DNA from: Spirosoma validum
GTDB taxonomy: Bacteria; Bacteroidota; Bacteroidia; Cytophagales; Spirosomataceae
NCBI RefSeq assembly: GCF_014699035.1
Contig: NZ_JACXAA010000005.1
Location: 248,001 to 312,000 of the forward strand
DNA length: 64,000 nucleotides
Reading direction: 5' to 3'
The position numbers and the translations under genes are program-made. The notes beneath the pieces were generated by a model that ran no database searches, had not been told where the DNA came from, and saw only the letters and a list, made by a program, of their open reading frames with translations. Positions 1 through 64,000 of this stretch are shown here, piece by piece; position 1 is the first letter of the stretch; every line of letters begins with the position of its first letter.

Positions 1-376
1 CGATAACACGTCCCTTACATTACGAACCGAAGTCGAAGAATCTGCCCAGGAAATTCCTATGCGCGGTATCGACCGTCGGAATGTCTTCCTAACCGTCAAA
101 GAAGCGCTGAATAACGTAGTGAAACACGCACAGGCGACACGCATAACGCTACGTATGCAACCCGAAGCCGACCAGTTGGCGATCGAAGTTTGCGACAATG
201 GGCGCGGTTTTACACCCAACGGAACGACCAGCTTACGGAATGGATTGGGCAATATGCAGAATCGAATGATCGAATCGGGTGGACGATGCGAAATTATACC
301 ATCGTCGACGGGTACTTGTGTGAAAATAACCTATCCTTATTCAACTGTGCCCGCTCCAAAAATACTGCAAACGTAG
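1..376 (+). CDS. Sensor histidine kinase, C-terminal ATPase part (5' end outside window)
   Basis: The reading frame is open from base 2, so this is the tail of a gene that starts before the window; the first internal ATG at 59 is not the true start. The visible 124 residues are a GHKL ATPase domain: an N-box (KEALNNVVKHA), a G1 box (DNGRGF) and a G2-like GLGNMQNR segment, followed by a short C-terminal strand. This arrangement is typical of HPK7 (NarX/LiaS-like) kinases that phosphorylate NarL-type regulators. Such a regulator follows 37 bases downstream on the same strand, so the two very probably form a two-component pair. The input signal cannot be judged because the sensor part is missing. 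Confidence 0.9.
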   Translation, partial: DNTSLTLRTEVEESAQEIPMRGIDRRNVFLTVKEALNNVVKHAQATRITLRMQPEADQLAIEVCDNGRGFTPNGTTSLRNGLGNMQNRMIESGGRCEIIPSSTGTCVKITYPYSTVPAPKILQT

Positions 377-413
377 TATAGCATTGAAGTAAAAAAACGG
401 TCAATATTGCCGG

Positions 414-1049
414 ATGAAAACCGCCATTACCGTCGCCATCGTTGAAGACAAAGAACCCATCCGGCAGTCGCTGGCCATTCTGGTCGACGGGGCCGACGGA
501 TTCAGTTGCCAGGCTACGTTCGAAACGGCCGAAGCGGCCCTTGAGTATCTGCCCAGTCACTGTGTCGACGTAGTGCTAATGGACATTGACCTACCCGGCA
601 TGAATGGTATCGACTGCGTGCGGCACCTGAAATTGCTCTGTCCTGGTACCCAGTTCATGATGTGTACGATGTATGACGAAGACGAAACCGTCTTTGATGC
701 CCTCAAAGCAGGCGCTAACTCGTACCTTCTCAAGCGGAGTCCACCCCATAAACTCCTTGAAGCCATTACCGAACTCTACGAAGGCGGTGCTCCCATGAGC
801 AGTACCATTGCCCGTAAAATTGCCAGCTCCTTTCACATCAATACGTCTGCGCCCAACGAACTCGACGTACTAACGCCCCGTGAGCGCGAAATTCTGGATC
901 GGTTATCGAAAGGATACAGCCACAAGGAAGTGGCAAATGAACTGTTTGTTAGTCCCACGACCGTCCGTAAACACATCTTCAATATTTACGAAAAACTCCA
1001 GGTCCACTCGAAAGTTGAGGCCGTGAACAAATACCTGGGGCGTCGTTAG
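414..1049 (+). CDS. NarL/FixJ-family response regulator
   Basis: This 211-residue protein has a receiver domain (about residues 6-122) and a LuxR-type helix-turn-helix (about 147-208). The phospho-acceptor is Asp57 in VLMDIDLPGMNG, the conserved lysine is Lys107 and the acidic pocket is Glu11-Asp12. The C-terminal LTPREREILDRLSKGYSHKEVA segment is the classic GerE/LuxR signature. It is a DNA-binding transcription factor, presumably phosphorylated by the kinase encoded just upstream. Its targets are unknown. A 14-bp-stem hairpin immediately downstream probably ends the operon. Confidence 0.95.
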   Translation: MKTAITVAIVEDKEPIRQSLAILVDGADGFSCQATFETAEAALEYLPSHCVDVVLMDIDLPGMNGIDCVRHLKLLCPGTQFMMCTMYDEDETVFDALKAGANSYLLKRSPPHKLLEAITELYEGGAPMSSTIARKIASSFHINTSAPNELDVLTPREREILDRLSKGYSHKEVANELFVSPTTVRKHIFNIYEKLQVHSKVEAVNKYLGRR

Positions 1050-1051
1050 GA

Positions 1052-1091
1052 GTGAAAAATGAAGATGGGCGGCCCCGTCTTCATTTTTCAC
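1052..1091 (+). terminator. Hairpin after the response-regulator gene
   Basis: A 14-bp perfect inverted repeat (arms 1052-1065 and 1078-1091, GTGAAAAATGAAGA and its complement) encloses a GC-rich loop and begins 3 bases after the stop codon. It lacks a clear downstream T-run, but the right arm contains TTTTT. Termination of the two-component operon is the simplest role. Confidence 0.6.
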
Positions 1092-1190
1092 CCATCAAAA
1101 TCATACAAATGCGGTATTGATGCCCCTGAATCTGGCCGGTAGTTTTGCCTCGGTGATTGACGAAAATCACCAACGAAACGACCAAAGGCC

Positions 1191-1622
1191 ATGAAAAAAC
1201 TCATTCTTTTCCTGTTCGTCGCGCTGACCTTCAGTGCTTGTAAAAAAGGGGATGAGGACATTGCTCCAAAGAATCCAGCCGACGTAGTAGCTGGCCGTTA
1301 CAAACTCTCTTCATTCAGTCTTCAGCAAGGTTCCCAAGGAATAAGTCTGCCCGGTAACGGCGTAGCGCTGAGTGGTACGGCCGAACTGAGTAAAACATCG
1401 CAGGACGGGTATGTCAAACTCCTGCTCACCGTTAACAACAACGTAGTATTTGGCGATGCCGATGATGTGCAGCTGGAAGTTCGCAAAACCAGCGAAGCGT
1501 ACGGCCTCTTTGACGGAAATGACCAGTACGGCGATGTCGATGGGAACAACATTATCTTCAGCTTGTCGGGAACAGACGGTAACAATCAGCAAATCGCACT
1601 ATCCTTCGTTGGTAAAAAATAA
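1191..1622 (+). CDS. Small lipoprotein of unknown function
   Basis: This 143-residue protein starts with a lipoprotein signal peptide (MKKLILFLFVALTFSAC), with Cys17 as the probable lipidation site, followed by a charged KKGDED linker. The mature part is rich in Gly, Asn, Ser and beta-branched residues and has the alternating pattern of a small beta-sandwich or lipocalin-like fold. I do not recognise a family. The gene is 6 bases upstream of a predicted outer-membrane protein gene and the two are probably co-transcribed, which suggests an envelope role. Confidence 0.75.
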   Translation: MKKLILFLFVALTFSACKKGDEDIAPKNPADVVAGRYKLSSFSLQQGSQGISLPGNGVALSGTAELSKTSQDGYVKLLLTVNNNVVFGDADDVQLEVRKTSEAYGLFDGNDQYGDVDGNNIIFSLSGTDGNNQQIALSFVGKK

Positions 1623-1628
1623 TCCGCC

Positions 1629-2168
1629 ATGAACCGCTCTAGTCAAACCATTTTCTTTGCCTTGCTAGTGACTGGTATCCTACAGACGCAGGTCTACGCG
1701 CAGGGCCGCAACCAGATTCTTTTTGTCGGTACGCCACTGGCCGTAGGCGTTGGTCGGTATAATGCCGTTGGTTTTCAACCGAGTTTCGACATTCGTTACC
1801 AGCATCCGTTAGGATCAAACTTTACCGTCACAGCAAAGACGGGATTGGACATTTTCCTGGTCAAAAGTAAATACAGGGAATATTTTCGCTACTACTACAA
1901 TACCACAACGGGTATTTCCATTCCCATTACCGTCGGACCACGAGTTTATATCGTTGATGGCTTGTATGCCGGACTCAATCTGGGTGTCGATATCGGCGTC
2001 AACTCGATCGCGCTCACGTCGTTTCGATTTGAACCGGGGTTTGGCTATGCCATCCGGTTAGCCAACAAAAATTATGTGGACATGGGCACCAGTTTTATAA
2101 CCAGTTTCAGCGAAGGTAGTGGCGCTTTTTCCTTCAACTTCGCCTATGGAGTGAACCTCGGGCGATAA
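1629..2168 (+). CDS. Outer-membrane beta-barrel-like protein
   Basis: This 179-residue protein has a Sec signal peptide ending near VYAQG (about residue 25). The mature part alternates polar and hydrophobic residues with many Gly, Tyr and Phe (for example YFRYYYNTTTG and FSFNFAYGVNLGR). It ends in a beta-strand typical of small eight-stranded barrels of the Bacteroidota outer membrane (OmpA/OprF-like barrel superfamily). It lies directly after the lipoprotein gene at 1191. No substrate or enzyme motif is visible, so only the location and fold class are proposed. Confidence 0.7.
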   Translation: MNRSSQTIFFALLVTGILQTQVYAQGRNQILFVGTPLAVGVGRYNAVGFQPSFDIRYQHPLGSNFTVTAKTGLDIFLVKSKYREYFRYYYNTTTGISIPITVGPRVYIVDGLYAGLNLGVDIGVNSIALTSFRFEPGFGYAIRLANKNYVDMGTSFITSFSEGSGAFSFNFAYGVNLGR

Positions 2169-2185
2169 GTACTCACATAAATTAC

Positions 2186-2253
2186 TTTGAACACAGAGCC
2201 ACAGAATACACAAAGCAGTAAATCTTTGTGTACTCTATGGCTCTGTGTTCAAA
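2186..2253. terminator. Bidirectional terminator hairpin between convergent genes
   Basis: Two 30-base arms (2186-2215 and 2224-2253) are inverted repeats with only two mismatches and an 8-base loop. The arms carry the word ACACAGAGCC. The element sits between a plus-strand gene ending at 2168 and a minus-strand gene ending at 2262, so it can end transcription from both sides. TTTG and CAAA at the outer edges give short U-tracts in either direction. Confidence 0.75.
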
Positions 2254-2261
2254 AATCTTCT

Positions 2262-2822
2262 TTACACGGGTTGCGTGGCTACGGTGCCTGGATAGCCTTG
2301 CGTTGCCAGCATTTTGCCCATCTCCGTATAAGCCGCCGGATCTTCGGGCGCCCAGGTAGCCAGCCCATCCACGTAGCGGTTGAACATACAGAAAGCAGCC
2401 GCAATCAACACGGTATCGTGAATATCCCGGTCGGTCGCACCTTGTTCGCGGGCATCGTCAATTTGTTCGGGCGTTACGTACTGACCACCGATCCGAACAC
2501 TTTCTGCAATGGCGAGCAACGTTTTCAATTTGGCGGAGATTGGCGCCGTGCCGGGTTCGATCCAGGTTTGCGCAACGACTTTATTCTCCAAGCCAAATAA
2601 GTAGTCGGCTACAGCACCATGACAGTTCGAACAAAAATTGCAATCGTTTCGCCTGGATGTGTAGGACGCAATCAGTTCGCGTTCGGCCTGGGTAAGCGAA
2701 TCGCTGGCGTTGGTGCGCAGCAGCACCTCAGCTAGAGCATTCAGGGGTTTGGTCGTTTCGGGACTGTAGGTCATTGGGCCGACAATACCGGGCAATCCTT
2801 CGGGTAATGAAATGTGTGGCAT
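2262..2822 (-). CDS. AhpD-like / carboxymuconolactone decarboxylase family protein
   Basis: The 186-residue protein belongs to the all-helical AhpD-like superfamily. The active-site helix contains Cys61-x-x-Cys64-x-x-Cys67-His68 (CNFCSNCHG), matching the peroxidase-related subgroup in which a Cys pair and a following Cys-His perform thiol-based peroxide reduction. There is no signal peptide, so it should be cytoplasmic. Its 3' end faces the beta-barrel gene across a hairpin. Proteins of this family are common targets of ECF41 sigma factors, and an ECF41-type gene lies about 30 kb away, but I see no matching promoter directly upstream here. Confidence 0.85.
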   Translation of the reverse strand: MPHISLPEGLPGIVGPMTYSPETTKPLNALAEVLLRTNASDSLTQAERELIASYTSRRNDCNFCSNCHGAVADYLFGLENKVVAQTWIEPGTAPISAKLKTLLAIAESVRIGGQYVTPEQIDDAREQGATDRDIHDTVLIAAAFCMFNRYVDGLATWAPEDPAAYTEMGKMLATQGYPGTVATQPV

Positions 2823-3071
2823 TTAGTTGTAGGGCTTAGTAAGAGATGAATCCTTTTTACTGGCAACTCGTTGGTAGTCAATGGTTCTGCAAATATTGAT
2901 AATTCAAGTTATCTATCATTTTTAGGATAAACAACCCCCATTTTACTTGAGAAAGCAATTTATAAACGTGCCTACCTGAATTTGCTAACCTTTTGTATAT
3001 AACCAAGTTATTTATGTAATTTATTTGTATGAGTATTAATCCAACTATTGGTAACAAAATGAGATACCTGT

Positions 3072-6000
3072 ATGAAACGCTTTTTATTGATTCAAGGAAT
3101 TGGTTGGTGCTTGTGTGCACTAACTATGTCGCTGTCATTGGCACAGCCGGGCGTTACGATGAACGTCAGTGGCCGTAATCTGTATTCGGCGGCAGGGGAG
3201 AAGGTCGTTTTTCGGGGCGTGAACGAAATGTTTATTTACTCAGGCGATAAACAGGGTGTTTCGACCTTACCGCAGATTGCACAGACGGGTGCGAACGTAG
3301 TACGTATCTGCTGGAACACAAGTGGATCGGCAAACGATCTGGATGCGCTGCTGGGGAATGCCATCGCCAACAAAATCATTCCTGTTGTTCAACTAGACAA
3401 CATTACAGGCAATCTCTATGGTCTCCAAACCTGCCTCGATTACTGGAAACGAGCCGATATTTTGACGGCGATGAACAAATACAAGAAATGGGTATTGCTC
3501 AACATCGCCAACGAAGCCGGGGATAACTACACAACCGATTCGCAATTTCAGACCGCCTACATCGACGCCGTGTCACAGCTTCGGAACGCTGGCTACACAA
3601 TCCCCTTCGTGATTGATGCGCCGGGATATGGTCAGAACGAAACGGTCATCATCAATACGTGGAGCGCCATTCTGCAAAGTGATCCGCAACACAATTTGGT
3701 GTTTTCGGTCCATCCGTACTGGAAAGATTCGAATACGCAAACCATTCAAACCCGTTTCTCGAACCTGATCAATGCCGTTGTCAGTCAGAATATTCCGTTT
3801 ATTTTCGGTGAAGGACCCCAGCAAACGGGTTACGATTGCAGCACGCAGATTCCCTACAGTTGGGTCATGCAGCAATGTCAGACGAACCAGATTGGCTGGA
3901 TGGTCTGGACCTGGGGCAAAGTGCAGGACGGAACCAGTGGCTGCGGCACTACCTTCGATGTAACGACCAATGGAAATTACGGCAGTTGGTCGAATACCTG
4001 GGGGCAGGCCATCGCCGTTAGTGACCCGAACAGCATCCAGAATACTTCCGTTCGGCCACTATCCATCTACGGAAGCACTACGCCTGACACGCAGGCACCC
4101 AGCGCTCCGACCGGCCTGGTGGTTTCGAACGTAACGGCAACGGGCGCTACGTTAAACTGGAACGCAGCGACGGACAATGTAGGCGTTACAGGCTATAACG
4201 TTTACGTGGGAACAACCTTACTAAATACCTCATCCACTACGTCCATTACGCTAAGTGGGTTGTCGTGCGGAACGGGGTATTCGTTCACGGTTAAAGCCAG
4301 AGATGGAGCGGGCAACGTATCAGCAGCCAGCAATACGGCCAATGCAACGACAGGTACCTGCCCGGCTGGTGAAGTCGTTTATGGCGATGCGTTGAACAGC
4401 AATTGGGAAGACTGGACCTGGAGTGCGTACCGCTATTTCAACAACACAAGCCCCGTGCAGCAGGGCACTAATTCCATCAAGGTCGATTACGGTGGTTATG
4501 GCGGATTTTCAGTACGTCGGAACAACGCGATTACGCCCTCACCCAACACGATCATTAAGTTTTGGGTTTACAGTGGTGGCGCTAATAACCTGAAGGTTTA
4601 CACGCAGGCGGCCGATAGCGGGGGCGAAAGCAATGTTGTTACGTTCACAACGAACGCGAATCAGTGGAAAGAAATTACGCTGACCATGACCGCACTCGGC
4701 AATCCATCGGCCATTAAACGGATTAATATCCAGGAGAATGCCGGTAATAGCCCAACCGTTTTTTACGATTACATCCGCTTCGATACCAGTACGCCAACAC
4801 CGGATACACAAGCGCCTACGGCACCAGCCAGCCTGGCGGCTTCGTCCATCAACGCCACCGGTTTAACCCTAACCTGGAACGCGTCGACCGACAACGTAGG
4901 GGTTACGGCTTATCAGGTTTATCGGGGCACTACGTTGCTGAGTGGCAACGTAACGAATACGAGCTATACCGTCTCTGGCCTGGCGTGTGCTACGGCTTAT
5001 AGCTTTACGGTGAAGGCCAAAGACGCAGCCGGCAACACCTCATCGGCAAGCAATGTACTCAACGCGATAACCTCCAGCTGCCCCGATACGCAGGCCCCAA
5101 CCGCGCCAACAAACCTGGTAACTTCGTCGGTCACCTCCAGCGGATTATCGCTGGCCTGGTCAGCTTCGACCGATAACGTAGGGGTTACTGGCTATCAGGT
5201 GTATCAGGGTGCTACGTTGCTGAACGGAAATGTGACGGGCACTACGTATGCGGTTGCGGGATTGTCGTGCGGAACGGGGTATACGTTCACCGTCAAAGCG
5301 AAAGATGCGGCTGGGAACGTATCGGCAGCCAGTACTACGGCCAATGCCACTACGTCGGCCTGCGCAGCCAATCAGGTTGTTGTTTACGACGAAACACCCG
5401 GCAACGATTGGCAGGACTGGTCCTGGAATACGTCGAACAATCTCGGCAATACCAATCCTGTTCAGGTCGGGAGTAAGTCGGCTAAAGTCGATTATTATTC
5501 CTGGGGCGGTTTTTCATTTCGGAAAGGAACTAGTCTGACAACAACCAGTAGCACCATGCTTAAATTCTGGGTTCGGAGTACGGGCAGTAATCCGATCAGT
5601 GTTTACACGACAAATGCCGACAGCGGTGGAGATACGCCCGGGTATGTATTCACGACGCCCACAAATCAATGGCAGGAAATGACCGTGACGATGAGCCAGC
5701 TGGGTAATCCGGCGCAGATCAAGCGGTTAAATTTTCAGAACTACAGCTCGAACAACGTAACGGTTTATTTCGATAATATTCGGCTTGAATCCGTTAGTGG
5801 TGCCCGTGAAGCTGTCGAAACGTCAGAAGGTATTGCTGAATTGCTGGTGTTCCCAAATCCATCGGTCGGATTAGTGACGGTACGATACGTAGCGCAAAGA
5901 ACAGAACCCATACAGATTCGGGTCGTCAACGTCAACGGAACCATTTTACAGCATCAGGATGAACAGGCGAAACCAGGTGAGAATGCATTTCAACTAGATA

Positions 6001-6086
6001 TGCGGGAACGTAGTGTGGGCGCTTATCTGATCCAACTCCAGGGAACAGAAGGTACTCACGTGCGAAAAATGCTGATTCAGCGATAA
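3072..6086 (+). CDS. Secreted modular GH5 glycosidase with FN3 modules and T9SS C-terminal domain
   Basis: This 1004-residue protein has a signal peptide (to about residue 25) and a GH5 catalytic domain (about 27-335). Glu148 in NIANEAG is the likely acid/base and Glu247 in IFGEGP the likely nucleophile. Next come an FN3 domain (339-428), a beta-sandwich module with a WEDWTW motif (about 430-572), two FN3 domains (578-665 and 672-760), a second copy of the beta-sandwich module with WQDWSW (about 765-905), and a Por/type IX sorting domain (about 920-1004, starting LLVFPNPS). GH5 enzymes cut beta-1,4-mannans or glucans; the NIANEAG region is most like the bacterial mannanase-type subfamilies, but specificity is inferred. 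The two WxDW modules are probably carbohydrate-binding. It is secreted or attached to the cell surface. Confidence 0.9.
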   Translation: MKRFLLIQGIGWCLCALTMSLSLAQPGVTMNVSGRNLYSAAGEKVVFRGVNEMFIYSGDKQGVSTLPQIAQTGANVVRICWNTSGSANDLDALLGNAIANKIIPVVQLDNITGNLYGLQTCLDYWKRADILTAMNKYKKWVLLNIANEAGDNYTTDSQFQTAYIDAVSQLRNAGYTIPFVIDAPGYGQNETVIINTWSAILQSDPQHNLVFSVHPYWKDSNTQTIQTRFSNLINAVVSQNIPFIFGEGPQQTGYDCSTQIPYSWVMQQCQTNQIGWMVWTWGKVQDGTSGCGTTFDVTTNGNYGSWSNTWGQAIAVSDPNSIQNTSVRPLSIYGSTTPDTQAPSAPTGLVVSNVTATGATLNWNAATDNVGVTGYNVYVGTTLLNTSSTTSITLSGLSCGTGYSFTVKARDGAGNVSAASNTANATTGTCPAGEVVYGDALNSNWEDWTWSAYRYFNNTSPVQQGTNSIKVDYGGYGGFSVRRNNAITPSPNTIIKFWVYSGGANNLKVYTQAADSGGESNVVTFTTNANQWKEITLTMTALGNPSAIKRINIQENAGNSPTVFYDYIRFDTSTPTPDTQAPTAPASLAASSINATGLTLTWNASTDNVGVTAYQVYRGTTLLSGNVTNTSYTVSGLACATAYSFTVKAKDAAGNTSSASNVLNAITSSCPDTQAPTAPTNLVTSSVTSSGLSLAWSASTDNVGVTGYQVYQGATLLNGNVTGTTYAVAGLSCGTGYTFTVKAKDAAGNVSAASTTANATTSACAANQVVVYDETPGNDWQDWSWNTSNNLGNTNPVQVGSKSAKVDYYSWGGFSFRKGTSLTTTSSTMLKFWVRSTGSNPISVYTTNADSGGDTPGYVFTTPTNQWQEMTVTMSQLGNPAQIKRLNFQNYSSNNVTVYFDNIRLESVSGAREAVETSEGIAELLVFPNPSVGLVTVRYVAQRTEPIQIRVVNVNGTILQHQDEQAKPGENAFQLDMRERSVGAYLIQLQGTEGTHVRKMLIQR

Positions 6087-6168
6087 AATAGAACGCAGAT
6101 TTTTATGATTGGTTATGATTTTGATTTATGCAGATCATAGCCAATCATAAAAATCTGCGTTCTATTTT
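6085..6168 (+). repeat. 35-bp-stem hairpin between two tandem genes
   Basis: The arms 6085-6119 and 6134-6168 are inverted repeats with one mismatch and a 14-base loop. The left arm starts inside the stop codon of the GH5 gene and the right arm ends 6 bases before the ATG of the next gene at 6175. It can terminate GH5 transcription (the right arm ends in CTATTTT). In any read-through RNA it would sequester the start region of the next gene. Confidence 0.7.
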
Positions 6169-6174
6169 GGCCTT

Positions 6175-7221
6175 ATGAAACGAGTAAAAAGCGGTATTGT
6201 CTTTTTGTTGCTTTGGGTGGGATTATCGACCTGCCAATCCTCAGAGCGCCAATCGCCGGATGCACCCAAACAAATTACAACCGCTTTTTATCACTGGAAA
6301 TCAACCTACAATCCCACCCATTCGGAGAGTGCCGAGCTGAAGAGCCTGACGATCAATAAGCTGTACCTGCATGTCTTCGATGTAGACTGGGATGAGAAAA
6401 CGCGGCAGCCCGTGCCAAAAGCGCTGATTCGATTTGGGCAAAAACCTGTTGGCAACGTAGTACCCGTGGTCTTCATTACGAATCGGACCCTGGCCAACCT
6501 TTCTCCGGCTGCGCTGCCTGACCTGTCGACGCACATTGCCCAGGCTATTCTACGGATCAGTCGGCAGAATGCCATTTCGTTTCGTGAAGTGCAGGTTGAT
6601 TGCGACTGGAGTATGGCTACGCGTGACCGTTATTTTCGGCTGCTGACGTTGTTGAAAAATAAACTACGACTACCACTCTCGGCCACCATTCGGTTGCACC
6701 AGATCAAGTACACCGACCAGACGGGGATTCCGCCCGTGGCGCGGGGCATGCTAATGCTCTACAACGTAGCAGACTGGAAACGAATCGGAACCCGAAATTC
6801 CATTTATGATGCCGACGTTGCCAATCAATATATATCGTTTGTATCGACTTATCCGCTACCGCTTGATTTGGTGCTACCTCTTTTCCGCTGGACGGTGGTT
6901 TATCGAAACAATCGGTTTCTGACATTTTTAAATAACGTTGACCGAAAAACGCTGGTGAACGCTACGTTTCTGCTTGCTCAAGCCGACAGTGCCCGGTTTA
7001 TGGCGAGTCGGGATACGGTGGCGTTTGGGTTTTCTATTCGACGTAACGATCTGTTTCGGGCCGAATCGGTTTCGGCCGAAACGTTGCTCCATGAAAAAAA
7101 ACGCCTGCTCGAACAGATTAGTAATAAGCAACTAACGTTTGCTTTATACCACCTCGATTCTACAGTTTTGTCCATATATTCCCGTGAAACCATCCATGCT
7201 CTCCTCCGGCCGCTTCCGTAA
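6175..7221 (+). CDS. Lipoprotein of unknown function
   Basis: The 348-residue protein has a lipoprotein signal peptide (LLLWVGLSTC, Cys20). The mature part begins ITTAFYHWKSTYNP and has features of a TIM-barrel-like protein: successive strand-like segments such as KLYLHVFDVDWD, VVPVVFITN, FREVQVDCDW and LPLSATIRLHQ. I do not recognise it with certainty; resemblance to the DUF3142-type proteins is a guess. It overlaps the next gene by 26 bases, so the two are translationally linked and probably act together at the membrane. Confidence 0.6.
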   Translation: MKRVKSGIVFLLLWVGLSTCQSSERQSPDAPKQITTAFYHWKSTYNPTHSESAELKSLTINKLYLHVFDVDWDEKTRQPVPKALIRFGQKPVGNVVPVVFITNRTLANLSPAALPDLSTHIAQAILRISRQNAISFREVQVDCDWSMATRDRYFRLLTLLKNKLRLPLSATIRLHQIKYTDQTGIPPVARGMLMLYNVADWKRIGTRNSIYDADVANQYISFVSTYPLPLDLVLPLFRWTVVYRNNRFLTFLNNVDRKTLVNATFLLAQADSARFMASRDTVAFGFSIRRNDLFRAESVSAETLLHEKKRLLEQISNKQLTFALYHLDSTVLSIYSRETIHALLRPLP

Positions 7222-9628
7222 AATAGCCCTATCTGTTGCCGTCCTGTTCGCGTTTGCCTGTGGCCCCTCGTTTGATCCAAATGAGTTTATGAGCTTCTTT
7301 CTGCCCGAGGCTGCCAACAGCCCGTCCGAATACAGCCGCTATATTTTTACCCCTCAGCTTTATGCCGATGGCGATATGGGCGGGTATACGGACGATACGG
7401 TCACGATTGACGAGAATGTGCGGGCCTGGGTCGATTATGCGGGCGGTACGTTGTCCGAAACGGTAGTCAGTAAAGCATTGTATAACGAAAATGCGCAGGC
7501 TGTAGCCGCAGTAACGTCCGTGCTGAAACGTACCAAAGCTCCTGTTGTTACGTATTTGAAGTTTGCCTGGGCTACCGACAATGGGCCTAGTAATCCGTGG
7601 CCCGCTGACCCTACGCCCATTGACAGTACAAAATTACCCGGACAACTCAACGAAGCGAAAGCCGCTTATCAGTCCGCTACTGATCCATTTTTGAAAGAGC
7701 GCTACGCCTTTCAGGCCGTAAAGCTGGCCAGCGAAACCGGGGATTATGGGCAAGCGCGGCAATTGTACGATCAGTTGGTGAAACCGCTCCCGAAAAAGAC
7801 GTTCATCAGCGACTGGGCCTTGTGTCGTCGGGCGGGCGCTTCGCTGGCATTGAAAGATACGGCAATGGCTATTTATGAATTTGCGCAGGTGTTTGATCGG
7901 TGTCCGTCGCGTCGGAAAGCGGCTGAACTGAGCTTACGCCGGTATCGGATTAAGTTTCGGGAAGAGGCGCTTCAATATGCGAAAACGGATCGTGAACGGG
8001 CAGCGGTCTATGCGATCTGTGCGATTCAACCGGGTCAGGATGGGCTGGATTTACTGAAAGCACTGGTTCATTTAGCGCCTAACAATCCACTTGTTGAGCT
8101 GGTGATGGCGCGGGAAATCAACCGGAATGAATACTATTTCTTCACGTCGGGTCCGGAATACGTAAACGATGGATTGCTGGCTAAGCCCGATTCGTCAGCG
8201 TTCGAAGGGCGCAAAACTGAATCCGTTTCGTATTTCGATAAGTTGCGGACGTTTGCGCTCGAATCGGCGGAGAATAAGGCTTTGGGTAATGGCGCGTTCT
8301 GGTATACGGCCGGTGCTTATTTAGACTACTTGGGGAAAGAATATACAGCCGCTCAAACGCACCTGGACCAGGCTGCTCAATTACCAACGACGAACAAAAA
8401 CCTGAAATCGCAGATTGCCGTGCAGCGCATGTTGCTGCTGGCTGCACAAACGGAATCGGTTACGCCCGAGACGGAAAAACAACTCATCGGCTACCTGGAA
8501 GCCTTTGATAAAACGACGAACTTCCGCTTGAACAACGCGTTTGTTGACGTATGTAAAACGTTTGCTGCTACGTATCAGCACAAGACAGAAGGTAAAAGTG
8601 GCTGGTTATCAGGTTGTACGCGTTCGAAAGAAGAGCCAGTGGACGGAGCAATTCGGGCGAAGGCGTATTTGCTATCGATGCTCACAACGCAGGCACACCC
8701 TGATACCTATTTCGCCAGCACAACTGACCCACATGTAATTGAGGATACCCTTGCGTCTGTAATCGTGCAGCAAACCATTGCCTACGCCAGCCAGACCAAA
8801 CTGACTGATTTCGATAAACGCCTGCTGAAACTATCTGGACTAACCGGCGACGTTCTGAATCTTTTACTGGGGCGTCGGCTAATGACCGAACACCGCTATG
8901 CTGAAGCGGCAGACGCGTTTGAGAAAGTAAATCCTAAAACCTGGAAGCAGGAAGCCTTTGCCACATACTTTCAGAAAAATCCGTTTGCGGTGAAAATGCC
9001 CCGGCTGGCTGCTCCGGTGAATTTTCCGGCAGAGCCCAAACCCAATCCGTACACACCCGTTACGTTCGCCCGACGCATGGCCGAACTGGAACAGCAAGCC
9101 AAAACGGCCACTGGCGACTATGCTGCCCAATTGTATTATGAACTAGGCTGTGGTGCCTGGAACCTCAGCTGGTATGGTAATTCGTGGCTATTGGTAAAAT
9201 CATATTGGAGCGCTGGCGAACCGCCCGTTTACAACGTACCGACCGACCCAACAGCAAAGCAAAAGCGATTCGATACGTTGCTGAAGACGGATTATTACAC
9301 GACGGCTCATGCAGGAAATTACTTCGATAAGTCGGTGAAAGCGGCTAAAACGTCTACGCTGGCAGATCGCTCGGCCTACATGGCGGCCCGTTGCGAAACT
9401 AATGCGTTTGCCGTGCGCAAGAATATTGAACAAGTACGTAATGGCTATGTATATGAGGAAGATTCGACGTTTGTAAAAAACATGCGGGCGTTGCGTACAA
9501 GTAAATACGCCACTATGTACAATGATTTCTACCGGAACCACCGCCAAAGCCAATTTAACCAGGAGATGATCCGTGAGTGTGCGATGTACAGGGACTTTCT
9601 GTCGTTTGGCGAGCAGACGAATGAGTAG
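7196..9628 (+). CDS. Large lipoprotein with TPR-like helical repeats, unknown function
   Basis: I place the start at the ATG at 7196 rather than at an upstream codon in the same frame (7139), because this gives a clean lipoprotein signal (MLSSGRFRKIALSVAVLFAFAC, Cys22); the protein is then 810 residues. Most of it is alpha-helical with TPR-like pairs, for example FLKERYAFQAVKLASETGDY, AAQTHLDQAAQL and RLMTEHRYAEAADAFEKV. Conserved function is not recognisable. The gene overlaps the preceding lipoprotein gene by 26 bases and is followed after 3 bases by a methyltransferase. A scaffold at the periplasmic face of a membrane is plausible. Confidence 0.7.
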   Translation: MLSSGRFRKIALSVAVLFAFACGPSFDPNEFMSFFLPEAANSPSEYSRYIFTPQLYADGDMGGYTDDTVTIDENVRAWVDYAGGTLSETVVSKALYNENAQAVAAVTSVLKRTKAPVVTYLKFAWATDNGPSNPWPADPTPIDSTKLPGQLNEAKAAYQSATDPFLKERYAFQAVKLASETGDYGQARQLYDQLVKPLPKKTFISDWALCRRAGASLALKDTAMAIYEFAQVFDRCPSRRKAAELSLRRYRIKFREEALQYAKTDRERAAVYAICAIQPGQDGLDLLKALVHLAPNNPLVELVMAREINRNEYYFFTSGPEYVNDGLLAKPDSSAFEGRKTESVSYFDKLRTFALESAENKALGNGAFWYTAGAYLDYLGKEYTAAQTHLDQAAQLPTTNKNLKSQIAVQRMLLLAAQTESVTPETEKQLIGYLEAFDKTTNFRLNNAFVDVCKTFAATYQHKTEGKSGWLSGCTRSKEEPVDGAIRAKAYLLSMLTTQAHPDTYFASTTDPHVIEDTLASVIVQQTIAYASQTKLTDFDKRLLKLSGLTGDVLNLLLGRRLMTEHRYAEAADAFEKVNPKTWKQEAFATYFQKNPFAVKMPRLAAPVNFPAEPKPNPYTPVTFARRMAELEQQAKTATGDYAAQLYYELGCGAWNLSWYGNSWLLVKSYWSAGEPPVYNVPTDPTAKQKRFDTLLKTDYYTTAHAGNYFDKSVKAAKTSTLADRSAYMAARCETNAFAVRKNIEQVRNGYVYEEDSTFVKNMRALRTSKYATMYNDFYRNHRQSQFNQEMIRECAMYRDFLSFGEQTNE

Positions 9629-9631
9629 ACT

Positions 9632-10318
9632 ATGCTGATCATGAAAGACAACGTGAATGTAGGTGGAAATTTCAATGGCATTGCTCCCCTGTATGATACA
9701 CTTGCATTCGTTGTCTTTGGCCGACGGTTACAGCAGGCACAAGTCGTTTGGCTGAATCAGATACCGGCCAATGCTGTGGTGCTGATTGTTGGCGGGGGAA
9801 CTGGCTGGCTCCTCGAACAGGTGTTGGAACGCCGTAAGCCAAAGCGGGTTGTCTATCTTGAAGCCTCCGCGAAGATGGTCGCACGGGCCAGTCGACGAAT
9901 GATCAGGCGGGCGGTGCTGGGTTCGGTAGACTTTCGGGTAGGTGATGAAACAGACTTAAAGCCAGAGGAACACTTCGACGCCATCCTGACGCCTTTTGTA
10001 CTGGATCTCTTCACCGAGCAAACGTTACGATCCCACTTTATTCCCCAGCTACATAACGCCTTAAAACCAAATGGTCTGTGGCTCGTTACCGATTTTGTGC
10101 AGCCCCACATCTGGTGGCAAAAAGCATTGCTATGGACTATGATTCGTTTTTTTGGGATCACGGCCGGCATCGAAGCACAACAACTGGCCAATTGGCAGCA
10201 ATCGCTGGCCGAAGCGGGTCTTGTTCGTCAGAAACAGCAGCAGCAGGTAGGAGGGATGGTTTCGACGGAGGTTTGGGAATTGGAGCAGATAAGTAACAGG
10301 CAAAGAAAAATTGATTAA
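9632..10318 (+). CDS. Class I SAM-dependent methyltransferase
   Basis: The 228-residue protein begins with an N-terminal helix typical of UbiE-like enzymes (GIAPLYDTLAFVVFG), then a glycine-rich SAM-binding motif I (VLIVGGGTGWLLEQVL, about 50-65) and an acidic motif II residue in VVYLEAS. Later strands match a Rossmann methyltransferase (FDAILTPFVLDLF, NGLWLVTDF). The acceptor substrate is unknown. It follows the lipoprotein gene by 3 bases and is probably in the same transcript. A hairpin just after the stop ends the operon. Confidence 0.85.
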   Translation: MLIMKDNVNVGGNFNGIAPLYDTLAFVVFGRRLQQAQVVWLNQIPANAVVLIVGGGTGWLLEQVLERRKPKRVVYLEASAKMVARASRRMIRRAVLGSVDFRVGDETDLKPEEHFDAILTPFVLDLFTEQTLRSHFIPQLHNALKPNGLWLVTDFVQPHIWWQKALLWTMIRFFGITAGIEAQQLANWQQSLAEAGLVRQKQQQQVGGMVSTEVWELEQISNRQRKID

Positions 10319-10319
10319 T

Positions 10320-10355
10320 CCCATCGGACTGGCTTCGCTTCGGCAGTCCAATGGG
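10320..10355. terminator. Bidirectional terminator between convergent genes
   Basis: Arms 10320-10331 (CCCATCGGACTG) and 10344-10355 (CAGTCCAATGGG) pair with one mismatch around a 12-base loop. It lies between the plus-strand methyltransferase gene (ends 10318) and the minus-strand ThDP-enzyme gene (ends 10363). Confidence 0.7.
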
Positions 10356-10362
10356 GTTGTGA

Positions 10363-12165
10363 TTATTTGCCGATGCCTGGTATCAGGGTTAGCAGGCTTC
10401 GCCCTTTTGTTGCCACAGCCTCTTCAACCTGGCTCTTGATCACGTTTTTAATGATCTCATACCGATCTTCTTCACCGCGAACGAGCGATTTGGCAAATTC
10501 CATCGCCTGATTCGTCGTGATTTTTCCCGGCATCGGGGGCTCATTCTGATCCACGATGGCATCGACAATCACGGGACCGTCGTGAGCCAGCGCCTTCCGA
10601 ATCACGTCGGGGGCATCCTTGGGATCGTCAATCGTAAAGCCAGTCGCTCCGCAGGCTCGTGCATAAGCCGCAAAGTCAATTGGTTGAAGCTCAACGCCAA
10701 ACTCCGGATTACCTTCCATAACGATCTGCTCCCATTTGATCTGGCCATAGGAATTATTGTGGAAGATAAACACCTTAATGGGAAGCTTGTACTTAACAGC
10801 CGTAGCGATTTCGCCCATCAGCATCGTAAAGCCACCATCACCAACCAGAGCTACCACCTGCCGATTGGGGAACGCGATCGATGCCGAAATAGCGTAGGGT
10901 AGACCAGAGCCCATGGTTGCCAGCAGACCGGATGTCGAAAACTGCATCTCGTCCCGTAGCTGGATATGGCGTGCCGCCCAGGTTGTATTGTTCCCACAGT
11001 CGCACGTAATGATGGCGTTGGAGTCCAGCAATGGACTGATCAGGTGCGGAATTACCTGAGGCTTCATGGGGATGTCGGTCTGCGTTCCCCGCGTTGTCAT
11101 CAGCTCACGCCAGAAATTCATTCGCTCCTGGGCTTTTTCCAGAAAACTGCGATCCTGTTTGGGTTTAATTAGTGGTAGAAGTCCCGTTAATACAGTTTTA
11201 CTATCGCCAATCAGGCCAATTTCTACCGGAGTCCGCAGGCCGATATGCGTGGGATCAAGGTCAATCTGCACCGTACGTACCTTTCCCGGTTTGGGAAAAT
11301 ATTCCGTATACGGAAAATGCGTACCGATCATGATCAGTGTATCGCACTCTTCGATTGCATCCTGCGAAGGGGCGGTTCCCAACAAGCCAATCCCCCCCGT
11401 TGTATAAGGACTATCGTCGGGCACAACGGCTTTACCCAAAAGCGCTTTGATAATCGGCCCCGCAACCAGATCGGCCAGCTGAGTGACCTCATCGCGCGCA
11501 TCCAAACAACCCCGACCAGCCAGGATCGCTACTTTTTCGCCCGCATTAATGACGTCGGCGGCCCGTTGCAACTGCGCCAGCGAAGGCGAAATTTCGGTGC
11601 TGACTTTCAATACGCTCGTGTGGTTTGGGATGTTTGGCATCGAGCGCGTATCATCGCCGGCCGTCCAGTCCTGAAGGTCTTTCGGAAAGGATATATGTGA
11701 AACAGTACGTTGCCCGAGGGCCGTGCGGATGGCCTGGTCAACAACATTCACTACGTGGTCTGGACCCATGATCCGCTCGTTGTACGCGGCCAGATCCATA
11801 AATACTTTTACTAAATCGGCATCCTGTTGATAAAGCGAGCCACTAATGTCGTGGAAAGTGTGTCCGGTGATGGCGAGAACGGGTTGACCGTCATATTTCG
11901 CGTCGTAAAGCCCGTTCATTAAGTGAAAACCACCACAACCGGATGTCGCCATACAGACACCTAGTTTGCCGGTAAATTTGGCGTATCCGGCCGCCATGAA
12001 TGCTGCGGATTCTTCATGCCGTACCTGAACAAAGCGAATCTGGTCCTGGTGGGTACGTAGTGATTCAAAAAGACCATTAATACCATCGCCGGGTAGACCG
12101 AAAATGGTGTCAACGCCCCACTCAATCAGGCGTTCAATCAATAAATCTGCTCCTGTTTTTGCCAT
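10363..12165 (-). CDS. Thiamine-diphosphate enzyme, pyruvate oxidase/dehydrogenase (PoxB) type
   Basis: This 600-residue protein shows the three-domain layout of the POX/AHAS family. The N-terminal PYR domain contains the catalytic glutamate in RHEESAAFMA (Glu51), a central nucleotide-binding domain spans about 190-330, and the C-terminal PP domain has the ThDP/Mg motif GDGGF followed by HNNSYGQIKWE. The FGLPGDGING N-terminus resembles E. coli PoxB and related FAD-dependent enzymes that convert pyruvate to acetate and CO2. There is no obvious amphipathic membrane-binding C-terminus like that of E. coli PoxB, so the electron acceptor is uncertain. It is transcribed alone. Confidence 0.85.
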   Translation of the reverse strand: MAKTGADLLIERLIEWGVDTIFGLPGDGINGLFESLRTHQDQIRFVQVRHEESAAFMAAGYAKFTGKLGVCMATSGCGGFHLMNGLYDAKYDGQPVLAITGHTFHDISGSLYQQDADLVKVFMDLAAYNERIMGPDHVVNVVDQAIRTALGQRTVSHISFPKDLQDWTAGDDTRSMPNIPNHTSVLKVSTEISPSLAQLQRAADVINAGEKVAILAGRGCLDARDEVTQLADLVAGPIIKALLGKAVVPDDSPYTTGGIGLLGTAPSQDAIEECDTLIMIGTHFPYTEYFPKPGKVRTVQIDLDPTHIGLRTPVEIGLIGDSKTVLTGLLPLIKPKQDRSFLEKAQERMNFWRELMTTRGTQTDIPMKPQVIPHLISPLLDSNAIITCDCGNNTTWAARHIQLRDEMQFSTSGLLATMGSGLPYAISASIAFPNRQVVALVGDGGFTMLMGEIATAVKYKLPIKVFIFHNNSYGQIKWEQIVMEGNPEFGVELQPIDFAAYARACGATGFTIDDPKDAPDVIRKALAHDGPVIVDAIVDQNEPPMPGKITTNQAMEFAKSLVRGEEDRYEIIKNVIKSQVEEAVATKGRSLLTLIPGIGK

Positions 12166-12384
12166 AACGTTCTGAACCGACGTTGATCGCTGTCGGATAG
12201 ATGGATAAGTACGTTGGCGTTGGAATTGTTAATTAAAAAAAGATTGAAATAGCCGAAGCTGCCCGCTAGCAGCCGTAAATCTCATTTTACAGGAGTCAAT
12301 ACCTCACTGTTTTGATGAACCGGTCAACCTGCCCAAACGGTATTGGCTGGGTCACATAGATTCAACATACTGAAAGGCGAGCAG

Positions 12385-12420
12385 CCGCCATCTGGTGATC
12401 AGAGATGGCGGTTTTAGTTC
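12385..12420 (+). terminator. Orphan intrinsic terminator (possible small-RNA end)
   Basis: CCGCCATCT (12385-12393) pairs perfectly with AGATGGCGG (12403-12411) and is followed by TTTTAGTTCTTTAG. It is oriented on the plus strand, where the nearest upstream gene is encoded on the opposite strand. It therefore either ends a short unannotated RNA or blocks antisense transcription. Confidence 0.45.
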
Positions 12421-12698
12421 TTTAGTTTACCACGTTTGACAAACCTGAAGGACTGAGTCTGAATGGTTGTTTCTCGCTCCTGACGGTTTTTTTTAGTTTA
12501 ACGGTCCATTACCTCACAATTTGAGCAGAACCCCCCCTTCCTGATCGTGCTGAGCAACCATACCCACCAAGCTCAGGTTAATCCCTCGTTTACCGAAGTG
12601 AATCTGTCCATAGACTTGTTATAGTGAGTAATTTACGTTTACTCGTGACTAAGGCAACGGAATCTCAACGGATAAGCATCTATAACCGATAAATCAGT

Positions 12699-12726
12699 AG
12701 AACAGGGTTGAGGAGCTCCCTGTTCT
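12699..12726 (+). promoter_or_regulatory. Leader hairpin upstream of the LytTR gene
   Basis: AGAACAGGG (12699-12707) pairs with CCCTGTTCT (12718-12726) around a 10-base loop. The right arm is followed by GTTTAC and the start codon lies 24 bases downstream at 12751. It could be the terminator of an upstream short RNA or an attenuator in the leader. Confidence 0.4.
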
Positions 12727-12750
12727 GTTTACATTCCCACCTTATCGAAC

Positions 12751-13569
12751 ATGAGCGTAATAAAACCGGCTCTGCAACACCCAGAACTGATTGCTTACTT
12801 TTCGGGGGCCAACAACTACAGCTGGCTTTACTTTCGGAACGGCGAAAAGCGACTGCTAGCCAAACCGATCAGCTATCTGGAAACGAAGCTGCCTGATTTT
12901 ATTCGGGTTCATAAAACCATCCTGATCAACCCGTCTTACGTAAAGAGTTTGCATCAGCCCCCTCGCCAGAAAATGGCTGGTGAGATCCGGTTAGATAGTG
13001 GCGAGGTGTTTCCGGTCAGTCGCCGACGGTGGCAACAGGTGGCTGAATTTCTACAGGACCGACTTGGACCGAAAAAGCAGGAGGCTGAGGTAGCTTCAGA
13101 AAAAGTGAACGTAGCCCCGCCGTTGCTAATTGCCCAGCAGGAAGAAGAAAAGGCACTGTCGATTATTGTTAGTACGGAAGACGAACAAAATGCCTTATTG
13201 AGTAAACACGCTATTGAAAAGAAATGGCCGGCGTATCAGGTTCATACGATCTTACACAGCAATCACCTGCCTGATATGCTCAAACAGTTACCTCAACCGA
13301 ATTATCCGAGTTTACTCATTTTAGATGCCCGAACGGATACGCTGGAGCGAATGAACACTGTTCAGCGTTTGAAGGAAGACCCCCAATTGGGAGCTATACC
13401 CGTTGTGTTGTTGGTAAGCCCGACAGATCAATCGGTTACCGATGGGTATAAGCATCAAGCCAATTCAGTGATATCGATGCCCGATGGATATATGTTGTTT
13501 GCAAACATCATCGAGCGCGTTTGTCAGTTCTGGTTACGTACCGTTGCCTTGCCAGGATCTGGTGAATGA
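12751..13569 (+). CDS. LytTR DNA-binding protein with a C-terminal degenerate receiver domain
   Basis: The 272-residue protein has a LytTR domain at the N-terminus (about 8-105; IRVHKTILINPSYVKSL is characteristic) and a receiver-like domain at the C-terminus (about 136-265). This is the reverse of the usual AgrA/LytR order. The receiver keeps Asp192 in LLILDAR and a Thr/Ser position (VVLLVSPTDQ), but the invariant lysine before the cis-proline is replaced by Met (SMPDGY, Met243). A Q/E-rich linker (about 108-135) joins the halves. It probably binds DNA and is controlled by protein contact or non-canonical phosphorylation. A receiver-only gene is convergent 28 bases away. Confidence 0.8.
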   Translation: MSVIKPALQHPELIAYFSGANNYSWLYFRNGEKRLLAKPISYLETKLPDFIRVHKTILINPSYVKSLHQPPRQKMAGEIRLDSGEVFPVSRRRWQQVAEFLQDRLGPKKQEAEVASEKVNVAPPLLIAQQEEEKALSIIVSTEDEQNALLSKHAIEKKWPAYQVHTILHSNHLPDMLKQLPQPNYPSLLILDARTDTLERMNTVQRLKEDPQLGAIPVVLLVSPTDQSVTDGYKHQANSVISMPDGYMLFANIIERVCQFWLRTVALPGSGE

Positions 13570-13597
13570 AAAATGATGGGTTACCCGAAGGGGACAA

Positions 13598-14080
13598 TCA
13601 TAAGGAAAACTGAATGGGAGGTAAGGTAACCGTTTCCCACCAATAAGCCCGTAACTCCTGGAAAAACGCATGCCACCCCTCATAATTAGTAGGCTTTACG
13701 AGATAGGAAGAACTCCCGCGTCGATAAGCTTCTTCAATATCCTTGCGGGCATTCGATGAACTCAGCACGACGACTGGGATGCGGTTACAGGGCGATGGCA
13801 TAGCCTTGATCTGATCCAGCAAATACCAACCGTCTGCCCGGTCTGGTAAGTACAAATCCTGTAAAATCAGTTTCGGTATTTCCCATTCCTGAGTAGTCCA
13901 GGAATGGAGTAATATTAGCGCTTTGTCTGGCGTATCGACACGAACGGGAACGACTTCAGGGAGGCATTGCTGCATCACGTTTTTAATCAGCATCCAGTGA
14001 TCATTACTATCCTCAATGATTAGTACTTTCGCTCGTTTGAAGTTAGCGCGGATTGTTTCGTGATTGTTGATAAGAAGCAT
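13598..14080 (-). CDS. Single-domain response regulator (receiver only)
   Basis: This 160-residue protein is a stand-alone CheY/Rcp1-like receiver. It has the acidic pair Glu23-Asp24, acceptor Asp75 in LILQDLYLPD, a Ser/Thr switch position in VVVLSSSNA, and Lys129 in SYLVKPTN, so all key residues are present. The insert between strand 2 and helix 2 resembles Rcp1-type regulators that partner with phytochrome-like or hybrid kinases. No kinase is adjacent. Its 3' end faces the LytTR-receiver gene at 28 bases. Confidence 0.9.
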   Translation of the reverse strand: MLLINNHETIRANFKRAKVLIIEDSNDHWMLIKNVMQQCLPEVVPVRVDTPDKALILLHSWTTQEWEIPKLILQDLYLPDRADGWYLLDQIKAMPSPCNRIPVVVLSSSNARKDIEEAYRRGSSSYLVKPTNYEGWHAFFQELRAYWWETVTLPPIQFSL

Positions 14081-14471
14081 GCGTTGAAAAAAGTTTTTCC
14101 AACGCTAATGTACTCAATAATCCTATGGTAAACTACTTAATCTATACAAAAACAAGAGAGTATTTTTATTCGTGTTTATACCAGGAGATCGTAAAAAAAG
14201 AGGGAGCCCCATGCCCCCTCCAAAGACGAGATATTCGCTTTTTCACTTCGTGAGCCGACGAACACCTCTCGTTGAGTAAATCAGAAAAAATTGTATTCGG
14301 AGTAAGCGCTTGGTTTCCTTCGTTGACCAAGCTTTATCCTAACCAGTTTGTGTATATAGTACCCGTGGGGTTGATCGAAAAATGAGGGAATGGGCTTGCT
14401 GGCTACGGAAAACACAATGCTCGGTATACGAGCATCTGTCATAACATCAGGAAAGCCTGCTGAAGGGATGG
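14081..14471. other. 391-bp intergenic region, no gene seen
   Basis: No coding frame is convincing. The region carries a minus-strand intrinsic terminator at 14193-14220 and a 7-bp hairpin (GCTTGGT at 14308-14314 with ACCAAGC at 14326-14332). The promoter of the minus-strand receiver gene should lie near 14100-14160, which is AT-rich. Confidence 0.45.
14193..14220 (-). terminator. Intrinsic terminator downstream of the acylase gene
   Basis: Read on the minus strand, GAGGGGGC and GCTCCCTC form an 8-bp stem (one G-T pair) with a 5-base loop, followed directly by seven T residues. It is 250 bases downstream of the penicillin-acylase-type gene, so that transcript has a long 3' tail or a separate short RNA ends here. 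Confidence 0.7.
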
Positions 14472-16574
14472 TTACGGTTTTGGGGTGAACGGTAACGTTT
14501 CTTTTTTCTCCAGCTGACGGAGAATCGCTGGCTTATCCAGTAAAGCTTCTCGTAGTTGCTTATCAGACATGCGTTTCCAGTTGTCACCGTTGTGCTTGTG
14601 ACCAGGCTGGCTCGCGTTACCATAGCTTAGGGAAACCTGCGCCCGCACCTTCTCGCCAAATTCCGTCACCGCTACGTACGTATCGCCAGCGACTGCCTGG
14701 TTCCGTTGCGGTTGCTTGGGGTCCGGCGCAAAATAAATGGTTCGGTAGATGCCGTATTGTTCAGAACCTCCATTGGCTGGGTAGTCGTGTCCAACTGGGC
14801 CAAATCGGTTCACTTCACCCCAGGTAATATCCAGTCGACCATACCGCTGATGCACCTGTACCGCTGCGCTACGTAGTAATTCGACGGCTTTTTTAGGGTC
14901 CTTTAAGCCATCGGGTGTACTGACAGGGCGTTGCGGGTCCCAGCCTACGGCGACCATACCGGGATTGAACTGATCGAACCAGGCCGTAAATAAAACGGCT
15001 CCTTTGCTGTCTCGATTGGTCGACTTGTCCCATGCCTTGAGTAGCGAAGCCGCCTGTTGCGTGAGGGTGTCGGGATCATGTTCAACGGCAGCCAGTAGAT
15101 CATCCAGAAAACGGTCGGCCGCTTCCAGACCCGTATTCAGTTTATAGCCCGCCAATTCCTCAAAACTAATCGACGGGTCGTCTTTAACCAGATTGATCGA
15201 CCGTTGGGGACGTAACCGCAAGGATGTACCTGCCGGCGACATGTAACCCGGAAATGTCTTCGGGTTTAAAACGGCTGGATACGTACAGCTCCAGGGTGCG
15301 TCATTGGCGTTCTGGACAAAACCCGAGGGTGGGTTTAACACGCGCGGCAGGTCCCGATACGGATGCGTTTGGGTCCAGATGTATTTTGCCGACGACCCGT
15401 CAATGGCACCTTGCCAGAAAGCCCAGTCGCCTTCGCTGCGGATCGGTACGTTGCCGTTGAACAGGTACAGAATATTACCTGCTCCATCCGCATAAATGAC
15501 GTTGAACATGGGCAATTGCATTCGCTGGAGAGCCGTTTCGAACTCCGCCAGGTTTTTGGCTTTGGCCATAGCATGATGCTGGGCCGCAATGGCGGGATTC
15601 GTCAACCCGGCAAACCGAAAGGCGTAGGTCTTCCCATCTTTGGTTTCCATCACCGGCCCGTGCCTGGTATACCGATACGTGAGCTGCTGGGGCTTGAGCT
15701 GCCCATCCGGCTGACGAACCTGAAGAGTAACGGCTTTCGTCTCAAAGGCTTGTTTAACGCCGTCCAGTACGTAACCTCCATCCTGTACCGTTAGGGCGTA
15801 GCGATCAGCCGCGTCGATGGTGTTTACCGTGTGGGTCCAGCCCAGATGCTGATTGAAGGCAATGTTGAGCACCGGCTGACCCACTAAGGAAGCGCCGTAG
15901 GCCATAAAATCGGGCCCGTTCAGATGGGCTTCAAAAAATAGAAAAAAACCTTCCCAGGGTAGGTGCGGATTCGCCATCAACAGTGCTTTTTTCGAAGCCG
16001 ACCGGGTGGGTGCAATGGCGTACGCATTCGAACCGGGTGGCATGACACGAGCCGCTCCGGCTTCTGATCCGCCAGTAAATTCCAGACAAATTACCCGGCT
16101 GATGTGGGCCAGTACGTCCTGGGGTGTGATGGGCAGCACTTGGTTGAATTCGGCTCCAATGGCCTCCGGATGGGCTTTGGCGTAGGCATTTAGACCACTG
16201 ACGAAGCTATCCAGGAAGAGCTTGTAATCCGCTGGCTGCTGAGTATACTGCTTCTGTGCCTGCCCGGGCACGCCAAACAACGTCACGATCTTATCTGAGT
16301 CCAGATAGTGGGGACCCCAGTACTCGGCTGCCCGACCCCGAGCTTGTCCATATAACTGAAGGAGCAGGTTCGCATGATTCTGCATCTGGGCGTAGCCAAA
16401 TCCATAATACATCGCTTCCAGGGTTTGTCCATAGATGTGGGGCACTCCAGCGGAATCCCACAGAATGTCGACAGTCGACGGAACGGACTGACTCGCTTTT
16501 AAACGCTCACGCGTAGTGGATTGAGCACTGGCGATCAGTTGTATGAGAAACAAACAAATGGTCAGGAATTTCAT
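14472..16574 (-). CDS. Penicillin acylase family N-terminal nucleophile hydrolase
   Basis: This 700-residue precursor has a signal peptide (to about residue 18), an alpha-chain segment containing the family motif VPHIYGQTLEAMYYGFGYAQ (about 44-63) and a cleavage/nucleophile site at Gly181-Ser182-Asn183 (PPGSNAYAI). Self-cleavage before Ser182 would give the beta chain with Ser182 as N-terminal nucleophile. The family hydrolyses amide bonds of penicillins, acyl-homoserine lactones or related N-acyl compounds in the periplasm. The Ala-Tyr after SN differs from the NNW of classical penicillin G acylase, so the natural substrate is open. It is a monocistronic gene or the last gene of the minus-strand group. 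Confidence 0.88.
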   Translation of the reverse strand: MKFLTICLFLIQLIASAQSTTRERLKASQSVPSTVDILWDSAGVPHIYGQTLEAMYYGFGYAQMQNHANLLLQLYGQARGRAAEYWGPHYLDSDKIVTLFGVPGQAQKQYTQQPADYKLFLDSFVSGLNAYAKAHPEAIGAEFNQVLPITPQDVLAHISRVICLEFTGGSEAGAARVMPPGSNAYAIAPTRSASKKALLMANPHLPWEGFFLFFEAHLNGPDFMAYGASLVGQPVLNIAFNQHLGWTHTVNTIDAADRYALTVQDGGYVLDGVKQAFETKAVTLQVRQPDGQLKPQQLTYRYTRHGPVMETKDGKTYAFRFAGLTNPAIAAQHHAMAKAKNLAEFETALQRMQLPMFNVIYADGAGNILYLFNGNVPIRSEGDWAFWQGAIDGSSAKYIWTQTHPYRDLPRVLNPPSGFVQNANDAPWSCTYPAVLNPKTFPGYMSPAGTSLRLRPQRSINLVKDDPSISFEELAGYKLNTGLEAADRFLDDLLAAVEHDPDTLTQQAASLLKAWDKSTNRDSKGAVLFTAWFDQFNPGMVAVGWDPQRPVSTPDGLKDPKKAVELLRSAAVQVHQRYGRLDITWGEVNRFGPVGHDYPANGGSEQYGIYRTIYFAPDPKQPQRNQAVAGDTYVAVTEFGEKVRAQVSLSYGNASQPGHKHNGDNWKRMSDKQLREALLDKPAILRQLEKKETLPFTPKP

Positions 16575-16655
16575 GAGCAGGGAAAAGAGATAGGTGAATG
16601 AGACTACGGACGAACGCTACGTATCAACAAGCTTTGAGAATACGCATGGAATAGA

Positions 16656-19058
16656 CTACTCGCTTTTTAGGTACTGAATCGGATTAGTTCTGGCGGCTTT
16701 TAGTGCCTGCCGGAAGACGGTCAGGGCGGTGATCAGTCCAGTCAGAATCAGAGTTCCTGCCAGTAGCCAGCCGTTTACCGAAATCCGGTACGTATACTGT
16801 TGTAACCAATCGGATAAAACCCATGCCCCAACTGGTGCTGCTACAAGGAAGCCCAGGCCAAGCAATTTACCAAATTCCCGGCCTAACAGCCAAAGCAATT
16901 GCCCGGTGCGGGCTCCCAATACCCGACGAACGCCAATTTCTTTAGCTTTAGCCTCGCTCAGGAACGTAACCAGCCCGTACAGACCCAGGCAGCTCAGGCC
17001 AATGGCTACCAGCGCAAATGCCTGGACCAAGCCCGCCAGTAAACGCTCGGTTTCCGTAAAGCTTCGCATCAGATTAGTTAGATTTTCAGCGTGGTAGACC
17101 TGATCCGGTAATAACTTGTCCCAGACCTGCTGAATGGCTTGGTGGGTTTGATCGGAGTGCGTCGGATTCAGGCGCAGCATGGCTACCCGGCTGTGCGGGA
17201 GATCATGGATCAGCGTTATCGGTAAAATGGGCTGGTGTAAATCTCCGCTGCGAAAGTCCCGCACGACGCCGACAATCACCCGGTCGGCATCTTTTACCCG
17301 CATGGGTTTGCCCACCACCGCAGCCGGTGAGGAAACGCCTAATTGCTTCACCAGCGTTTCATTGACCAATATGTCGCGACCGATTGTATCAGTAGACCGG
17401 ACGTTTCGACCTGCCACCAGCGATAAATCAAAAACCGACAGGTAATGTTCATCAACCGCCCGCACCCGGGTTTCGAAGGGTTCGGGCTGGGTTGTTGTAT
17501 GATAGCTGAACGGACTGGGGTGGTTGTAGGGCGATGCGGGAAGATCGCTGCCAAAGGTCACCTGCTCAACGCCCGGTACTTGCAGCCACCGCTCACGCAG
17601 GTGTGTCAGGGGGATGGATTGCTGTTGAGGTAAGAAAACGACCCGAGTCGATTCGTAGTGAAATCCCCATTCGGCTCGTTGCATGTGCTGAAGCTGCGTC
17701 GTAATGACCAGTACGCTCAGAACAAATAAGTGCATTAGCACAAACTGACTCCAAATAAGTCCCTGTCGAACGGTTAGGCTACCTGCGAGCCGTGTTGACG
17801 ATTGGTTCGCGAGCGCCGTTGCCGGATTGAAACGAGCCAGCATGAGTGCTGGATATAGGCCCGAAAGGACGATCACGCCAATGGCCAGACCCAGAAACCA
17901 ACCCATTGCCCGGTGTTGAATCACATCCCCAATGGATAGATTCGGACGTAGCATTTCAATGTGCGCAGCCAGGGTCTGATTGACTAAAGGAAGGCTCAGT
18001 TGTGTTAGCATAAGGGCGACGAACATAGCCAGTATCACCAGCAAAGCAGTTTCCAGCATAAACTGACCAATCAACTGCCATCGCGAACTGCCCATCACTT
18101 TGCGGACACCCACTTCGCGAGCCCGTTTGAGCGCCCGGGCCGTCGCCAGATTAATAAAGTTGATACAACCCGCCATCACCAGGAGCACCCCTACACCAAT
18201 CAGGGCATAGAGGACCGGTCGCGGAGCTGTACCACTACGCTGGTGATTGAGTTCGGCCAGTGGCAAAACCTGGTAATCGAACTGTTTGGCTTCCTGAGCA
18301 GATAGATACGTACGCCGAATAGTTGATAAGCTTTGGCTAAGTAGATCCGGATCGGTGCCTTCCCGTAGCCGCACGAAGCACATGGCCTGTAGACCCTGCC
18401 AGTCGGCTAAGGCAGTCGGCCCTTCCAATACCGGAATGGTCGCGTAAGAAACAAAGGCGTCGTAGCGAAGCTGGGTATTCGCTGGCGGATCGTTCACAAT
18501 ACCAGTAACTGTCAGGTCGGTTCGGTTATCTAACCGTATTGTTCGACCCATAGCTGGTTCTGTGTCGAAATATTTTTGGGCGTAGCGTTTACTCAGCACG
18601 ATCGCATTAGGAGCCGCCAGCGCCGTTTTGGGGTTACCACTTACCCATTCCACGCCGAATAGTTCGAAATAATGCGGCTCGGTAAAGCAGACGGTACGCG
18701 CTTCAGCGAACTTTTTCACCCAGCCACCCTTACCATTTGGGACACTAAGAGTACGACCAAAGAAGGTTTCTAATCGAACCGCACTTTCTACAAACGCATA
18801 GTCGCGCCGAAGTATCTCGGCTAACGGGCGGGGGGCCGCATCGGTCGCCATTATGCGTTCACGCCTGATGTCAGTAACAACCCAGTAGGTACGATCCAGA
18901 TGCGGATGATAGCGGTCAAAGCTAAACATATAGTTGACCACTAAAAAAATGATCAGACCGCTGGTTAGCCCTACTGCCAGACCCAGTACGCTAATAAAAT
19001 TGACATGCCAATTTTGCCACAAGTGGCGTCGAGCCACCGTTAGATAGTGAACAAGCAT
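16656..19058 (-). CDS. FtsX/MacB-type ABC transporter permease
   Basis: This 800-residue membrane protein has an N-terminal TM helix (about 20-42) followed by a MacB periplasmic core domain and three TM helices (about 280-400) with the cytoplasmic motif ARALKRAREVGVRKVMG. A second TM helix and core domain follow, then three C-terminal TM helices with AKEIGVRRVLGA. This double architecture is the Bacteroidota fused FtsX-like permease. No ATPase gene is adjacent. A permease-prefix-like gene and a PadR regulator lie upstream on the same strand and probably form one operon. Export of a toxic compound or lipoprotein-related work is possible; the substrate is unknown. Confidence 0.9.
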   Translation of the reverse strand: MLVHYLTVARRHLWQNWHVNFISVLGLAVGLTSGLIIFLVVNYMFSFDRYHPHLDRTYWVVTDIRRERIMATDAAPRPLAEILRRDYAFVESAVRLETFFGRTLSVPNGKGGWVKKFAEARTVCFTEPHYFELFGVEWVSGNPKTALAAPNAIVLSKRYAQKYFDTEPAMGRTIRLDNRTDLTVTGIVNDPPANTQLRYDAFVSYATIPVLEGPTALADWQGLQAMCFVRLREGTDPDLLSQSLSTIRRTYLSAQEAKQFDYQVLPLAELNHQRSGTAPRPVLYALIGVGVLLVMAGCINFINLATARALKRAREVGVRKVMGSSRWQLIGQFMLETALLVILAMFVALMLTQLSLPLVNQTLAAHIEMLRPNLSIGDVIQHRAMGWFLGLAIGVIVLSGLYPALMLARFNPATALANQSSTRLAGSLTVRQGLIWSQFVLMHLFVLSVLVITTQLQHMQRAEWGFHYESTRVVFLPQQQSIPLTHLRERWLQVPGVEQVTFGSDLPASPYNHPSPFSYHTTTQPEPFETRVRAVDEHYLSVFDLSLVAGRNVRSTDTIGRDILVNETLVKQLGVSSPAAVVGKPMRVKDADRVIVGVVRDFRSGDLHQPILPITLIHDLPHSRVAMLRLNPTHSDQTHQAIQQVWDKLLPDQVYHAENLTNLMRSFTETERLLAGLVQAFALVAIGLSCLGLYGLVTFLSEAKAKEIGVRRVLGARTGQLLWLLGREFGKLLGLGFLVAAPVGAWVLSDWLQQYTYRISVNGWLLAGTLILTGLITALTVFRQALKAARTNPIQYLKSE

Positions 19059-19113
19059 CGGAAAAGGGATTTGGTTGGAAGGGACATTAGCCGGTCTGTC
19101 GGTAAACCCGAAG

Positions 19114-19617
19114 TCAGGCGGTCAGTAATCGTTTCGGTCTATGACGACTGCGAGACAGCCACCATCGAACGAAGAATACGCTCATCAATCCGGCTAGTCC
19201 CGCTCCCCAGGCAGTCTGGAATGCTCCTATTGGTACAGCCAGCGGCCGACTGACTATGATCAGGAAGCCCATCAATAGCAGAAAGGTAAGTATACTGGAG
19301 AGCAGCATGTACTGAAAAGGTCTGGTCGCCGGACGCCGTTTGGACCGTAATCTAACCCGAGAGACCGTCAACGTAGCGGATGAAAACCTGACGCTAAATT
19401 CCCGGAGATAGAGTTCTTTCAATTGAGCCAGGACCTGCGGATTTGCCCGCTGCATAACCTGATCGAAAGCAACGGGAAAAGGATGCCCCTGGTCCATCCG
19501 CTGCTCAATCAGGGACGCTATGTGGTCTAACAGTTCGGCCTGCAACGCCTGATGCGGGTTGGTTTTCTGGATATGCTGCTCTAAGTGGTTGAGTTGATCG
19601 CGAGACAGTTTGTTCAT
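19114..19617 (-). CDS. Small membrane protein of the PadR-permease operon
   Basis: The 167-residue protein begins with a soluble helical domain (about 1-75; LEQHIQKTNPHQALQAELLDHIASLIEQRMDQG) resembling the permease-prefix domain fused to some Bacteroidota FtsX-type permeases. Two TM helices follow (about 100-122 and 130-150) and a basic tail (RSRHRPKRLL). Here the prefix is a separate protein with its own TM pair. It sits between the PadR gene (44 bases) and the permease gene (55 bases). I infer that it assembles with the permease. Confidence 0.7.
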   Translation of the reverse strand: MNKLSRDQLNHLEQHIQKTNPHQALQAELLDHIASLIEQRMDQGHPFPVAFDQVMQRANPQVLAQLKELYLREFSVRFSSATLTVSRVRLRSKRRPATRPFQYMLLSSILTFLLLMGFLIIVSRPLAVPIGAFQTAWGAGLAGLMSVFFVRWWLSRSRHRPKRLLTA

Positions 19618-19661
19618 AAATACGTGAAGGAGCGAATGAGTGAAGGAAGAAGAGTCATGAA

Positions 19662-20015
19662 TTATTGCCCGAAGGCCACATCCGGAGAAGGCCTGATGAG
19701 CAGTTGCATCAATTGAATAAACCGCTCAAATTCACTGGCTTTCCGAATAGCTGTCGCACTTCCTGTTGGAGTAAGCCGATAATATTTACGAAGTCGCCCG
19801 TCGACCTCCTGGCTTTGCGTAATCAGTAAGCCTTCGGCTTCCAGCTTGTGAAGCACCGGGTAGAGGGCGCCAAACGTGAGGGTCAGTTCGCCCCCGGTAC
19901 GTTCTTCAACGGCCTGCGTGATCTCGTAACCGTACATTCGTCCTTGCTGAGCCAGCAACTGGAGCACAATCGTTTTCAGTGTTCCCCGTAAAAATTCCTG
20001 ATTGGCTGAGTCCAT
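19662..20015 (-). CDS. PadR-family transcriptional regulator
   Basis: The 117-residue protein is a PadR winged helix-turn-helix protein: LRGTLKTIVLQLLAQQGRMYGYEITQAVEE, the GALYPVLHKLEAEGLL recognition helix and wing, and LRKYYRLTPTGS. The short C-terminal helix serves dimerisation (PadR subfamily 2). It is the first gene of a minus-strand group with the prefix protein and the FtsX-type permease and very likely represses that operon. An AT-rich inverted repeat 40 bases upstream is a candidate operator. Confidence 0.93.
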   Translation of the reverse strand: MDSANQEFLRGTLKTIVLQLLAQQGRMYGYEITQAVEERTGGELTLTFGALYPVLHKLEAEGLLITQSQEVDGRLRKYYRLTPTGSATAIRKASEFERFIQLMQLLIRPSPDVAFGQ

Positions 20016-20896
20016 AGAATTTGATTGATCATTAGTAGTAATTTTGAAACAAAAATATATAAGAAAATTATATATACAAATAAGATTGCTCCTATATTTT
20101 TAAACAGGACTAACAACCGGCTACTGTTACCTTATTGCCTTAAGGACAGCTGGTAGTGGCTGGCTCAGCGCTAACGCACAACTACTCAATAAGTAACGAG
20201 TGAACTAGTTAATCGATCTAACAACTGATTCTGCACTCCAAATGAGAGCATTCGGGAACGTAGGAGAGGGGGGCTGATCCTCCAGAACCCGCATCAGTAT
20301 GTCGATGGATTCTCAGAGATTATAGAACCCAGGCTATAAAAGCCAATTTTCTGCCCCTCTTTTTGCTCATCATTATACTGACGGAGCCAGGCTTCAGAGC
20401 CGCAAACTTTCGAAGTTTGCTGATGTAGCCAGCAAGATGATTCGTGCCAAACAACTTTTCGCTGGGTTCCGTTATGCGAGCCCGGTTAAAAGCGTATCCG
20501 GAAATGTCTCGGGTGCGTCGTCAGGGAAATAATCAGCCGCAGACCGAACCGAATTCGATTGACGAAGTGCCTGCTTAGCGAGAAGGTAAAACTAGCCGGT
20601 CAGAAAAACCTGAGCGGTCAGCCCCGCGAGTTACGTCAAATAATTTCTCTTTCGATGGCTAAACGCTTCCTGTCGCTGGATACGTCTCGTCTTTGGTTTC
20701 GTCCCCCCGTTAATACGTTGACCTCATGCCGAATTTTGTCAATAACCGTTTTGCGTTTCATACATGCTTCCGAAAAGTGAAAAAGCAGCAGTGAAGCTTA
20801 TTGCAGATTGAATACGCGTTCAGGTGTTCCTGGCTGTCCAACTGAATAACCGGCAAGAAATTTGGCAGGCAGGAAGTAAGCAAAATGACCGACTGG
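20016..20896. other. 881-bp intergenic region without a firm gene
   Basis: The first 90 bases are AT-rich and hold the PadR promoter and candidate operator. A perfect 19-base palindrome (GCAAACTTTCGAAGTTTGC) lies at 20402-20420. On the minus strand a 41-codon frame at 20636-20761 encodes a very basic peptide starting MKRKTVIDKIRHEVN; it may be a small protein or a remnant. Plus-strand frames near 20559-20780 show no family features. The base composition does not differ clearly from the surroundings. Confidence 0.4.
20055..20075 (-). promoter_or_regulatory. Candidate PadR operator
   Basis: ATATATAA (20055-20062) and TTATATAT (20068-20075) form a perfect 8-bp inverted repeat with a 5-base spacer, 40 bases upstream of the padR start codon. 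PadR regulators bind such dyads near their own promoters, so autoregulation is inferred. Confidence 0.4.
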
Positions 20897-21940
20897 CTAT
20901 GACGTGAAGGCGTCGACTTTGGGTGGAATTAATGGTATGCCGACCAGAAACGTTTTTTCATCAAAATAAACCTCCACGTTCGAGTAGTCGAGCAGTTTGT
21001 ATTTCATAATGATGTTCTGCAAACCAATCTGATTCGAGGCCACGGTGATCTTCTTCTTCTGTAAATTATTCGCTACGTAAAGCATATCCTCATCCGTGTA
21101 AAGTCGGATACGTAGCGGCCGATTTGCCGAAATGATGTTATGCTTAATGGCGTTTTCAAACAGCAATTGAAGCGTCAGGGGCGGAATCAGGAATTTGGTA
21201 TAACGGGGTTCGACGTCAATCTCGAGCGAAATTCCTTCCCCAAACCGGGTTTTGAGCAAATGAAAATACGCTTTGATAAACTGCATTTCCTCTGACAAAG
21301 GGCAAAGATCCTGGGTATTCTGCCGAAGCAGGTAGCGATATACGGCTGATAGTTCGTCCAGAAAGCGTTCGGCACGCTCGGCGTCGCTGGTAATCAGCGA
21401 GGAAAGGGAGTTGAGGTTGTTGAACAGAAAATGGGGGTTGATCTGCGTTTTCAGCGAATCGAGCTGGCTTTGCAGATTGACTTTTTTTAGCTCTTGGGTT
21501 TCACTATACGACACCCGCCAGCGCTGGTACAAATAAAATCCTTCGAAAACAGCCGCGATCTGAACCGTGCCGACAACCGAGACAAGGGTATTGAAAAAAT
21601 ACGGCTTGAACTCAAAAATCTGAGCCGATTGCCACAAACCAATCAGTTGATAAATAAGGGTTTGTGATATACGAATGACGCTGGAAAAGACAACGAACCA
21701 GACCAGTTGGTACAAAACCCGCTCCCGCGTTTGGGCCAGTTCTGGATAGCGTCGGCGCGAAAGAATGATTCCCCAGCGATTGGTTTCCCAGACCACTACG
21801 CTGCCCAGCACGAAAAAGAAGGGAATGCGCCAATCGTTCGGAAACGGTGCGTTTGTATAGCCATACATCGCCCACTGCCCTGCCAGCGACAGCAGAGGGA
21901 CGCCTATGATGCGCATCCACCTATCGTTCAATTTCTGCAT
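20897..21940 (-). CDS. LytS/YehU-type sensor histidine kinase
   Basis: The 347-residue protein has four predicted TM segments (about 12-28, 40-58, 78-100 and 114-136), a short coiled linker and a His_kinase domain (PF06580 type) with His170 in QINPHFLFNNLNSL. A GHKL ATPase follows with the N-box FENAIKHN. These kinases phosphorylate LytTR-type regulators. No LytTR gene is adjacent; the nearest is the reversed LytTR-receiver protein at 12751, and pairing with it is only a possibility. The signal is unknown. It is monocistronic. Confidence 0.9.
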   Translation of the reverse strand: MQKLNDRWMRIIGVPLLSLAGQWAMYGYTNAPFPNDWRIPFFFVLGSVVVWETNRWGIILSRRRYPELAQTRERVLYQLVWFVVFSSVIRISQTLIYQLIGLWQSAQIFEFKPYFFNTLVSVVGTVQIAAVFEGFYLYQRWRVSYSETQELKKVNLQSQLDSLKTQINPHFLFNNLNSLSSLITSDAERAERFLDELSAVYRYLLRQNTQDLCPLSEEMQFIKAYFHLLKTRFGEGISLEIDVEPRYTKFLIPPLTLQLLFENAIKHNIISANRPLRIRLYTDEDMLYVANNLQKKKITVASNQIGLQNIIMKYKLLDYSNVEVYFDEKTFLVGIPLIPPKVDAFTS

Positions 21941-22004
21941 GTACCTATTGAATCAATCACGTGAGGAAACGGTGCGTTTTGGCTTGTCGCCCAGGGAATG
22001 CAAG

Positions 22005-22742
22005 TTATAAGTCCTGAAACAATTTTGTTAACGCGCGTAAGTTACTCACGTCATACCATTCCTCGCCACCCAGGTTCAGCCATCGCCCATCACGTTTCGG
22101 GCGTTTAAGCTGCGTATCGTCGGGGCTGAAGTCATGTTCGTACACCCGGCTCATCAACTGCTGAAGAGTGGACCAGGGGAGCGTTTGAGACCGTTCGCGC
22201 CGATTTTGTCGAATCAATACGTTAACCGAACGTTCGGCGAACGAAGCGGTCAAATGCACTTCATAGTCTTCCTGCTGGGGGTTCAGATTCAGGTACGTGA
22301 GTTCGAAAGGTCGCTCACGGCCAATGGATTCGTAGGCGGCCTGGATCAGCTCCTGAATCAGATACTGCCAATCGTCCGCATTGGTGGGGTTTCCCTGTTT
22401 GGTGTTTCCGTTAGCTTCGATTGTCATGGCCCAGAAATCATCGTCTTCGGCCAACGTATCTTCTTCGAGTGGTTGTAGCCGGGTTTTAGCCGTCAGATTT
22501 GCTACGGTGTCCAGCCAGGCTTTGGGTAATTTGCCCGACCAACTGAAATCATCGTCGCGGGTGTAGCCTTCCGCAATCAGTTCGTCATCGTCAATGTCGT
22601 CGCGGTCGGGATACGTAATGGCGAGGTCGATCTGTAAGGCATTGTTGGCGACTGGCTGGACGGCCAGGGTATAAAAATAAGAATAGGGCGCGGGCAAAGA
22701 CCGGGCTGTCTGGAAGCGAATCTGAAGGCGTTTGAACGACAT
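22005..22742 (-). CDS. Conserved-looking cytoplasmic protein of unknown function
   Basis: This 245-residue acidic protein has no signal peptide or TM helix. The sequence alternates strands and helices: an N-terminal beta-rich part (about 1-90) with a DRDDIDDDELIAEGYTRDDDFSWSG acidic stretch, then a helix-rich middle (DWQYLIQELIQAAYESIGRERP) and a C-terminal part ending RWLNLGGEEWYDVSNLRALTKLFQDL. I do not recognise a family. It lies 33 bases downstream of the menE-like gene on the same strand and is probably co-transcribed with it. Confidence 0.65.
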   Translation of the reverse strand: MSFKRLQIRFQTARSLPAPYSYFYTLAVQPVANNALQIDLAITYPDRDDIDDDELIAEGYTRDDDFSWSGKLPKAWLDTVANLTAKTRLQPLEEDTLAEDDDFWAMTIEANGNTKQGNPTNADDWQYLIQELIQAAYESIGRERPFELTYLNLNPQQEDYEVHLTASFAERSVNVLIRQNRRERSQTLPWSTLQQLMSRVYEHDFSPDDTQLKRPKRDGRWLNLGGEEWYDVSNLRALTKLFQDL

Positions 22743-22775
22743 ACAAGTGAAACACGGAACGAATCTGTCCCAAAG

Positions 22776-23924
22776 TTAGCGGATTCGGGCTATTGTCGCT
22801 TTCTGATCTACTTTACCGGTAGCTGTCTCCACGAACGTATCAATCGGAATCAGTTCTTTCGGGACAAAATAAGGGCCCAATTTCTCCCGAATCACTTCCT
22901 GAATGGCTTGCCACTCTCCACCAAATACGTCCGTCTTTACCCCATGCCCACTGCCCGCTGCCCGCTGCTCAACCACCACCACTACCCGTTGCCCCAATCG
23001 GTCGTCGGGCAAACCCGTGACAAACAGACGGGGTACGACTCCATTTGATTCCTGCACAAGCTGAAGCAATTCGGTCTGAATAATCTGTTCAACGAGTTCG
23101 GGCTGAATCTTGACGCCACCGCTATTGATGACTCGATCGGCGCGACCCAGCAGGCGAAAATGGAGTGGGTCGGGAAGGGTAACAACGTCGTTGGTCTGGA
23201 TACGCTCAAAATTTGTGGCCGCCGACGTAACGTGCAGGCAATTACGTTCGTCGACCCCGAGCGTGACCCCATCGAGGGCCGTAAACAAATCGCTTTTCTG
23301 CAAACCGTTTAACCGGCGGAGCGCAATGTGCGAAACGGTTTCAGTCATGCCATACGTCGCGTAAACGGGCGATGTGATGATTTGTAACGCCTGTTCCAGC
23401 GCTGGACTGGTAGCCGCTCCTCCAATTAGAATGGCTTTCATTCGGTTCAGACTCGGAAGTCTATCGGGCGTTGTCTCCAGAATGGTTTGCAGTTGCAGCG
23501 GCACGAAGGCCGTAAACGCAAAGCGGGATTCGTTCGGCGTAAAATTGACTAATGGGTTTCCGGCTGGCTCAATGATGGTCATCGGCAGACCAAGTTCCAG
23601 CCCGCGTACGAGCATCATGACGCCCGCTACGTAGTGGATGTTCAGGCAAACTAAGGCCCAGTCGCCCGGCTCTAGTCCGAGTGTCTGGCCGGTCAGGTGG
23701 GCGCTGGCCTGCATCTGCGCCCGCGTGAGCTGAATGGGTTTAGGCGTACCCGTCGAGCCGGATGTATGAAGTGTGAATTCGGTTTGCCCGCTCAGCCACG
23801 CCCGGCAAAACCGCAACGTATCGGCTTCGTAAGGCGTTCGAGGAGTAGGCCAGTTTGTAGGGGTGCTAGGATCGAGAAACAAGGTGGTGCTGGTTAAAAT
23901 GTATTTATGAGAAGGAAAATCCAT
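22776..23924 (-). CDS. menE: O-succinylbenzoate-CoA ligase (MenE-like), AMP-forming
   Basis: This 382-residue protein is a compact ANL-superfamily adenylate-forming enzyme. It has the P-loop FTLHTSGSTGTPKPI (about 58-72), the A5-like YATYGMTETVSH, the DR hinge region (LLGRADRVINSGGVKI) and a C-terminal lysine motif ATGKVDQKA. The short N-terminal domain (about 50 residues less than typical ANL enzymes) is usual for Bacteroidota MenE. It would activate o-succinylbenzoate with CoA in menaquinone synthesis. A menB gene lies 2.4 kb away, which supports the assignment. Confidence 0.85.
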   Translation of the reverse strand: MDFPSHKYILTSTTLFLDPSTPTNWPTPRTPYEADTLRFCRAWLSGQTEFTLHTSGSTGTPKPIQLTRAQMQASAHLTGQTLGLEPGDWALVCLNIHYVAGVMMLVRGLELGLPMTIIEPAGNPLVNFTPNESRFAFTAFVPLQLQTILETTPDRLPSLNRMKAILIGGAATSPALEQALQIITSPVYATYGMTETVSHIALRRLNGLQKSDLFTALDGVTLGVDERNCLHVTSAATNFERIQTNDVVTLPDPLHFRLLGRADRVINSGGVKIQPELVEQIIQTELLQLVQESNGVVPRLFVTGLPDDRLGQRVVVVVEQRAAGSGHGVKTDVFGGEWQAIQEVIREKLGPYFVPKELIPIDTFVETATGKVDQKATIARIR

Positions 23925-24031
23925 CCGTTCCTGACAAAATTTCAGGCTTCGTTAGACCTTGATTGAACAGGTAGATTTTCGATTGGGGCTACTTACCCAA
24001 CTACAAACAAATCGAGAAAAAGAGTTCTGCT

Positions 24032-25141
24032 ATGACTACGCTACGTCGACGTGTCCTGTTACTAATCTGTGGTTTTTTTATCTTCCTGACGGGTGCTATT
24101 TCTGCCGATCCGCCTATTTTTTCACCCGATTACATCAAAAGTATGATGAAAAAGACGGTGGACTGGCAGTTGAAACACCCGAAGCATAAACCGACCGATT
24201 GGACCAATGGCGCTTTCTATTCGGGTGTATTTGCGGCATACGAAACCACTAAATCAAAAGAGATTCTGGATTCGCTGATGGCTATGGGCGAACGTACCGG
24301 CTGGCAACCCGGCTCCCGCTACGACCATGCCGATGATATTGCCATCTGCCAAACGTACATCAATCTGTACCGGCTGAAAAAAGACCGGCGCATGATTCAG
24401 GCAACCATCGATACGGTCCAGAAAATGAGCCGGGTACCGGGTCGGGAAGTAAAGAATCACGGCATTACGTGGTGGTGGTGCGATGCCCTGTTCATGGCTC
24501 CGCCGGTGCTGGGTCAGTTGGGGAAAACCCTGAACGATCCATCGTATTACGCCCTGAATGATTCGCTTTTTAAACAAACCTATAAGCTCTTATACAATGA
24601 GGAGGAACACCTGTTTGCCCGCGATGCTATGTATCTGGTGAATGCGAATGGGGAAGGAAAACGGGAGGGTAACGGCAAAAAGATTTTCTGGTCGCGGGGG
24701 AATGGCTGGGTTATGGGCGGCCTTGTGCAACTGCTAAATGAATTACCCAAAAATCATCCCTCACGTAACTGGTACGTAACGCTATACAAGCAGATGAGTG
24801 AACGTCTGCTTTCGCTGCAACAGGCCGATGGGTTATGGCGGTCGAGTCTGCTCGATCCTGACGCGTTTCCAGGCGGTGAAGGGAGTGGTTCGGGCTTTGA
24901 TTGCTACGCGCTGGCCTGGGGAATCAATCAGGGTATTCTGGACAAGAAAACTTATTTGCCTGCCGTACGAAAAGCCTGGACGGGCTTGAACATGCTGGTT
25001 TCACCCGAAGGACGGGTAGGGTGGGTGCAACCCATCGGCGCCGATCCGCGCCGTAACTTTAACCCCGATAGTTGGGAAGTTTACGGAACGGGCGCTTATC
25101 TGCTGGCCGGCTCCGAGGTCATCAAGCTCCCGAAAAAATAA
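24032..25141 (+). CDS. GH105-type unsaturated glucuronyl/galacturonyl hydrolase
   Basis: This 369-residue protein has a signal peptide (to about residue 25) and an (alpha/alpha)6-barrel of the GH88/GH105 group. Typical segments are DWQLKHP, WTNGAFYSGVFAAYE, YDHADDIAICQTYINLY, WWWCDALFMAPPVLGQL, FWSRGNGWVMGGLVQLL and a C-terminal FDCYALAWGINQGIL. GH105 enzymes remove the 4,5-unsaturated uronic acid left by polysaccharide lyases, for example on rhamnogalacturonan (YteR type), by hydration and spontaneous ring opening. The acid is expected at the Asp in YDHADD. It probably serves the pectin-type locus 10 kb downstream, although it lies outside that array. Confidence 0.9.
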   Translation: MTTLRRRVLLLICGFFIFLTGAISADPPIFSPDYIKSMMKKTVDWQLKHPKHKPTDWTNGAFYSGVFAAYETTKSKEILDSLMAMGERTGWQPGSRYDHADDIAICQTYINLYRLKKDRRMIQATIDTVQKMSRVPGREVKNHGITWWWCDALFMAPPVLGQLGKTLNDPSYYALNDSLFKQTYKLLYNEEEHLFARDAMYLVNANGEGKREGNGKKIFWSRGNGWVMGGLVQLLNELPKNHPSRNWYVTLYKQMSERLLSLQQADGLWRSSLLDPDAFPGGEGSGSGFDCYALAWGINQGILDKKTYLPAVRKAWTGLNMLVSPEGRVGWVQPIGADPRRNFNPDSWEVYGTGAYLLAGSEVIKLPKK

Positions 25142-25143
25142 GG

Positions 25144-25220
25144 TTTAGTAACCACGGAGATTACAGAGCTATTTTTGAAATCTCTGTGCCGTAATGACGG
25201 ACCGCTCTGTGGTTACTAAA
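25144..25220. terminator. Hairpin between convergent genes
   Basis: TTTAGTAACCAC at 25144-25155 pairs with GTGGTTACTAAA at 25209-25220. An inner AGAG...CTCT helix also forms. It lies between the GH105 gene (ends 25141) and the minus-strand Rieske gene (ends 25237) and shares the CACAGAG-type wording of the hairpin at 2186. Confidence 0.6.
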
Positions 25221-25236
25221 AACTGTTCTGCCAACA

Positions 25237-25686
25237 CTACAAGTAGATACGTAGTGTATCAGCGGATTTGCCGGTGCCGGTCTGGTATTTAACCAGCGGT
25301 TGCGTAGCGGGTCCCACAATAACTTTTCCAGCACTGTCATACCGGGAGAGGTGCTGCGGGCAATAGAATTGATTATCTGCCGGTTTATAGGCTAACAGCG
25401 TTCCCTGAGTTGCACACGTACAAGTAGCCGATACGGCAATAAATTGCCCATCTTTCGTCTGCGCAATGATAATGTTGTTTGCCACGATGTACCCACCCTT
25501 AATGCGTAAGTTCTCGTTTATCTGATCTGACAGGCGAAGCGTGAAGTCAATGTTTTGGTCAACCGGCTCCGGATCGCCACCGCTTTGGTTCGAGCAACCC
25601 ATGGAAGAGTTCGATAAGAGAATCACGCCAACGCTGGTGCCGACCAGTCGAAAAAAATCATGTCGGGAGATTGTTTCCGTTTTCAT
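25237..25686 (-). CDS. Rieske-type iron-sulfur lipoprotein with an altered ligand motif
   Basis: The 149-residue protein has an export signal with a Tat-like start (SRHDFFRLVG) and a possible lipobox (SSMGC, Cys31), then a Rieske-fold domain (about 48-149). The second cluster motif is Cys109-Pro-Gln-His112, but the first reads Cys89-Thr-Cys91-Ala-Thr-Gln-Gly where Rieske proteins have Cys-x-His. The four potential ligands are thus three Cys and one His. It could carry a shifted-potential [2Fe-2S] cluster or have lost it. Small exported Rieske proteins of this type are common in Bacteroidota and act as electron carriers of unknown partner. Confidence 0.8.
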   Translation of the reverse strand: MKTETISRHDFFRLVGTSVGVILLSNSSMGCSNQSGGDPEPVDQNIDFTLRLSDQINENLRIKGGYIVANNIIIAQTKDGQFIAVSATCTCATQGTLLAYKPADNQFYCPQHLSRYDSAGKVIVGPATQPLVKYQTGTGKSADTLRIYL

Positions 25687-25828
25687 AAGGTGTCAAGCGA
25701 CTTTTCAGTGCGGTTTTTAACGTATTTTTGTGCCGGTGTACCGGATTTCACGGTATAAATATCATCATTTTTTGTCATTCAACGACAGTGAACAAACATG
25801 TTCACCGGGCGGTTACCCAAGAATAACT

Positions 25829-26293
25829 ATGGAAGAAGCGAAAGTTTTTATTAATCCAATTTCGCCGGACAAAGTCGCCGAAGCGCCGGGCTTACTGGAA
25901 TACGCTCATACGGCAGGAGGGGCAGTTATTCGCCCCGAAGACAAAGGTAAAATTACCGGTCGTGCCGTGGCGGCCATGCGCGAACAAACCGACATGCAGC
26001 TCAGTCAACTGTATAAGCAAATGCAGTTGCTGGCCGAGCAGGCTACGGCCATCCGAAACCGGGTCGAAATATCGGAGCGGATCTATTCAGCTCATATGAG
26101 CTTCGAACCAGTCGTTGGTCATACCTATCATTTTTACCAACGCAAAAACGGTACGGATCTTCTGTCTATGGTTGGGCCAACGGAATGGGGGCGCAAGTTT
26201 CCGTTCGAGCGCTGCCTCGCCACCGTCCGCATGATGGCCGACCATACCTGGGACGTACACTATCACGAAACTGAATTTTCAATGAGCGAATGA
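25829..26293 (+). CDS. DUF2452 family protein
   Basis: I choose the ATG at 25829 (MEEAKVFINPISPDKVAEAPG), which gives 154 residues; an in-frame start at 25730 would add an atypical basic N-terminus. The protein has the DUF2452 pattern: NPI-PDKVAE-PGLLEYAHT, a central coiled helix (MQLSQLYKQMQLLAEQATAIRNRV) and the aromatic C-terminal FEPVVGHTYHFYQRKNG...LSMVGPTEWG. Function is unknown. It is cytoplasmic, and is followed after 84 bases by menB. Confidence 0.8.
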   Translation: MEEAKVFINPISPDKVAEAPGLLEYAHTAGGAVIRPEDKGKITGRAVAAMREQTDMQLSQLYKQMQLLAEQATAIRNRVEISERIYSAHMSFEPVVGHTYHFYQRKNGTDLLSMVGPTEWGRKFPFERCLATVRMMADHTWDVHYHETEFSMSE

Positions 26294-26342
26294 TGGAATG
26301 AGTGAATAAGACAGTGCGAACTATTCACTCATTCCATCATTC
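26288..26342 (+). terminator. 21-bp perfect inverted repeat after DUF2452 gene
   Basis: Arms 26288-26308 and 26322-26342 are perfectly complementary with a 13-base loop. The left arm includes the stop codon at 26291. It can act as terminator or as an RNA-stability hairpin between the DUF2452 gene and menB. It has no downstream U-tract. Confidence 0.5.
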
Positions 26343-26346
26343 ACTA

Positions 26347-26366
26347 ATCGCACCGGCGACCCGGTC
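26347..26366. repeat. Intergenic repeat copy A (ACCGGCGACCCGGT core)
   Basis: The 20-base sequence ATCGCACCGGCGACCCGGTC occurs here and again at 57792-57811. Its core ACCGG-CGAC-CCGGT is a 5-bp inverted repeat with a 4-base loop. In both places it follows TTCACTAAT within a few bases and lies 11 to 24 bases before an ATG, so it forms part of the 5' leader of menB. Confidence 0.7.
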
Positions 26367-26377
26367 TATCATTATTC

Positions 26378-27202
26378 ATGCAAAGCAACTACCCTTGGCA
26401 ACCCATTAAAGAATACCAGGAAATTTTATTCAGCTATTACAACGGGATTGCTAAAATCAGTATCAACCGGCCTCACAAGCGGAACGCGTTCACACCCCAG
26501 ACCGTCAAGGAGATGTCGGAAGCGATGGAACTGGCTCGTCAGGATGAGCGCGTTGGCGTTATTATCCTGACCGGCGAAGGTGGCGAAGCGTTCTGTTCAG
26601 GTGGTGATCAATCGATTCGCGGACATGGCGGTTACGTGGGCGAAGATAAAGTGCCCCGTTTGAATGTACTGGATCTGCAAATGCAGATTCGCCGGATTCC
26701 GAAACCCGTGATTGCGATGGTTGCGGGGTATGCGATCGGCGGGGGGCACGTACTGCACGTTGTCTGCGACCTGAGTATCGCAGCCGAAAACGCTCGTTTT
26801 GGACAGACCGGTCCCAAGGTTGGCTCGTTCGATGGTGGGTTCGGGGCATCGTATCTGGCTCGGGTCGTGGGACAGAAAAAAGCCCGCGAAATCTGGTTTC
26901 TCTGTGACCAGTACGACGCGCAGGAAGCTCTGGACATGGGTTTGGTCAACAAAGTAGTGCCGCTTGAGCAGCTCGAAGAAGTAACCATTGCCTGGTGTCA
27001 GAAAATCCTCGAAAAAAGCCCGATTGCGCTACGTATGCTCAAAGCTTCCTTCAATGCGGAGTTAGACGGGCAGGCTGGCATTCAACAACTGGCAGGCGAC
27101 GCTACGTTGCTTTATTACCTGTCGGAAGAAGCCAAAGAAGGAAAAGACGCCTTTCTGGAAAAGCGCAAACCCGATTTCAGTAAATTTCCCAAATTCCCGT
27201 AA
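26378..27202 (+). CDS. menB: 1,4-dihydroxy-2-naphthoyl-CoA synthase
   Basis: The 274-residue protein is a crotonase-fold enzyme with the MenB hallmarks: [14 protein letters not shown], the oxyanion-hole segments [13 protein letters not shown] and [19 protein letters not shown], the motif [21 protein letters not shown] with the catalytic Asp, and the C-terminal [13 protein letters not shown]. It closes the second ring of menaquinone from o-succinylbenzoyl-CoA. Length and motifs match typical MenB. The menE-like gene is nearby on the other strand. Confidence 0.95.
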
Positions 27203-27237
27203 ACAGGAGAATCCGTTTAGGTCCTTCATTTTTGCTG

Positions 27238-27282
27238 AAAACGTACCCAAAGCCGTCTGTTAGACTGTTGTGGGTACGTTTT
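27238..27282. terminator. Bidirectional terminator between menB and the DUF5694 gene
   Basis: AAAACGTACCCA (27238-27249) pairs perfectly with TGGGTACGTTTT (27271-27282), and an inner GTCT/AGAC dyad extends the hairpin. A-rich and T-rich flanks supply U-tracts in both directions. The flanking genes are convergent. Confidence 0.75.
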
Positions 27283-27319
27283 GCTTTTCGAAGACGTATC
27301 AAAAGCGGGTACCTGGATT

Positions 27320-28147
27320 TCATTTCAATACGTCGGCGAGTTCAACCACGTCGAAATAAGGATGCATCTGAAAATAATGCCGCAAGGGTAGCATGTGTGA
27401 CGAGCCAAACAAGACGATGTGGAATGTATCGGTCGGTTCGGCACTCCGCAAAATGTTCGTCAAAATCTTTGCGTTACGATCGTACCAGCTCGTGATGAAC
27501 TCAACCCCGGTATAGTCGTTATCGTAGCCGGACGAAGGCGCGTACACAAAATAATCGGCTCGATTGCCCGCGTCATAGTCCGCTGAATTAACGCAAAGAA
27601 GGTAGTCTCTGAGCGAAGAACCGGCTAACGTTTTGGTTTTCTTCGGATAGGGGTATGGCGCACTCAGGAGTTTATAGGTAGCCATCTTCCGCAACGCGAG
27701 AGAATCTTTACTGGTCCGCTTCTCAAACGCTTCGAGTTTGTCATACGGAAGCGGCTGATGATGGTCAACGCAGATCACACGTGATAACCCTGCTTTACGC
27801 GCCGTACGTAGCGCGACCTGGAAAATTTCGTTACGTATGGTCGTTGTATCGAGCTTCCCCTGTCGATACTGCGTGTAAACACTATCCCAGTGCGCTTGCC
27901 GATCGGGTTCGTTTTCAACGAAAATTTTATCGGGCTTAAGTCGCGCCAGTACGTTTGTCAATTGTTGCAACTCCTGCTGACGCTTCGCTGAAAATAAGTC
28001 GTCGAAAGCTATTTTGCCCTTGTCGCTGGTTTCGCCAAAGTGGAACGTACCCAGCAGCAGGACTTTAATTTTAGGCGTTTGTTGAGCCTGCACAGACGCA
28101 ACGAACAGGAGAACGCTCAGAAAGTTAAAACAGAGAAATCGATTCAT
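27320..28147 (-). CDS. DUF5694 (TraB/ChaN-like) exported protein
   Basis: I take the ATG at 28147, which gives a good signal peptide (MNRFLCFNFLSVLLFVASVQAQ) and 275 residues; an upstream in-frame start at 28210 would bury it. The mature part begins KIKVLLLGTFHFGETSD and contains LKPDKIFVENEPDRQ and a C-terminal HIVLFGSSHMLPLRHYF, the GTFHF...GSSH histidine pattern of the DUF5694 family. These are related to TraB/ChaN/EreA-like hydrolase folds. Enzymatic role is unknown. The protein is probably periplasmic. Confidence 0.8.
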   Translation of the reverse strand: MNRFLCFNFLSVLLFVASVQAQQTPKIKVLLLGTFHFGETSDKGKIAFDDLFSAKRQQELQQLTNVLARLKPDKIFVENEPDRQAHWDSVYTQYRQGKLDTTTIRNEIFQVALRTARKAGLSRVICVDHHQPLPYDKLEAFEKRTSKDSLALRKMATYKLLSAPYPYPKKTKTLAGSSLRDYLLCVNSADYDAGNRADYFVYAPSSGYDNDYTGVEFITSWYDRNAKILTNILRSAEPTDTFHIVLFGSSHMLPLRHYFQMHPYFDVVELADVLK

Positions 28148-28248
28148 GGGTAAATCAGAGATGGCATTAAGCCCTTTCCTGCATAGATAAGTAGAAAAGA
28201 TGGCCGACAAAAATGGGTAAGTTATTTAAGTAAAAATCTTCTCCCGGT

Positions 28249-29286
28249 ATGAACGCTATCCGCCTTACGACAACGGCTATTATCGTTACCATACTGCTCT
28301 GCTTATCCGCGAATATATCTGGGCAGAATCTCCCCCAAGGGCAAACGTTTACGAATCCGCTATTAGCCGCCGGAGCCGATCCATGGGTTGTTTTTAAGGA
28401 CGGCTATTACTATTACACCAACACAACCGGCCGTGATCTGACGCTTTGGCGCACCAAAGATTTTACGGATTTAGCCCAGTCTGAGAAAAAGATCGTCTGG
28501 ACACCGCCTGCTTCAGGGCCTAATTCGAAGGATATCTGGGCTCCCGAACTGCACAGTCTGAATGGCAAATGGTATCTGTACTATACCGCAACAGACAAAG
28601 CGAAACCCGGCGACCACAATCGATACGTTTTTGTGCTGGAGAACGTATCGACCAATCCATTGCTGGGAAACTGGATCGACAAAGGCAGGATTAACACGAC
28701 CTATACCGGCCTCGACGGATCGGTTTTTGAGCATAAGGGCAAACACTATTTTTTGTATTCAGGATACGTAGGTCCGCAAAGTAATCTGTTCATCGCCGAG
28801 ATGGTTAATCCCTGGACGATCAGTACCAAACAAGTAGAAATTGCCCGGCCCACCTTACCGTGGGAAAAATATGATGGCCGGGAAATCTGCGAAGGACCGG
28901 AAATTTTGAAGGGAAAACGAGGGCAACTTTTTATTGTCTACTCAGCCAGCGCCTGTTGGGACGACAATTACTCACTAGGTATGCTGACAGCGTCTGAAAC
29001 AAGTGATTTGCTCGATCCAGCCTCCTGGACGAAATCAAGCCAGCCCGTTTTTGCCAAGTCAACAACCAATAACGTGTTTGGGCCCGGACATAACTGCTTC
29101 ACGAAATCGCCCGATGGCAAGGAGGACTGGATTGTATATCATGCCAAAACCGAAGCGAACAAGGCCTGTAAAGATAGATCCCCACGAGCACAGCGGTTTA
29201 CCTGGAAACCAGATGGTAGCCCGGATTTTGGTATTCCAATTGCCGCCGGAAATCCCGAGCCAAAACCCTCATCCGTAAATAAATAG
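28249..29286 (+). CDS. Secreted GH43 glycosidase
   Basis: This 345-residue protein has a signal peptide (to about residue 25) and one five-bladed beta-propeller GH43 domain. The catalytic triad is visible as Asp44 (GADPWVV), Asp156 (GLDGSVF) and Glu215 (CEGPEIL). Other family motifs are DIWAPELH and GPGHNCF. GH43 enzymes hydrolyse alpha-L-arabinofuranosides or beta-xylosides; the GADPWV/IWAPELH type is most often arabinan- or arabinoxylan-related. The next gene starts 2 bases after its stop, so they form an operon. Confidence 0.92.
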   Translation: MNAIRLTTTAIIVTILLCLSANISGQNLPQGQTFTNPLLAAGADPWVVFKDGYYYYTNTTGRDLTLWRTKDFTDLAQSEKKIVWTPPASGPNSKDIWAPELHSLNGKWYLYYTATDKAKPGDHNRYVFVLENVSTNPLLGNWIDKGRINTTYTGLDGSVFEHKGKHYFLYSGYVGPQSNLFIAEMVNPWTISTKQVEIARPTLPWEKYDGREICEGPEILKGKRGQLFIVYSASACWDDNYSLGMLTASETSDLLDPASWTKSSQPVFAKSTTNNVFGPGHNCFTKSPDGKEDWIVYHAKTEANKACKDRSPRAQRFTWKPDGSPDFGIPIAAGNPEPKPSSVNK

Positions 29287-29288
29287 CG

Positions 29289-30447
29289 GTGCGTTTTTGG
29301 GTAGCCATTTCGTTTCTGATGCTGCTGGGGTACGGCCTGCCTGACAATACCGCTGAGGAGTTCGTTATTTTCGCGTTAAAAACAGGTCAGATTATATGGG
29401 ATCAAAAAACTCTACGTAAGGTTTCGTCTGGTTCTACGGTTCGGTACAGTGGTTACGCCCGGCTGATTCAGTTGCACGATCAATCGCTGCTGACAGTCTA
29501 TGAGGCAGGTGGAAGCGTAGTGGCTGTAAAAAGCACAGATTCAGGGAATAGCTGGTCATTACCAATACCCATAGCGCCCCGGCAAGATGGCATCAATATG
29601 GCTGTTCCTGACGTAGTGGAATTGAACGATCATTCCATTTTAGTATGCTACAATCCCCGGCCTTACCAAATTGACCCATCCCGGCGGTTCGGCATACGAA
29701 CCAAAAAAAGTTATGATGGTGGCCAAAGCTGGCAGGATGAACGGCTGCTCTACGAAGCGGGTTCTGAATTCAAGAATGGCTGTTGGGAACCCGCTGCCAT
29801 TCAACTACCCACTGGCGAGATTCAGTTGTTCTTCGCCAATGAAGGCATTTATCCGACTTCCAATGAGCAAAACATTTCGCTGCTCCGCTCAACAGACAAC
29901 GGATTGAGCTGGACGGAAAAACCCGCAGATTGTTAGCTTTCGGGCGGGTAGCCGGGATGGTATGCCTGCGCCGTTATTGCTCAGGAATGGTCGTGATATT
30001 GTGTTTGCTATTGAAGATAATGGTTTCCGTAATTTCAAACCCTACCTTATCCATTCGACCATCGGACAAAACTGGCGTCAACTTGTAACCGGCAATAGTC
30101 CTGACCGCTGGTATGCGCTGTCTGAACCGATCCCTGATACACTTTACGCCGGTGCGCCTTACCTTCGACAGTTACCAACGGGAGAAACGGTACTCTCGTA
30201 TCAGGGAACCGAGAACCGAATCAATCGGATGAGCAATGCTGAAATGAAAGTCGTTATTAGCGATCGTAATGCGCGGAATTTTGGTCAGAAAAGTGTCCCC
30301 TTTATCCTTCCTGCCGGGAAGTCCGGATTATGGAATAGCCTGAGCGTTCTTGCCGGTTCGACCCTTATCGCCTTGACCAGTACGAATGGCTATTCAACAA
30401 AGGGCGACGTTGAGGTTTGGATGATAAAAGGTCGACTAATGCAGTAA
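29289..30447 (+). pseudogene. BNR-repeat (sialidase-fold) glycosidase broken by a frameshift
   Basis: The gene starts with GTG at 29289 and encodes a signal peptide, then a sialidase-like beta-propeller with Asp-box repeats (STDSGNSW, SYDGGQSW, STDNGLSW). The frame stops at 29934 (TAG). The protein continues in the +1 frame as QIVSFRAGSRDGMPAPLLLRNG to 30447. Removing one A from the AAAAA run at 29917-29921 would restore a single frame (WTENPQIVSFRAG) of about 385 residues. It is therefore a recent pseudogene, a sequencing error or a slippage site. Intact relatives are exo-glycosidases of the sialidase superfamily. Substrate is unknown. It is in an operon with the GH43 gene. Confidence 0.75.
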
Positions 30448-30660
30448 GCGCGGGAAAAAAAACGCTAAATCGTGACGGAAATAGATCGGATAGGTACTGA
30501 TTGACATGGCTAAACGCTCGGTTTGAGAGTGAACAACCGATAACCCACTGTGAGCAAGGCTATCAGAACCAGAGTTGAGTAGATTTCTTTGTTAGATCGG
30601 GCCTACTCGTGCTTGATCAGAGGCACATCGTTAAGCCGAAACGTCGATGCTGATTCGTGC

Positions 30661-31464
30661 TTAACGTGAACCGTACCGATCAGCCAGATAGGTTTCCCAG
30701 GTTTTTGAATCAAACGCTTTTTCGGGGCAGGTATGCTCTCCCCTCGCAAAACTTTTCATCAGGCTGCCAAGGATAGGAATGGGGATGATTGGCTTTGAAA
30801 TTTTCCGGTATCTCATCCACTGTTTAACCAGCGTTCCTGCGTCCAACACCTGCGGCCCACCCAGATTAATAATGGTTTGTTGAGGTCCAGTCTGAGTGAG
30901 TTGGTATAACTTCTGCGCCACCGAACCAACGTCAATGGGTTGATCGAGCAGTTTCTTCGGAATAAATCCAATTGGTAAACTCATCAGCTTACCGAGAGCT
31001 GCATCGACCAAATCGTGGAATTGTGTCGCCCGCAGAATCGTGTAGGGAAGCTGACTTTCCTGAATCAGTAGTTCTGCCTCCCGTTTGGCCCGGTAATAAC
31101 TGTACTGAATTTTATCGACTCCAACAATTGAGCTGTAAATCAGATGCTTTACAGTCGACTGCTTCAGAGCGCTCAGTAAGTTTCGGGTAATGACGGTTTC
31201 GAAGAATTCGTGACCAATCTTTCCGGGAGCACTGGCCAGATGCAAAACCGTATCGACACCGATGAGTGCTTTGGGTAAGCCTTCTCCCGTAACCAGGTCA
31301 ACACGTGTCCAGGGAATTTCGGTAGACTGATTGACCGTGCTGTACGAATCTTTTTTGAGTTGATTACGACTTCCGGTAAGGAAATCGATACGTTCTGTTT
31401 GTAGCGTATGAACGACAGCCGAGCCTAAAACGCCCGAACCCCCAATGATTAAGATTTTATTCAT
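30661..31464 (-). CDS. NAD(P)-dependent epimerase/NmrA-like SDR, ECF41-associated
   Basis: The 267-residue protein has an N-terminal Rossmann motif (ILIIGGSGVLGSAVV), DTVLHLASAPGK and the atypical SDR (NmrA/TMR-like) signature HLIYSSIVGVDKIQYSYYRAKREAELLIQES, with the Tyr-x-x-x-Lys site in YYRAK. The rest follows the atypical extended SDR fold. Its reaction is unknown. It is the last gene of a minus-strand group with a DUF4345-like membrane protein and a sigma factor. NAD(P)-epimerase-like oxidoreductases are one of the three protein families usually encoded beside ECF41 sigma genes. Confidence 0.85.
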   Translation of the reverse strand: MNKILIIGGSGVLGSAVVHTLQTERIDFLTGSRNQLKKDSYSTVNQSTEIPWTRVDLVTGEGLPKALIGVDTVLHLASAPGKIGHEFFETVITRNLLSALKQSTVKHLIYSSIVGVDKIQYSYYRAKREAELLIQESQLPYTILRATQFHDLVDAALGKLMSLPIGFIPKKLLDQPIDVGSVAQKLYQLTQTGPQQTIINLGGPQVLDAGTLVKQWMRYRKISKPIIPIPILGSLMKSFARGEHTCPEKAFDSKTWETYLADRYGSR

Positions 31465-31480
31465 GGTAATGATGGTACGT

Positions 31481-31921
31481 CTAGAAAAGAACCTGGGATC
31501 GTTCGTAAACGGGTCGGTAGAATAAGAGCAGGGTACTAAGCAATACGCTCATAGATAGAGTTACTACGTTCCCGACCTGATCAATCATTGGCAGCATGTG
31601 CAGGTGATTCAGATGGTAGAGTAGGTGAGGAGCATTGAAGACGAGCAGGCAGATGGCCGTAGCCCGTACCGTAATCAGACGAGGAGCGACCAGCGTTAAT
31701 AAACACAACGTAGCAAGCGCCACAAAGAAAGCGCCTACATCCCGGATCAGATGTTCGTTATACGGTCCATCGACGGCAACCCAGGTTCGCCCGAAACCGG
31801 GGAAAGAATCATAAAAATCGCGGGGCATGAACAACGCCCAGATGCCAGGTACGCTGTTAGCAATGAGTAAATAAAGAAGAATGGCCTGTATCCAACGAGG
31901 TTGTTTGGTTTGCATATGCAT
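31481..31921 (-). CDS. Four-helix membrane protein (DUF4345-like)
   Basis: The 146-residue protein has four predicted TM helices (about 12-30, 57-78, 84-104 and 115-137). The loop after the first helix has the motif MPRDFYDSFPGFGRTWVAVDGPYNEHLIRDVGAF, which is typical of small membrane proteins of the DUF4345/DoxX-neighbour type often found with sigma factors in Bacteroidota and actinobacteria. It lies 16 bases upstream of the epimerase-like gene and begins downstream of a promoter matching ECF41 recognition sites. Function is unknown. Confidence 0.75.
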   Translation of the reverse strand: MHMQTKQPRWIQAILLYLLIANSVPGIWALFMPRDFYDSFPGFGRTWVAVDGPYNEHLIRDVGAFFVALATLCLLTLVAPRLITVRATAICLLVFNAPHLLYHLNHLHMLPMIDQVGNVVTLSMSVLLSTLLLFYRPVYERSQVLF

Positions 31922-31954
31922 GAAAAATTAAGAAAACTGAAAAATTTCATGCAA

Positions 31955-31981
31955 GACAAACTGGCCCTGACTTTTGTGACA
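31955..31981 (-). promoter_or_regulatory. Candidate ECF41-type promoter
   Basis: Read on the minus strand: TGTCACA (31981-31975), a 16-base spacer and TGTC (31958-31955). The published ECF41 promoter is TGTCACA-N16-CGTC, so the -35 part is exact, the spacing is exact and the -10 part differs by one base. It lies 34 bases upstream of the start codon of the DUF4345-like gene and so would drive that gene and the epimerase-like gene. Confidence 0.65.
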
Positions 31982-32130
31982 GGCCTATCGAAAAATTTAG
32001 TCAATAGTGATGTTTTTAACGCAAAGACGCAAACGCAAAGGTAGCGCAGAGATTACCTGCTGTAGCCTGTAATCTTTCTCTGGATATAGGCCAAGCTTGT
32101 TTAGATTTTTTGCTCGCTAGGTGACCAGTA

Positions 32131-32199
32131 CGACCCCAGCCGGGGTCGAACATTTATAGAAATCTGTTGACTTTAAATAGTCGACCCTAGCCGGGGTCG
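32131..32199. repeat. Paired palindromes of REP type
   Basis: CGACCCCAGCCGGGGTCG (32131-32148) and CGACCCTAGCCGGGGTCG (32182-32199) are two nearly identical 18-base palindromic units arranged head to head, each with an outer GTA. The first is followed by AACATTTATAGAAA. The sigma-factor gene ends at 32211, so the element lies in its 3' region and may stop or stabilise the transcript. The layout recalls bacterial REP doublets. Confidence 0.65.
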
Positions 32200-32210
32200 T
32201 ACCGGAGGAC

Positions 32211-33092
32211 TTATTCTACACGAGTTTTGGCGGTTAAATTACCTTGAAGATGAGCCAGTTTATCCGGATTGCGTATTGTATAAATACCATTGATGCCGGT
32301 TTCGTCCATGCCCAGAATCATCACTGTGCTAAGCTGTTGCGTATCGTTTTGGGTAAATAATAAGGCAAGTTCGCCATTGATCAACGCCGGTTTTAGGCTA
32401 AGTTGATTACCAAATTTAGCATCCACTGCCACCAGAAATTGTTCAACAACGGCCCGACCAAACAGCGGCTTGATAGCGGCAGGGACTTTTCCGCCCCCGT
32501 CGGAGTAGAGCATTACGTCTGTTTTTAGTAACTGAATCAGACTAGTGAGATCGCCGGTTTCGCTCCCTTTAACAAACGCGTCTAAAAGCAGCTGTTGCTG
32601 CTGAGGATCAAGACGAAACCGCCGATTTGCGCCCGAGATTTTCTCTTTTGCCCGATGATAAAGCTGCCGACTATTTGTCTCCGTCGTGTCGAAGAGTTCG
32701 GCTAGTTCAGGATACGTAACGTCGAAACTTTCTTTAAGGACGAAAACAGCCCGCTCCAGGGGTGAAAGCTTTTCCAACAGGAGCATAAATCCGTACGAAA
32801 TATCCAGTCTGGCATCGACTGCGTGCTGACTGGTCAAAACCGGCTCGGGTAACCAAACCCCTTTATACGCTTCCCGCTGGCGTTTTACCTGAGCCAGATG
32901 ATTCAGCGACGAGTTCATGACACTCTTCGCCAGATAAGCCTTTGCATCCTGAATTTCCTCCGACGAGCGGTTCATCCAGTTCAGCAATACGTCCTGTACG
33001 ATGTCTTCGCTAACCATAATTTCGCCAGTCATACGGTAAGCGATTGACAATAAAGTGGGACGGTATGTAGCGGTAATTTCGGAGGTGGTCAT
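32211..33092 (-). CDS. sigJ: ECF41-family (SigJ-like) sigma factor with SnoaL-like C-terminal domain
   Basis: The 293-residue protein has sigma-70 region 2 (about 5-75; YRPTLLSIAYRMTG, SEDIVQDVLLNW), region 4 (about 105-160; LSPLERAVFVLKESFDVTYPELAELF) and a C-terminal SnoaL-like extension (about 165-290). It shows the ECF41 marks: WLPEP between regions 2 and 4, DGGGK (about 207) and NPDKL near the end. In this family the extension regulates the sigma factor in place of a separate anti-sigma factor. Genes downstream on the same strand encode a membrane protein and an NAD(P)-epimerase-like enzyme, with a matching promoter before the first of them. Confidence 0.93.
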   Translation of the reverse strand: MTTSEITATYRPTLLSIAYRMTGEIMVSEDIVQDVLLNWMNRSSEEIQDAKAYLAKSVMNSSLNHLAQVKRQREAYKGVWLPEPVLTSQHAVDARLDISYGFMLLLEKLSPLERAVFVLKESFDVTYPELAELFDTTETNSRQLYHRAKEKISGANRRFRLDPQQQQLLLDAFVKGSETGDLTSLIQLLKTDVMLYSDGGGKVPAAIKPLFGRAVVEQFLVAVDAKFGNQLSLKPALINGELALLFTQNDTQQLSTVMILGMDETGINGIYTIRNPDKLAHLQGNLTAKTRVE

Positions 33093-33129
33093 AGCAGGTA
33101 TAGCTTTGGCGCTGTAATATTAACGCATA

Positions 33130-33143
33130 ATTTCGCGCGAAAT
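33130..33143. promoter_or_regulatory. 14-bp perfect palindrome in a divergent promoter region
   Basis: ATTTCGCGCGAAAT is a perfect palindrome in the 63-bp gap between the sigma-factor start (33092) and the beta-lactamase start (33156). Its centre is about 19 bases from the beta-lactamase ATG, so a protein bound there could block one or both genes. Confidence 0.4.
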
Positions 33144-33155
33144 CGACCATTCCTT

Positions 33156-34073
33156 ATGATCAGATACGTACTACTTCTCATTACACTTTTGCTGCCAGCA
33201 TCGTTGTATGCTCAGCCCAGCCTACCCCAGTCAGGTACAGATAAATCCGTTACCAACCTTCGGGACCAGATTGAAAAAATTGCACAGGCTGCACAGGGGC
33301 GGGTAGGCGTGTCGGCCACTGTGATCGAAACTGGTGAATCCGTTGCCCTGCGTGGCGACGAGCAATTCCCGATGCAGAGCGTTTATAAATTTCCGATTGG
33401 TATGACGGCCCTGCATCTGGTCGATCAGGGAAAGCTGTCGTTAACGCAAACAATTCACGTTAAACCGGCTGAATACGTATCAGAGCGGCAACACAGTCCG
33501 CTTCGGGACAAAAATCCCCATGGTGCCGACGTAACACTGGATGAGTTGTTACGGTATGCCGTGTCTGAGAGTGACGGTTCGGCCAGTGACGTACTCATGC
33601 GATTGGTTGGCGGGCCGCAGGTAATTATGAATTATCTGAAATCGTTTGGCGTCACGGGGATTATCGTTGCCAATACGGAGAAAGAGATCGGCGGTGATAA
33701 TGCCGTGCAGTATCGCAACTGGGCTAAACCAAACGAGATCGTAGAGTTACTGAAAGCGCTACAAAACGGTCTGGGCTTATCGACTTCCAGCCGGGCGCGT
33801 TTGTTCCGTTTGATGACGAATACGCAAACGGGACTGAAGCGGTTGAAAGGGCTGTTGCCCGCTGGAACCGTAGTTGCCCATAAAACCGGTACCTCCTGGA
33901 CCATTGACGGCGTAACGGCGGCCACAAACGATGTCGGGCTTATTACACTACCCAACGGACACCACATGGCAATTGCCGTGTTTGTATCCGACGCCAAAGC
34001 CGATGAGTCAACTCGTGAAGGGGTTATTGCTAAAATTGCTCAGGCTGCGTGGAATACATGGAATAATCCCTAG
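33156..34073 (+). CDS. Class A beta-lactamase (subclass A2-like)
   Basis: The 305-residue protein has a signal peptide (to about residue 19) and the serine beta-lactamase motifs: Ser75-Val-Tyr-Lys78 (SxxK), Ser139-Asp140-Gly141 in place of SDN, a Glu of the omega loop at 175 or 177 (TEKEIGGD) and Lys243-Thr-Gly (HKTGTS). The sequence around YRNWAKP and SESDGSASD resembles the CfxA/PER-like enzymes of Bacteroidota. It should hydrolyse penicillins or cephalosporins in the periplasm; the spectrum cannot be read from sequence. It is divergent from the ECF41 gene and transcribed alone. Confidence 0.9.
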   Translation: MIRYVLLLITLLLPASLYAQPSLPQSGTDKSVTNLRDQIEKIAQAAQGRVGVSATVIETGESVALRGDEQFPMQSVYKFPIGMTALHLVDQGKLSLTQTIHVKPAEYVSERQHSPLRDKNPHGADVTLDELLRYAVSESDGSASDVLMRLVGGPQVIMNYLKSFGVTGIIVANTEKEIGGDNAVQYRNWAKPNEIVELLKALQNGLGLSTSSRARLFRLMTNTQTGLKRLKGLLPAGTVVAHKTGTSWTIDGVTAATNDVGLITLPNGHHMAIAVFVSDAKADESTREGVIAKIAQAAWNTWNNP

Positions 34074-34083
34074 CGTATATTAC

Positions 34084-34824
34084 TCAAGGCACAGAAAGTC
34101 GCTCATTAATTAATTGGGCTGCTGATCGTAATTCGAATTCAATTTCTTTTTGGCGACCCGTGCTGCAGCGAATCTCCGGTACGAATATACTTAAGCTGGC
34201 AATCACCAGATTTTGACGACGGATGGGTACAGCCAGCCCAATAATGTGCGTTTGAGAACGAGTCCTTGATAGCTCCTTTGTCCGAATTTCAGCTAACTCA
34301 GCGTCTAACCCCTGGGGTGAAGTAGCATCCGGCCAAATGTCTGAGCTAGGATATCCAATTGCGTTAATTAGACTTTCACGCTCTTTAGTGGACATGAAGG
34401 CCAGTAATAGTCGCCCTGATGCGGTTTCATAAATATTCCGTTCGGTGCGGCTTCGGGCCTGGAGGTCCTGATCACTATTGACTAAATGGACAATGAATCG
34501 TTTCTGATTCCGAATAATTCCCAGAATAGACGTTTCGTTGAGCCGATGGGTCAAGTCTTGCATAATATCTTTTGCCACCAGCACCAAATCCTGGCTGTAC
34601 GATAGATTGTTCGTCAGGTTGTAAGCCATCGGTCCCAATCGATACCCTTTCTTTCGGCCCAAATGTTCCAGGTAGTTTTTTTCAACTAGTGTTTTCAGAA
34701 TGTTAACGCAGGTTGCCTGGTTCATCTGCAGCGTTTCGGCAATCTCAGTGAGCGAATGTGCCCGGCTAGGATCCTGAGCAACAAGCTCCAGAATATCCAG
34801 TGCTTTAACAATAACTAATACCAT
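34084..34824 (-). CDS. IclR-family transcriptional regulator
   Basis: This 246-residue protein has the IclR winged-helix domain (about 1-65; IVKALDILELVAQDPSRAHSLTEIAETLQMNQATCVNILKTLVEKNYLE) and a GAF-like effector domain (about 80-240; YETASGRLLLAFMS, HIIGLAVPIRRQNLVIASLSIF). IclR proteins such as KdgR regulate uronate and pectin use. The gene stands at the head of the susC array, next to a KduD-like remnant and divergent from susC, so regulation of the locus in response to a uronate-type metabolite is a reasonable inference. Confidence 0.92.
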   Translation of the reverse strand: MVLVIVKALDILELVAQDPSRAHSLTEIAETLQMNQATCVNILKTLVEKNYLEHLGRKKGYRLGPMAYNLTNNLSYSQDLVLVAKDIMQDLTHRLNETSILGIIRNQKRFIVHLVNSDQDLQARSRTERNIYETASGRLLLAFMSTKERESLINAIGYPSSDIWPDATSPQGLDAELAEIRTKELSRTRSQTHIIGLAVPIRRQNLVIASLSIFVPEIRCSTGRQKEIEFELRSAAQLINERLSVP

Positions 34825-34908
34825 ATTGATGTGTAATTACCAATGAAGTATGATTTATGACGTAGGAAAGTATAGTATAATTCATATAGCCACTTGTTGT
34901 CGACCTAT

Positions 34909-35271
34909 TCATCTACCCACCCAGTTATTTGTTGCGATATAGCCTGGTGCAATGGCGTTTGCATTACTATTTTTTGACACCCATTCGTTGACGAAGGCTT
35001 TTACCAAACGGCCAACGACTTTTTTAGTAGCCGCGTAGCCCTGTACGGTAATACTGCCCAGAAATGCCAGCAGTGAAGCCGTGAAAATGATCTTGCCAGA
35101 ACCGCGCTCAACTATACCCCGACCAATTTCTCGAGTCAGAATAAAGGGGGCGCTTAGGTTGGTATTGGTTACGGTATTCCAATAGGCATCGAAGTGTTCG
35201 GCGGCTTGTCCAATTCCTCGTTTACAGCCTGTTGCTAATGTCGTCTTACCGGTTAAATCAAAAGCTTGCAA
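34909..35271 (-). pseudogene. Remnant of a KduD-like short-chain dehydrogenase
   Basis: The 120-residue frame begins like KduD (MQAFDLTGKTTLATGCKRGIGQ) and then jumps to DAYWNTVTNTNLSAPFILTRE, so about 70 residues holding the rest of the cofactor domain and the NNAG motif are missing. It continues through KIIFTASLLAFLGSITVQGYAATKKVV (Tyr-x-x-x-Lys kept) and stops after NAIAPGYIATNNWVGR, about 60 residues early. KduD reduces 5-keto-4-deoxyuronate-type intermediates (2-dehydro-3-deoxy-D-gluconate 5-dehydrogenase) in pectin breakdown. This copy is an internally deleted, truncated pseudogene. It shares its strand with the IclR gene. Confidence 0.8.
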
Positions 35272-35334
35272 AATGGCTATACTGTATCATTGTGATAGTA
35301 AATGCAAGTTTACATGATTAAAGTAGAATTACAA

Positions 35335-35351
35335 GGAATAGAACCTATTCC
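35335..35351. promoter_or_regulatory. Candidate operator in the regulator-susC gap
   Basis: GGAATAG (35335-35341) and CTATTCC (35345-35351) form a 7-bp inverted repeat with a 3-base spacer in the divergent region. A related half-site pair ATAG-TT-CTAT is at 35449-35458. IclR proteins bind such 15-17-base dyads. The regulator gene next door is a candidate binder. Confidence 0.4.
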
Positions 35352-35480
35352 ATAAAGCTTATTTTGTACTTTTCCAATTTGAATTTATTGCTGATCTCAG
35401 TGAAAACAGACAAGATTATAATTATTCGCTTAAATATAAAAATGAGAATAGTTCTATAAAAAAATTAATTAGTGAAAATA

Positions 35481-35512
35481 GTTGACAAATAGTGCTGTGG
35501 ATAATAGTATTG
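35481..35512 (+). promoter_or_regulatory. Candidate Bacteroidota-type promoter of susC
   Basis: GTTG at 35481 and TAGTATTG at 35505-35512 match the Bacteroidota -33 (TTTG) and -7 (TAnnTTTG) elements with one mismatch each and a 20-base gap. The start codon of susC is 48 bases downstream. The 288-bp region 35272-35559 is strongly AT-rich and contains no gene. Confidence 0.4.
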
Positions 35513-35559
35513 CATTGATAAATTCTAATTTATCAATGATAAATAATGACTAAACTCTC

Positions 35560-38500
35560 ATGAATAACCTTTCAATCTACCAAAGTCGAGCCTGGCTATT
35601 AGGATTGAGCTGGCTTCTGACAATAAGCCAATTACTAGGCCAATCCAATAACACGGTTACGGGGCGGATATCCGACGAATCGGGGCAACCCCTGCCGGGT
35701 GTCACTGTACTTGTCAAGAATACCGCATCGGCGGACCGTAATAACGGTACTACCACCGATGCCAAAGGTGACTATCGTCTGTCGGTACCGATTGGAAATA
35801 CAACGCTGGTTATTTCGTATGTTGGGTATGCGAGTCAGGAGGTTGCCATAGATAAGCGTTCGGTCATTAATGTTCAATTGGCGCTTGATAATAAAGCCCT
35901 GAACGAAGTAGTCGTGATCGGCTACGGTACGCAGCAGAAAAAAGACCTGACTGGGGCTGTGGCTTCGGTAACTGCGAAAGATATTCAGCGACTGCCTGTT
36001 TCAGGATTGGATCAGGCTTTGCAGGGTCAGGTACCTGGCTTACAGATTTCATCTACATCAGGTGCACCGGGCGGTAACACCAATATCTTGGTACGTGGTA
36101 TCGGTTCGGTGTCTGGTGGTAATGATCCTTTGTTTGTCGTCGATGGATTTCCAATCAACAATGCTGGCGTGGGTAATCCGCTGAATACCATCAATCCGGG
36201 TGATATTGAATCCATCGAAGTTCTGAAAGATGCATCAGCCACAGCTATTTATGGGTCACGGGGCTCTAACGGCGTCGTTATTGTGACGACTAAGCGTGGG
36301 AAATCAGGCAAGGCACAGATTACAGTGGATGCCTACGCAGGTGTTCAGGAGCCTGCCCGACTACTAAAGATGATGAACACCCGCCAATTCGCTGAATTCG
36401 TCATCGAAGGCCATAATAATGGTTGGCTCGACAACGGCGGTCCTAGTGCGAAAATCACCGATCCTAACAGCGTACGCTCCACCTCATACCGGATACCGGA
36501 AGAATGGCAGGATTTGAACAATCTCCCAAAAGTGGATACCGACTGGCAGAAGGTCATTTTTCGGACAGCCCCCATCCAGAATTATCAGATCAGCGCTGTG
36601 GGTGGTAATGACAAGTTGCGGTATGCCATGTCAGGGGGGTATTTCAATCAGAAAGGCATCCTTATCAGCTCGGGTTTTGAACGGTATTCAGCCCGGATCA
36701 ATCTTGACGGTCAGCTTAGTAGCCGATTAAAGGTCAGTATGAATTTAGCGCCTACCTATACCGCCACCGACAACGTACCATCGACGGGTCACTATAGCGA
36801 TTTTAATATTGTGGCTGAGGCCTTGTCTATGCCTCCGATGATTCCGGTTTACAATCCAGACGGTACATATGGCAATACCAATGCGCTAACAAATGTGGGA
36901 ATGGGGGCTATCCCGAATCCGGTTCAAACCGCCAACGAGTACAAAAGCTCCAACTCGCAATTCAGAATACTGGGTAATCTATTCGGGGAATACGAAATTA
37001 TCGATGGTCTGAAGTTCAGAGTGAGCGTTGGGACTGACTTTAACTACTTCACGACGAATATGTTCAAGCCGTCGACCTTATCAACGAGTGCTTCCGTATC
37101 GCCGGCCACTGCCAACATCGTCAATTCATCGGATGTAAACTGGCTGAATGAAAATACGCTCAATTATCGGCGGAACGTTGGCGCTCACTCCCTCGATGCA
37201 CTTGGTGGCTTCACCATTCAGAAATCAACCTCAACTGCAACGACTACGAATGCCACGAACTTCGCCGACGACCTCCTCGAAAACATTAACGGTGGACAGA
37301 TTACAGGTGGTGGATATAGTGTGGGGCAGTGGTCGCTGATGTCCTACCTCGGCCGGGTCAACTATGCCTATAATGACCGCTATCTGGTGACCGCGACCGT
37401 TCGATCGGACGGCTCATCTCGGTTCGGTTCGGCGAATCGCTGGGGAACATTCCCTTCGTTCTCCGTTGGCTGGCGCTTATCGGAAGAGCCTTTTTTGAAA
37501 AGTCTGAATCTATTCGACGATTTTAAAATTCGGGCCGGTTATGGGCTTTCCGGTAATAATTCCATTGGCAACTATCGCTACCTGGGCCTACTGTCGGCAA
37601 CTAATTATGTGCTGGGCAATACGCAGGTTCCGGGTCTAGCGCAAAGTAGTTTCACAAACAATAATCTGGGTTGGGAGACCAGCAAGCAGGTGGATATTGG
37701 TGTTGATCTGGCCTTTTTCAATAGTCGTCTGCAATTCACCGGCGATTACTACAACCGCCGTAACACGGATATGCTCCTCAATAAAGCCATTCCGTCTGCA
37801 ACGGGCTATACCTCTGCCTGGGTCAATATCGGCGAACTGGAAAATAAAGGCGTCGAGTTGGCGCTGTCGGGCAAACCGGTGGCTACGCGGGACTTCCAGT
37901 GGACCACTAGCTTCAACATCACCTTCAATCGTAATAAAGTCCTCCGACTCGGTACGGAAGGCGAACAACTCTTCTCCGACGGTGGCCGGGGCGATGTCAG
38001 CATCACGCAGGTAGGACAACCCATCGGCAGTTTCTACGGCCACCAGGTTGAAGGTATTTTCACTACGCAGGAACAGTTGGCTACTCATGCTAAACAAACG
38101 GGGGCTAAGCTCGGCGATTTTATGTATAAAGACATCGACGGGAACGGAGTAATCAGCGATGCCGACCGAACCATTCTGGGAAATCCACAGGCCAGAGCGT
38201 ATTACGGTTTCAACAATACGTTCACCTATAAAAACTGGTCGTTGAACATTCTGATGAATGGCGTCCAGGGGAAAGACGTATTCTGGGCCGGCGCTGTGTT
38301 TGTACGTGGGTATCATGGCGTACAGAACAATCTGGCCGAAGTCATCGAAAACTACTACAAATCGCCTTCGCAACCCGGCGATGGCAACTCTCCCCGAATT
38401 ATTCGGGGCGCCCTAAACAACAACCTGCGTTACAGCTCTTTTTTCAACTTCGACGGTTCATATCTGCGGATTCGGAACGTAACGCTGAATTACAATCTGC

Positions 38501-38700
38501 CGCAAAATCTGTCGAAACGGATTGGGATGCAGGGTGGACGGGTTTATTTGACCACTAACAACCTGTACACATTCACGAAATACCCTGGCTACGATCCCGA
38601 AATCAGTAACTCAGGTGATAATATGCTGGCGTCCGGTATTGATTACCTGGGCTATCCGCCAGCTCGTTCGTACACGCTTGGTTTAAGTCTAACCTTCTGA
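35560..38700 (+). CDS. susC: SusC/RagA-type TonB-dependent outer-membrane transporter
   Basis: The 1046-residue protein has a signal peptide (to about residue 27) and a carboxypeptidase-regulatory-like domain (about 30-105; VTGRISDESGQPLPGVTVLVKNT). A TonB-box-like stretch precedes a plug with the SusC signature (about 115-235; QQKKDLTGAVASVTAKD, GSVSGGNDPLFVVDGFP, SIEVLKDASATAIYGSRGSNGVVIVTTKRG), followed by a 22-strand barrel to the C-terminal LGLSLTF. It imports oligosaccharides across the outer membrane with the lipoprotein SusD encoded 14 bases downstream. There is no STN domain, so signalling through a FecR/sigma pair is not expected. Confidence 0.96.
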   Translation: MNNLSIYQSRAWLLGLSWLLTISQLLGQSNNTVTGRISDESGQPLPGVTVLVKNTASADRNNGTTTDAKGDYRLSVPIGNTTLVISYVGYASQEVAIDKRSVINVQLALDNKALNEVVVIGYGTQQKKDLTGAVASVTAKDIQRLPVSGLDQALQGQVPGLQISSTSGAPGGNTNILVRGIGSVSGGNDPLFVVDGFPINNAGVGNPLNTINPGDIESIEVLKDASATAIYGSRGSNGVVIVTTKRGKSGKAQITVDAYAGVQEPARLLKMMNTRQFAEFVIEGHNNGWLDNGGPSAKITDPNSVRSTSYRIPEEWQDLNNLPKVDTDWQKVIFRTAPIQNYQISAVGGNDKLRYAMSGGYFNQKGILISSGFERYSARINLDGQLSSRLKVSMNLAPTYTATDNVPSTGHYSDFNIVAEALSMPPMIPVYNPDGTYGNTNALTNVGMGAIPNPVQTANEYKSSNSQFRILGNLFGEYEIIDGLKFRVSVGTDFNYFTTNMFKPSTLSTSASVSPATANIVNSSDVNWLNENTLNYRRNVGAHSLDALGGFTIQKSTSTATTTNATNFADDLLENINGGQITGGGYSVGQWSLMSYLGRVNYAYNDRYLVTATVRSDGSSRFGSANRWGTFPSFSVGWRLSEEPFLKSLNLFDDFKIRAGYGLSGNNSIGNYRYLGLLSATNYVLGNTQVPGLAQSSFTNNNLGWETSKQVDIGVDLAFFNSRLQFTGDYYNRRNTDMLLNKAIPSATGYTSAWVNIGELENKGVELALSGKPVATRDFQWTTSFNITFNRNKVLRLGTEGEQLFSDGGRGDVSITQVGQPIGSFYGHQVEGIFTTQEQLATHAKQTGAKLGDFMYKDIDGNGVISDADRTILGNPQARAYYGFNNTFTYKNWSLNILMNGVQGKDVFWAGAVFVRGYHGVQNNLAEVIENYYKSPSQPGDGNSPRIIRGALNNNLRYSSFFNFDGSYLRIRNVTLNYNLPQNLSKRIGMQGGRVYLTTNNLYTFTKYPGYDPEISNSGDNMLASGIDYLGYPPARSYTLGLSLTF

Positions 38701-38714
38701 TCAGACTAGTTCTC

Positions 38715-40127
38715 ATGAAAGCCAAACACCTTTTTATTCCTCTATTCAGTCTGTTGTCGCTGGCCAGTTGTAACGACGATTTTCTAGCGCTTACGCCCGA
38801 AACGGACCGAAACACCACCAATTTTTATCAGACGGCCGCCGACTTTAACAATGCCGTTGTTGGCACTTATAATGCGCTCAAGCAGTCGGGCGTATACGGT
38901 ACATCGCTATACTGGATGGGCGAAGTTTCGACCGACAACACAGACTATGGCGTAACAACCCGGCAAGCTGTTAACGTCGACAATTTTCAGTTCGTCGATC
39001 ATACATACACCTCGCTGAATGACATTATCTTCGCGGCCTGGCGAGATCACTACAGAGCTATTAGTCGTGCCAATGCCATTTTGACTCGGATTGAGGGGGC
39101 CAGTATTGCTGATAATCTGAAGATGCAGTACAAAGGCGAAGCACAGTTCTTACGCGCTTTGTTCTATTTCGATCTGGTCCGCCTGTTTGGTGACGTTCCA
39201 CTGATCACAACCGAAATTACAACCCCGGATGGAGCCAGTAGTTTGAGCCGGACTCCAGCCGAGGATGTGTATAAGCTGATCATCAGCGATCTGCAAAGTG
39301 CGGAGCAAGCGCTACCCGTTTCGTATGGAACAGCGGATATCGGGCGCGTACCACAGGGAGCGGCTAAAGCCCTGTTAGGCAAGGTATATCTGACGCGCAA
39401 AGACTGGGCTACGGCGGCTGCGAAGTTAAAAGAGGTGATTACGTCCGCGAAGTACCAACTGTTGCCTAAATACGCTGATGTGTTCAGCTATGCAACGCCA
39501 ACGAACGCCGAAATTCTGTTCAACGTCCAATATAAATCGGGCAATACAGGTCAGGGGAGCGGTTTCGGACCTGTACAGGCTAGTGAAGGTGCCCGCATTA
39601 CTGGCGGTAGTATGCGTTACCCAACGGCGGATATGGAAACGGCTTACGAGGCTGGGGATCAGCGCAAAAGCTTCTCGATGAAATCGTCCTATATCGACGC
39701 CACCGGGCAATCGGTTAATCAGCGTTACGTCAGCAAGTACGTTCAATTCGGTGCATTAGCCAGCGATTCAGATATCGACTTCCCCGTGCTTCGGTACGCC
39801 GATGTACTGCTTATGTATGCGGAAGCGCTCAACGAAGTGGGCTTTAATCCGGAGGCCGTAACCTATTTGAATCAGGTGCGTAAACGGGCCGGGCTGGCAG
39901 ACACCAAAGCCACAAATCAGGCTAGTTTTCGACTATCTATTGAGCAGGAACGCCGGGTTGAGTTTGCCTTCGAGAATCAGCGCTGGTTCGATCTGATTCG
40001 GACGGGTCGGTACGTAACGGTTATGAACGCTAAAAGCCTTAAAGTTCAGGACTTTAATACGCTATATCTTATTCCTCAGCGCGAGATTGATTTAAATAAA
40101 AGCCTGAAGCAGAATCCAGGTTACTGA
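38715..40127 (+). CDS. susD: SusD/RagB-type glycan-binding lipoprotein
   Basis: This 470-residue protein has a lipoprotein signal (FSLLSLASC, Cys19), the SusD N-terminal region (TNFYQTAADFNNAVVGTYNAL) and TPR-like helices (KGEAQFLRALFYFDLVRLFGDVPLIT, PQGAAKALLGKVYLTRKDW). The C-terminal signature is LRYADVLLMYAEALNE...YLNQVRKRAGL and RRVEFAFENQRWFDLIRTGR. It forms the lid of the SusC barrel and captures oligosaccharides at the cell surface. It is one operon with susC. Sequence alone does not reveal the glycan. Confidence 0.96.
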   Translation: MKAKHLFIPLFSLLSLASCNDDFLALTPETDRNTTNFYQTAADFNNAVVGTYNALKQSGVYGTSLYWMGEVSTDNTDYGVTTRQAVNVDNFQFVDHTYTSLNDIIFAAWRDHYRAISRANAILTRIEGASIADNLKMQYKGEAQFLRALFYFDLVRLFGDVPLITTEITTPDGASSLSRTPAEDVYKLIISDLQSAEQALPVSYGTADIGRVPQGAAKALLGKVYLTRKDWATAAAKLKEVITSAKYQLLPKYADVFSYATPTNAEILFNVQYKSGNTGQGSGFGPVQASEGARITGGSMRYPTADMETAYEAGDQRKSFSMKSSYIDATGQSVNQRYVSKYVQFGALASDSDIDFPVLRYADVLLMYAEALNEVGFNPEAVTYLNQVRKRAGLADTKATNQASFRLSIEQERRVEFAFENQRWFDLIRTGRYVTVMNAKSLKVQDFNTLYLIPQREIDLNKSLKQNPGY

Positions 40128-40178
40128 GTTCATGCTCAATCAGGCCGCAGTCGACTACAATTTTAACGCTTTTGGTCC

Positions 40179-40877
40179 ATGAAACTTTCCCAAACCTTAC
40201 CCATTGTCCTGCTTGCTTATTTACTCTTGGGTACCGCTCCGTCGTTGCCGAAGTTGTACGTCATTGGCGACAGTATTTCGATGCGGTACGGGCCGTTTCT
40301 GGAAAAGTATGTACAAGGCGTTTGGCAGTACGACCGAAAAAGTGATGATGGACAGGCTGCCAAAAATCTGGACGTACCGGTCGGAGCCAATGGAGGGGAT
40401 TCCCGTATGGTACTGGAATATTTGAAATTGAAAGCACCCGACAAAACGTTTCAACCGGATGTATTGCTCCTGAATTGCGGCCTGCACGACATTAAACGAA
40501 ACCCAGAAACCAATGCGATTCAGGTAGATTCAGCCAGTTATCGCAAAAATCTGGAAGCCATTTACCAACTGCTTCATAAGCGGAATATCCGGCTGGTCTG
40601 GATGCGCACAACATCCGTAGAGGACGAACGGCACAACACCCGCTCGAAAGCCTTTAAGCGGTATGCCCGTGACCTGGATGCGTACAATGCTATTGCTGAC
40701 GAGGTGATGCACAAACATGGGGTTTCCATCGTCGATTTGTACACCTTCACCCGGAGTCTGGGTAGCGAGCATTTTGTCGATCACGTACACTACGACGATG
40801 CTGCAATGCAACTACAGGCAGGCTACATCGCTGGTTTTTTACAAGGTCTGCTTCCCTTAACTCAAAAACGAAAATGA
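40179..40877 (+). CDS. Exported SGNH/GDSL esterase
   Basis: The 232-residue protein has a signal peptide (to about residue 20) and the SGNH blocks: Gly30-Asp31-Ser32 (nucleophile), the Gly of NGGDS (about 72-75), CGLHD (about 100-104, where His replaces the usual Asn of block III) and Asp201-x-x-His204. Enzymes of this kind often remove acetyl groups from plant polysaccharides such as rhamnogalacturonan. It follows susD by 51 bases and its stop overlaps the next start in ATGA, so it is translationally coupled to the GH39-like gene. Confidence 0.85.
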   Translation: MKLSQTLPIVLLAYLLLGTAPSLPKLYVIGDSISMRYGPFLEKYVQGVWQYDRKSDDGQAAKNLDVPVGANGGDSRMVLEYLKLKAPDKTFQPDVLLLNCGLHDIKRNPETNAIQVDSASYRKNLEAIYQLLHKRNIRLVWMRTTSVEDERHNTRSKAFKRYARDLDAYNAIADEVMHKHGVSIVDLYTFTRSLGSEHFVDHVHYDDAAMQLQAGYIAGFLQGLLPLTQKRK

Positions 40878-43669
40878 GCGCATTCACTCAGGCATTTCTG
40901 GCTGTTAGCTTACTCAGCGTAAGCCTCTCAGATACGTTCGGGCAAGCTCCCCCAGAACCAAAAGGTCTCCGGGAGATCGGGCAGTTGCGGCCGCGATCAG
41001 CAAAAGAAATCAAAGCGTCAACCTGGTCCATTGGGGGCGAAACCCTCGACCGGGATTATACCGATTATCAATCTTACAAGTCTCATCTAGGCCCCTTGGG
41101 CGCTAAACGCATTCGGTTGCAGGGTGGCTGGTCGAAGTGCGAAAAGGTAAAAGGTGAGTATGATTTTGCCTGGCTCGATGCCGTTATTCCGGATGCGCAT
41201 TCTCGGGGTGTATCGCCCTGGGTGGAATTGTCATACGGCAACCCAATCTACAACGGAGGTGGTGAAGCAAAGCTGGGAGGCCGGATTCCAACGTCGGAAG
41301 AAGGACTGGCGGCCTGGGACAATTGGGTGCGGGCGATGGTGAATCGGTACAAGAATCAGGTGCCTGCCTGGGAAATCTGGAACGAGCCCGATCTGAATAA
41401 ATTAAACACTGGCGAAGAAGTAGCGGCTTTCTACATCCGAACCGCAAAACTAGTACGCTCCATTCAGCCCAATGCACAACTGATTGCCCTCGGCGTGGAT
41501 GGTGTACCTGCAACGGCTTTTATGCGCCCATTTCTTGATCACCTGAAAAAAGAAAATGCCCTCGACCTGATCGACATTCTGACCTACCACGGCTACGCGC
41601 CGGTTCCCGAGACCTCTTATCCGAAGGTTGAAGAAATGCGGCAACTGGTTTGGAGTTACAATCCAAAAATCACCTTCATGCAGGGTGAGAACGGCGCACC
41701 CTCAACCGCAAGCGCTGTTACCATCGGGGCGCTACGACAATACGACTGGACCGAACTTAGCCAGGCCAAGTGGGATTTGCGTCGGATGCTGGGCGACCAC
41801 GGACGCGGCATCGCAACCAACCTGTTCACCATCAGCGATATTCATTACGCGGCTGGCGATCACATGACGGGAGTGAACACAAAAGGCCTGCTAAAAACCA
41901 ATCCTGACAAAACCATCGACCGGCCTAAGCTGGCCTACAAAGCCGCTCAACATGTATTTACCACCTTCGATGACCAGATTGAATTGCTCGACAAAGCCAA
42001 ACCAACTGTCAGCCAGACGACAGTTTCCGCTTTTCAGTATCGTCATAAAAAGAACGGCGGCAGCCTGGTAACGGTATGGAGTGGTGAAGCGCGACCTGCT
42101 GAAACCTACGACCCAAAACCCACCGATGTAACGATAGAAGGGAAATTCACCACGCCCGTTTATGTTGATTTGGTTTCGGGAAAGGTATACGAGATACCGA
42201 AAAACAGCTGGAAAAAATCAGACAATTGCTACACGTTCACGGCTCTTGCCGTACCGGACTATCCGGTTCTGATTGCTGAGAAAACTGCCTTGCCGCTGAC
42301 AACCCCTGCGGGTCAATCGGCGAATCCGAGCTTTAAATACCTGGGAAAACTAGCACCGAAGAACTCGCGGGATATTCGTTCATCCAACTGGTCGGTGGGA
42401 GCTGAATACATGGACCGGGATTATACGGTCTACGCCAATTGGAAAGAGTATCTGGGTAAACTGGGTGTCAAAAAAGCCCGGATTCAATCGGGATGGGCCA
42501 AGTGCGAAAAGATTAAGAATCAGTATGACTTTGCCTGGCTGGATGAGATTGTCAATGACATGGTACGCCAGGGCGTTACGCCCTGGATCAATCTGTCGTA
42601 TGGCAATCCCGTTTATTCGGGTGGGGGAGGAACCACGCTCAATGCGGCTATTCCCTATTCCGGTGAAGCCTTGGAAGGCTGGAAGAAGTACGTAACCGCC
42701 ATCGTGACCCGCTACGGCGATAAGGTAAATGAATGGGAAATCTGGAACGAACCGAATTATAAAATCGCCATTCCCGACTACGCCAACTTCTTTATCACCA
42801 CAGCTGAAACCGTTCGGTCGGCCCAACCAAAGGCCAAAATCATTGCCTTCGCCCTTGGTAGTGGCGTCGACTACAAATTTGCCGACAATGTGCTTCAACG
42901 CATCAAGGAAAAAGGCAAGCTTGGACTGGTTGATGAAATCACCCACCATCGGCATATTCCCAATCCTGATAATCGTGCGTCGGAGGAAGAGCTGGAAAAG
43001 GTAGTGGCAAAATATGACCGGGGTAGTGGTCTTTCCAAAATTAAGATTCGGCAGGGTGAAGCAGGTTGCCCATCGGCCTGGAGTGATCACTTCGCACTGA
43101 GCAAATACCCCTGGACGGAACTCACTCAATCGAAGCATATCCTCCGCCGACTACTGACGGACTTGGGCCATGATAAAGAGTCGTGTTGCTTCACGATCAT
43201 GGATGCCAAAACGCCCGAAGAATGGAATCATAAGGGGTTATTGCAAGCGAAGGAGGATATGACCGTAGCCTATGCCAAACCGGCCTACTACGCATTTCAG
43301 AACCTAATTTCGGTATTCGATGATCGGCTGGGGCGGCTGGAAACGTATCCGTATTCGGTTAAAAAAGAAGACACCAGTACACTATCGTTGTATGCTTTTT
43401 CTGATAAATCGAGTCAGCTTCAGGCCGTAACGGTCTGGATCAAAGACAATGTGCCTTCCAACGACAACGAGCAAACCCTGTACGATTTTACGTTTGCCAA
43501 CGCTCGGTTTAAAAACCCCGTCTGGGTGGATTTGATGGCCGGAACGGTATATGAAATCCCCAAGGATAGCTGGCAGAAAAAAGACAACCTGTTTCGCCAG
43601 ATTCCCCTCTATGATTCGCCGATTCTGATTGCGGATAAGTCGCTTATCACGCTATCGGAAAATCAATAG
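40874..43669 (+). CDS. Double-domain GH39-like glycosidase (two catalytic domains in one chain)
   Basis: The 931-residue protein has a signal peptide (to about residue 24) and two homologous halves (about 35-475 and 485-925). Each has a clan GH-A (beta/alpha)8-barrel with an acid/base Glu in WNEP (Glu171 and Glu626), a likely nucleophile Glu in QGEN/QGEA (Glu272 and Glu729) and a C-terminal beta-domain ending in a VDLxxGxVYEIPK strand. The halves share many blocks, for example CEK(V/I)K..YDFAWLD and WVELSYGNP/WINLSYGNP. GH39 is the nearest family I recognise (beta-xylosidases and relatives), but the fit is not exact. Both sites look intact. It is probably periplasmic. Confidence 0.75.
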   Translation: MSAFTQAFLAVSLLSVSLSDTFGQAPPEPKGLREIGQLRPRSAKEIKASTWSIGGETLDRDYTDYQSYKSHLGPLGAKRIRLQGGWSKCEKVKGEYDFAWLDAVIPDAHSRGVSPWVELSYGNPIYNGGGEAKLGGRIPTSEEGLAAWDNWVRAMVNRYKNQVPAWEIWNEPDLNKLNTGEEVAAFYIRTAKLVRSIQPNAQLIALGVDGVPATAFMRPFLDHLKKENALDLIDILTYHGYAPVPETSYPKVEEMRQLVWSYNPKITFMQGENGAPSTASAVTIGALRQYDWTELSQAKWDLRRMLGDHGRGIATNLFTISDIHYAAGDHMTGVNTKGLLKTNPDKTIDRPKLAYKAAQHVFTTFDDQIELLDKAKPTVSQTTVSAFQYRHKKNGGSLVTVWSGEARPAETYDPKPTDVTIEGKFTTPVYVDLVSGKVYEIPKNSWKKSDNCYTFTALAVPDYPVLIAEKTALPLTTPAGQSANPSFKYLGKLAPKNSRDIRSSNWSVGAEYMDRDYTVYANWKEYLGKLGVKKARIQSGWAKCEKIKNQYDFAWLDEIVNDMVRQGVTPWINLSYGNPVYSGGGGTTLNAAIPYSGEALEGWKKYVTAIVTRYGDKVNEWEIWNEPNYKIAIPDYANFFITTAETVRSAQPKAKIIAFALGSGVDYKFADNVLQRIKEKGKLGLVDEITHHRHIPNPDNRASEEELEKVVAKYDRGSGLSKIKIRQGEAGCPSAWSDHFALSKYPWTELTQSKHILRRLLTDLGHDKESCCFTIMDAKTPEEWNHKGLLQAKEDMTVAYAKPAYYAFQNLISVFDDRLGRLETYPYSVKKEDTSTLSLYAFSDKSSQLQAVTVWIKDNVPSNDNEQTLYDFTFANARFKNPVWVDLMAGTVYEIPKDSWQKKDNLFRQIPLYDSPILIADKSLITLSENQ

Positions 43670-43714
43670 CAATTGACGCAATCCTCATTACGTAACAATA
43701 AAACAAGTAGCAGA

Positions 43715-44647
43715 ATGCAAATGAACTGGGTCCTAACCACTAGCCTACTGATAGCAGGAACTCTGCTAAGTGGGCCTGGTATGGCCCAGTCGGAGCCGGA
43801 AGTGCCTTTGTATTCCAATGGTGTTCCGAACGCTGTTGCCAGTTCGCAACCGGAAAAACGGACGTATGATGCCGCAGGCCGATTAACGGCTTTGTCGCAT
43901 GTGATTAGTCCGCGATTGATCGTATTCAAGTCAGCTTCGCCAAATGGAACGGGGGTCATTATTTGTCCGGGTGGTGGGTACCGAAATCTGAATACCGAAA
44001 ATGCCCGATTCATTGCCAAACGGCTCAATAAATGGGGCATAATGGCCTTCGTGCTTACCTATCGTTTACCCGCCGATGGGCTGATGCAGGACCGATCAAT
44101 AGGGGTGTTTCAGGATGTACAGCAGGCGTTTCGTGTGGTTCGTCAACGAGCTTCGGAATGGGGAATCCGGCCAAATCGCCTTGGTGTTCTGGGTTCCTCC
44201 GCGGGTGGACACGTAGCGGCCATGGCGGCTACGCAGTTTACAAAAGCCTTCGAATCAGGAAAAGATACAACGGGTTTGCGCCCTGATTTTCTGATTCTGT
44301 GCTGGCCTGTCGTCAGTTTCCGGCCCGACATTGGGCATCAAGGTTCCGTCAAAAATTTGCTGGGCGATCACCCAACGGAGAGTCAACTGGCGGCTTACTC
44401 ACCTGAAGAGCACGTAACCGCCACTACGCCACCAACCTTCCTGGTTCACGCGGGTGATGATCCGACAGTGAATTTCAGCAACAGCATTCGCTTTTATCAA
44501 GCCGTGAAAAAAGCCGGTATTCCCGCCGAACTTCACCTCTACGAAAAAGGTGGACACGGCTTTGGCATCAAACCCGATCTAACCGACTCCTGGATGACGC
44601 AACTGGAAATCTGGCTGCGTAACCGGGGGTTTTTAACCCGATCCTGA
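43715..44647 (+). CDS. Exported alpha/beta hydrolase, esterase type (BD-FAE-like)
   Basis: I prefer the ATG at 43715 (310 residues, signal peptide to about MAQ) over a TTG at 43673. The protein has the oxyanion-hole motif ICPGGGYRNL (HGGG-like), the nucleophile Ser162 in GSSAGGH, an acid in VHAGDDPTV and the catalytic His in EKGGHGFG. This is the layout of the acetylxylan-esterase/feruloyl-esterase-like (BD-FAE, DLH-related) hydrolases of polysaccharide loci. It probably deacylates the target glycan in the periplasm, complementing the SGNH esterase. Confidence 0.85.
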   Translation: MQMNWVLTTSLLIAGTLLSGPGMAQSEPEVPLYSNGVPNAVASSQPEKRTYDAAGRLTALSHVISPRLIVFKSASPNGTGVIICPGGGYRNLNTENARFIAKRLNKWGIMAFVLTYRLPADGLMQDRSIGVFQDVQQAFRVVRQRASEWGIRPNRLGVLGSSAGGHVAAMAATQFTKAFESGKDTTGLRPDFLILCWPVVSFRPDIGHQGSVKNLLGDHPTESQLAAYSPEEHVTATTPPTFLVHAGDDPTVNFSNSIRFYQAVKKAGIPAELHLYEKGGHGFGIKPDLTDSWMTQLEIWLRNRGFLTRS

Positions 44648-44691
44648 TCGGTAAAAGACTTCGTTAAATATAGCCCAATACAACCAATAGC

Positions 44692-45849
44692 ATGATAGAA
44701 ACATTCGGATATCAACGCATTAAACAAACATCGCTGAACTTCGTAGACGCCATGAAAATTGGCGATAAGCCCGGTATTTACCGCAAGGAACAGGGCGAAG
44801 GTGAAAGTTTTTACGGCTCCTACCATGCCGCCCACGTGCTGGATTTGTTTGGTGAACTACATAATCGCCCGGCGGCTGATCTGGACATCTGGGCCGAGCA
44901 GTTTCAGCGTCGACAAACGGAACAAGGTTATTTCTCGGGCAATACGGCCAATGGTAGTCGTATTCGAACGCTCGACGAACTGGAACCCATCTGGCACTAC
45001 ACGCGGGGGAACATCTGGGCGTTGCGAATGCTCGATCGTAAGCCGGAGCGCGAATTGAGTTTTCTGGAACCTCTGCTCGATGCTGATCGGCTGTATCGCT
45101 GGGTGAAGCACTACGACTGGCGCAATTCATGGGCGGCCGGAAATCAGGTACTAGCTGCGGCTACTGCCCTGTTTGCGCTGCGGGATTGGTTTGGGGCGTC
45201 GGAAGTGGATTCGCTGATGGAAAAAGCGATGTTTCCCGCGCTCGAAGAATTACAGGATAGCAAGACGGGCTATTGGGGAACGCAATATGGCGCGGATCTG
45301 CCCAATGGCCTGTTTGGTACCATCCACGTAATTCCTATTTATTTCGCCTTAGGTTGGCCACTTCGGCATCTCGAACGTTCCATCGACTCAACACTGGCTT
45401 GCCAGTTACCCGATGGTTCGTTCTGGCCGGGTGGCTCCGATTGCCCCGATTTCGATGGGGCCTATCAGTTAGCGAATCTGGCTAGTCTAACAGATTATCG
45501 CCGGGAGGATGTCGAAAAAGCCTGCCGACGGTATCTGGCTCATGCGCTTCAGCACGAAAGTCCCGATGGCGTTGGCTGGTTATTACACCGAAAAGACAGC
45601 CAGCCCAGCGACTGGGTGCCCCGTCCGCACTGGATCTGGAAAGAGGGCGAAACAACCGCCACCGCCGAACTGCGCGACGAAGATCCGAATCGGACGCACA
45701 TCATGCTCGGCTCCTGGTTTTATCCGCTTTCGATTGCACTCGTAAGCCATCTGCTTGGCGACACAGGGTACGAAGGTCCCTATCATTTCAACAGCCATTC
45801 ACTACACGTCTGCAATGTGTTCAATGAACCGTTGGAGCAAAATCAGTAA
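44692..45849 (+). CDS. Cytoplasmic helical (alpha/alpha-toroid-like) protein of unknown function
   Basis: This 385-residue protein has no signal peptide. Repeated helical segments carry aromatic and Gly-rich turns (GYFSGNTANG, WHYTRGNIWALRML, GYWGTQYGADLPNGLFG, LPDGSFWPGGSDCPDFDGAYQL), like the repeats of terpene cyclase/prenyltransferase or (alpha/alpha)6 glycosidase toroids. QLPDGSFWPGG is close to a squalene-cyclase QW-type repeat. Conserved acids (SDCPDFDGAY) could be catalytic. Its place inside the glycosidase array suggests that it is a carbohydrate-active enzyme acting on imported oligosaccharide. I cannot assign a family. Confidence 0.6.
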   Translation: MIETFGYQRIKQTSLNFVDAMKIGDKPGIYRKEQGEGESFYGSYHAAHVLDLFGELHNRPAADLDIWAEQFQRRQTEQGYFSGNTANGSRIRTLDELEPIWHYTRGNIWALRMLDRKPERELSFLEPLLDADRLYRWVKHYDWRNSWAAGNQVLAAATALFALRDWFGASEVDSLMEKAMFPALEELQDSKTGYWGTQYGADLPNGLFGTIHVIPIYFALGWPLRHLERSIDSTLACQLPDGSFWPGGSDCPDFDGAYQLANLASLTDYRREDVEKACRRYLAHALQHESPDGVGWLLHRKDSQPSDWVPRPHWIWKEGETTATAELRDEDPNRTHIMLGSWFYPLSIALVSHLLGDTGYEGPYHFNSHSLHVCNVFNEPLEQNQ

Positions 45850-45884
45850 GTAGCCGTTGTCGGATGACAAAAGAAAAACAACGT

Positions 45885-47405
45885 ATGGAAAACAACCGCC
45901 GTAATTTTTTAAAAACCCTGTCGGTACTCCCACTATCGACTTCGTTAACGGATCTAAAATCAGATTCAGTAAATCCTATCGGTCTTTTGGCTGACGGTCA
46001 AGCGGTTGCACCCTTGAAGAAAATTGGTAATGTTCGACTAAAAAAACCGACTGAAATCAAAAACTCACCCTTCGGCATTGGCTGCGAAACGCTGGATCGG
46101 GACTTGTGGAAACCAAAAGAGGTGTATCCTTGGGTTGATAGTTTGCCGATCAAATGGGGACGGCTGCAAACGGGTTGGGGGCGTGTGGAACGGGAGAAGG
46201 GCAAATACGATTGGGGGTGGCTGGACGAGAGCGTCGATGGGCTGGTGAGCCGGGGGGTAAAGCCGTTCTTCAATGTTAGCTATGGCAACACCAACTATAT
46301 GGCCGGGGAAGTTGGCTATCATCCGCTGGATTCGCCTGAAGCGAACGAGGCCTGGAAACGCTACGTGACTGCCCTGACCAAACGCTATAAACATAAAATC
46401 AAGCATTACGAAATCTGGAACGAACCAAATCTGGCAGGCTTCTGGAGCCCCGACAAACCCAATCCCCAAAAGTATGTACAGTTGGTCCGGGAAACCGCGC
46501 CGATTATTCGAAAAAACTGTCCTGATGCCGTGATCGTGGGTGGGGTGGTTTCGCAAATGCCGACGTACTACATCCAGGAAATGTTGAAAGTCGGCCTCAC
46601 TGATCTGATCGACATTTTTTCCTTCCATCCGTACACCACCATTCCGGAAGCCTACTCGGAGCGAACGGTGGCGTTGCGTAAACTACTTGACCAGCACAAT
46701 CCGAAAATCAAAATCTGGCAGGGCGAGAATGGCTTCCCATCCGACCCTAACAGCACGGGCTATGGGGGCGAAGGTCCTTGGACAGAAACCATTCAGGCCA
46801 AGATCATGCTGCGCCGACTGCTGACGGACTGTTCCCTGGATATTGACATGACGCTGTGGTTCCTGATCGTCGATCTGCACGATTATCCGAAAGGATCGGG
46901 CAAGGTGAATTACAAAGGCATTTTGCGGCAAAAACCAGAAGTCAAGCCTAAAATTGCCTACAAAGCGTTGCAACATCTGGGCAGTCTGGTTCACGGCGAC
47001 GTACGTACCCGCAGCTCAATTGTTCACGCGGTGGGGGGAAGTGAACCCGCTACGGAAAAAGAGTATCGTTTGTTTGGTAATGGCCTGAAAAAGAGTCTGG
47101 ATGGCATTTGTTCAGCCGTTTTGAATACCGACAATGGGACCGTTTTTGCTTACTGGTCGGGAGCCAAAGCGGCCGACCAACCAGCCGCCAACACCATTCA
47201 CGCGTTTTTCTGGGACTGGGAAGGCCGGGGTTTCAACGAACCGGTTCTGATCGATCCACTAACGGGCGATATTCGCGAACTAACGGATCACGAAAAGATA
47301 TACGATAAAGACAAATGGCGGGTAGATGCCGAAGCGCAGGTATTTCGCCAGCTTCCGTTGCAGGATTACCCGATGCTGATCATGGAAAAAAGTAAAGTGA
47401 TGTAA
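45885..47405 (+). CDS. GH39-like glycosidase with Tat signal, copy 1
   Basis: The 506-residue protein (ATG at 45885, chosen to match the paralogue; an upstream ATG at 45864 adds 7 residues) starts with a twin-arginine signal (NNRRNFLKTLSVLPLS). It has the same barrel as the double-domain enzyme at 40874: CETLDRDLWKPKE, YEIWNEPNL with acid/base Glu180, IWQGENGFPS with likely nucleophile Glu281, and a C-terminal beta-domain (PVLIDPLTGDIREL). The NEPNLAGFW motif is typical of GH39. It should be exported folded to the periplasm. It is about equally long as, and very similar to, the next gene. Confidence 0.8.
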   Translation: MENNRRNFLKTLSVLPLSTSLTDLKSDSVNPIGLLADGQAVAPLKKIGNVRLKKPTEIKNSPFGIGCETLDRDLWKPKEVYPWVDSLPIKWGRLQTGWGRVEREKGKYDWGWLDESVDGLVSRGVKPFFNVSYGNTNYMAGEVGYHPLDSPEANEAWKRYVTALTKRYKHKIKHYEIWNEPNLAGFWSPDKPNPQKYVQLVRETAPIIRKNCPDAVIVGGVVSQMPTYYIQEMLKVGLTDLIDIFSFHPYTTIPEAYSERTVALRKLLDQHNPKIKIWQGENGFPSDPNSTGYGGEGPWTETIQAKIMLRRLLTDCSLDIDMTLWFLIVDLHDYPKGSGKVNYKGILRQKPEVKPKIAYKALQHLGSLVHGDVRTRSSIVHAVGGSEPATEKEYRLFGNGLKKSLDGICSAVLNTDNGTVFAYWSGAKAADQPAANTIHAFFWDWEGRGFNEPVLIDPLTGDIRELTDHEKIYDKDKWRVDAEAQVFRQLPLQDYPMLIMEKSKVM

Positions 47406-47433
47406 CCGCCTTGTACTGAATCGAAACCAACTT

Positions 47434-48957
47434 ATGGAAAACCACCGCCGTAACTTTTTAAAAACCCTATCGGTACTCCCGCTATCGGCCTCGCTCGATC
47501 AACTGGACACGAACGTACCGGAACTAATTGCTCCGCTACGTGTCGATTCATCGGCTGCACCGTTGAAGAAAATCGGTACTGTTCGATTAAAAAAACCGAC
47601 TGAAATCAAAAGCTCGCCCTTCGGCATTGGCTGTGAAACGCTTGACCGGGACTTGTGGAAACCCAAAGAAGTCTATCCCTGGATCGATAATCTACCCGTC
47701 AAATGGGGCCGTTTGCAGACGGGTTGGGCGCGGGTGGAGCGCGAAAAGGGCAAGTACGACTGGGCCTGGTTAGACGAGAGCGTGGATGGACTGGTGAGTC
47801 GGGGTGTAAAGCCGTTTTTTAACGTCGGTTATGGCAACACGAACTATCAGGAAGGCGAAGTTGGCTTCTATCCATCAACGGCGAATCCGGTGGCTAATGC
47901 CGCCTGGCAGAAATTTGTGGTTGCTGTCGCCAAACGCTACAAAGGCAAGGTTCAGCATTATGAAATCTGGAACGAGCCGAACCTGTCGGGCTTCTGGAAA
48001 CCGGATAAACCCGATCCTAAAAAATACGTACAGTTGGTACGGGAGACGGCTCCCTTGATCCGGAAAAATAACCCAAATGCAATCATCGTTGGGGGCGTGG
48101 TTTCGCGAATGCCGATCCTCTACATTCAGGAGTTGTTTAAAGAAGGATTAGCTGATTTGATCGACATTTTTTCCTTCCACCCGTACACGACGCTGCCCGA
48201 AGCCTACACCGAGCGAACTAAAGGTCTGCGGCAGCTTATTGATCGCTATAACCCAAAAATCAAAATCTGGCAAGGTGAAAACGGCTTCCCATCCCTTCCA
48301 AATAGCACGGGGTTTTCGGGCGAAGGTCCCTGGACAGAAACCATTCAGGCCAAAGTCATGCTACGTCGGTTGATCACCGATTGCTCGCTGAACTTGCCGA
48401 TGACGTTGTGGTTTCTGATCGTCGATCTACACGATTATCCGAAAGGATCGGGTAACACGAATTACAAGGGTATTCTGCGGCAGAAACCGGAAATCAAACC
48501 CAAAATTGCCTATAAAGCGCTGCAACATTTGGGCAGTCTGGTGCATGGCGATGTGCATACCCGCAGTGCTACGGTCAATACGTTGTCGGGTAAGGAATCG
48601 GCGACAGAAAAAGAATATCAGGCGTTTGGCAACGGAACGAAAAAGAACCTGGAAGGCGTCTGTACCACTACACTGAACACCGATAACGGCCTCGTACTGG
48701 CCTACTGGTCCGACCAAAAAGCATCCGACAATCCACCGGCCGATAGTCTTAACCTATTCCTTTGGGACTGGGAAGCTCGTGGCTTTACGGAACCCGTTCT
48801 GGTCGATCCACTAACGGGCGAAATTCTCGAAATCCCGAATCAGGAGAAGATGTACGACAACGATAAGTGGCGAGTTGGTGCCGAAGCTCAGATTTTCCGT
48901 CAGCTTCCCTTGCACGACTACCCGATGCTGATCATGGAAAAAAGTAAAGTGGTGTGA
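47434..48957 (+). CDS. GH39-like glycosidase with Tat signal, copy 2
   Basis: The 507-residue protein is a tandem paralogue of the preceding gene: MENHRRNFLKTLSVLPLS Tat signal, YEIWNEPNL with acid/base Glu181, WQGENGFPS with likely nucleophile Glu282, and the same C-terminal end (LIMEKSKVV). Differences cluster in the first 50 mature residues and in loops such as FYPSTANPVANAAW. Both catalytic residues are kept, so it should be active. The start lies 28 bases after the previous stop. Confidence 0.8.
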   Translation: MENHRRNFLKTLSVLPLSASLDQLDTNVPELIAPLRVDSSAAPLKKIGTVRLKKPTEIKSSPFGIGCETLDRDLWKPKEVYPWIDNLPVKWGRLQTGWARVEREKGKYDWAWLDESVDGLVSRGVKPFFNVGYGNTNYQEGEVGFYPSTANPVANAAWQKFVVAVAKRYKGKVQHYEIWNEPNLSGFWKPDKPDPKKYVQLVRETAPLIRKNNPNAIIVGGVVSRMPILYIQELFKEGLADLIDIFSFHPYTTLPEAYTERTKGLRQLIDRYNPKIKIWQGENGFPSLPNSTGFSGEGPWTETIQAKVMLRRLITDCSLNLPMTLWFLIVDLHDYPKGSGNTNYKGILRQKPEIKPKIAYKALQHLGSLVHGDVHTRSATVNTLSGKESATEKEYQAFGNGTKKNLEGVCTTTLNTDNGLVLAYWSDQKASDNPPADSLNLFLWDWEARGFTEPVLVDPLTGEILEIPNQEKMYDNDKWRVGAEAQIFRQLPLHDYPMLIMEKSKVV

Positions 48958-48988
48958 TTATTTAAGCCCTAAAATTAGCAAACCCATC

Positions 48989-50620
48989 ATGTCACACGTA
49001 AAGCACTTCCTGTTCTGCTTGCTTCTTGCAACCAGCGTCTTCGCTCAGCAACCGTCTGGCGTGTGGGATGTGCTGGCGTATGGGGCCAAAGGGGATGGCA
49101 AAACAATGGATACCAAGGCCATTCAGACGGCTATCGACCAATGCCATGCAGCCGGGGGCGGTCGGGTGTATTTGCACAACGGGACGTTTCTGTCGGGGAC
49201 AATCTACCTGAAAAGCAACGTAACGCTTTCCGTTGAAGCGGGCGCGACATTATTGGGTAGCCCGAAAGCAGCTGACTATCCCGACCAAACGTCGGAGTAT
49301 CCAACGTACGATGAACATCCACTGACCAGCAAAGCCTTAGTCTACGCGGAAAACTGTCGGAACATCAGTATCGAAGGGCGGGGGACGATTGATGGACGCG
49401 GGGATATGCTAGACAATCGTGGTCCCAAGGATCCGTACATGCGGCCTTCTTTCAAATATCGCCCGCGCATCCTTCATATACGAGGCTGTGAGAATGTCCT
49501 GATCAAAGGCGTGACACTACAGAATTCGGCGTCCTGGGTGCAAACGTATCAGGGTTGTAAAAACATGGTTATTGACGGTATTACAGTCGACAGCCGCGAG
49601 AACAAAGATGTCGAGAATCCGAATCGCGAACACGCCGTTAAGCATCGCAATACGGACGGTATGGATTTAGTCGATTGCGAGGTCGTCCGCGTGAGCAACT
49701 GCTTCATTACGAGTGGCGACGACGGCATCTGTATCAAAAGTTTCTCGCCCGATAAAGTATGCCGGAATATTAACATCACCAATTGTCATGTCAGTTCCGG
49801 GGCTAGTGGTATCAAAATAGGTACTGAAACCGCTGGCCGATTCGAAGATATTGTAATTCAAAATTGCACCGTATTCGATACCTGGGGCGATGGGCTGGCG
49901 ATTATGACTGTGGATGGCGCTCGAATAAAGCGGGTCACGATTTCAGACATTAGCCTGCGAAACATCAAACGCGCCGGGATTTTCGTCCGACTGAATACCC
50001 GAAACAAGAAGTATGGTACGAACACAACTACCAATAAACCGGCTTTACTGGATATACTTATTGCCAATCTTCAGGGGAGCCGACTGGCCGCTCTGGGCTG
50101 TTCGATAACGGGCCTAACTGACTATCCGGTCGAGAATGTGATCCTACGTAACCTAAACTTCGAGTTCGAAGGCGGCATCACCGATGTCAAACCCACTTCG
50201 GTACCCGAAAAAGCGGATGTCTACCCGGTCGGAACGATGTTCGGTGCTACGTTACCCGCGTATGGTTTTTATGTTCGGCACGTCCGAAACATCACCTTCG
50301 ACCAGGTACAGTTGCGCTTCGTGAAAGAAGATCAACGTCCGGCGATGGTGTTTGACGATACCGAAGATTTGGAAATTCGGGGCTTTAAAGCGCAAAGTGT
50401 AGTACAAACTCCGGAACTGATCCGGCTGATAAACACCCGTAAAACCATTATTGCCGATTCACGGCCAACGGCGACTGTTGCCGCATTCCTGTCGGTTTAC
50501 GGCGACAAATCATCGGCCATCACCTTAATCAATAACCAGTTGGGACAGTCCAAACAAACTTATTTTTTTGAAACGCCATCCCTAAAAGCATCCGTCAAAG
50601 AATCTGGAACGATCCAGTAA
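48989..50620 (+). CDS. GH28-family polygalacturonase-like enzyme, copy 1
   Basis: The 543-residue protein has a signal peptide (to about residue 20), the pectate-lyase-superfamily start (VLAYGAKGDGKTMDTKAIQTAI) and a right-handed beta-helix. GH28 catalytic acids are at Asn221-Thr-Asp223 (NTDGMD) and Asp244-Asp245 (SGDDG). The usual GHG histidine motif is replaced by SSGASGIKIGTE. GH28 enzymes hydrolyse alpha-1,4-galacturonides of homogalacturonan, xylogalacturonan or rhamnogalacturonan; the exact linkage cannot be read. A C-terminal tail from about 430 is a helix of short repeats. It is a paralogue of the next gene. Confidence 0.87.
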   Translation: MSHVKHFLFCLLLATSVFAQQPSGVWDVLAYGAKGDGKTMDTKAIQTAIDQCHAAGGGRVYLHNGTFLSGTIYLKSNVTLSVEAGATLLGSPKAADYPDQTSEYPTYDEHPLTSKALVYAENCRNISIEGRGTIDGRGDMLDNRGPKDPYMRPSFKYRPRILHIRGCENVLIKGVTLQNSASWVQTYQGCKNMVIDGITVDSRENKDVENPNREHAVKHRNTDGMDLVDCEVVRVSNCFITSGDDGICIKSFSPDKVCRNINITNCHVSSGASGIKIGTETAGRFEDIVIQNCTVFDTWGDGLAIMTVDGARIKRVTISDISLRNIKRAGIFVRLNTRNKKYGTNTTTNKPALLDILIANLQGSRLAALGCSITGLTDYPVENVILRNLNFEFEGGITDVKPTSVPEKADVYPVGTMFGATLPAYGFYVRHVRNITFDQVQLRFVKEDQRPAMVFDDTEDLEIRGFKAQSVVQTPELIRLINTRKTIIADSRPTATVAAFLSVYGDKSSAITLINNQLGQSKQTYFFETPSLKASVKESGTIQ

Positions 50621-50637
50621 TTGGTCAAATTATTACC

Positions 50638-52149
50638 ATGAATAAGCTAGCCACCATTCTTTTTCTCTGCCTGGCGCTCACTACGGCCGGTTTTTGCCAT
50701 AAACCCACCGGTGTATGGGATGCGTTTGCGTATGGGGCCAAAGGGGATGGCAAAACGATGGATACCCAGGCCATTCAGACGGCCATTGACCAATGCCATG
50801 CATCCGGGGGCGGTCGGGTGTATTTGCACAACGGGACGTTTCTATCGCGAACAATCTACCTAAAAAGCAACGTAACGCTCTTTGTCGAAGCAGGCACTAC
50901 GCTGTTGGGGAGTGCCAACGTGAATGATTACCCAAGTACGGCCTCAAAATACCCGGCTTACGGAGGTGAATTGGTGACGGAGAAAATGTTCATCTACGCC
51001 GAAGACGCTCGCAACATTTCCATTGCCGGACGCGGAACGATCGACGGTCGGGGAGATGATTTCAACGGCCCTTATCTGTCCCCCTCGTTCAGTGGCCGCC
51101 CCCGAATTCTCCATTTTCGAAACTGCGAGAACGTGCAGGTTCGGGATATTACGTTACGTAACTCGGGATCGTGGGTGCAGTTTTACCAGTCGTGCCGGAA
51201 CATGGTCATTGACGGAATTACAGTCGATAGCCGGGAAAATAAAGACATCGAGAAGTCCCGTCATGCTGATGCCAAAGGGCGCAACACCGATGGCATGGAT
51301 CTGGTCGATTGTCAGATTGTTCGTGTGTCTAACTGCTTCATTAATAGTGGTGACGACGCCATTTGCCTGAAAAGTTTATCGCCTGGCGAAAGCTGCCGGG
51401 ACATTACCATCACCAATTGCATCGTCAGTTCCAATGCGTCGGGTATCAAGATCGGTACCGAAACGAGTGGAGCGGTTGAAGACATTACCGTTCAAAATTG
51501 CACCGTATTTGATACGCGCGTCGATGCGATCAGTGTAATGACCGTGGACGGTGCCCGCATTGAACGGATCAACATCTCGAACATATCGGTTCGCAACGTG
51601 AAAGGCACCGCCATTTTCGTCCGGTTGGGTGCCCGAAACCGGACGTACCGAAAAAATACCAAAGCCAATACGGGCTTTTTAAAAGATGTTTTGATCGAGA
51701 ATGTGCAGGGGACCCGGATTGGTGGCTATGGTTGTTCCATCACTGGAATTCCGGGCTTCCCCGTCGAAAATATAACCCTGAAGCAAATCCGACTCCGGTT
51801 TGATGGGAGTAACAAACCCTTGCTGAGCGACGACGATACCCGAAAACCCGTACCAATCGCTCCACCGCCTGCCAATCCGCTAGTTCCTGAAAAAATCGAC
51901 GCTTATCCGCGTGGTGAAATGTTCGGTCGATTACCGGCTTATGGGTTTTACATCCGGCACGGCAAGAACATAGTGCTGGACAATCTGTCCCTCGATTATG
52001 CGGACGAAGAAAACCGTCCGGCCATTGTTGCAGATGATGTCGATGCCTTAGAAATCAATCAGTTAAAAGCGAAGCCCAGTCCGAATGTCCCGGCATTAGT
52101 GCAGCTTAAAAACGTTCGAAATTCACCTAACATGCCTAAATCAAACTAA
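50638..52149 (+). CDS. GH28-family polygalacturonase-like enzyme, copy 2
   Basis: The 503-residue protein repeats the architecture of the preceding gene: signal peptide (to about residue 20), AFAYGAKGDGKTMDTQAIQTAI start, NTDGMD (Asn216, Asp218), SGDDA (Asp239-Asp240) and SSNASGIKIGTE in place of GHG. A Pro-rich insert (PVPIAPPPANPLVPEK) near residue 400 distinguishes it. The first 150 bases of the mature region are almost identical at DNA level to copy 1, more than the rest. The symporter gene begins 1 base after its stop with GTG. Confidence 0.87.
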   Translation: MNKLATILFLCLALTTAGFCHKPTGVWDAFAYGAKGDGKTMDTQAIQTAIDQCHASGGGRVYLHNGTFLSRTIYLKSNVTLFVEAGTTLLGSANVNDYPSTASKYPAYGGELVTEKMFIYAEDARNISIAGRGTIDGRGDDFNGPYLSPSFSGRPRILHFRNCENVQVRDITLRNSGSWVQFYQSCRNMVIDGITVDSRENKDIEKSRHADAKGRNTDGMDLVDCQIVRVSNCFINSGDDAICLKSLSPGESCRDITITNCIVSSNASGIKIGTETSGAVEDITVQNCTVFDTRVDAISVMTVDGARIERINISNISVRNVKGTAIFVRLGARNRTYRKNTKANTGFLKDVLIENVQGTRIGGYGCSITGIPGFPVENITLKQIRLRFDGSNKPLLSDDDTRKPVPIAPPPANPLVPEKIDAYPRGEMFGRLPAYGFYIRHGKNIVLDNLSLDYADEENRPAIVADDVDALEINQLKAKPSPNVPALVQLKNVRNSPNMPKSN

Positions 52150-52150
52150 C

Positions 52151-53854
52151 GTGCAAACCCTACAACAACTAGACTACTGGGCCATTGCCATTTACATGCT
52201 CCTGATGGCGGGCATCGGGCTGTTCCTGGGCAAATTCGTCAAGAATATCGGCGATTATTTCAAAGGGGGGAACGCCATTCCGTGGGTGTCGGGAGCCATC
52301 AGCAACTTCATGACGAAGTTCAGTACGTTTATCTTCGTAGCCTACGCGGGGATTGCTTACCAGCATGGATTCGTGGCCCTGACGCTGATCTGGAGTACCG
52401 TTTTACCCGCCTTGCTGGGCGTGGCCATCTTTGCCAAACGCTGGCGCCGGGCGGGGATTATGACCCCCATGGAGTTTCTGGAGACCCGGTTCAATTCATC
52501 CGTTCGTCAGACGTTTTCCTGGATGGGCGTCCTCTTCAAAATTCTGGACAACATGGTTCGGTTGTACGCGCTGGGGCTGTTTGTGAAAGCCGCCACGGGC
52601 CTATCGCTGGAAAGCTCCATTCTGGCTTGCGGAATCATCGTTGCGTTGTACACCGTAGTCGGTGGATTGTGGGCGGTGGTCGTGACGGACGTAGTGCAGT
52701 TCATTATCCTCATCGTGGCCACGTTGATTCTGGTACCGCTAACGATTCAGGCGGCTGGTGGCTTACCCAGCATGATGGCCGCTATTCCCGATCATTTCAC
52801 CTGGTTCAACGGGCCAAAAGGAATGCCGCTGTATCTGATGGTCTATTACCTGATGATTCTGGTCAAATACAGCGGCAATTGGACGTTTATTCAGCGGTTT
52901 TACAGCGTTCGCGATGAGCGTGCCAGTCAGAAACAAGGCTTATTGACGGCCGTCTTTTTCTTTCTGTTTCCCATTATTTTTCTGTTCCCATCCATTGCCG
53001 CAAAAGCCCTGATACCGAATCTCGAAAACCCGGAAATGGCCTATGTCAGTGTCTGCCTGAAACTGTTGCCCGAAGGGATTATGGGCCTGATGGTAGCCGC
53101 CATGTTTGCCGCTACCATGTCGGTGTTGAGTGGCGAATACAACGTAACGGCGGGCGTTCTGACGCGTGATATTTATCAGCGACTATTTAACCCCAAAGCG
53201 GCTGATAAAGAAATGCTTTGGGTGGGCCGGTTCATGACACTGGTGCTGGGGGCACTGGTCACGATAGGGGCGTTGTATGTAGGCGGCTTTGGTGGTGCCT
53301 TTGAAGCCAACAAATTGTTTACCGGGTTATTTGCCATTCCAATGACGTTGCCGCTGGTGCTGGGCATTGTCTTGAAACGACCGCAGCCCTGGGGCGCGTT
53401 TGCTACGTTGGTCGTCGGAATGGGACTTGGCCTGATTCTGAATACCATGCCTCAGGTATCCTGGGAGTGGGCAACCCTCATCGAAATCGTTTCCTGCGTG
53501 TTGGTGTTCCTGCTTTCGGGCGCGCTTTTATCCCCATCAGCGCTGTATCAGCAACGTGTCGAAGCCTTCTTTCGGCGCTTGCGCACGCCATTGACCGAAG
53601 CTGAGAAACCCGCCGAAAATCCGGTATTCATGCAGATTATGAATCGGTTATATGCCGTCGCGCTGGTTGTGACGGGGGCTTTATTCATTGTCATGAGCTT
53701 GCCGTCAATCGAAGAAACCAGCGGTCGGGTAGCACTAGGTGCCGGTTGTCTCTGTCTGGTGCTTTCTGCGTTGATGTGGTACCGCACCCGAAAAACGATC
53801 CTTGTTTCTGAACCCGTAGAACACCATAAAACGCAGCAAACCATAGAAAACTAA
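52151..53854 (+). CDS. Sodium:solute symporter (SSS family)
   Basis: The 567-residue membrane protein starts with GTG at 52151 and has about 14 TM helices. Family hallmarks are NIGDYFKGGNAIPWVSGAISNFMTKFSTF (TM1-2 region), VGGLWAVVVTDVVQFIIL and AAMFAATMSVLSGEYNVTAGVLTRDIYQRLFNPKA. It couples sodium entry to uptake of a sugar, uronate or similar solute. Its place between secreted GH28 enzymes and cytoplasmic genes suggests that it takes up the mono- or oligosaccharides released in the periplasm. SSS members are common in galacturonate and rhamnose loci. Confidence 0.93.
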   Translation: MQTLQQLDYWAIAIYMLLMAGIGLFLGKFVKNIGDYFKGGNAIPWVSGAISNFMTKFSTFIFVAYAGIAYQHGFVALTLIWSTVLPALLGVAIFAKRWRRAGIMTPMEFLETRFNSSVRQTFSWMGVLFKILDNMVRLYALGLFVKAATGLSLESSILACGIIVALYTVVGGLWAVVVTDVVQFIILIVATLILVPLTIQAAGGLPSMMAAIPDHFTWFNGPKGMPLYLMVYYLMILVKYSGNWTFIQRFYSVRDERASQKQGLLTAVFFFLFPIIFLFPSIAAKALIPNLENPEMAYVSVCLKLLPEGIMGLMVAAMFAATMSVLSGEYNVTAGVLTRDIYQRLFNPKAADKEMLWVGRFMTLVLGALVTIGALYVGGFGGAFEANKLFTGLFAIPMTLPLVLGIVLKRPQPWGAFATLVVGMGLGLILNTMPQVSWEWATLIEIVSCVLVFLLSGALLSPSALYQQRVEAFFRRLRTPLTEAEKPAENPVFMQIMNRLYAVALVVTGALFIVMSLPSIEETSGRVALGAGCLCLVLSALMWYRTRKTILVSEPVEHHKTQQTIEN

Positions 53855-53863
53855 AATCACGCT

Positions 53864-54562
53864 ATGAACAACCTTCAGGATAAAATTATTTTCGTAACCG
53901 GCGCGTCCAGTGGGATTGGTAAAGCTACTGCTCTGGCACTGCTCGAAGAGGGCGCTAACGTATTCGACTTCAGCCGAACCCATCAACTAACCGATGAAGT
54001 CAGCCACGAAAACCTGCGCTCGTTTCGGGGCGACGTTAGCCAGGAAGCCGATGTGCAGGCCGGATTTGCCGCTTGCGTAGCGGCCTTCGGAACGGTAGAT
54101 GTACTGATCAACAACGCGGGTATTGGCCTGATAACACCGGACCTCTCGGTGGCGGAGCTGGATACGTTCGAGCAAATGATGAGCATCAATGTGCGGGGCG
54201 TTTTTCTGTGCAACCGGGAAGCGCTTAAGCTCATGAAACCCCGACAAACGGGTCATATCGTGACGGTTATCTCCATGGGTGGCCAACGCACAAACCCAAC
54301 AGCGCCTGTTTACTGTGCCTCCAAATTTGGCGCACGTGGACTCAGCAGTGGTTTAGCCGATCAGGTTTTGAAAGAAGGCATCCGGGTGACGGATGTGAAC
54401 CCAGGTCCAACCGATAGCAACTATTGGGGCGACCGAAAAGTGGCCCGTGAGAAGTTTCTGAAGGTTGAGGACGTAGCACGCGTCATTGTATTTGTACTCA
54501 ACCAACCGGAATACATCATCATTCGGGAAATCAATTTTGACAACATGAAATTTCTGGCATAA
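53864..54562 (+). CDS. Short-chain dehydrogenase/reductase
   Basis: The 232-residue classical SDR has the cofactor motif TGASSGIGKATAL (about 11-23), NNAGIG (about 83-88), the catalytic Ser in ISMGG and Tyr-x-x-x-Lys in YCASK (about 147-151), and NPGP afterwards. It is cytoplasmic. In the array it precedes the RraA-like gene by 2 bases, so the two are probably in one pathway that oxidises or reduces a sugar acid. It is complete, unlike the KduD-like remnant at 34909, and might have taken over its role. Confidence 0.9.
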   Translation: MNNLQDKIIFVTGASSGIGKATALALLEEGANVFDFSRTHQLTDEVSHENLRSFRGDVSQEADVQAGFAACVAAFGTVDVLINNAGIGLITPDLSVAELDTFEQMMSINVRGVFLCNREALKLMKPRQTGHIVTVISMGGQRTNPTAPVYCASKFGARGLSSGLADQVLKEGIRVTDVNPGPTDSNYWGDRKVAREKFLKVEDVARVIVFVLNQPEYIIIREINFDNMKFLA

Positions 54563-54564
54563 TA

Positions 54565-55272
54565 ATGAAATCCAACGGAAAACACCATCCTGACGGCAAA
54601 CAGCCTGTCCCTCCCTTCCCGATTCCGGTGTCGGAAATGCGGATGCGATACCTGCAACTTTTTACCGGAGCCATTAATGATGTACTTCGGTTTAACTACA
54701 ATATGCATGCGTCCAGCCTGCCAGCTGCGTTTGCGCCACTCCGGGAGGAAATGAAAATGGCGGGCATGGCCTTCACGGTGAAAGGTGGCCCCGACATTAC
54801 AACCGATGGCGAGTTTGAAATGCGGGCACAAATGCTGGAAGATCTGCACCAGGATTCGGTCGTTATCTGGGATTGTACGGGCGATACGGTTACCTCACAA
54901 TGGGGCGAGGTGATGACGATGGCAGCACTCAAAGCGGGTTGTCGGGGAGCTCTTATTAACGGCATTCGGGATACGAAAGCTATTCTGACGCTGGATTTTC
55001 CGGTTTTCCATAAGTACAAAACCAGCACCGGAATGCTCGGCCGATTCCGTATGTATTATTACCAGAAACCCATCCAGATTGGTGAAGTGATTATACATCC
55101 CGGCGACTGGATTTTTGGAGACATTGACGGAGCCATTGCTATCCCGCAGGCCATCGCGTATGATGTATTGGTAGCTGCCGAAAAGATCGTGCACAAAGAA
55201 GAAGGCATCAAGGAAATGGTCGAAAGCGGGATGACGCCTACGGAGGTGGTCAAAAACGGCGGCTATTTCTGA
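54565..55272 (+). CDS. RraA-like aldolase/decarboxylase family protein
   Basis: The 235-residue protein has the RraA/HMG-aldolase fold: GMAFTVKGGPDI, WGEVMTMAALKAGCRGALINGIRD with Arg135-Asp136, and VHPGDWIFGDIDGAIAIPQ. The Gly-x-x-x-Arg-Asp region with a metal-binding Asp fits class II aldolases such as HMG/CHA aldolase rather than the RNase E inhibitor. Homologues occur in sugar-acid catabolic clusters, where they cleave or decarboxylate 2-keto acids. Its stop overlaps the next start by one base (TGATG). Confidence 0.85.
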   Translation: MKSNGKHHPDGKQPVPPFPIPVSEMRMRYLQLFTGAINDVLRFNYNMHASSLPAAFAPLREEMKMAGMAFTVKGGPDITTDGEFEMRAQMLEDLHQDSVVIWDCTGDTVTSQWGEVMTMAALKAGCRGALINGIRDTKAILTLDFPVFHKYKTSTGMLGRFRMYYYQKPIQIGEVIIHPGDWIFGDIDGAIAIPQAIAYDVLVAAEKIVHKEEGIKEMVESGMTPTEVVKNGGYF

Positions 55273-57338
55273 TGGAAGCCATTGCCACATCAAATCTATT
55301 TCTGACGGTTGCCGAAAAGAAAGCCATCCTATCGAGCCACGACCCAGTGATGATGAAATTCCGTCAGGCACTGCGGGCGCGGGTCATCGAGCGGCTATCG
55401 ACACTGGGTGTACAGGTAGAAAACCCTGCTTTAGGGTGGTGGTATCCGTGTGCAGAACACTTGGCTGATGCTGCTATGCAGTACGCCCTCGAACCAACCG
55501 ATGCACTGGCAACCTGGCTGCGGAATACAACGCTGGATATCGTCCGTTTACCAACCTCCGATTGGGTCGGACCGTGGTTTCGGGATCATGCTGAACCGTT
55601 CACTGGCCATCTGGAAACGGCCCATGTGTGCTGGGGTATTTCCGCCGTGTTGAGCCTGGCGGGTGATGTGTTTACCGACGAGGAAGGTGTGGAGGTACGA
55701 GAGTATCTGTACAAAAAAGGTGTGGTCTTATGTCGCCGTTGGCTGCTGAAAAATAGTCATTTGGGTAACTGGCGGGGCATTATGGCATCGGGAGCTGTTG
55801 TTGCATCGGCGGCTTTGGGCGACGAAGCACTAGTCGCTGAGTTTACGCCCGAAGTTGCTCGAATGGCTCAGGCTTTTCAGCCGGATGGTTCGTATGGTGA
55901 GTCGCTCCAGTATGGAAATTACCTGGCCAATGCCCTGATGCTGGCGTATGAATCGCTGATTCGGCAATACCCTGATCAGGCTCGGCAACTGGATATTAGT
56001 GCGTATGGGCGGGGTATGGCTTGGATGGCACAAAGTATGTTGTACCGTAAACCAATGGGCAATTCATGGGGCCAGGAACCACGAGCCAGAGCAGTCAACT
56101 TCAATGATTCGGCGGCTCTGTTCCGGCCTTCGGGTGATTTACTGCTTCATGTTGCGGCTCGGTATGACGATTCCATACAAGCCGGACTTGCCCGCTGGTT
56201 ATTTCAGGAATACTACGAACCTGTGCCAACGCAGGGCCCACATGATCTGGCTACGTTTGGCATGCTGAATGACTGGGGGTTTCTGACGTTGCCGTTACTG
56301 ACAAGGGCCTGTAAACCCATTTCGCCAGAAGCCGCTACGTTGCCCTTGACAGTTGCGTTTTCGAATGGAAATACGTTCGTGCGTGACGGTTGGGATGGAA
56401 AATCAATACTGGCCATTCAGGGTGGCAATAACGATGGTGTATATGCGCCTGGCCACTTACAGGGCGATTTAAACAGCTTTATGCTGGCCTACAATCAGGA
56501 GCGATTGCTGGTAGATCCTGGCCATAGTTGCTACCGAAACCTGATTCACGGATTGGAAAGCGCCACCCAGACGCATAACACCTGCACATTTCTGATAGAG
56601 CAGGATATGCTGGGTTTACAGGAAGACCTGGCAAAAATCAAACTGCTGGAGCAGAAAAACGTACTATCCCGACGACTTATTCACGCCGATGGAACCATGG
56701 GCTCACCCGTTGAGCGGGGAGGGCGATTGGAAGCTGTTCAGCGGGTGGATGAAATCTCGCTGGTTGTTTCGGAAGTGGGCCATTCCTATGGCTATCCCAT
56801 TCAGGAATTTGCCCGGTGCTGGATTCATATTGGGGCGCACGTCACACTGGTGATCGATCGGATTCAGGCCAGCGAGCCCGTGCGGACAGTCTGGAACTGG
56901 CTGATTAACAACCGGGATGGTAAATCAATCAGTCAAATTCAGGGCAATACGCTCACGATACGTCGCCATCAGGCCGGATTAAAACTATGGCATTTCGGAG
57001 AAGCAGCCTTGGCTGGACCCGTGTACGCGTATCTGCACGATGCCTATCATCCCGAACCCGATCAGCCAGGGGAGGGTAGACCCGGCAGTGGATTACTGTT
57101 TCGCCATACAGATGCTAAAAATTCGATGACTATCAGTCGTTTACATTTGATCGTGGCGGATGATGTAGTGCATATTGATGACTGGAAGGCCACACACAAA
57201 GAGCAGGCATTGGCAATCAGCAAGCCGGGTATCAACATTCAACTAACGGGTACTTACGATGACAAGCTATCGATCAAGCTGGAAACTGGTGGAATAACCT
57301 ACCTAATCACGGATTGCAATCTAACAACCAAATCATGA
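55272..57338 (+). CDS. Heparinase II/III-like protein without signal peptide
   Basis: This 688-residue protein has an N-terminal (alpha/alpha) toroid (about 20-370; WRGIMASGAVVASAALGD, FQPDGSYGESLQYGNYLANALM) and a C-terminal beta-sandwich with the heparinase II/III motifs GHLQGDLNSF (His395, Asp399), VDPGHSCYR and THNTCTF (His435). Family members are polysaccharide lyases on uronate-containing glycans. I see no signal peptide, so it should act in the cytoplasm on imported oligosaccharide, or it may be non-lyase. It is coupled to RraA upstream and to the VOC gene by an ATGA overlap. Confidence 0.8.
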   Translation: MEAIATSNLFLTVAEKKAILSSHDPVMMKFRQALRARVIERLSTLGVQVENPALGWWYPCAEHLADAAMQYALEPTDALATWLRNTTLDIVRLPTSDWVGPWFRDHAEPFTGHLETAHVCWGISAVLSLAGDVFTDEEGVEVREYLYKKGVVLCRRWLLKNSHLGNWRGIMASGAVVASAALGDEALVAEFTPEVARMAQAFQPDGSYGESLQYGNYLANALMLAYESLIRQYPDQARQLDISAYGRGMAWMAQSMLYRKPMGNSWGQEPRARAVNFNDSAALFRPSGDLLLHVAARYDDSIQAGLARWLFQEYYEPVPTQGPHDLATFGMLNDWGFLTLPLLTRACKPISPEAATLPLTVAFSNGNTFVRDGWDGKSILAIQGGNNDGVYAPGHLQGDLNSFMLAYNQERLLVDPGHSCYRNLIHGLESATQTHNTCTFLIEQDMLGLQEDLAKIKLLEQKNVLSRRLIHADGTMGSPVERGGRLEAVQRVDEISLVVSEVGHSYGYPIQEFARCWIHIGAHVTLVIDRIQASEPVRTVWNWLINNRDGKSISQIQGNTLTIRRHQAGLKLWHFGEAALAGPVYAYLHDAYHPEPDQPGEGRPGSGLLFRHTDAKNSMTISRLHLIVADDVVHIDDWKATHKEQALAISKPGINIQLTGTYDDKLSIKLETGGITYLITDCNLTTKS

Positions 57339-57730
57339 CCGACTCTTTGTTTCTGGGCGTAGATCACCCTGCCGTAGCTGCCGACGATGTGGAAACATTG
57401 GCTGATTGGTATTGCCGCGTGCTGGGGTATCAACGATGGTTTCGCCATGAAAAACCCGTCTGGATGTTACGGGCACCCGATCAAACTCTGTTAGAAATCA
57501 TGCCTAGAGACCAAACCGCTCGTCCTGAGCGTACAACCTGGACACCCGGCTGGTCGCATGTGGCGTTACGGGTAGCTGACATTGAGAAAGCCATTGCTCA
57601 TTTAGATGAGCAATGCATTGTCTGGGGTGGCGAGTTGACCAATGCCATTGGCGGAGGTCGCGTCCGGAACTTCTTCGATCCTGAAGGCAACATGCTTCAG
57701 ATTCTCGAACGAGGTTCGCTAACCCATTAA
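57335..57730 (+). CDS. VOC/glyoxalase-fold protein
   Basis: I choose the ATG at 57335, which overlaps the previous stop as ATGA, giving 131 residues. The two beta-alpha-beta-beta-beta repeats are visible: FLGVDHPAVAADDVETLADWYCRVLGY and WSHVALRVADIEKAIAHL...VRNFFDPEGNMLQILER. Metal-binding candidates are His in VDHPAV, Glu in LLEIMP, His in WSHVAL and Glu in LQILE. VOC enzymes are epimerases, dioxygenases or glyoxalases. Here it is probably an epimerase or lyase on a sugar acid or keto acid, but this is a guess from position. Confidence 0.8.
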   Translation: MTDSLFLGVDHPAVAADDVETLADWYCRVLGYQRWFRHEKPVWMLRAPDQTLLEIMPRDQTARPERTTWTPGWSHVALRVADIEKAIAHLDEQCIVWGGELTNAIGGGRVRNFFDPEGNMLQILERGSLTH

Positions 57731-57791
57731 ATCGCCCGGTTCGCATTGCCTCAAATTGGCAACCCACTGCCCTTTTACTATTCACTAATTC

Positions 57792-57811
57792 ATCGCACCG
57801 GCGACCCGGTC
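57792..57811. repeat. Intergenic repeat copy B (ACCGGCGACCCGGT core)
   Basis: This is the second copy of the 20-base element at 26347-26366, here 24 bases before the ATG at 57836 and again just downstream of TTCACTAAT. The preceding 50 bases are not otherwise similar. Confidence 0.7.
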
Positions 57812-57835
57812 AATCGTTCATTCGCTCTTTAAACT

Positions 57836-58852
57836 ATGAAAGCAGCCTATTATACCGGAAATCAGCAATTTGAATTAAAGGAAGCTACCCCAGAAACACT
57901 CCATCCGGGTATGGTCCGGTTGAAAGTTGCGTACTGTGGCGTCTGTGGAACCGACGTACATATTTATCACGGCAAAATGGATCAGCGAGTGCGTATGCCG
58001 CAGGTGATTGGCCATGAGGTTTCGGGGGAAATTGCCGAAATCGGAGAGGGTGTCACGGGCTGGAAAGTTGGTGATCGGGTGGCGGTTCGGCCGTTGCAGC
58101 CGGGTGCCGAAGACCCATCCGATAATGGCCAGCAGCATATTGGCAAAAATCTAAAATTTATTGGTATCGATACCTCAGGTGGCATGCAAACCTACTGGAA
58201 CGTACCTGCGTATACACTTCATCGTTTACCGGAAAATATGCCGCTGGAGCTAGGCGCGTTGACCGAACCACTGGCCGTAGCCTGTCATGATGTTCGGTTA
58301 AGTCGCTTGCAACCCGGCGAACATGCGGTTGTGATTGGTGGAGGACCCATTGGGGTATTGATTGCGCTCGTTGCCCGACACAAAGGTGCCAGTGTGCTGA
58401 TCTCTGAGCCGAATCAAACTCGGCTGGCGCTGTGTCAAACACTAGATCTGCCAGCCGTAAATCCAATGGCGACCGATTTGGTAAACGAGGTAGAAGCTTT
58501 TACCAATGGGGCTATGGCCGATGTGGTTTTCGAAGTATCCGGTGTAGCTGCGGGCGTTCAGGCGATGACGCAGTTGGCGAGGGCACGGGGTCGAATTGTT
58601 ATGGTTGCCATTCACAGTGAGCCTAAACCGGTCGATTTATTCCGCTTTTTCTGGCGGGAACTGCAACTCATTGGTACGCGTGTGTACGAACCAGAAGATT
58701 TCGACGAAGCTATCAGACTGGCAGCTTCCGGTAAACTTCCGCTCGATCAGCTTATCACACAAATTTCTCCCCTGGAAGATATTCAAGCAGTTTTTGAGAC
58801 CATCGACAATAACCCGGCGGGTATGAAATATTTGCTTCAATGCACTACCTAG
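57836..58852 (+). CDS. Zinc-type alcohol dehydrogenase (MDR family)
   Basis: The 338-residue protein is a medium-chain dehydrogenase. Catalytic-zinc ligands Cys37 (YCGVCGTDVHIYHG) and His60-Glu61 (VIGHEVSG) are present and a GGGPIGVLIA Rossmann motif is at about 166. The four-cysteine structural-zinc loop is absent; the region reads RPLQPGAEDPSDNGQQHIGKNLKF. The pattern PENMPLELGALTEPLAVACHDVR fits the threonine/sorbitol-type polyol dehydrogenases. It probably oxidises a sugar alcohol or sugar acid. It is the last gene of the array. Confidence 0.9.
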   Translation: MKAAYYTGNQQFELKEATPETLHPGMVRLKVAYCGVCGTDVHIYHGKMDQRVRMPQVIGHEVSGEIAEIGEGVTGWKVGDRVAVRPLQPGAEDPSDNGQQHIGKNLKFIGIDTSGGMQTYWNVPAYTLHRLPENMPLELGALTEPLAVACHDVRLSRLQPGEHAVVIGGGPIGVLIALVARHKGASVLISEPNQTRLALCQTLDLPAVNPMATDLVNEVEAFTNGAMADVVFEVSGVAAGVQAMTQLARARGRIVMVAIHSEPKPVDLFRFFWRELQLIGTRVYEPEDFDEAIRLAASGKLPLDQLITQISPLEDIQAVFETIDNNPAGMKYLLQCTT

Positions 58853-59304
58853 AGAAAAAGCTTTTAAACCAGATAGATAAGCGTATTAGCCTATGGCTTA
58901 ACCTGATATGAGCTGACCGTATAGCTGATCCTGGGATTAGGTTTGTAGCTAGTCTTATTTTTAGCTCATTGGGACGTTTTTTGAACCACCGGTGATTAAC
59001 GTGACTTTCATAAGTTGCTGTGTTGAACTATTGACCAGCACAATAGACGGTAAACCTACACCGGGACACGTAGCCAAATCACAGATCATGGTAGGCAAAA
59101 AAAGAAGCTGGTTTAGATGTAAGGGTGATCGACTTCTCGCTACAACGAATGGTATTCTAAAGAGAAGATTATTTTGCGTTTCCTTGATTTTTCTTCCAAT
59201 ACATAACGCCTGTGCATAAAATGCAGGCTAATCGATTGGTTTATAAGTGAAAACGCGTAGTTTTACCGTACGTCCATTGCTCATCCTCGCGTACCTAAAC
59301 GATC
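58853..59304. other. 452-bp intergenic region, no gene seen
   Basis: A 75-codon frame at 58992-59219 lacks a credible start and any family signal, so I do not call it. No strong hairpin ends the zinc-dehydrogenase transcript. The last 80 bases should hold the promoter of the aminotransferase-like gene. Confidence 0.5.
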
Positions 59305-60618
59305 ATGTCTACTCGCAGAACCTTCTTTCGCCAAAGCGCAGCCGCAGCAACCGGTGCCCTGACACTTCCCTCGTTTCTTCCTGAAACATTCGCCAGTCCT
59401 ATTGCGACCGCTGATGCTAAACTGAAATCGGCTGCTCAGTGGGCGCAGGATGAGGATTTTTGGTCGTGGGTGAAATCAGAATATACCGTATCGCCCAACC
59501 TGCTGAACTTGAACAACGGGGGCGTTTGTCCTCAGCCAAAGGTCGTGCAGGACGCGCACATTCGGTTTTATCAATACTGCAACGAAGCGCCATCGTATTA
59601 CATGTGGCGCATTCTGGATCAGGGACGCGAATCGTTACGTAGTAAACTGGCCGATCTGGCAGGCTGCTCGGCTGAAGAACTCGCCATTAATCGCAATGCA
59701 ACCGAAGGATTAAACACGGTTATTTTTGGCCTGAATCTGAAAGCGGGGGATGAGGTTGTGCTGACCAGGCAGGATTATCCGAACATGCTCAACGCCTGGA
59801 AACAACGCGAAAAGCGGGATGGGGTTAAACTGGTGTATCTGAATCTGGAACTGCCCAGCGAAAACGAAGATGCGCTGGTTCAGCAGTACGTGAAGGCGTT
59901 TACGCCAAAAACAAAAGTTGTGCACATCACCCATATGATCAACTGGATCGGGCAGGTGATGCCGGTACGTAAAATTGCTGACGAAGCCCACAAACGCGGT
60001 ATTGAAGTCATTGCCGATGGCGCTCACTCATTCGCGCTGTTCGATTTCAAAATCCCTGATCTCGGCGCCGATTATTACGCGACCAGCCTGCACAAATGGC
60101 TTTGCGCACCGTTCGGCAGCGGCATGCTCTACATTAAGCAAAACAAGATACGTAACGTCTGGGCGCTGCTCTCCAATAACGAACCCGACGGACCCGACAT
60201 TCGCAAATTTGAGAGTCTGGGTACACGTTCGTTTGCCTCCGAAATGGCGATTGGTACGGCCATCGATTTTCATAACAGCATCGGCTCGGCGCGTAAGTTC
60301 GCCCGGGCGCATTATCTCAAAAACTATTGGATGGAACGGGTCAAAGACTTGCCAGGCGTAAAAATCCATACGTCGTTTAAACCCGACTATGCCGGAGCCG
60401 TTGGCCTGTTTTCCATCGACGGTATGAAACCCGGCGAAATCGACGGCCAATTGCTCAATACGTATAAAATTCACACGGTCGGCATCGACTGGGAAAACAT
60501 TCATGGTGTACGCGTAACGCCACATGTGTATCACTCGCCCAAAGACCTGGACCGACTCGTAACGGCCATTACGGCCATGTCGGAAAAACAGGCCGTAGCC
60601 AGCAAGAAGAAAAGCTGA
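59305..60618 (+). CDS. Tat-exported class V aminotransferase-like PLP protein
   Basis: This 437-residue protein has a Tat signal (MSTRRTFFRQSAAAATGAL) and the fold-type I class V fold. Motifs are LNNGGVCPQPKVV (about 70), NRNATEGLN (about 129-137), VIADGAHSF with Asp238 and SLHKWLCAPFGSGML with PLP-lysine Lys264. The pattern resembles isopenicillin N epimerase / cysteine desulfurase-like proteins. Exported members are known in Bacteroidota but their reactions are mostly unassigned. It is monocistronic and faces the sugar dehydrogenase across a repeat. Confidence 0.88.
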   Translation: MSTRRTFFRQSAAAATGALTLPSFLPETFASPIATADAKLKSAAQWAQDEDFWSWVKSEYTVSPNLLNLNNGGVCPQPKVVQDAHIRFYQYCNEAPSYYMWRILDQGRESLRSKLADLAGCSAEELAINRNATEGLNTVIFGLNLKAGDEVVLTRQDYPNMLNAWKQREKRDGVKLVYLNLELPSENEDALVQQYVKAFTPKTKVVHITHMINWIGQVMPVRKIADEAHKRGIEVIADGAHSFALFDFKIPDLGADYYATSLHKWLCAPFGSGMLYIKQNKIRNVWALLSNNEPDGPDIRKFESLGTRSFASEMAIGTAIDFHNSIGSARKFARAHYLKNYWMERVKDLPGVKIHTSFKPDYAGAVGLFSIDGMKPGEIDGQLLNTYKIHTVGIDWENIHGVRVTPHVYHSPKDLDRLVTAITAMSEKQAVASKKKS

Positions 60619-60650
60619 TCGTCTAAAAACTTGAAGGACAGTTAAGTTTT

Positions 60651-60795
60651 GATCCCGTAGGGATCGCATGTTTATAGCAGTTTTCTAGATATCTATAGCA
60701 TGCCGTAGGTATGCCACCATCGTTGTTGCATACCTACGGCATGCAGGACTAAAGCGAGTCCATTTTTTCTATAAACATGCGATCCCTACGGGATC
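60651..60795. repeat. Nested palindromic repeat (145 bp)
   Basis: An outer pair of perfect 27-base arms (60651-60677 and 60769-60795) encloses an inner pair of perfect 17-base arms (60698-60714 and 60728-60744). The outer arm itself begins with the palindrome GATCCCGTAGGGATC and continues GCATGTTTATAG; the inner arm is GCATGCCGTAGGTATGC. Between the pairs lies TTCTAGATATCTATA. It sits between convergent genes and may terminate both. It looks like a REP-type composite element. Confidence 0.75.
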
Positions 60796-60908
60796 AGAAT
60801 TAAAAGGTAGGGCAACAACGAAACTTAACAGCCCTGTTCTTTGATTCAGCGTCAGCCTTGACCCCCCAGAATTTCCCTTCAGGGTGTGCGACAGTTTCAT
60901 AGGAAAAT

Positions 60909-62615
60909 CTACTCCGCCGTACAACCCGTTATCTTGTAGATTTTACCGTCGGTTTTGGTGTACAGATAAAAGTCGCCGTTGGGGCCGACGCCAAAGCGGA
61001 GATCGGTTTTCGGATGGTTCGTCAGCTGCTGGAAGGTGGTCGGTTTACCAGCAATGCGAAGGGTTAATTCCTGTGGGGTTGCCTGTTGACCTGCCCGTAA
61101 CGTACTGGCATCTACGCAGTAAACCCGCCCGTTCACGACATCGCCGAAGATGTACTTACCTCGTAGCAACGGAGCCGCCGAACCCGTATAGACAAAACCC
61201 GCCGAGATAGCATTGCCTTCATCGTGATCGTACTGCACAACCGGATACGTATACCCCGAATCGTTAGTGGGGCGGGCATAAACCCGATCCATTTGCCCCT
61301 GGTGATTCATCACGAACGTTCCTTCGCGCTCAGGCCAGCCGTAGTCGGCTCCGGCTACGCCAACGTTTAATTCTTCCATCTGAGCCTGCCCGATATCGGA
61401 TATGATCATCGTGCCGTCGGGCGTCCACGTTATCCGGTTTGGATTCCGAAAACCCCGGCAAAAAACTTCCCGAAGCGTGCCTGGATCGGTGGCATTAGCG
61501 TAGGGATTATTGGCTGGAATACCGTAACGGCCATTTTCACTGTTCTTACCTGCCGGGTCAATACGTAGCACTTTTCCCCAAACCCGATTCGGATCTTTAC
61601 AGAGGAAATACGCTTTGTTTTCGGTTGAACCGCCGTCGCCAACGCCAATGTATAAGTTTCCATAGTCAGGACTACCTGGTTTCGCCGTCGGATTGAACGT
61701 AATCTCCTGCACGCCATGCATGGGAGCGACCATGTTGATCCGTAGTAATTCGCGACCGCTCCCGGAAAAGGTTGGCGCAGCGGGGTTGGTCTGTTTCCAC
61801 TCGGTCAGCACCCACTGGAGTGATACCCGAAGCGAATCGGCGTACGCAAAATCAGCGGGGGCGGTATTCGCCTTTTCGGTATGGGTCGTGTAGAATAGCC
61901 CATTCTGCTGAAAGTCAGGGTGAAATGCATAGCTACCCAAGCCCGTGCCGAGCCCCGGTGTGTTGATGAAGTTAGGCCGCTCGCCGGGCATTGACATAAA
62001 AACACGTAGTGAATTGCCCACCATTTCGTAGAGCGTACCCCGTATGTCCTGCAAAAACAGGCGATTGTTCGAGCCGGGCATTCCCTCCATTTTGTTGATA
62101 CGGGCCAGCGGGATTTTCTGGGCAGTGGCCGGGGCCGTCATCACTTCGGTGAGGTCGACTCGTAGACCCGCCGGCAGAATACCGGCCGCAATCGGATTCT
62201 TCTGTGGAGGCCCTAGGCGTTCATCCGTAACGCCGATCGCCTTTCGTTGCTGGGAGTAAATATACGCCAGTAGTGCATCCAGGTCCGTGTTTTTCAGATG
62301 CTCGAACGAAGGCATGGCCTGTTTGTATTCGTCAAACAACTGATTTGCCCGGATATCGCCACGGTCAATCGCATCGGGGGCATTATGAATAAAGTCTTTG
62401 ATCCACTGAGCCGGTACATCAGACGTTACCGTAGCCAGATTAGGGCCTATTCCTTTCTGGGAGAAGTTATGACAGGCTGAGCAATTTTGCTGAAACAGTT
62501 GCTTCCCGACGGCAATTGTCTGACTATTGGTTGAGTAGGCCGTTTGGGATGATTGAGCAAGTGCATCCTCCTGGAATAGACATAGGCCTACAAGCCAACC
62601 GATTAGATAAGTCAT
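60909..62615 (-). CDS. PQQ-type sugar dehydrogenase fused to a cytochrome c domain
   Basis: I choose the ATG at 62615 (MTYLIGWLVGLCLFQEDALAQ signal, 568 residues); an upstream in-frame ATG at 62687 would bury the signal peptide. After the signal, a class I cytochrome c domain (about 30-115) has CSACH and the distal Met in QAMPSFEHL. A beta-propeller GSDH domain follows (about 140-565) with the PQQ-dependent soluble glucose dehydrogenase features LLRINMVAPMHGVQEITF, LYIGVGDGG and GFRNPNRITW. It oxidises a sugar in the periplasm and passes electrons to its own heme. The exact sugar is unknown. Confidence 0.88.
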   Translation of the reverse strand: MTYLIGWLVGLCLFQEDALAQSSQTAYSTNSQTIAVGKQLFQQNCSACHNFSQKGIGPNLATVTSDVPAQWIKDFIHNAPDAIDRGDIRANQLFDEYKQAMPSFEHLKNTDLDALLAYIYSQQRKAIGVTDERLGPPQKNPIAAGILPAGLRVDLTEVMTAPATAQKIPLARINKMEGMPGSNNRLFLQDIRGTLYEMVGNSLRVFMSMPGERPNFINTPGLGTGLGSYAFHPDFQQNGLFYTTHTEKANTAPADFAYADSLRVSLQWVLTEWKQTNPAAPTFSGSGRELLRINMVAPMHGVQEITFNPTAKPGSPDYGNLYIGVGDGGSTENKAYFLCKDPNRVWGKVLRIDPAGKNSENGRYGIPANNPYANATDPGTLREVFCRGFRNPNRITWTPDGTMIISDIGQAQMEELNVGVAGADYGWPEREGTFVMNHQGQMDRVYARPTNDSGYTYPVVQYDHDEGNAISAGFVYTGSAAPLLRGKYIFGDVVNGRVYCVDASTLRAGQQATPQELTLRIAGKPTTFQQLTNHPKTDLRFGVGPNGDFYLYTKTDGKIYKITGCTAE

Positions 62616-62889
62616 TCGGCGGGGAATGAGGGCTACAAAAACAGTAAACGATGAGGGTTGAGAGAAAACGAACGTATCACTTGCCATAGAAAAACGACTG
62701 ACTGCGATGATTCAATAACGTGTAAATCTGATGATAAAAGAGCTATTGACAGGAAGTTACCTATCCAACGCAGAGAATTGTCGCGCTGAGCGGAATACGT
62801 TTAGCGAGGAGTATGGTTATACACAGTTGGTTTTGCGCTTTCTAAAAGAGTACAGCCCTGAATGCTTTGGGTAGTAAATCGCAATCTTT

Positions 62890-63870
62890 ATGGATCAAAT
62901 AAACTGGGGGATTATTGGTTGCGGAGACGTAACGGAAGTGAAAAGTGGTCCGGCATTTAACAAAGTACCGCATTCGCGATTAGTAGCCGTTATGCGCCGG
63001 GATGCCGAAAAAGCTGCTGATTACGCCAAACGGCATAATGTACCGAAGTGGTACACCGATGCGGATGCGCTGATCAATGATCCGAATATTAACGCCATCT
63101 ACGTAGCAACACCGCCCGATTCCCACGAGGATTATGCCATCCGGGCGATGCGGGCGGGAAAACCCGTATACGTAGAGAAACCGATGGCACGTAACTCGGC
63201 TGAATGCGACGCCATGAATCAGGTGAGTCGGGAAACGGGTATGCCTTTGTTCGTTGCGTTTTATCGGCGGGCGCTTCCGTATTTTCTGAAAATAAAAGAG
63301 CTGGTTGAACATAAAGTGATTGGTGATGTTCGCTACGTTCAGATTCAGTTGAACTGGCAGCCAGCGGACAGAGAATTGGGCAAAGCACCCGAACCGAACT
63401 GGCGAGTCTCTCCCGCCATATCGGGAGGAGGACTTTTGCATGATTTAGCTTCTCATCAGTTCGATTTTCTGGAATACGTATTCGGTCCCATTAAAACCGC
63501 CAGCGGTATCGCCCGGAATCAGGCAGGTTTATATGAAGCCGACGACATCGTTGCCGCTACGTTCGAATTTGAATCCGGCGTATTAGGAACGGGCAACTGG
63601 TGCTGGACCGTGAACAAAGAACAACGTATCGAAGAAACGCAGTTTATCGGCTCCAAAGGGAAAATTTCCTTCTCGTATTTCGAAAAATACCACATTACGG
63701 TAGAAACCGAAGCAGGCGTCGAAGAACACAACGTCCCCTTTCCAGAGCACGTACAGCAACCTCTGATTGAACAGATTGTGAATGAACTTCGAGGCAATGG
63801 AAAATCGCCAAGTACGGGCGAAACGGGCGCGCGGGCGAATCAACTTATCGACTGGATAACGGCGAAATAA
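62890..63870 (+). CDS. Gfo/Idh/MocA-family oxidoreductase
   Basis: The 326-residue protein has an N-terminal Rossmann fold (WGIIGCGDVTEVK), the catalytic lysine in VEKPMARN (Lys97) and the C-terminal alpha/beta domain with GGGLLHDLASHQFDFLEYVFG (the conserved His region). Members oxidise, reduce or epimerise sugars with NAD(P). There is no signal peptide. It is monocistronic and its stop is 2 bases from the converging gene at the window end. Substrate is unknown. Confidence 0.93.
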   Translation: MDQINWGIIGCGDVTEVKSGPAFNKVPHSRLVAVMRRDAEKAADYAKRHNVPKWYTDADALINDPNINAIYVATPPDSHEDYAIRAMRAGKPVYVEKPMARNSAECDAMNQVSRETGMPLFVAFYRRALPYFLKIKELVEHKVIGDVRYVQIQLNWQPADRELGKAPEPNWRVSPAISGGGLLHDLASHQFDFLEYVFGPIKTASGIARNQAGLYEADDIVAATFEFESGVLGTGNWCWTVNKEQRIEETQFIGSKGKISFSYFEKYHITVETEAGVEEHNVPFPEHVQQPLIEQIVNELRGNGKSPSTGETGARANQLIDWITAK

Positions 63871-63872
63871 CA

Positions 63873-64000
63873 CTAGCCCACTACGTCGAACGTCAATCCA
63901 GCAAAGCTTTGTAAACGCTCGATTAACCGGTGGCCAAATAGCACGGCAGGTGTATAAAAACCACCTGGCTTATCCGTTTTTGCTATATCCTGAGCTAAGC
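63873..64000 (-). CDS. Saccharopine-dehydrogenase-like protein, C-terminal end (truncated by window)
   Basis: Read on the minus strand, an open frame enters at the window edge and ends with TAG at 63875-63873. Its 41 residues include KPGGFYTPAVLFGHRLIERL and AGLTFDVVG, the end of the saccharopine-dehydrogenase-like (trans-acting enoyl reductase type) family. The rest lies outside. It is convergent with the Gfo/Idh/MocA gene. Confidence 0.7.
   Translation of the reverse strand, partial: LAQDIAKTDKPGGFYTPAVLFGHRLIERLQSFAGLTFDVVG

Follow-up and report, generated by a model that had tools for sequence, protein, structure and literature searches.

What does a polysaccharide locus of Spirosoma validum act on, when it combines GH39-like enzymes, GH28 proteins, esterases and a set of putative cytoplasmic enzymes, and which of these parts form its core? 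To approach this question, we analyzed a stretch of 64,000 nucleotides (the window) from a host genome of 8.2 Mb in 39 contigs. From susC to the zinc dehydrogenase gene, 16 genes lie on the same strand, spaced by -25 to 105 bases, and an IclR-family gene diverges from this operon (table 1). The susC and susD genes, 14 bases apart and followed by 14 more codirectional genes, identify it as a SusCD-type polysaccharide utilization locus (PUL). The first-pass annotation had described a polysaccharide locus in which GH39-like enzymes are prominent, and this description holds: open reading frames lie where it had placed them, and Pfam and NCBIfam matches confirm the two GH28 proteins, the GDSL and PaeX-like esterases, the SSS symporter, the SDR, the RraA-like protein, the Hepar_II_III protein, and the zinc dehydrogenase. 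It had overlooked the VOC-family gene and the kduD remnant. Except for the broad SSS model, all function-naming NCBIfam models scored below their cut-offs on the window proteins, including the best ones for the IclR regulator (BhcR, 80 bits; KdgR, 78 bits) and the pectin acetylesterase PaeX model NF041902, whose cut-off is 550 bits. No match to GH106 or GH88/GH105 was found by Pfam among the genes of the locus. With moderate confidence, we read this region as a SusCD PUL for an acetylated, uronate-containing glycan, the core of which is a uronate-cleaving cytoplasmic cassette tied, within the family, to a distinct subfamily of GH39-like enzymes. From the outside, it is an ordinary-looking PUL; its core is the unusual, tightly linked GH39/lyase pair.

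Table 1. Features of the PUL and its upstream region, with the evidence behind each assignment
Feature	Coordinates	Strand	Evidence
IclR-family regulator	34084..34824	-	Pfam IclR_C 59.7 bits, HTH_IclR
kduD remnant	34924..35280	-	TIGR01832 E 1.4e-24; blastx
SusC-like TonB-dependent receptor	35560..38700	+	Pfam Plug, CarbopepD_reg_2, TonB barrel
SusD-like surface glycan-binding lipoprotein	38715..40127	+	Pfam SusD_RagB, SusD-like_3; lipobox-like N-terminus (by eye)
GDSL/SGNH esterase, probably secreted	40179..40877	+	Pfam Lipase_GDSL_2 48.9 bits; N-terminus
Fused tandem GH39-like protein (N half clade A, C half clade C)	40874..43669	+	PF01229 in two stretches; tree; Glu pairs
Alpha/beta-hydrolase esterase, PaeX-like, probably secreted	43673..44647	+	Pfam BD-FAE 71.4 bits; PaeX 227.8 bits
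o385, conserved, without Pfam family	44692..45849	+	no signal peptide seen; possibly alpha/alpha toroid
GH39-like enzyme b, clade B, Tat-like signal	45864..47405	+	PF01229 42.4 bits; PslG E 8.5e-21
GH39-like enzyme c, clade B, Tat-like signal	47434..48957	+	PF01229 41.5 bits
GH28 protein a (polygalacturonase His and R-x-K absent)	48989..50620	+	PF00295 123.8 bits; motifs
GH28 protein b, same type as a	50638..52149	+	PF00295 110.6 bits; alignments to solved GH28; motifs
SSS-family sodium:solute symporter	52151..53854	+	PF00474 182 bits; TIGR00813 204.4 (cut-off 184)
Short-chain dehydrogenase (SDR), no signal peptide seen	53864..54562	+	PF00106 167 bits
RraA-like aldolase, no signal peptide seen	54565..55272	+	PF03737 90.8 bits
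Heparinase II/III-like lyase, no signal peptide seen	55272..57338	+	
VOC-family small protein	57314..57730	+	PF00903 52 bits
Zinc-dependent medium-chain dehydrogenase (ADH)	57836..58852	+	PF08240, PF00107; best NCBIfam tdh 191.6 (cut-off 458)

A genome scan recovered the four GH39-like domains previously claimed for three genes of the locus, as four separate PF01229 matches of 37.1 to 43.3 bits (cut-off 26) in three proteins. One stronger GH39 match (195 bits) lies elsewhere in the genome. The four domains are all related (the highest BLASTP E value of any pair being 1.5e-53), with identities of 40% between the N and C halves of the fused gene, 31–34% between the fused protein and b or c, and 75% between b and c. 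Their catalytic Glu pairs, earlier read as intact, align with Glu165/Glu276, the catalytic residues of PslG (PMC11912335), and both the acid/base and the nucleophile are kept in 66/66 related domains, those of the window included. PslG is the nearest solved structure for protein b and for the GH39-like profile, whereas the fused protein is best matched by 5jvk (an uncharacterised protein), then by PslG. The domains thus share with PslG and the GH39 beta-xylosidases a PF01229 match over the cut-off, and with PslG both aligned catalytic residues, but PslG covers 301 of the 499 profile positions, at an E value of 1.2e-19.

The phrase "four-copy expansion," under which these domains had been introduced, is misleading. 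We inferred a tree of 66 domains from 60 proteins, drawn from the window and 27 fetched stretches of 26 genomes and omitting at least two GH39-like places (one in genome G033, one in G044 at 804144). It comprises five clades, A (24 rows), B (12), C (6), D (9), and E (15), between which long branches meet and joins are unsure. To our knowledge, none of them has a tested member. The fused protein combines clade A (N half) with clade C (C half), an arrangement also found in five relatives, and the other two domains of the window belong to clade B. Since copy b clusters with three Larkinella rows (99/96) and copy c with another Larkinella row (100/99), the b/c duplication seems to predate the split from Larkinella. 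The copies thus represent three old clades plus this one duplication, and no recent expansion.

The cytoplasmic cassette, which the first-pass annotation listed beside the other genes, is no accessory but the conserved part of the locus, as indicated by gene maps, gene order, and co-occurrence. Across the maps of 27 related stretches and 47 named loci, the SSS-SDR-RraA-lyase-VOC-ADH cassette is fixed and the outer enzymes vary: one branch has GH28, PaeX, GDSL, and o385, and other branches have GH88, GH115, GH26, a GH38-type protein (matched only in its C-terminal domain), or a second Hepar_II_III protein. Wherever all four genes are present, the order SSS-SDR-RraA-lyase is found in 24/24 family loci (window included) and 33/34 named loci. 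Gene calls in the 47 named loci gave 46 for the lyase, 43 for the SDR (a label that takes in KduD), 39 for RraA, 39 for SSS, 36 for ADH, and 32 for VOC, counts that are lowered by 10-kb flanks and short contigs.

Our strongest result is the link between the GH39-like enzymes and the lyase, which has no exception in the family genomes sampled: among these 150 genomes, the GH39-like query was found in 28, the lyase profile in the identical 28, and neither in the remaining 122 (Fisher p 5e-31, uncorrected for kinship and for transfer as a unit). Physically, the lyase is no more than 25 kb away for 63 of the 68 GH39-like places; two are farther off on its contig, and three are on other contigs, in two fragmented assemblies. 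This co-occurrence shows that the two kinds of genes travel together, and says nothing of their function. Among the named loci, a GH39-like protein occurs in 33/37 from Bacteroidota; it is present in three and absent from four of seven Planctomycetes loci, and was found in none of three Verrucomicrobia/Kiritimatiellota loci (flanks of at most 10 kb throughout); in one genome from another family, no lyase was found alongside a distant GH39 match (32%). These cases speak against a strict pairing.

A further member of this branch, the 385-residue o385, has a mean column identity of 83% over 12 members, with 77–89% identity in 11 relatives and 65–67% in five Planctomycetes sequences. The window member has no Pfam match, weak Prenyltrans (prenyltransferase-toroid) matches occur in 5 of 15 homologues, and its structure model (pLDDT 64) is too poor for a claim on its fold. 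A profile scan detected o385 in 12 of the 150 family genomes, all within the 28 encoding the GH39-like/lyase pair; over 28 loci, GH28 and o385 occur together in 11, o385 alone in one, GH28 alone in none, and neither in 16 (uncorrected for kinship). In Planctomycetes, o385 directly follows the lyase in 5/7 loci, and its presence there at 65–67% identity suggests that a lyase-o385 unit has been transferred. Neither the lyase nor o385 seems to belong to a family whose function has been described.

With regard to the substrate, we first consider the two GH28 proteins. Both exceed the PF00295 cut-off and keep the NTD and GDD motifs, and in the motif alignment both lack the GHG His and the R-x-K Arg/Lys, which sets them apart from the polygalacturonase type. 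These residues have a role in binding galacturonate; they are present in the aligned solved polygalacturonases 3jur and 7b8b, and five of the 28 GH28 rows in the alignment have both (two rows of locus L115 duplicating two of genome G059). The best NCBIfam model for both proteins is the BT4146 rhamnogalacturonidase (NF049898), at 274.4 and 275.8 bits, about 55% of its cut-off of 500; a BT4146-like activity is possible. Because of these missing residues, of this best model, and of the joint occurrence of GH28 and o385, our best guess for the substrate of this branch is an RG-I-like pectic glycan, ahead of other uronate glycans. By itself, the cassette does not indicate pectin, since it is present without GH28 in 17 of 28 loci. 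Of the pectic substrate proposed earlier, the general idea thus stays plausible for this branch, and its specific form, xylogalacturonan, finds no support.

A GH28 protein next to a PaeX-like esterase is more usual for pectin, and the locus has no GH115 or GH88 gene. We accordingly find it rather unlikely, yet worth weighing, that the target is a glucuronate glycan (plant gum, arabinogalactan side chain, or algal/microbial exopolysaccharide) on which the GH28s would cleave another alpha-uronide or rhamnoside, as could be argued from the sister loci that join the same cassette to GH115, GH88, GH26, or a GH38-type protein, and from PslG, whose structure is the closest GH39 match to protein b and which acts on the exopolysaccharide Psl (PMC11912335). 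Less probable still is xylogalacturonan or a similar branched homogalacturonan, of which GH28 would cut the galacturonan and the GH39-like enzymes remove xylose or arabinopyranose: the locus does encode GH28 and a PaeX-like esterase, and GH28s with GHG and R-F-K exist in five relatives (the five rows above, with the same L115 repeats), but the His and Arg/Lys of the aligned polygalacturonases are missing from both GH28s of the window, the xylogalacturonan hydrolase 4c2l matches GH28 b weakly (E 1e-6), and the xylosidases rank behind PslG when protein b or the clade profile is compared, and behind 5jvk and PslG in the case of the fused protein.

We next consider the lyase. Its predicted fold, a toroid followed by a beta-sandwich and joined to a Pfam C-terminal domain match, is of the heparinase II/III type. 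It is shared with the oligoalginate lyases of alginate systems (PL15/PL17; 3a0o, 7bjt, 4nei), from which the protein differs by an identity of 11–13% over VIA alignments; identity to the glycosaminoglycan lyases GAGase II/VII and PL35 chondroitinase (8khv, 8khw, 9o3q) is 13–14%. Alginate systems include an SDR and downstream steps of the 2-keto-3-deoxygluconate type, as we propose for this locus; we know of none with GH39, GH28, esterases, or an RraA-like aldolase. Since a dermatan-sulfate epimerase also has this fold (6hzn; 3.3 A over 588 residues), lyase rather than epimerase chemistry is what we infer for this protein. Judging from N-termini inspected by eye, it looks cytoplasmic and the GH39-like enzymes look exported; it is probably an uncharacterised enzyme that cleaves uronic-acid sugars inside the cell. 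Given this separation, it is very improbable that the protein acts as a uronate C5-epimerase and supplies substrate to a GH39 step of the iduronidase type, several bacterial lyases exceeding 6hzn in Z in the structure comparison and its KduD partners suiting a lyase product.

From what is observed (the gene content and protein families, the predicted lyase fold, the catalytic Glu pairs, the co-occurrence, and the kduD remnant), a route can be proposed whose substrate, transported product, order of reactions, and activities are all inferred. Oligosaccharides would cross the outer membrane through SusCD and be deacetylated by the two esterases. The secreted GH28s, devoid of polygalacturonase signatures, would cut an alpha-linked uronate/rhamnose-type backbone, and GH39-like clades A, B, and C would each take off a different branch or linkage by a retaining double-Glu mechanism. 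The SSS symporter would import a short product that carries a uronate, such as a Rha/GalA disaccharide if the chain is RG-I-like, and beta-elimination by the lyase in the cytoplasm would release a 4-deoxy-5-keto uronate from it. A KduD step, the SDR, the RraA-like aldolase, and the zinc dehydrogenase would finally yield pyruvate and a three-carbon unit; because the local kduD is a remnant, the KduD step may be supplied by KduD-like genes elsewhere.

The RG-I system of Bacteroides thetaiotaomicron (PMC8002723) has in common with this scheme SusCD uptake, GH28 rhamnogalacturonidases (BT4146, the best though below-cut-off model for the window GH28s), and uronate-eliminating chemistry. It differs in placing its lyases in the periplasm and at the outer membrane and in taking up monosaccharides (PMC8002723). 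In the locus studied here, GH39-like enzymes are dominant, the sole lyase-like protein is apparently cytoplasmic, and Pfam gave no GH106 match. With GH39-like enzymes beside this lyase, the locus points to a little-known breakdown route for pectin-like or other acidic sugar chains. More tentatively, we envision an undescribed uronate-glycan unit made of a new, five-clade GH39-like subfamily, the cytoplasmic lyase family, and o385, whose outer enzymes Spirosoma relatives would swap to suit different acidic glycans and whose lyase products would be used by KduD and a nonphosphorylating RraA-type aldolase. What was a loose list of CAZymes becomes a testable unit: given the exceptionless co-occurrence in 150 genomes, assays on either the GH39-like subfamily or the lyase should give clues to what its partner acts on. 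The swapping of GH28, GH88, GH115, GH26, or GH38-type enzymes around a fixed cytoplasmic core also suggests how these bacteria shift between acidic glycans.

At kduD, the window differs from many related loci, which encode this enzyme. The kduD remnant matches residues 1–26 and 105–198 of the 256-residue KduD, the rest being gone (blastx 71% over 94 residues to KduD of genomes G080 and G126), and the locus holds no intact KduD above the TIGR01832 cut-off of 338.85. Relatives carry a 256-residue SDR beside IclR or after ADH, of which the L114 copy passes the KduD model, and in several a full KduD lies between IclR and susC. A full KduD occurs in 9/27 family stretches and 17/47 named loci, some genomes being in both sets; the 18 family stretches without one include G124, whose copy is cut by the stretch end, and G146, whose copy is split over two frames. 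None was found in the fetched stretches of the closest relatives (G082, G091, G100, and G116). Elsewhere in the S. validum genome, we detected two KduD-like genes (316 bits each, under the cut-off), one KduI-family gene, and two KDPG-aldolase-family genes. The genome may therefore be able to run the 2-keto-3-deoxygluconate route despite the remnant. Given its KDPG-type aldolase homologues, cleavage by the RraA-like protein is one of several options, and this protein may act as an additional aldolase. Its RD dipeptide, presumably catalytic in this fold, falls within residues 126–150 in 23 of 25 homologues.

Beyond the window, three Verrucomicrobia/Kiritimatiellota loci (L118, L119 and L123) carry an RraA-SDR-lyase-ADH gene set together with kduD and a GH88-family gene, and the first of them additionally carries genes for a LarA-type racemase and a 2-hydroxyacid dehydrogenase. 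In a Planctomycetes locus (L112), a 1116-aa protein is probably a GH115/GH39-like fusion: it matches both GH115 (at 36%) and the GH39-like profile (505 bits).

Within the cassette itself, a VOC-family gene is present in 32 of the 47 named loci. Relatives of a 440-aa protein from a related locus (L060) lie close to the cassette in six of these loci (L086, L087, L089, L118, L119 and L122); a Pfam search with this protein gave no match, and by eye it looks like a beta-propeller.

As regards kduD, several relatives carry a full copy at the position equivalent to that of the remnant in the window, and in a stretch of another genome of the family (G146, L065-L066) matches to kduD are divided between two frames, suggesting that this copy may be broken.

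Features of the window and of two related loci (window positions unless a locus is named)
Feature	Position	Strand	Remark
GH88-family gene	24032-25141	+	upstream of locus
GH43 gene and adjoining BNR-repeat gene	28249-29936	+	upstream of locus
Class A beta-lactamase-family (Beta-lactamase2) gene	33156-34073	+	immediately outside locus
kduD remnant	34924-35280	-	between IclR gene and susC
VOC-family gene	57314-57730	+	overlaps end of lyase gene
Glucose/sorbosone dehydrogenase and cytochrome c domains	60909-62687	-	single protein
440-aa protein	L060:3356-4678		
1116-aa protein	L112:16849-20199		Planctomycetes locus
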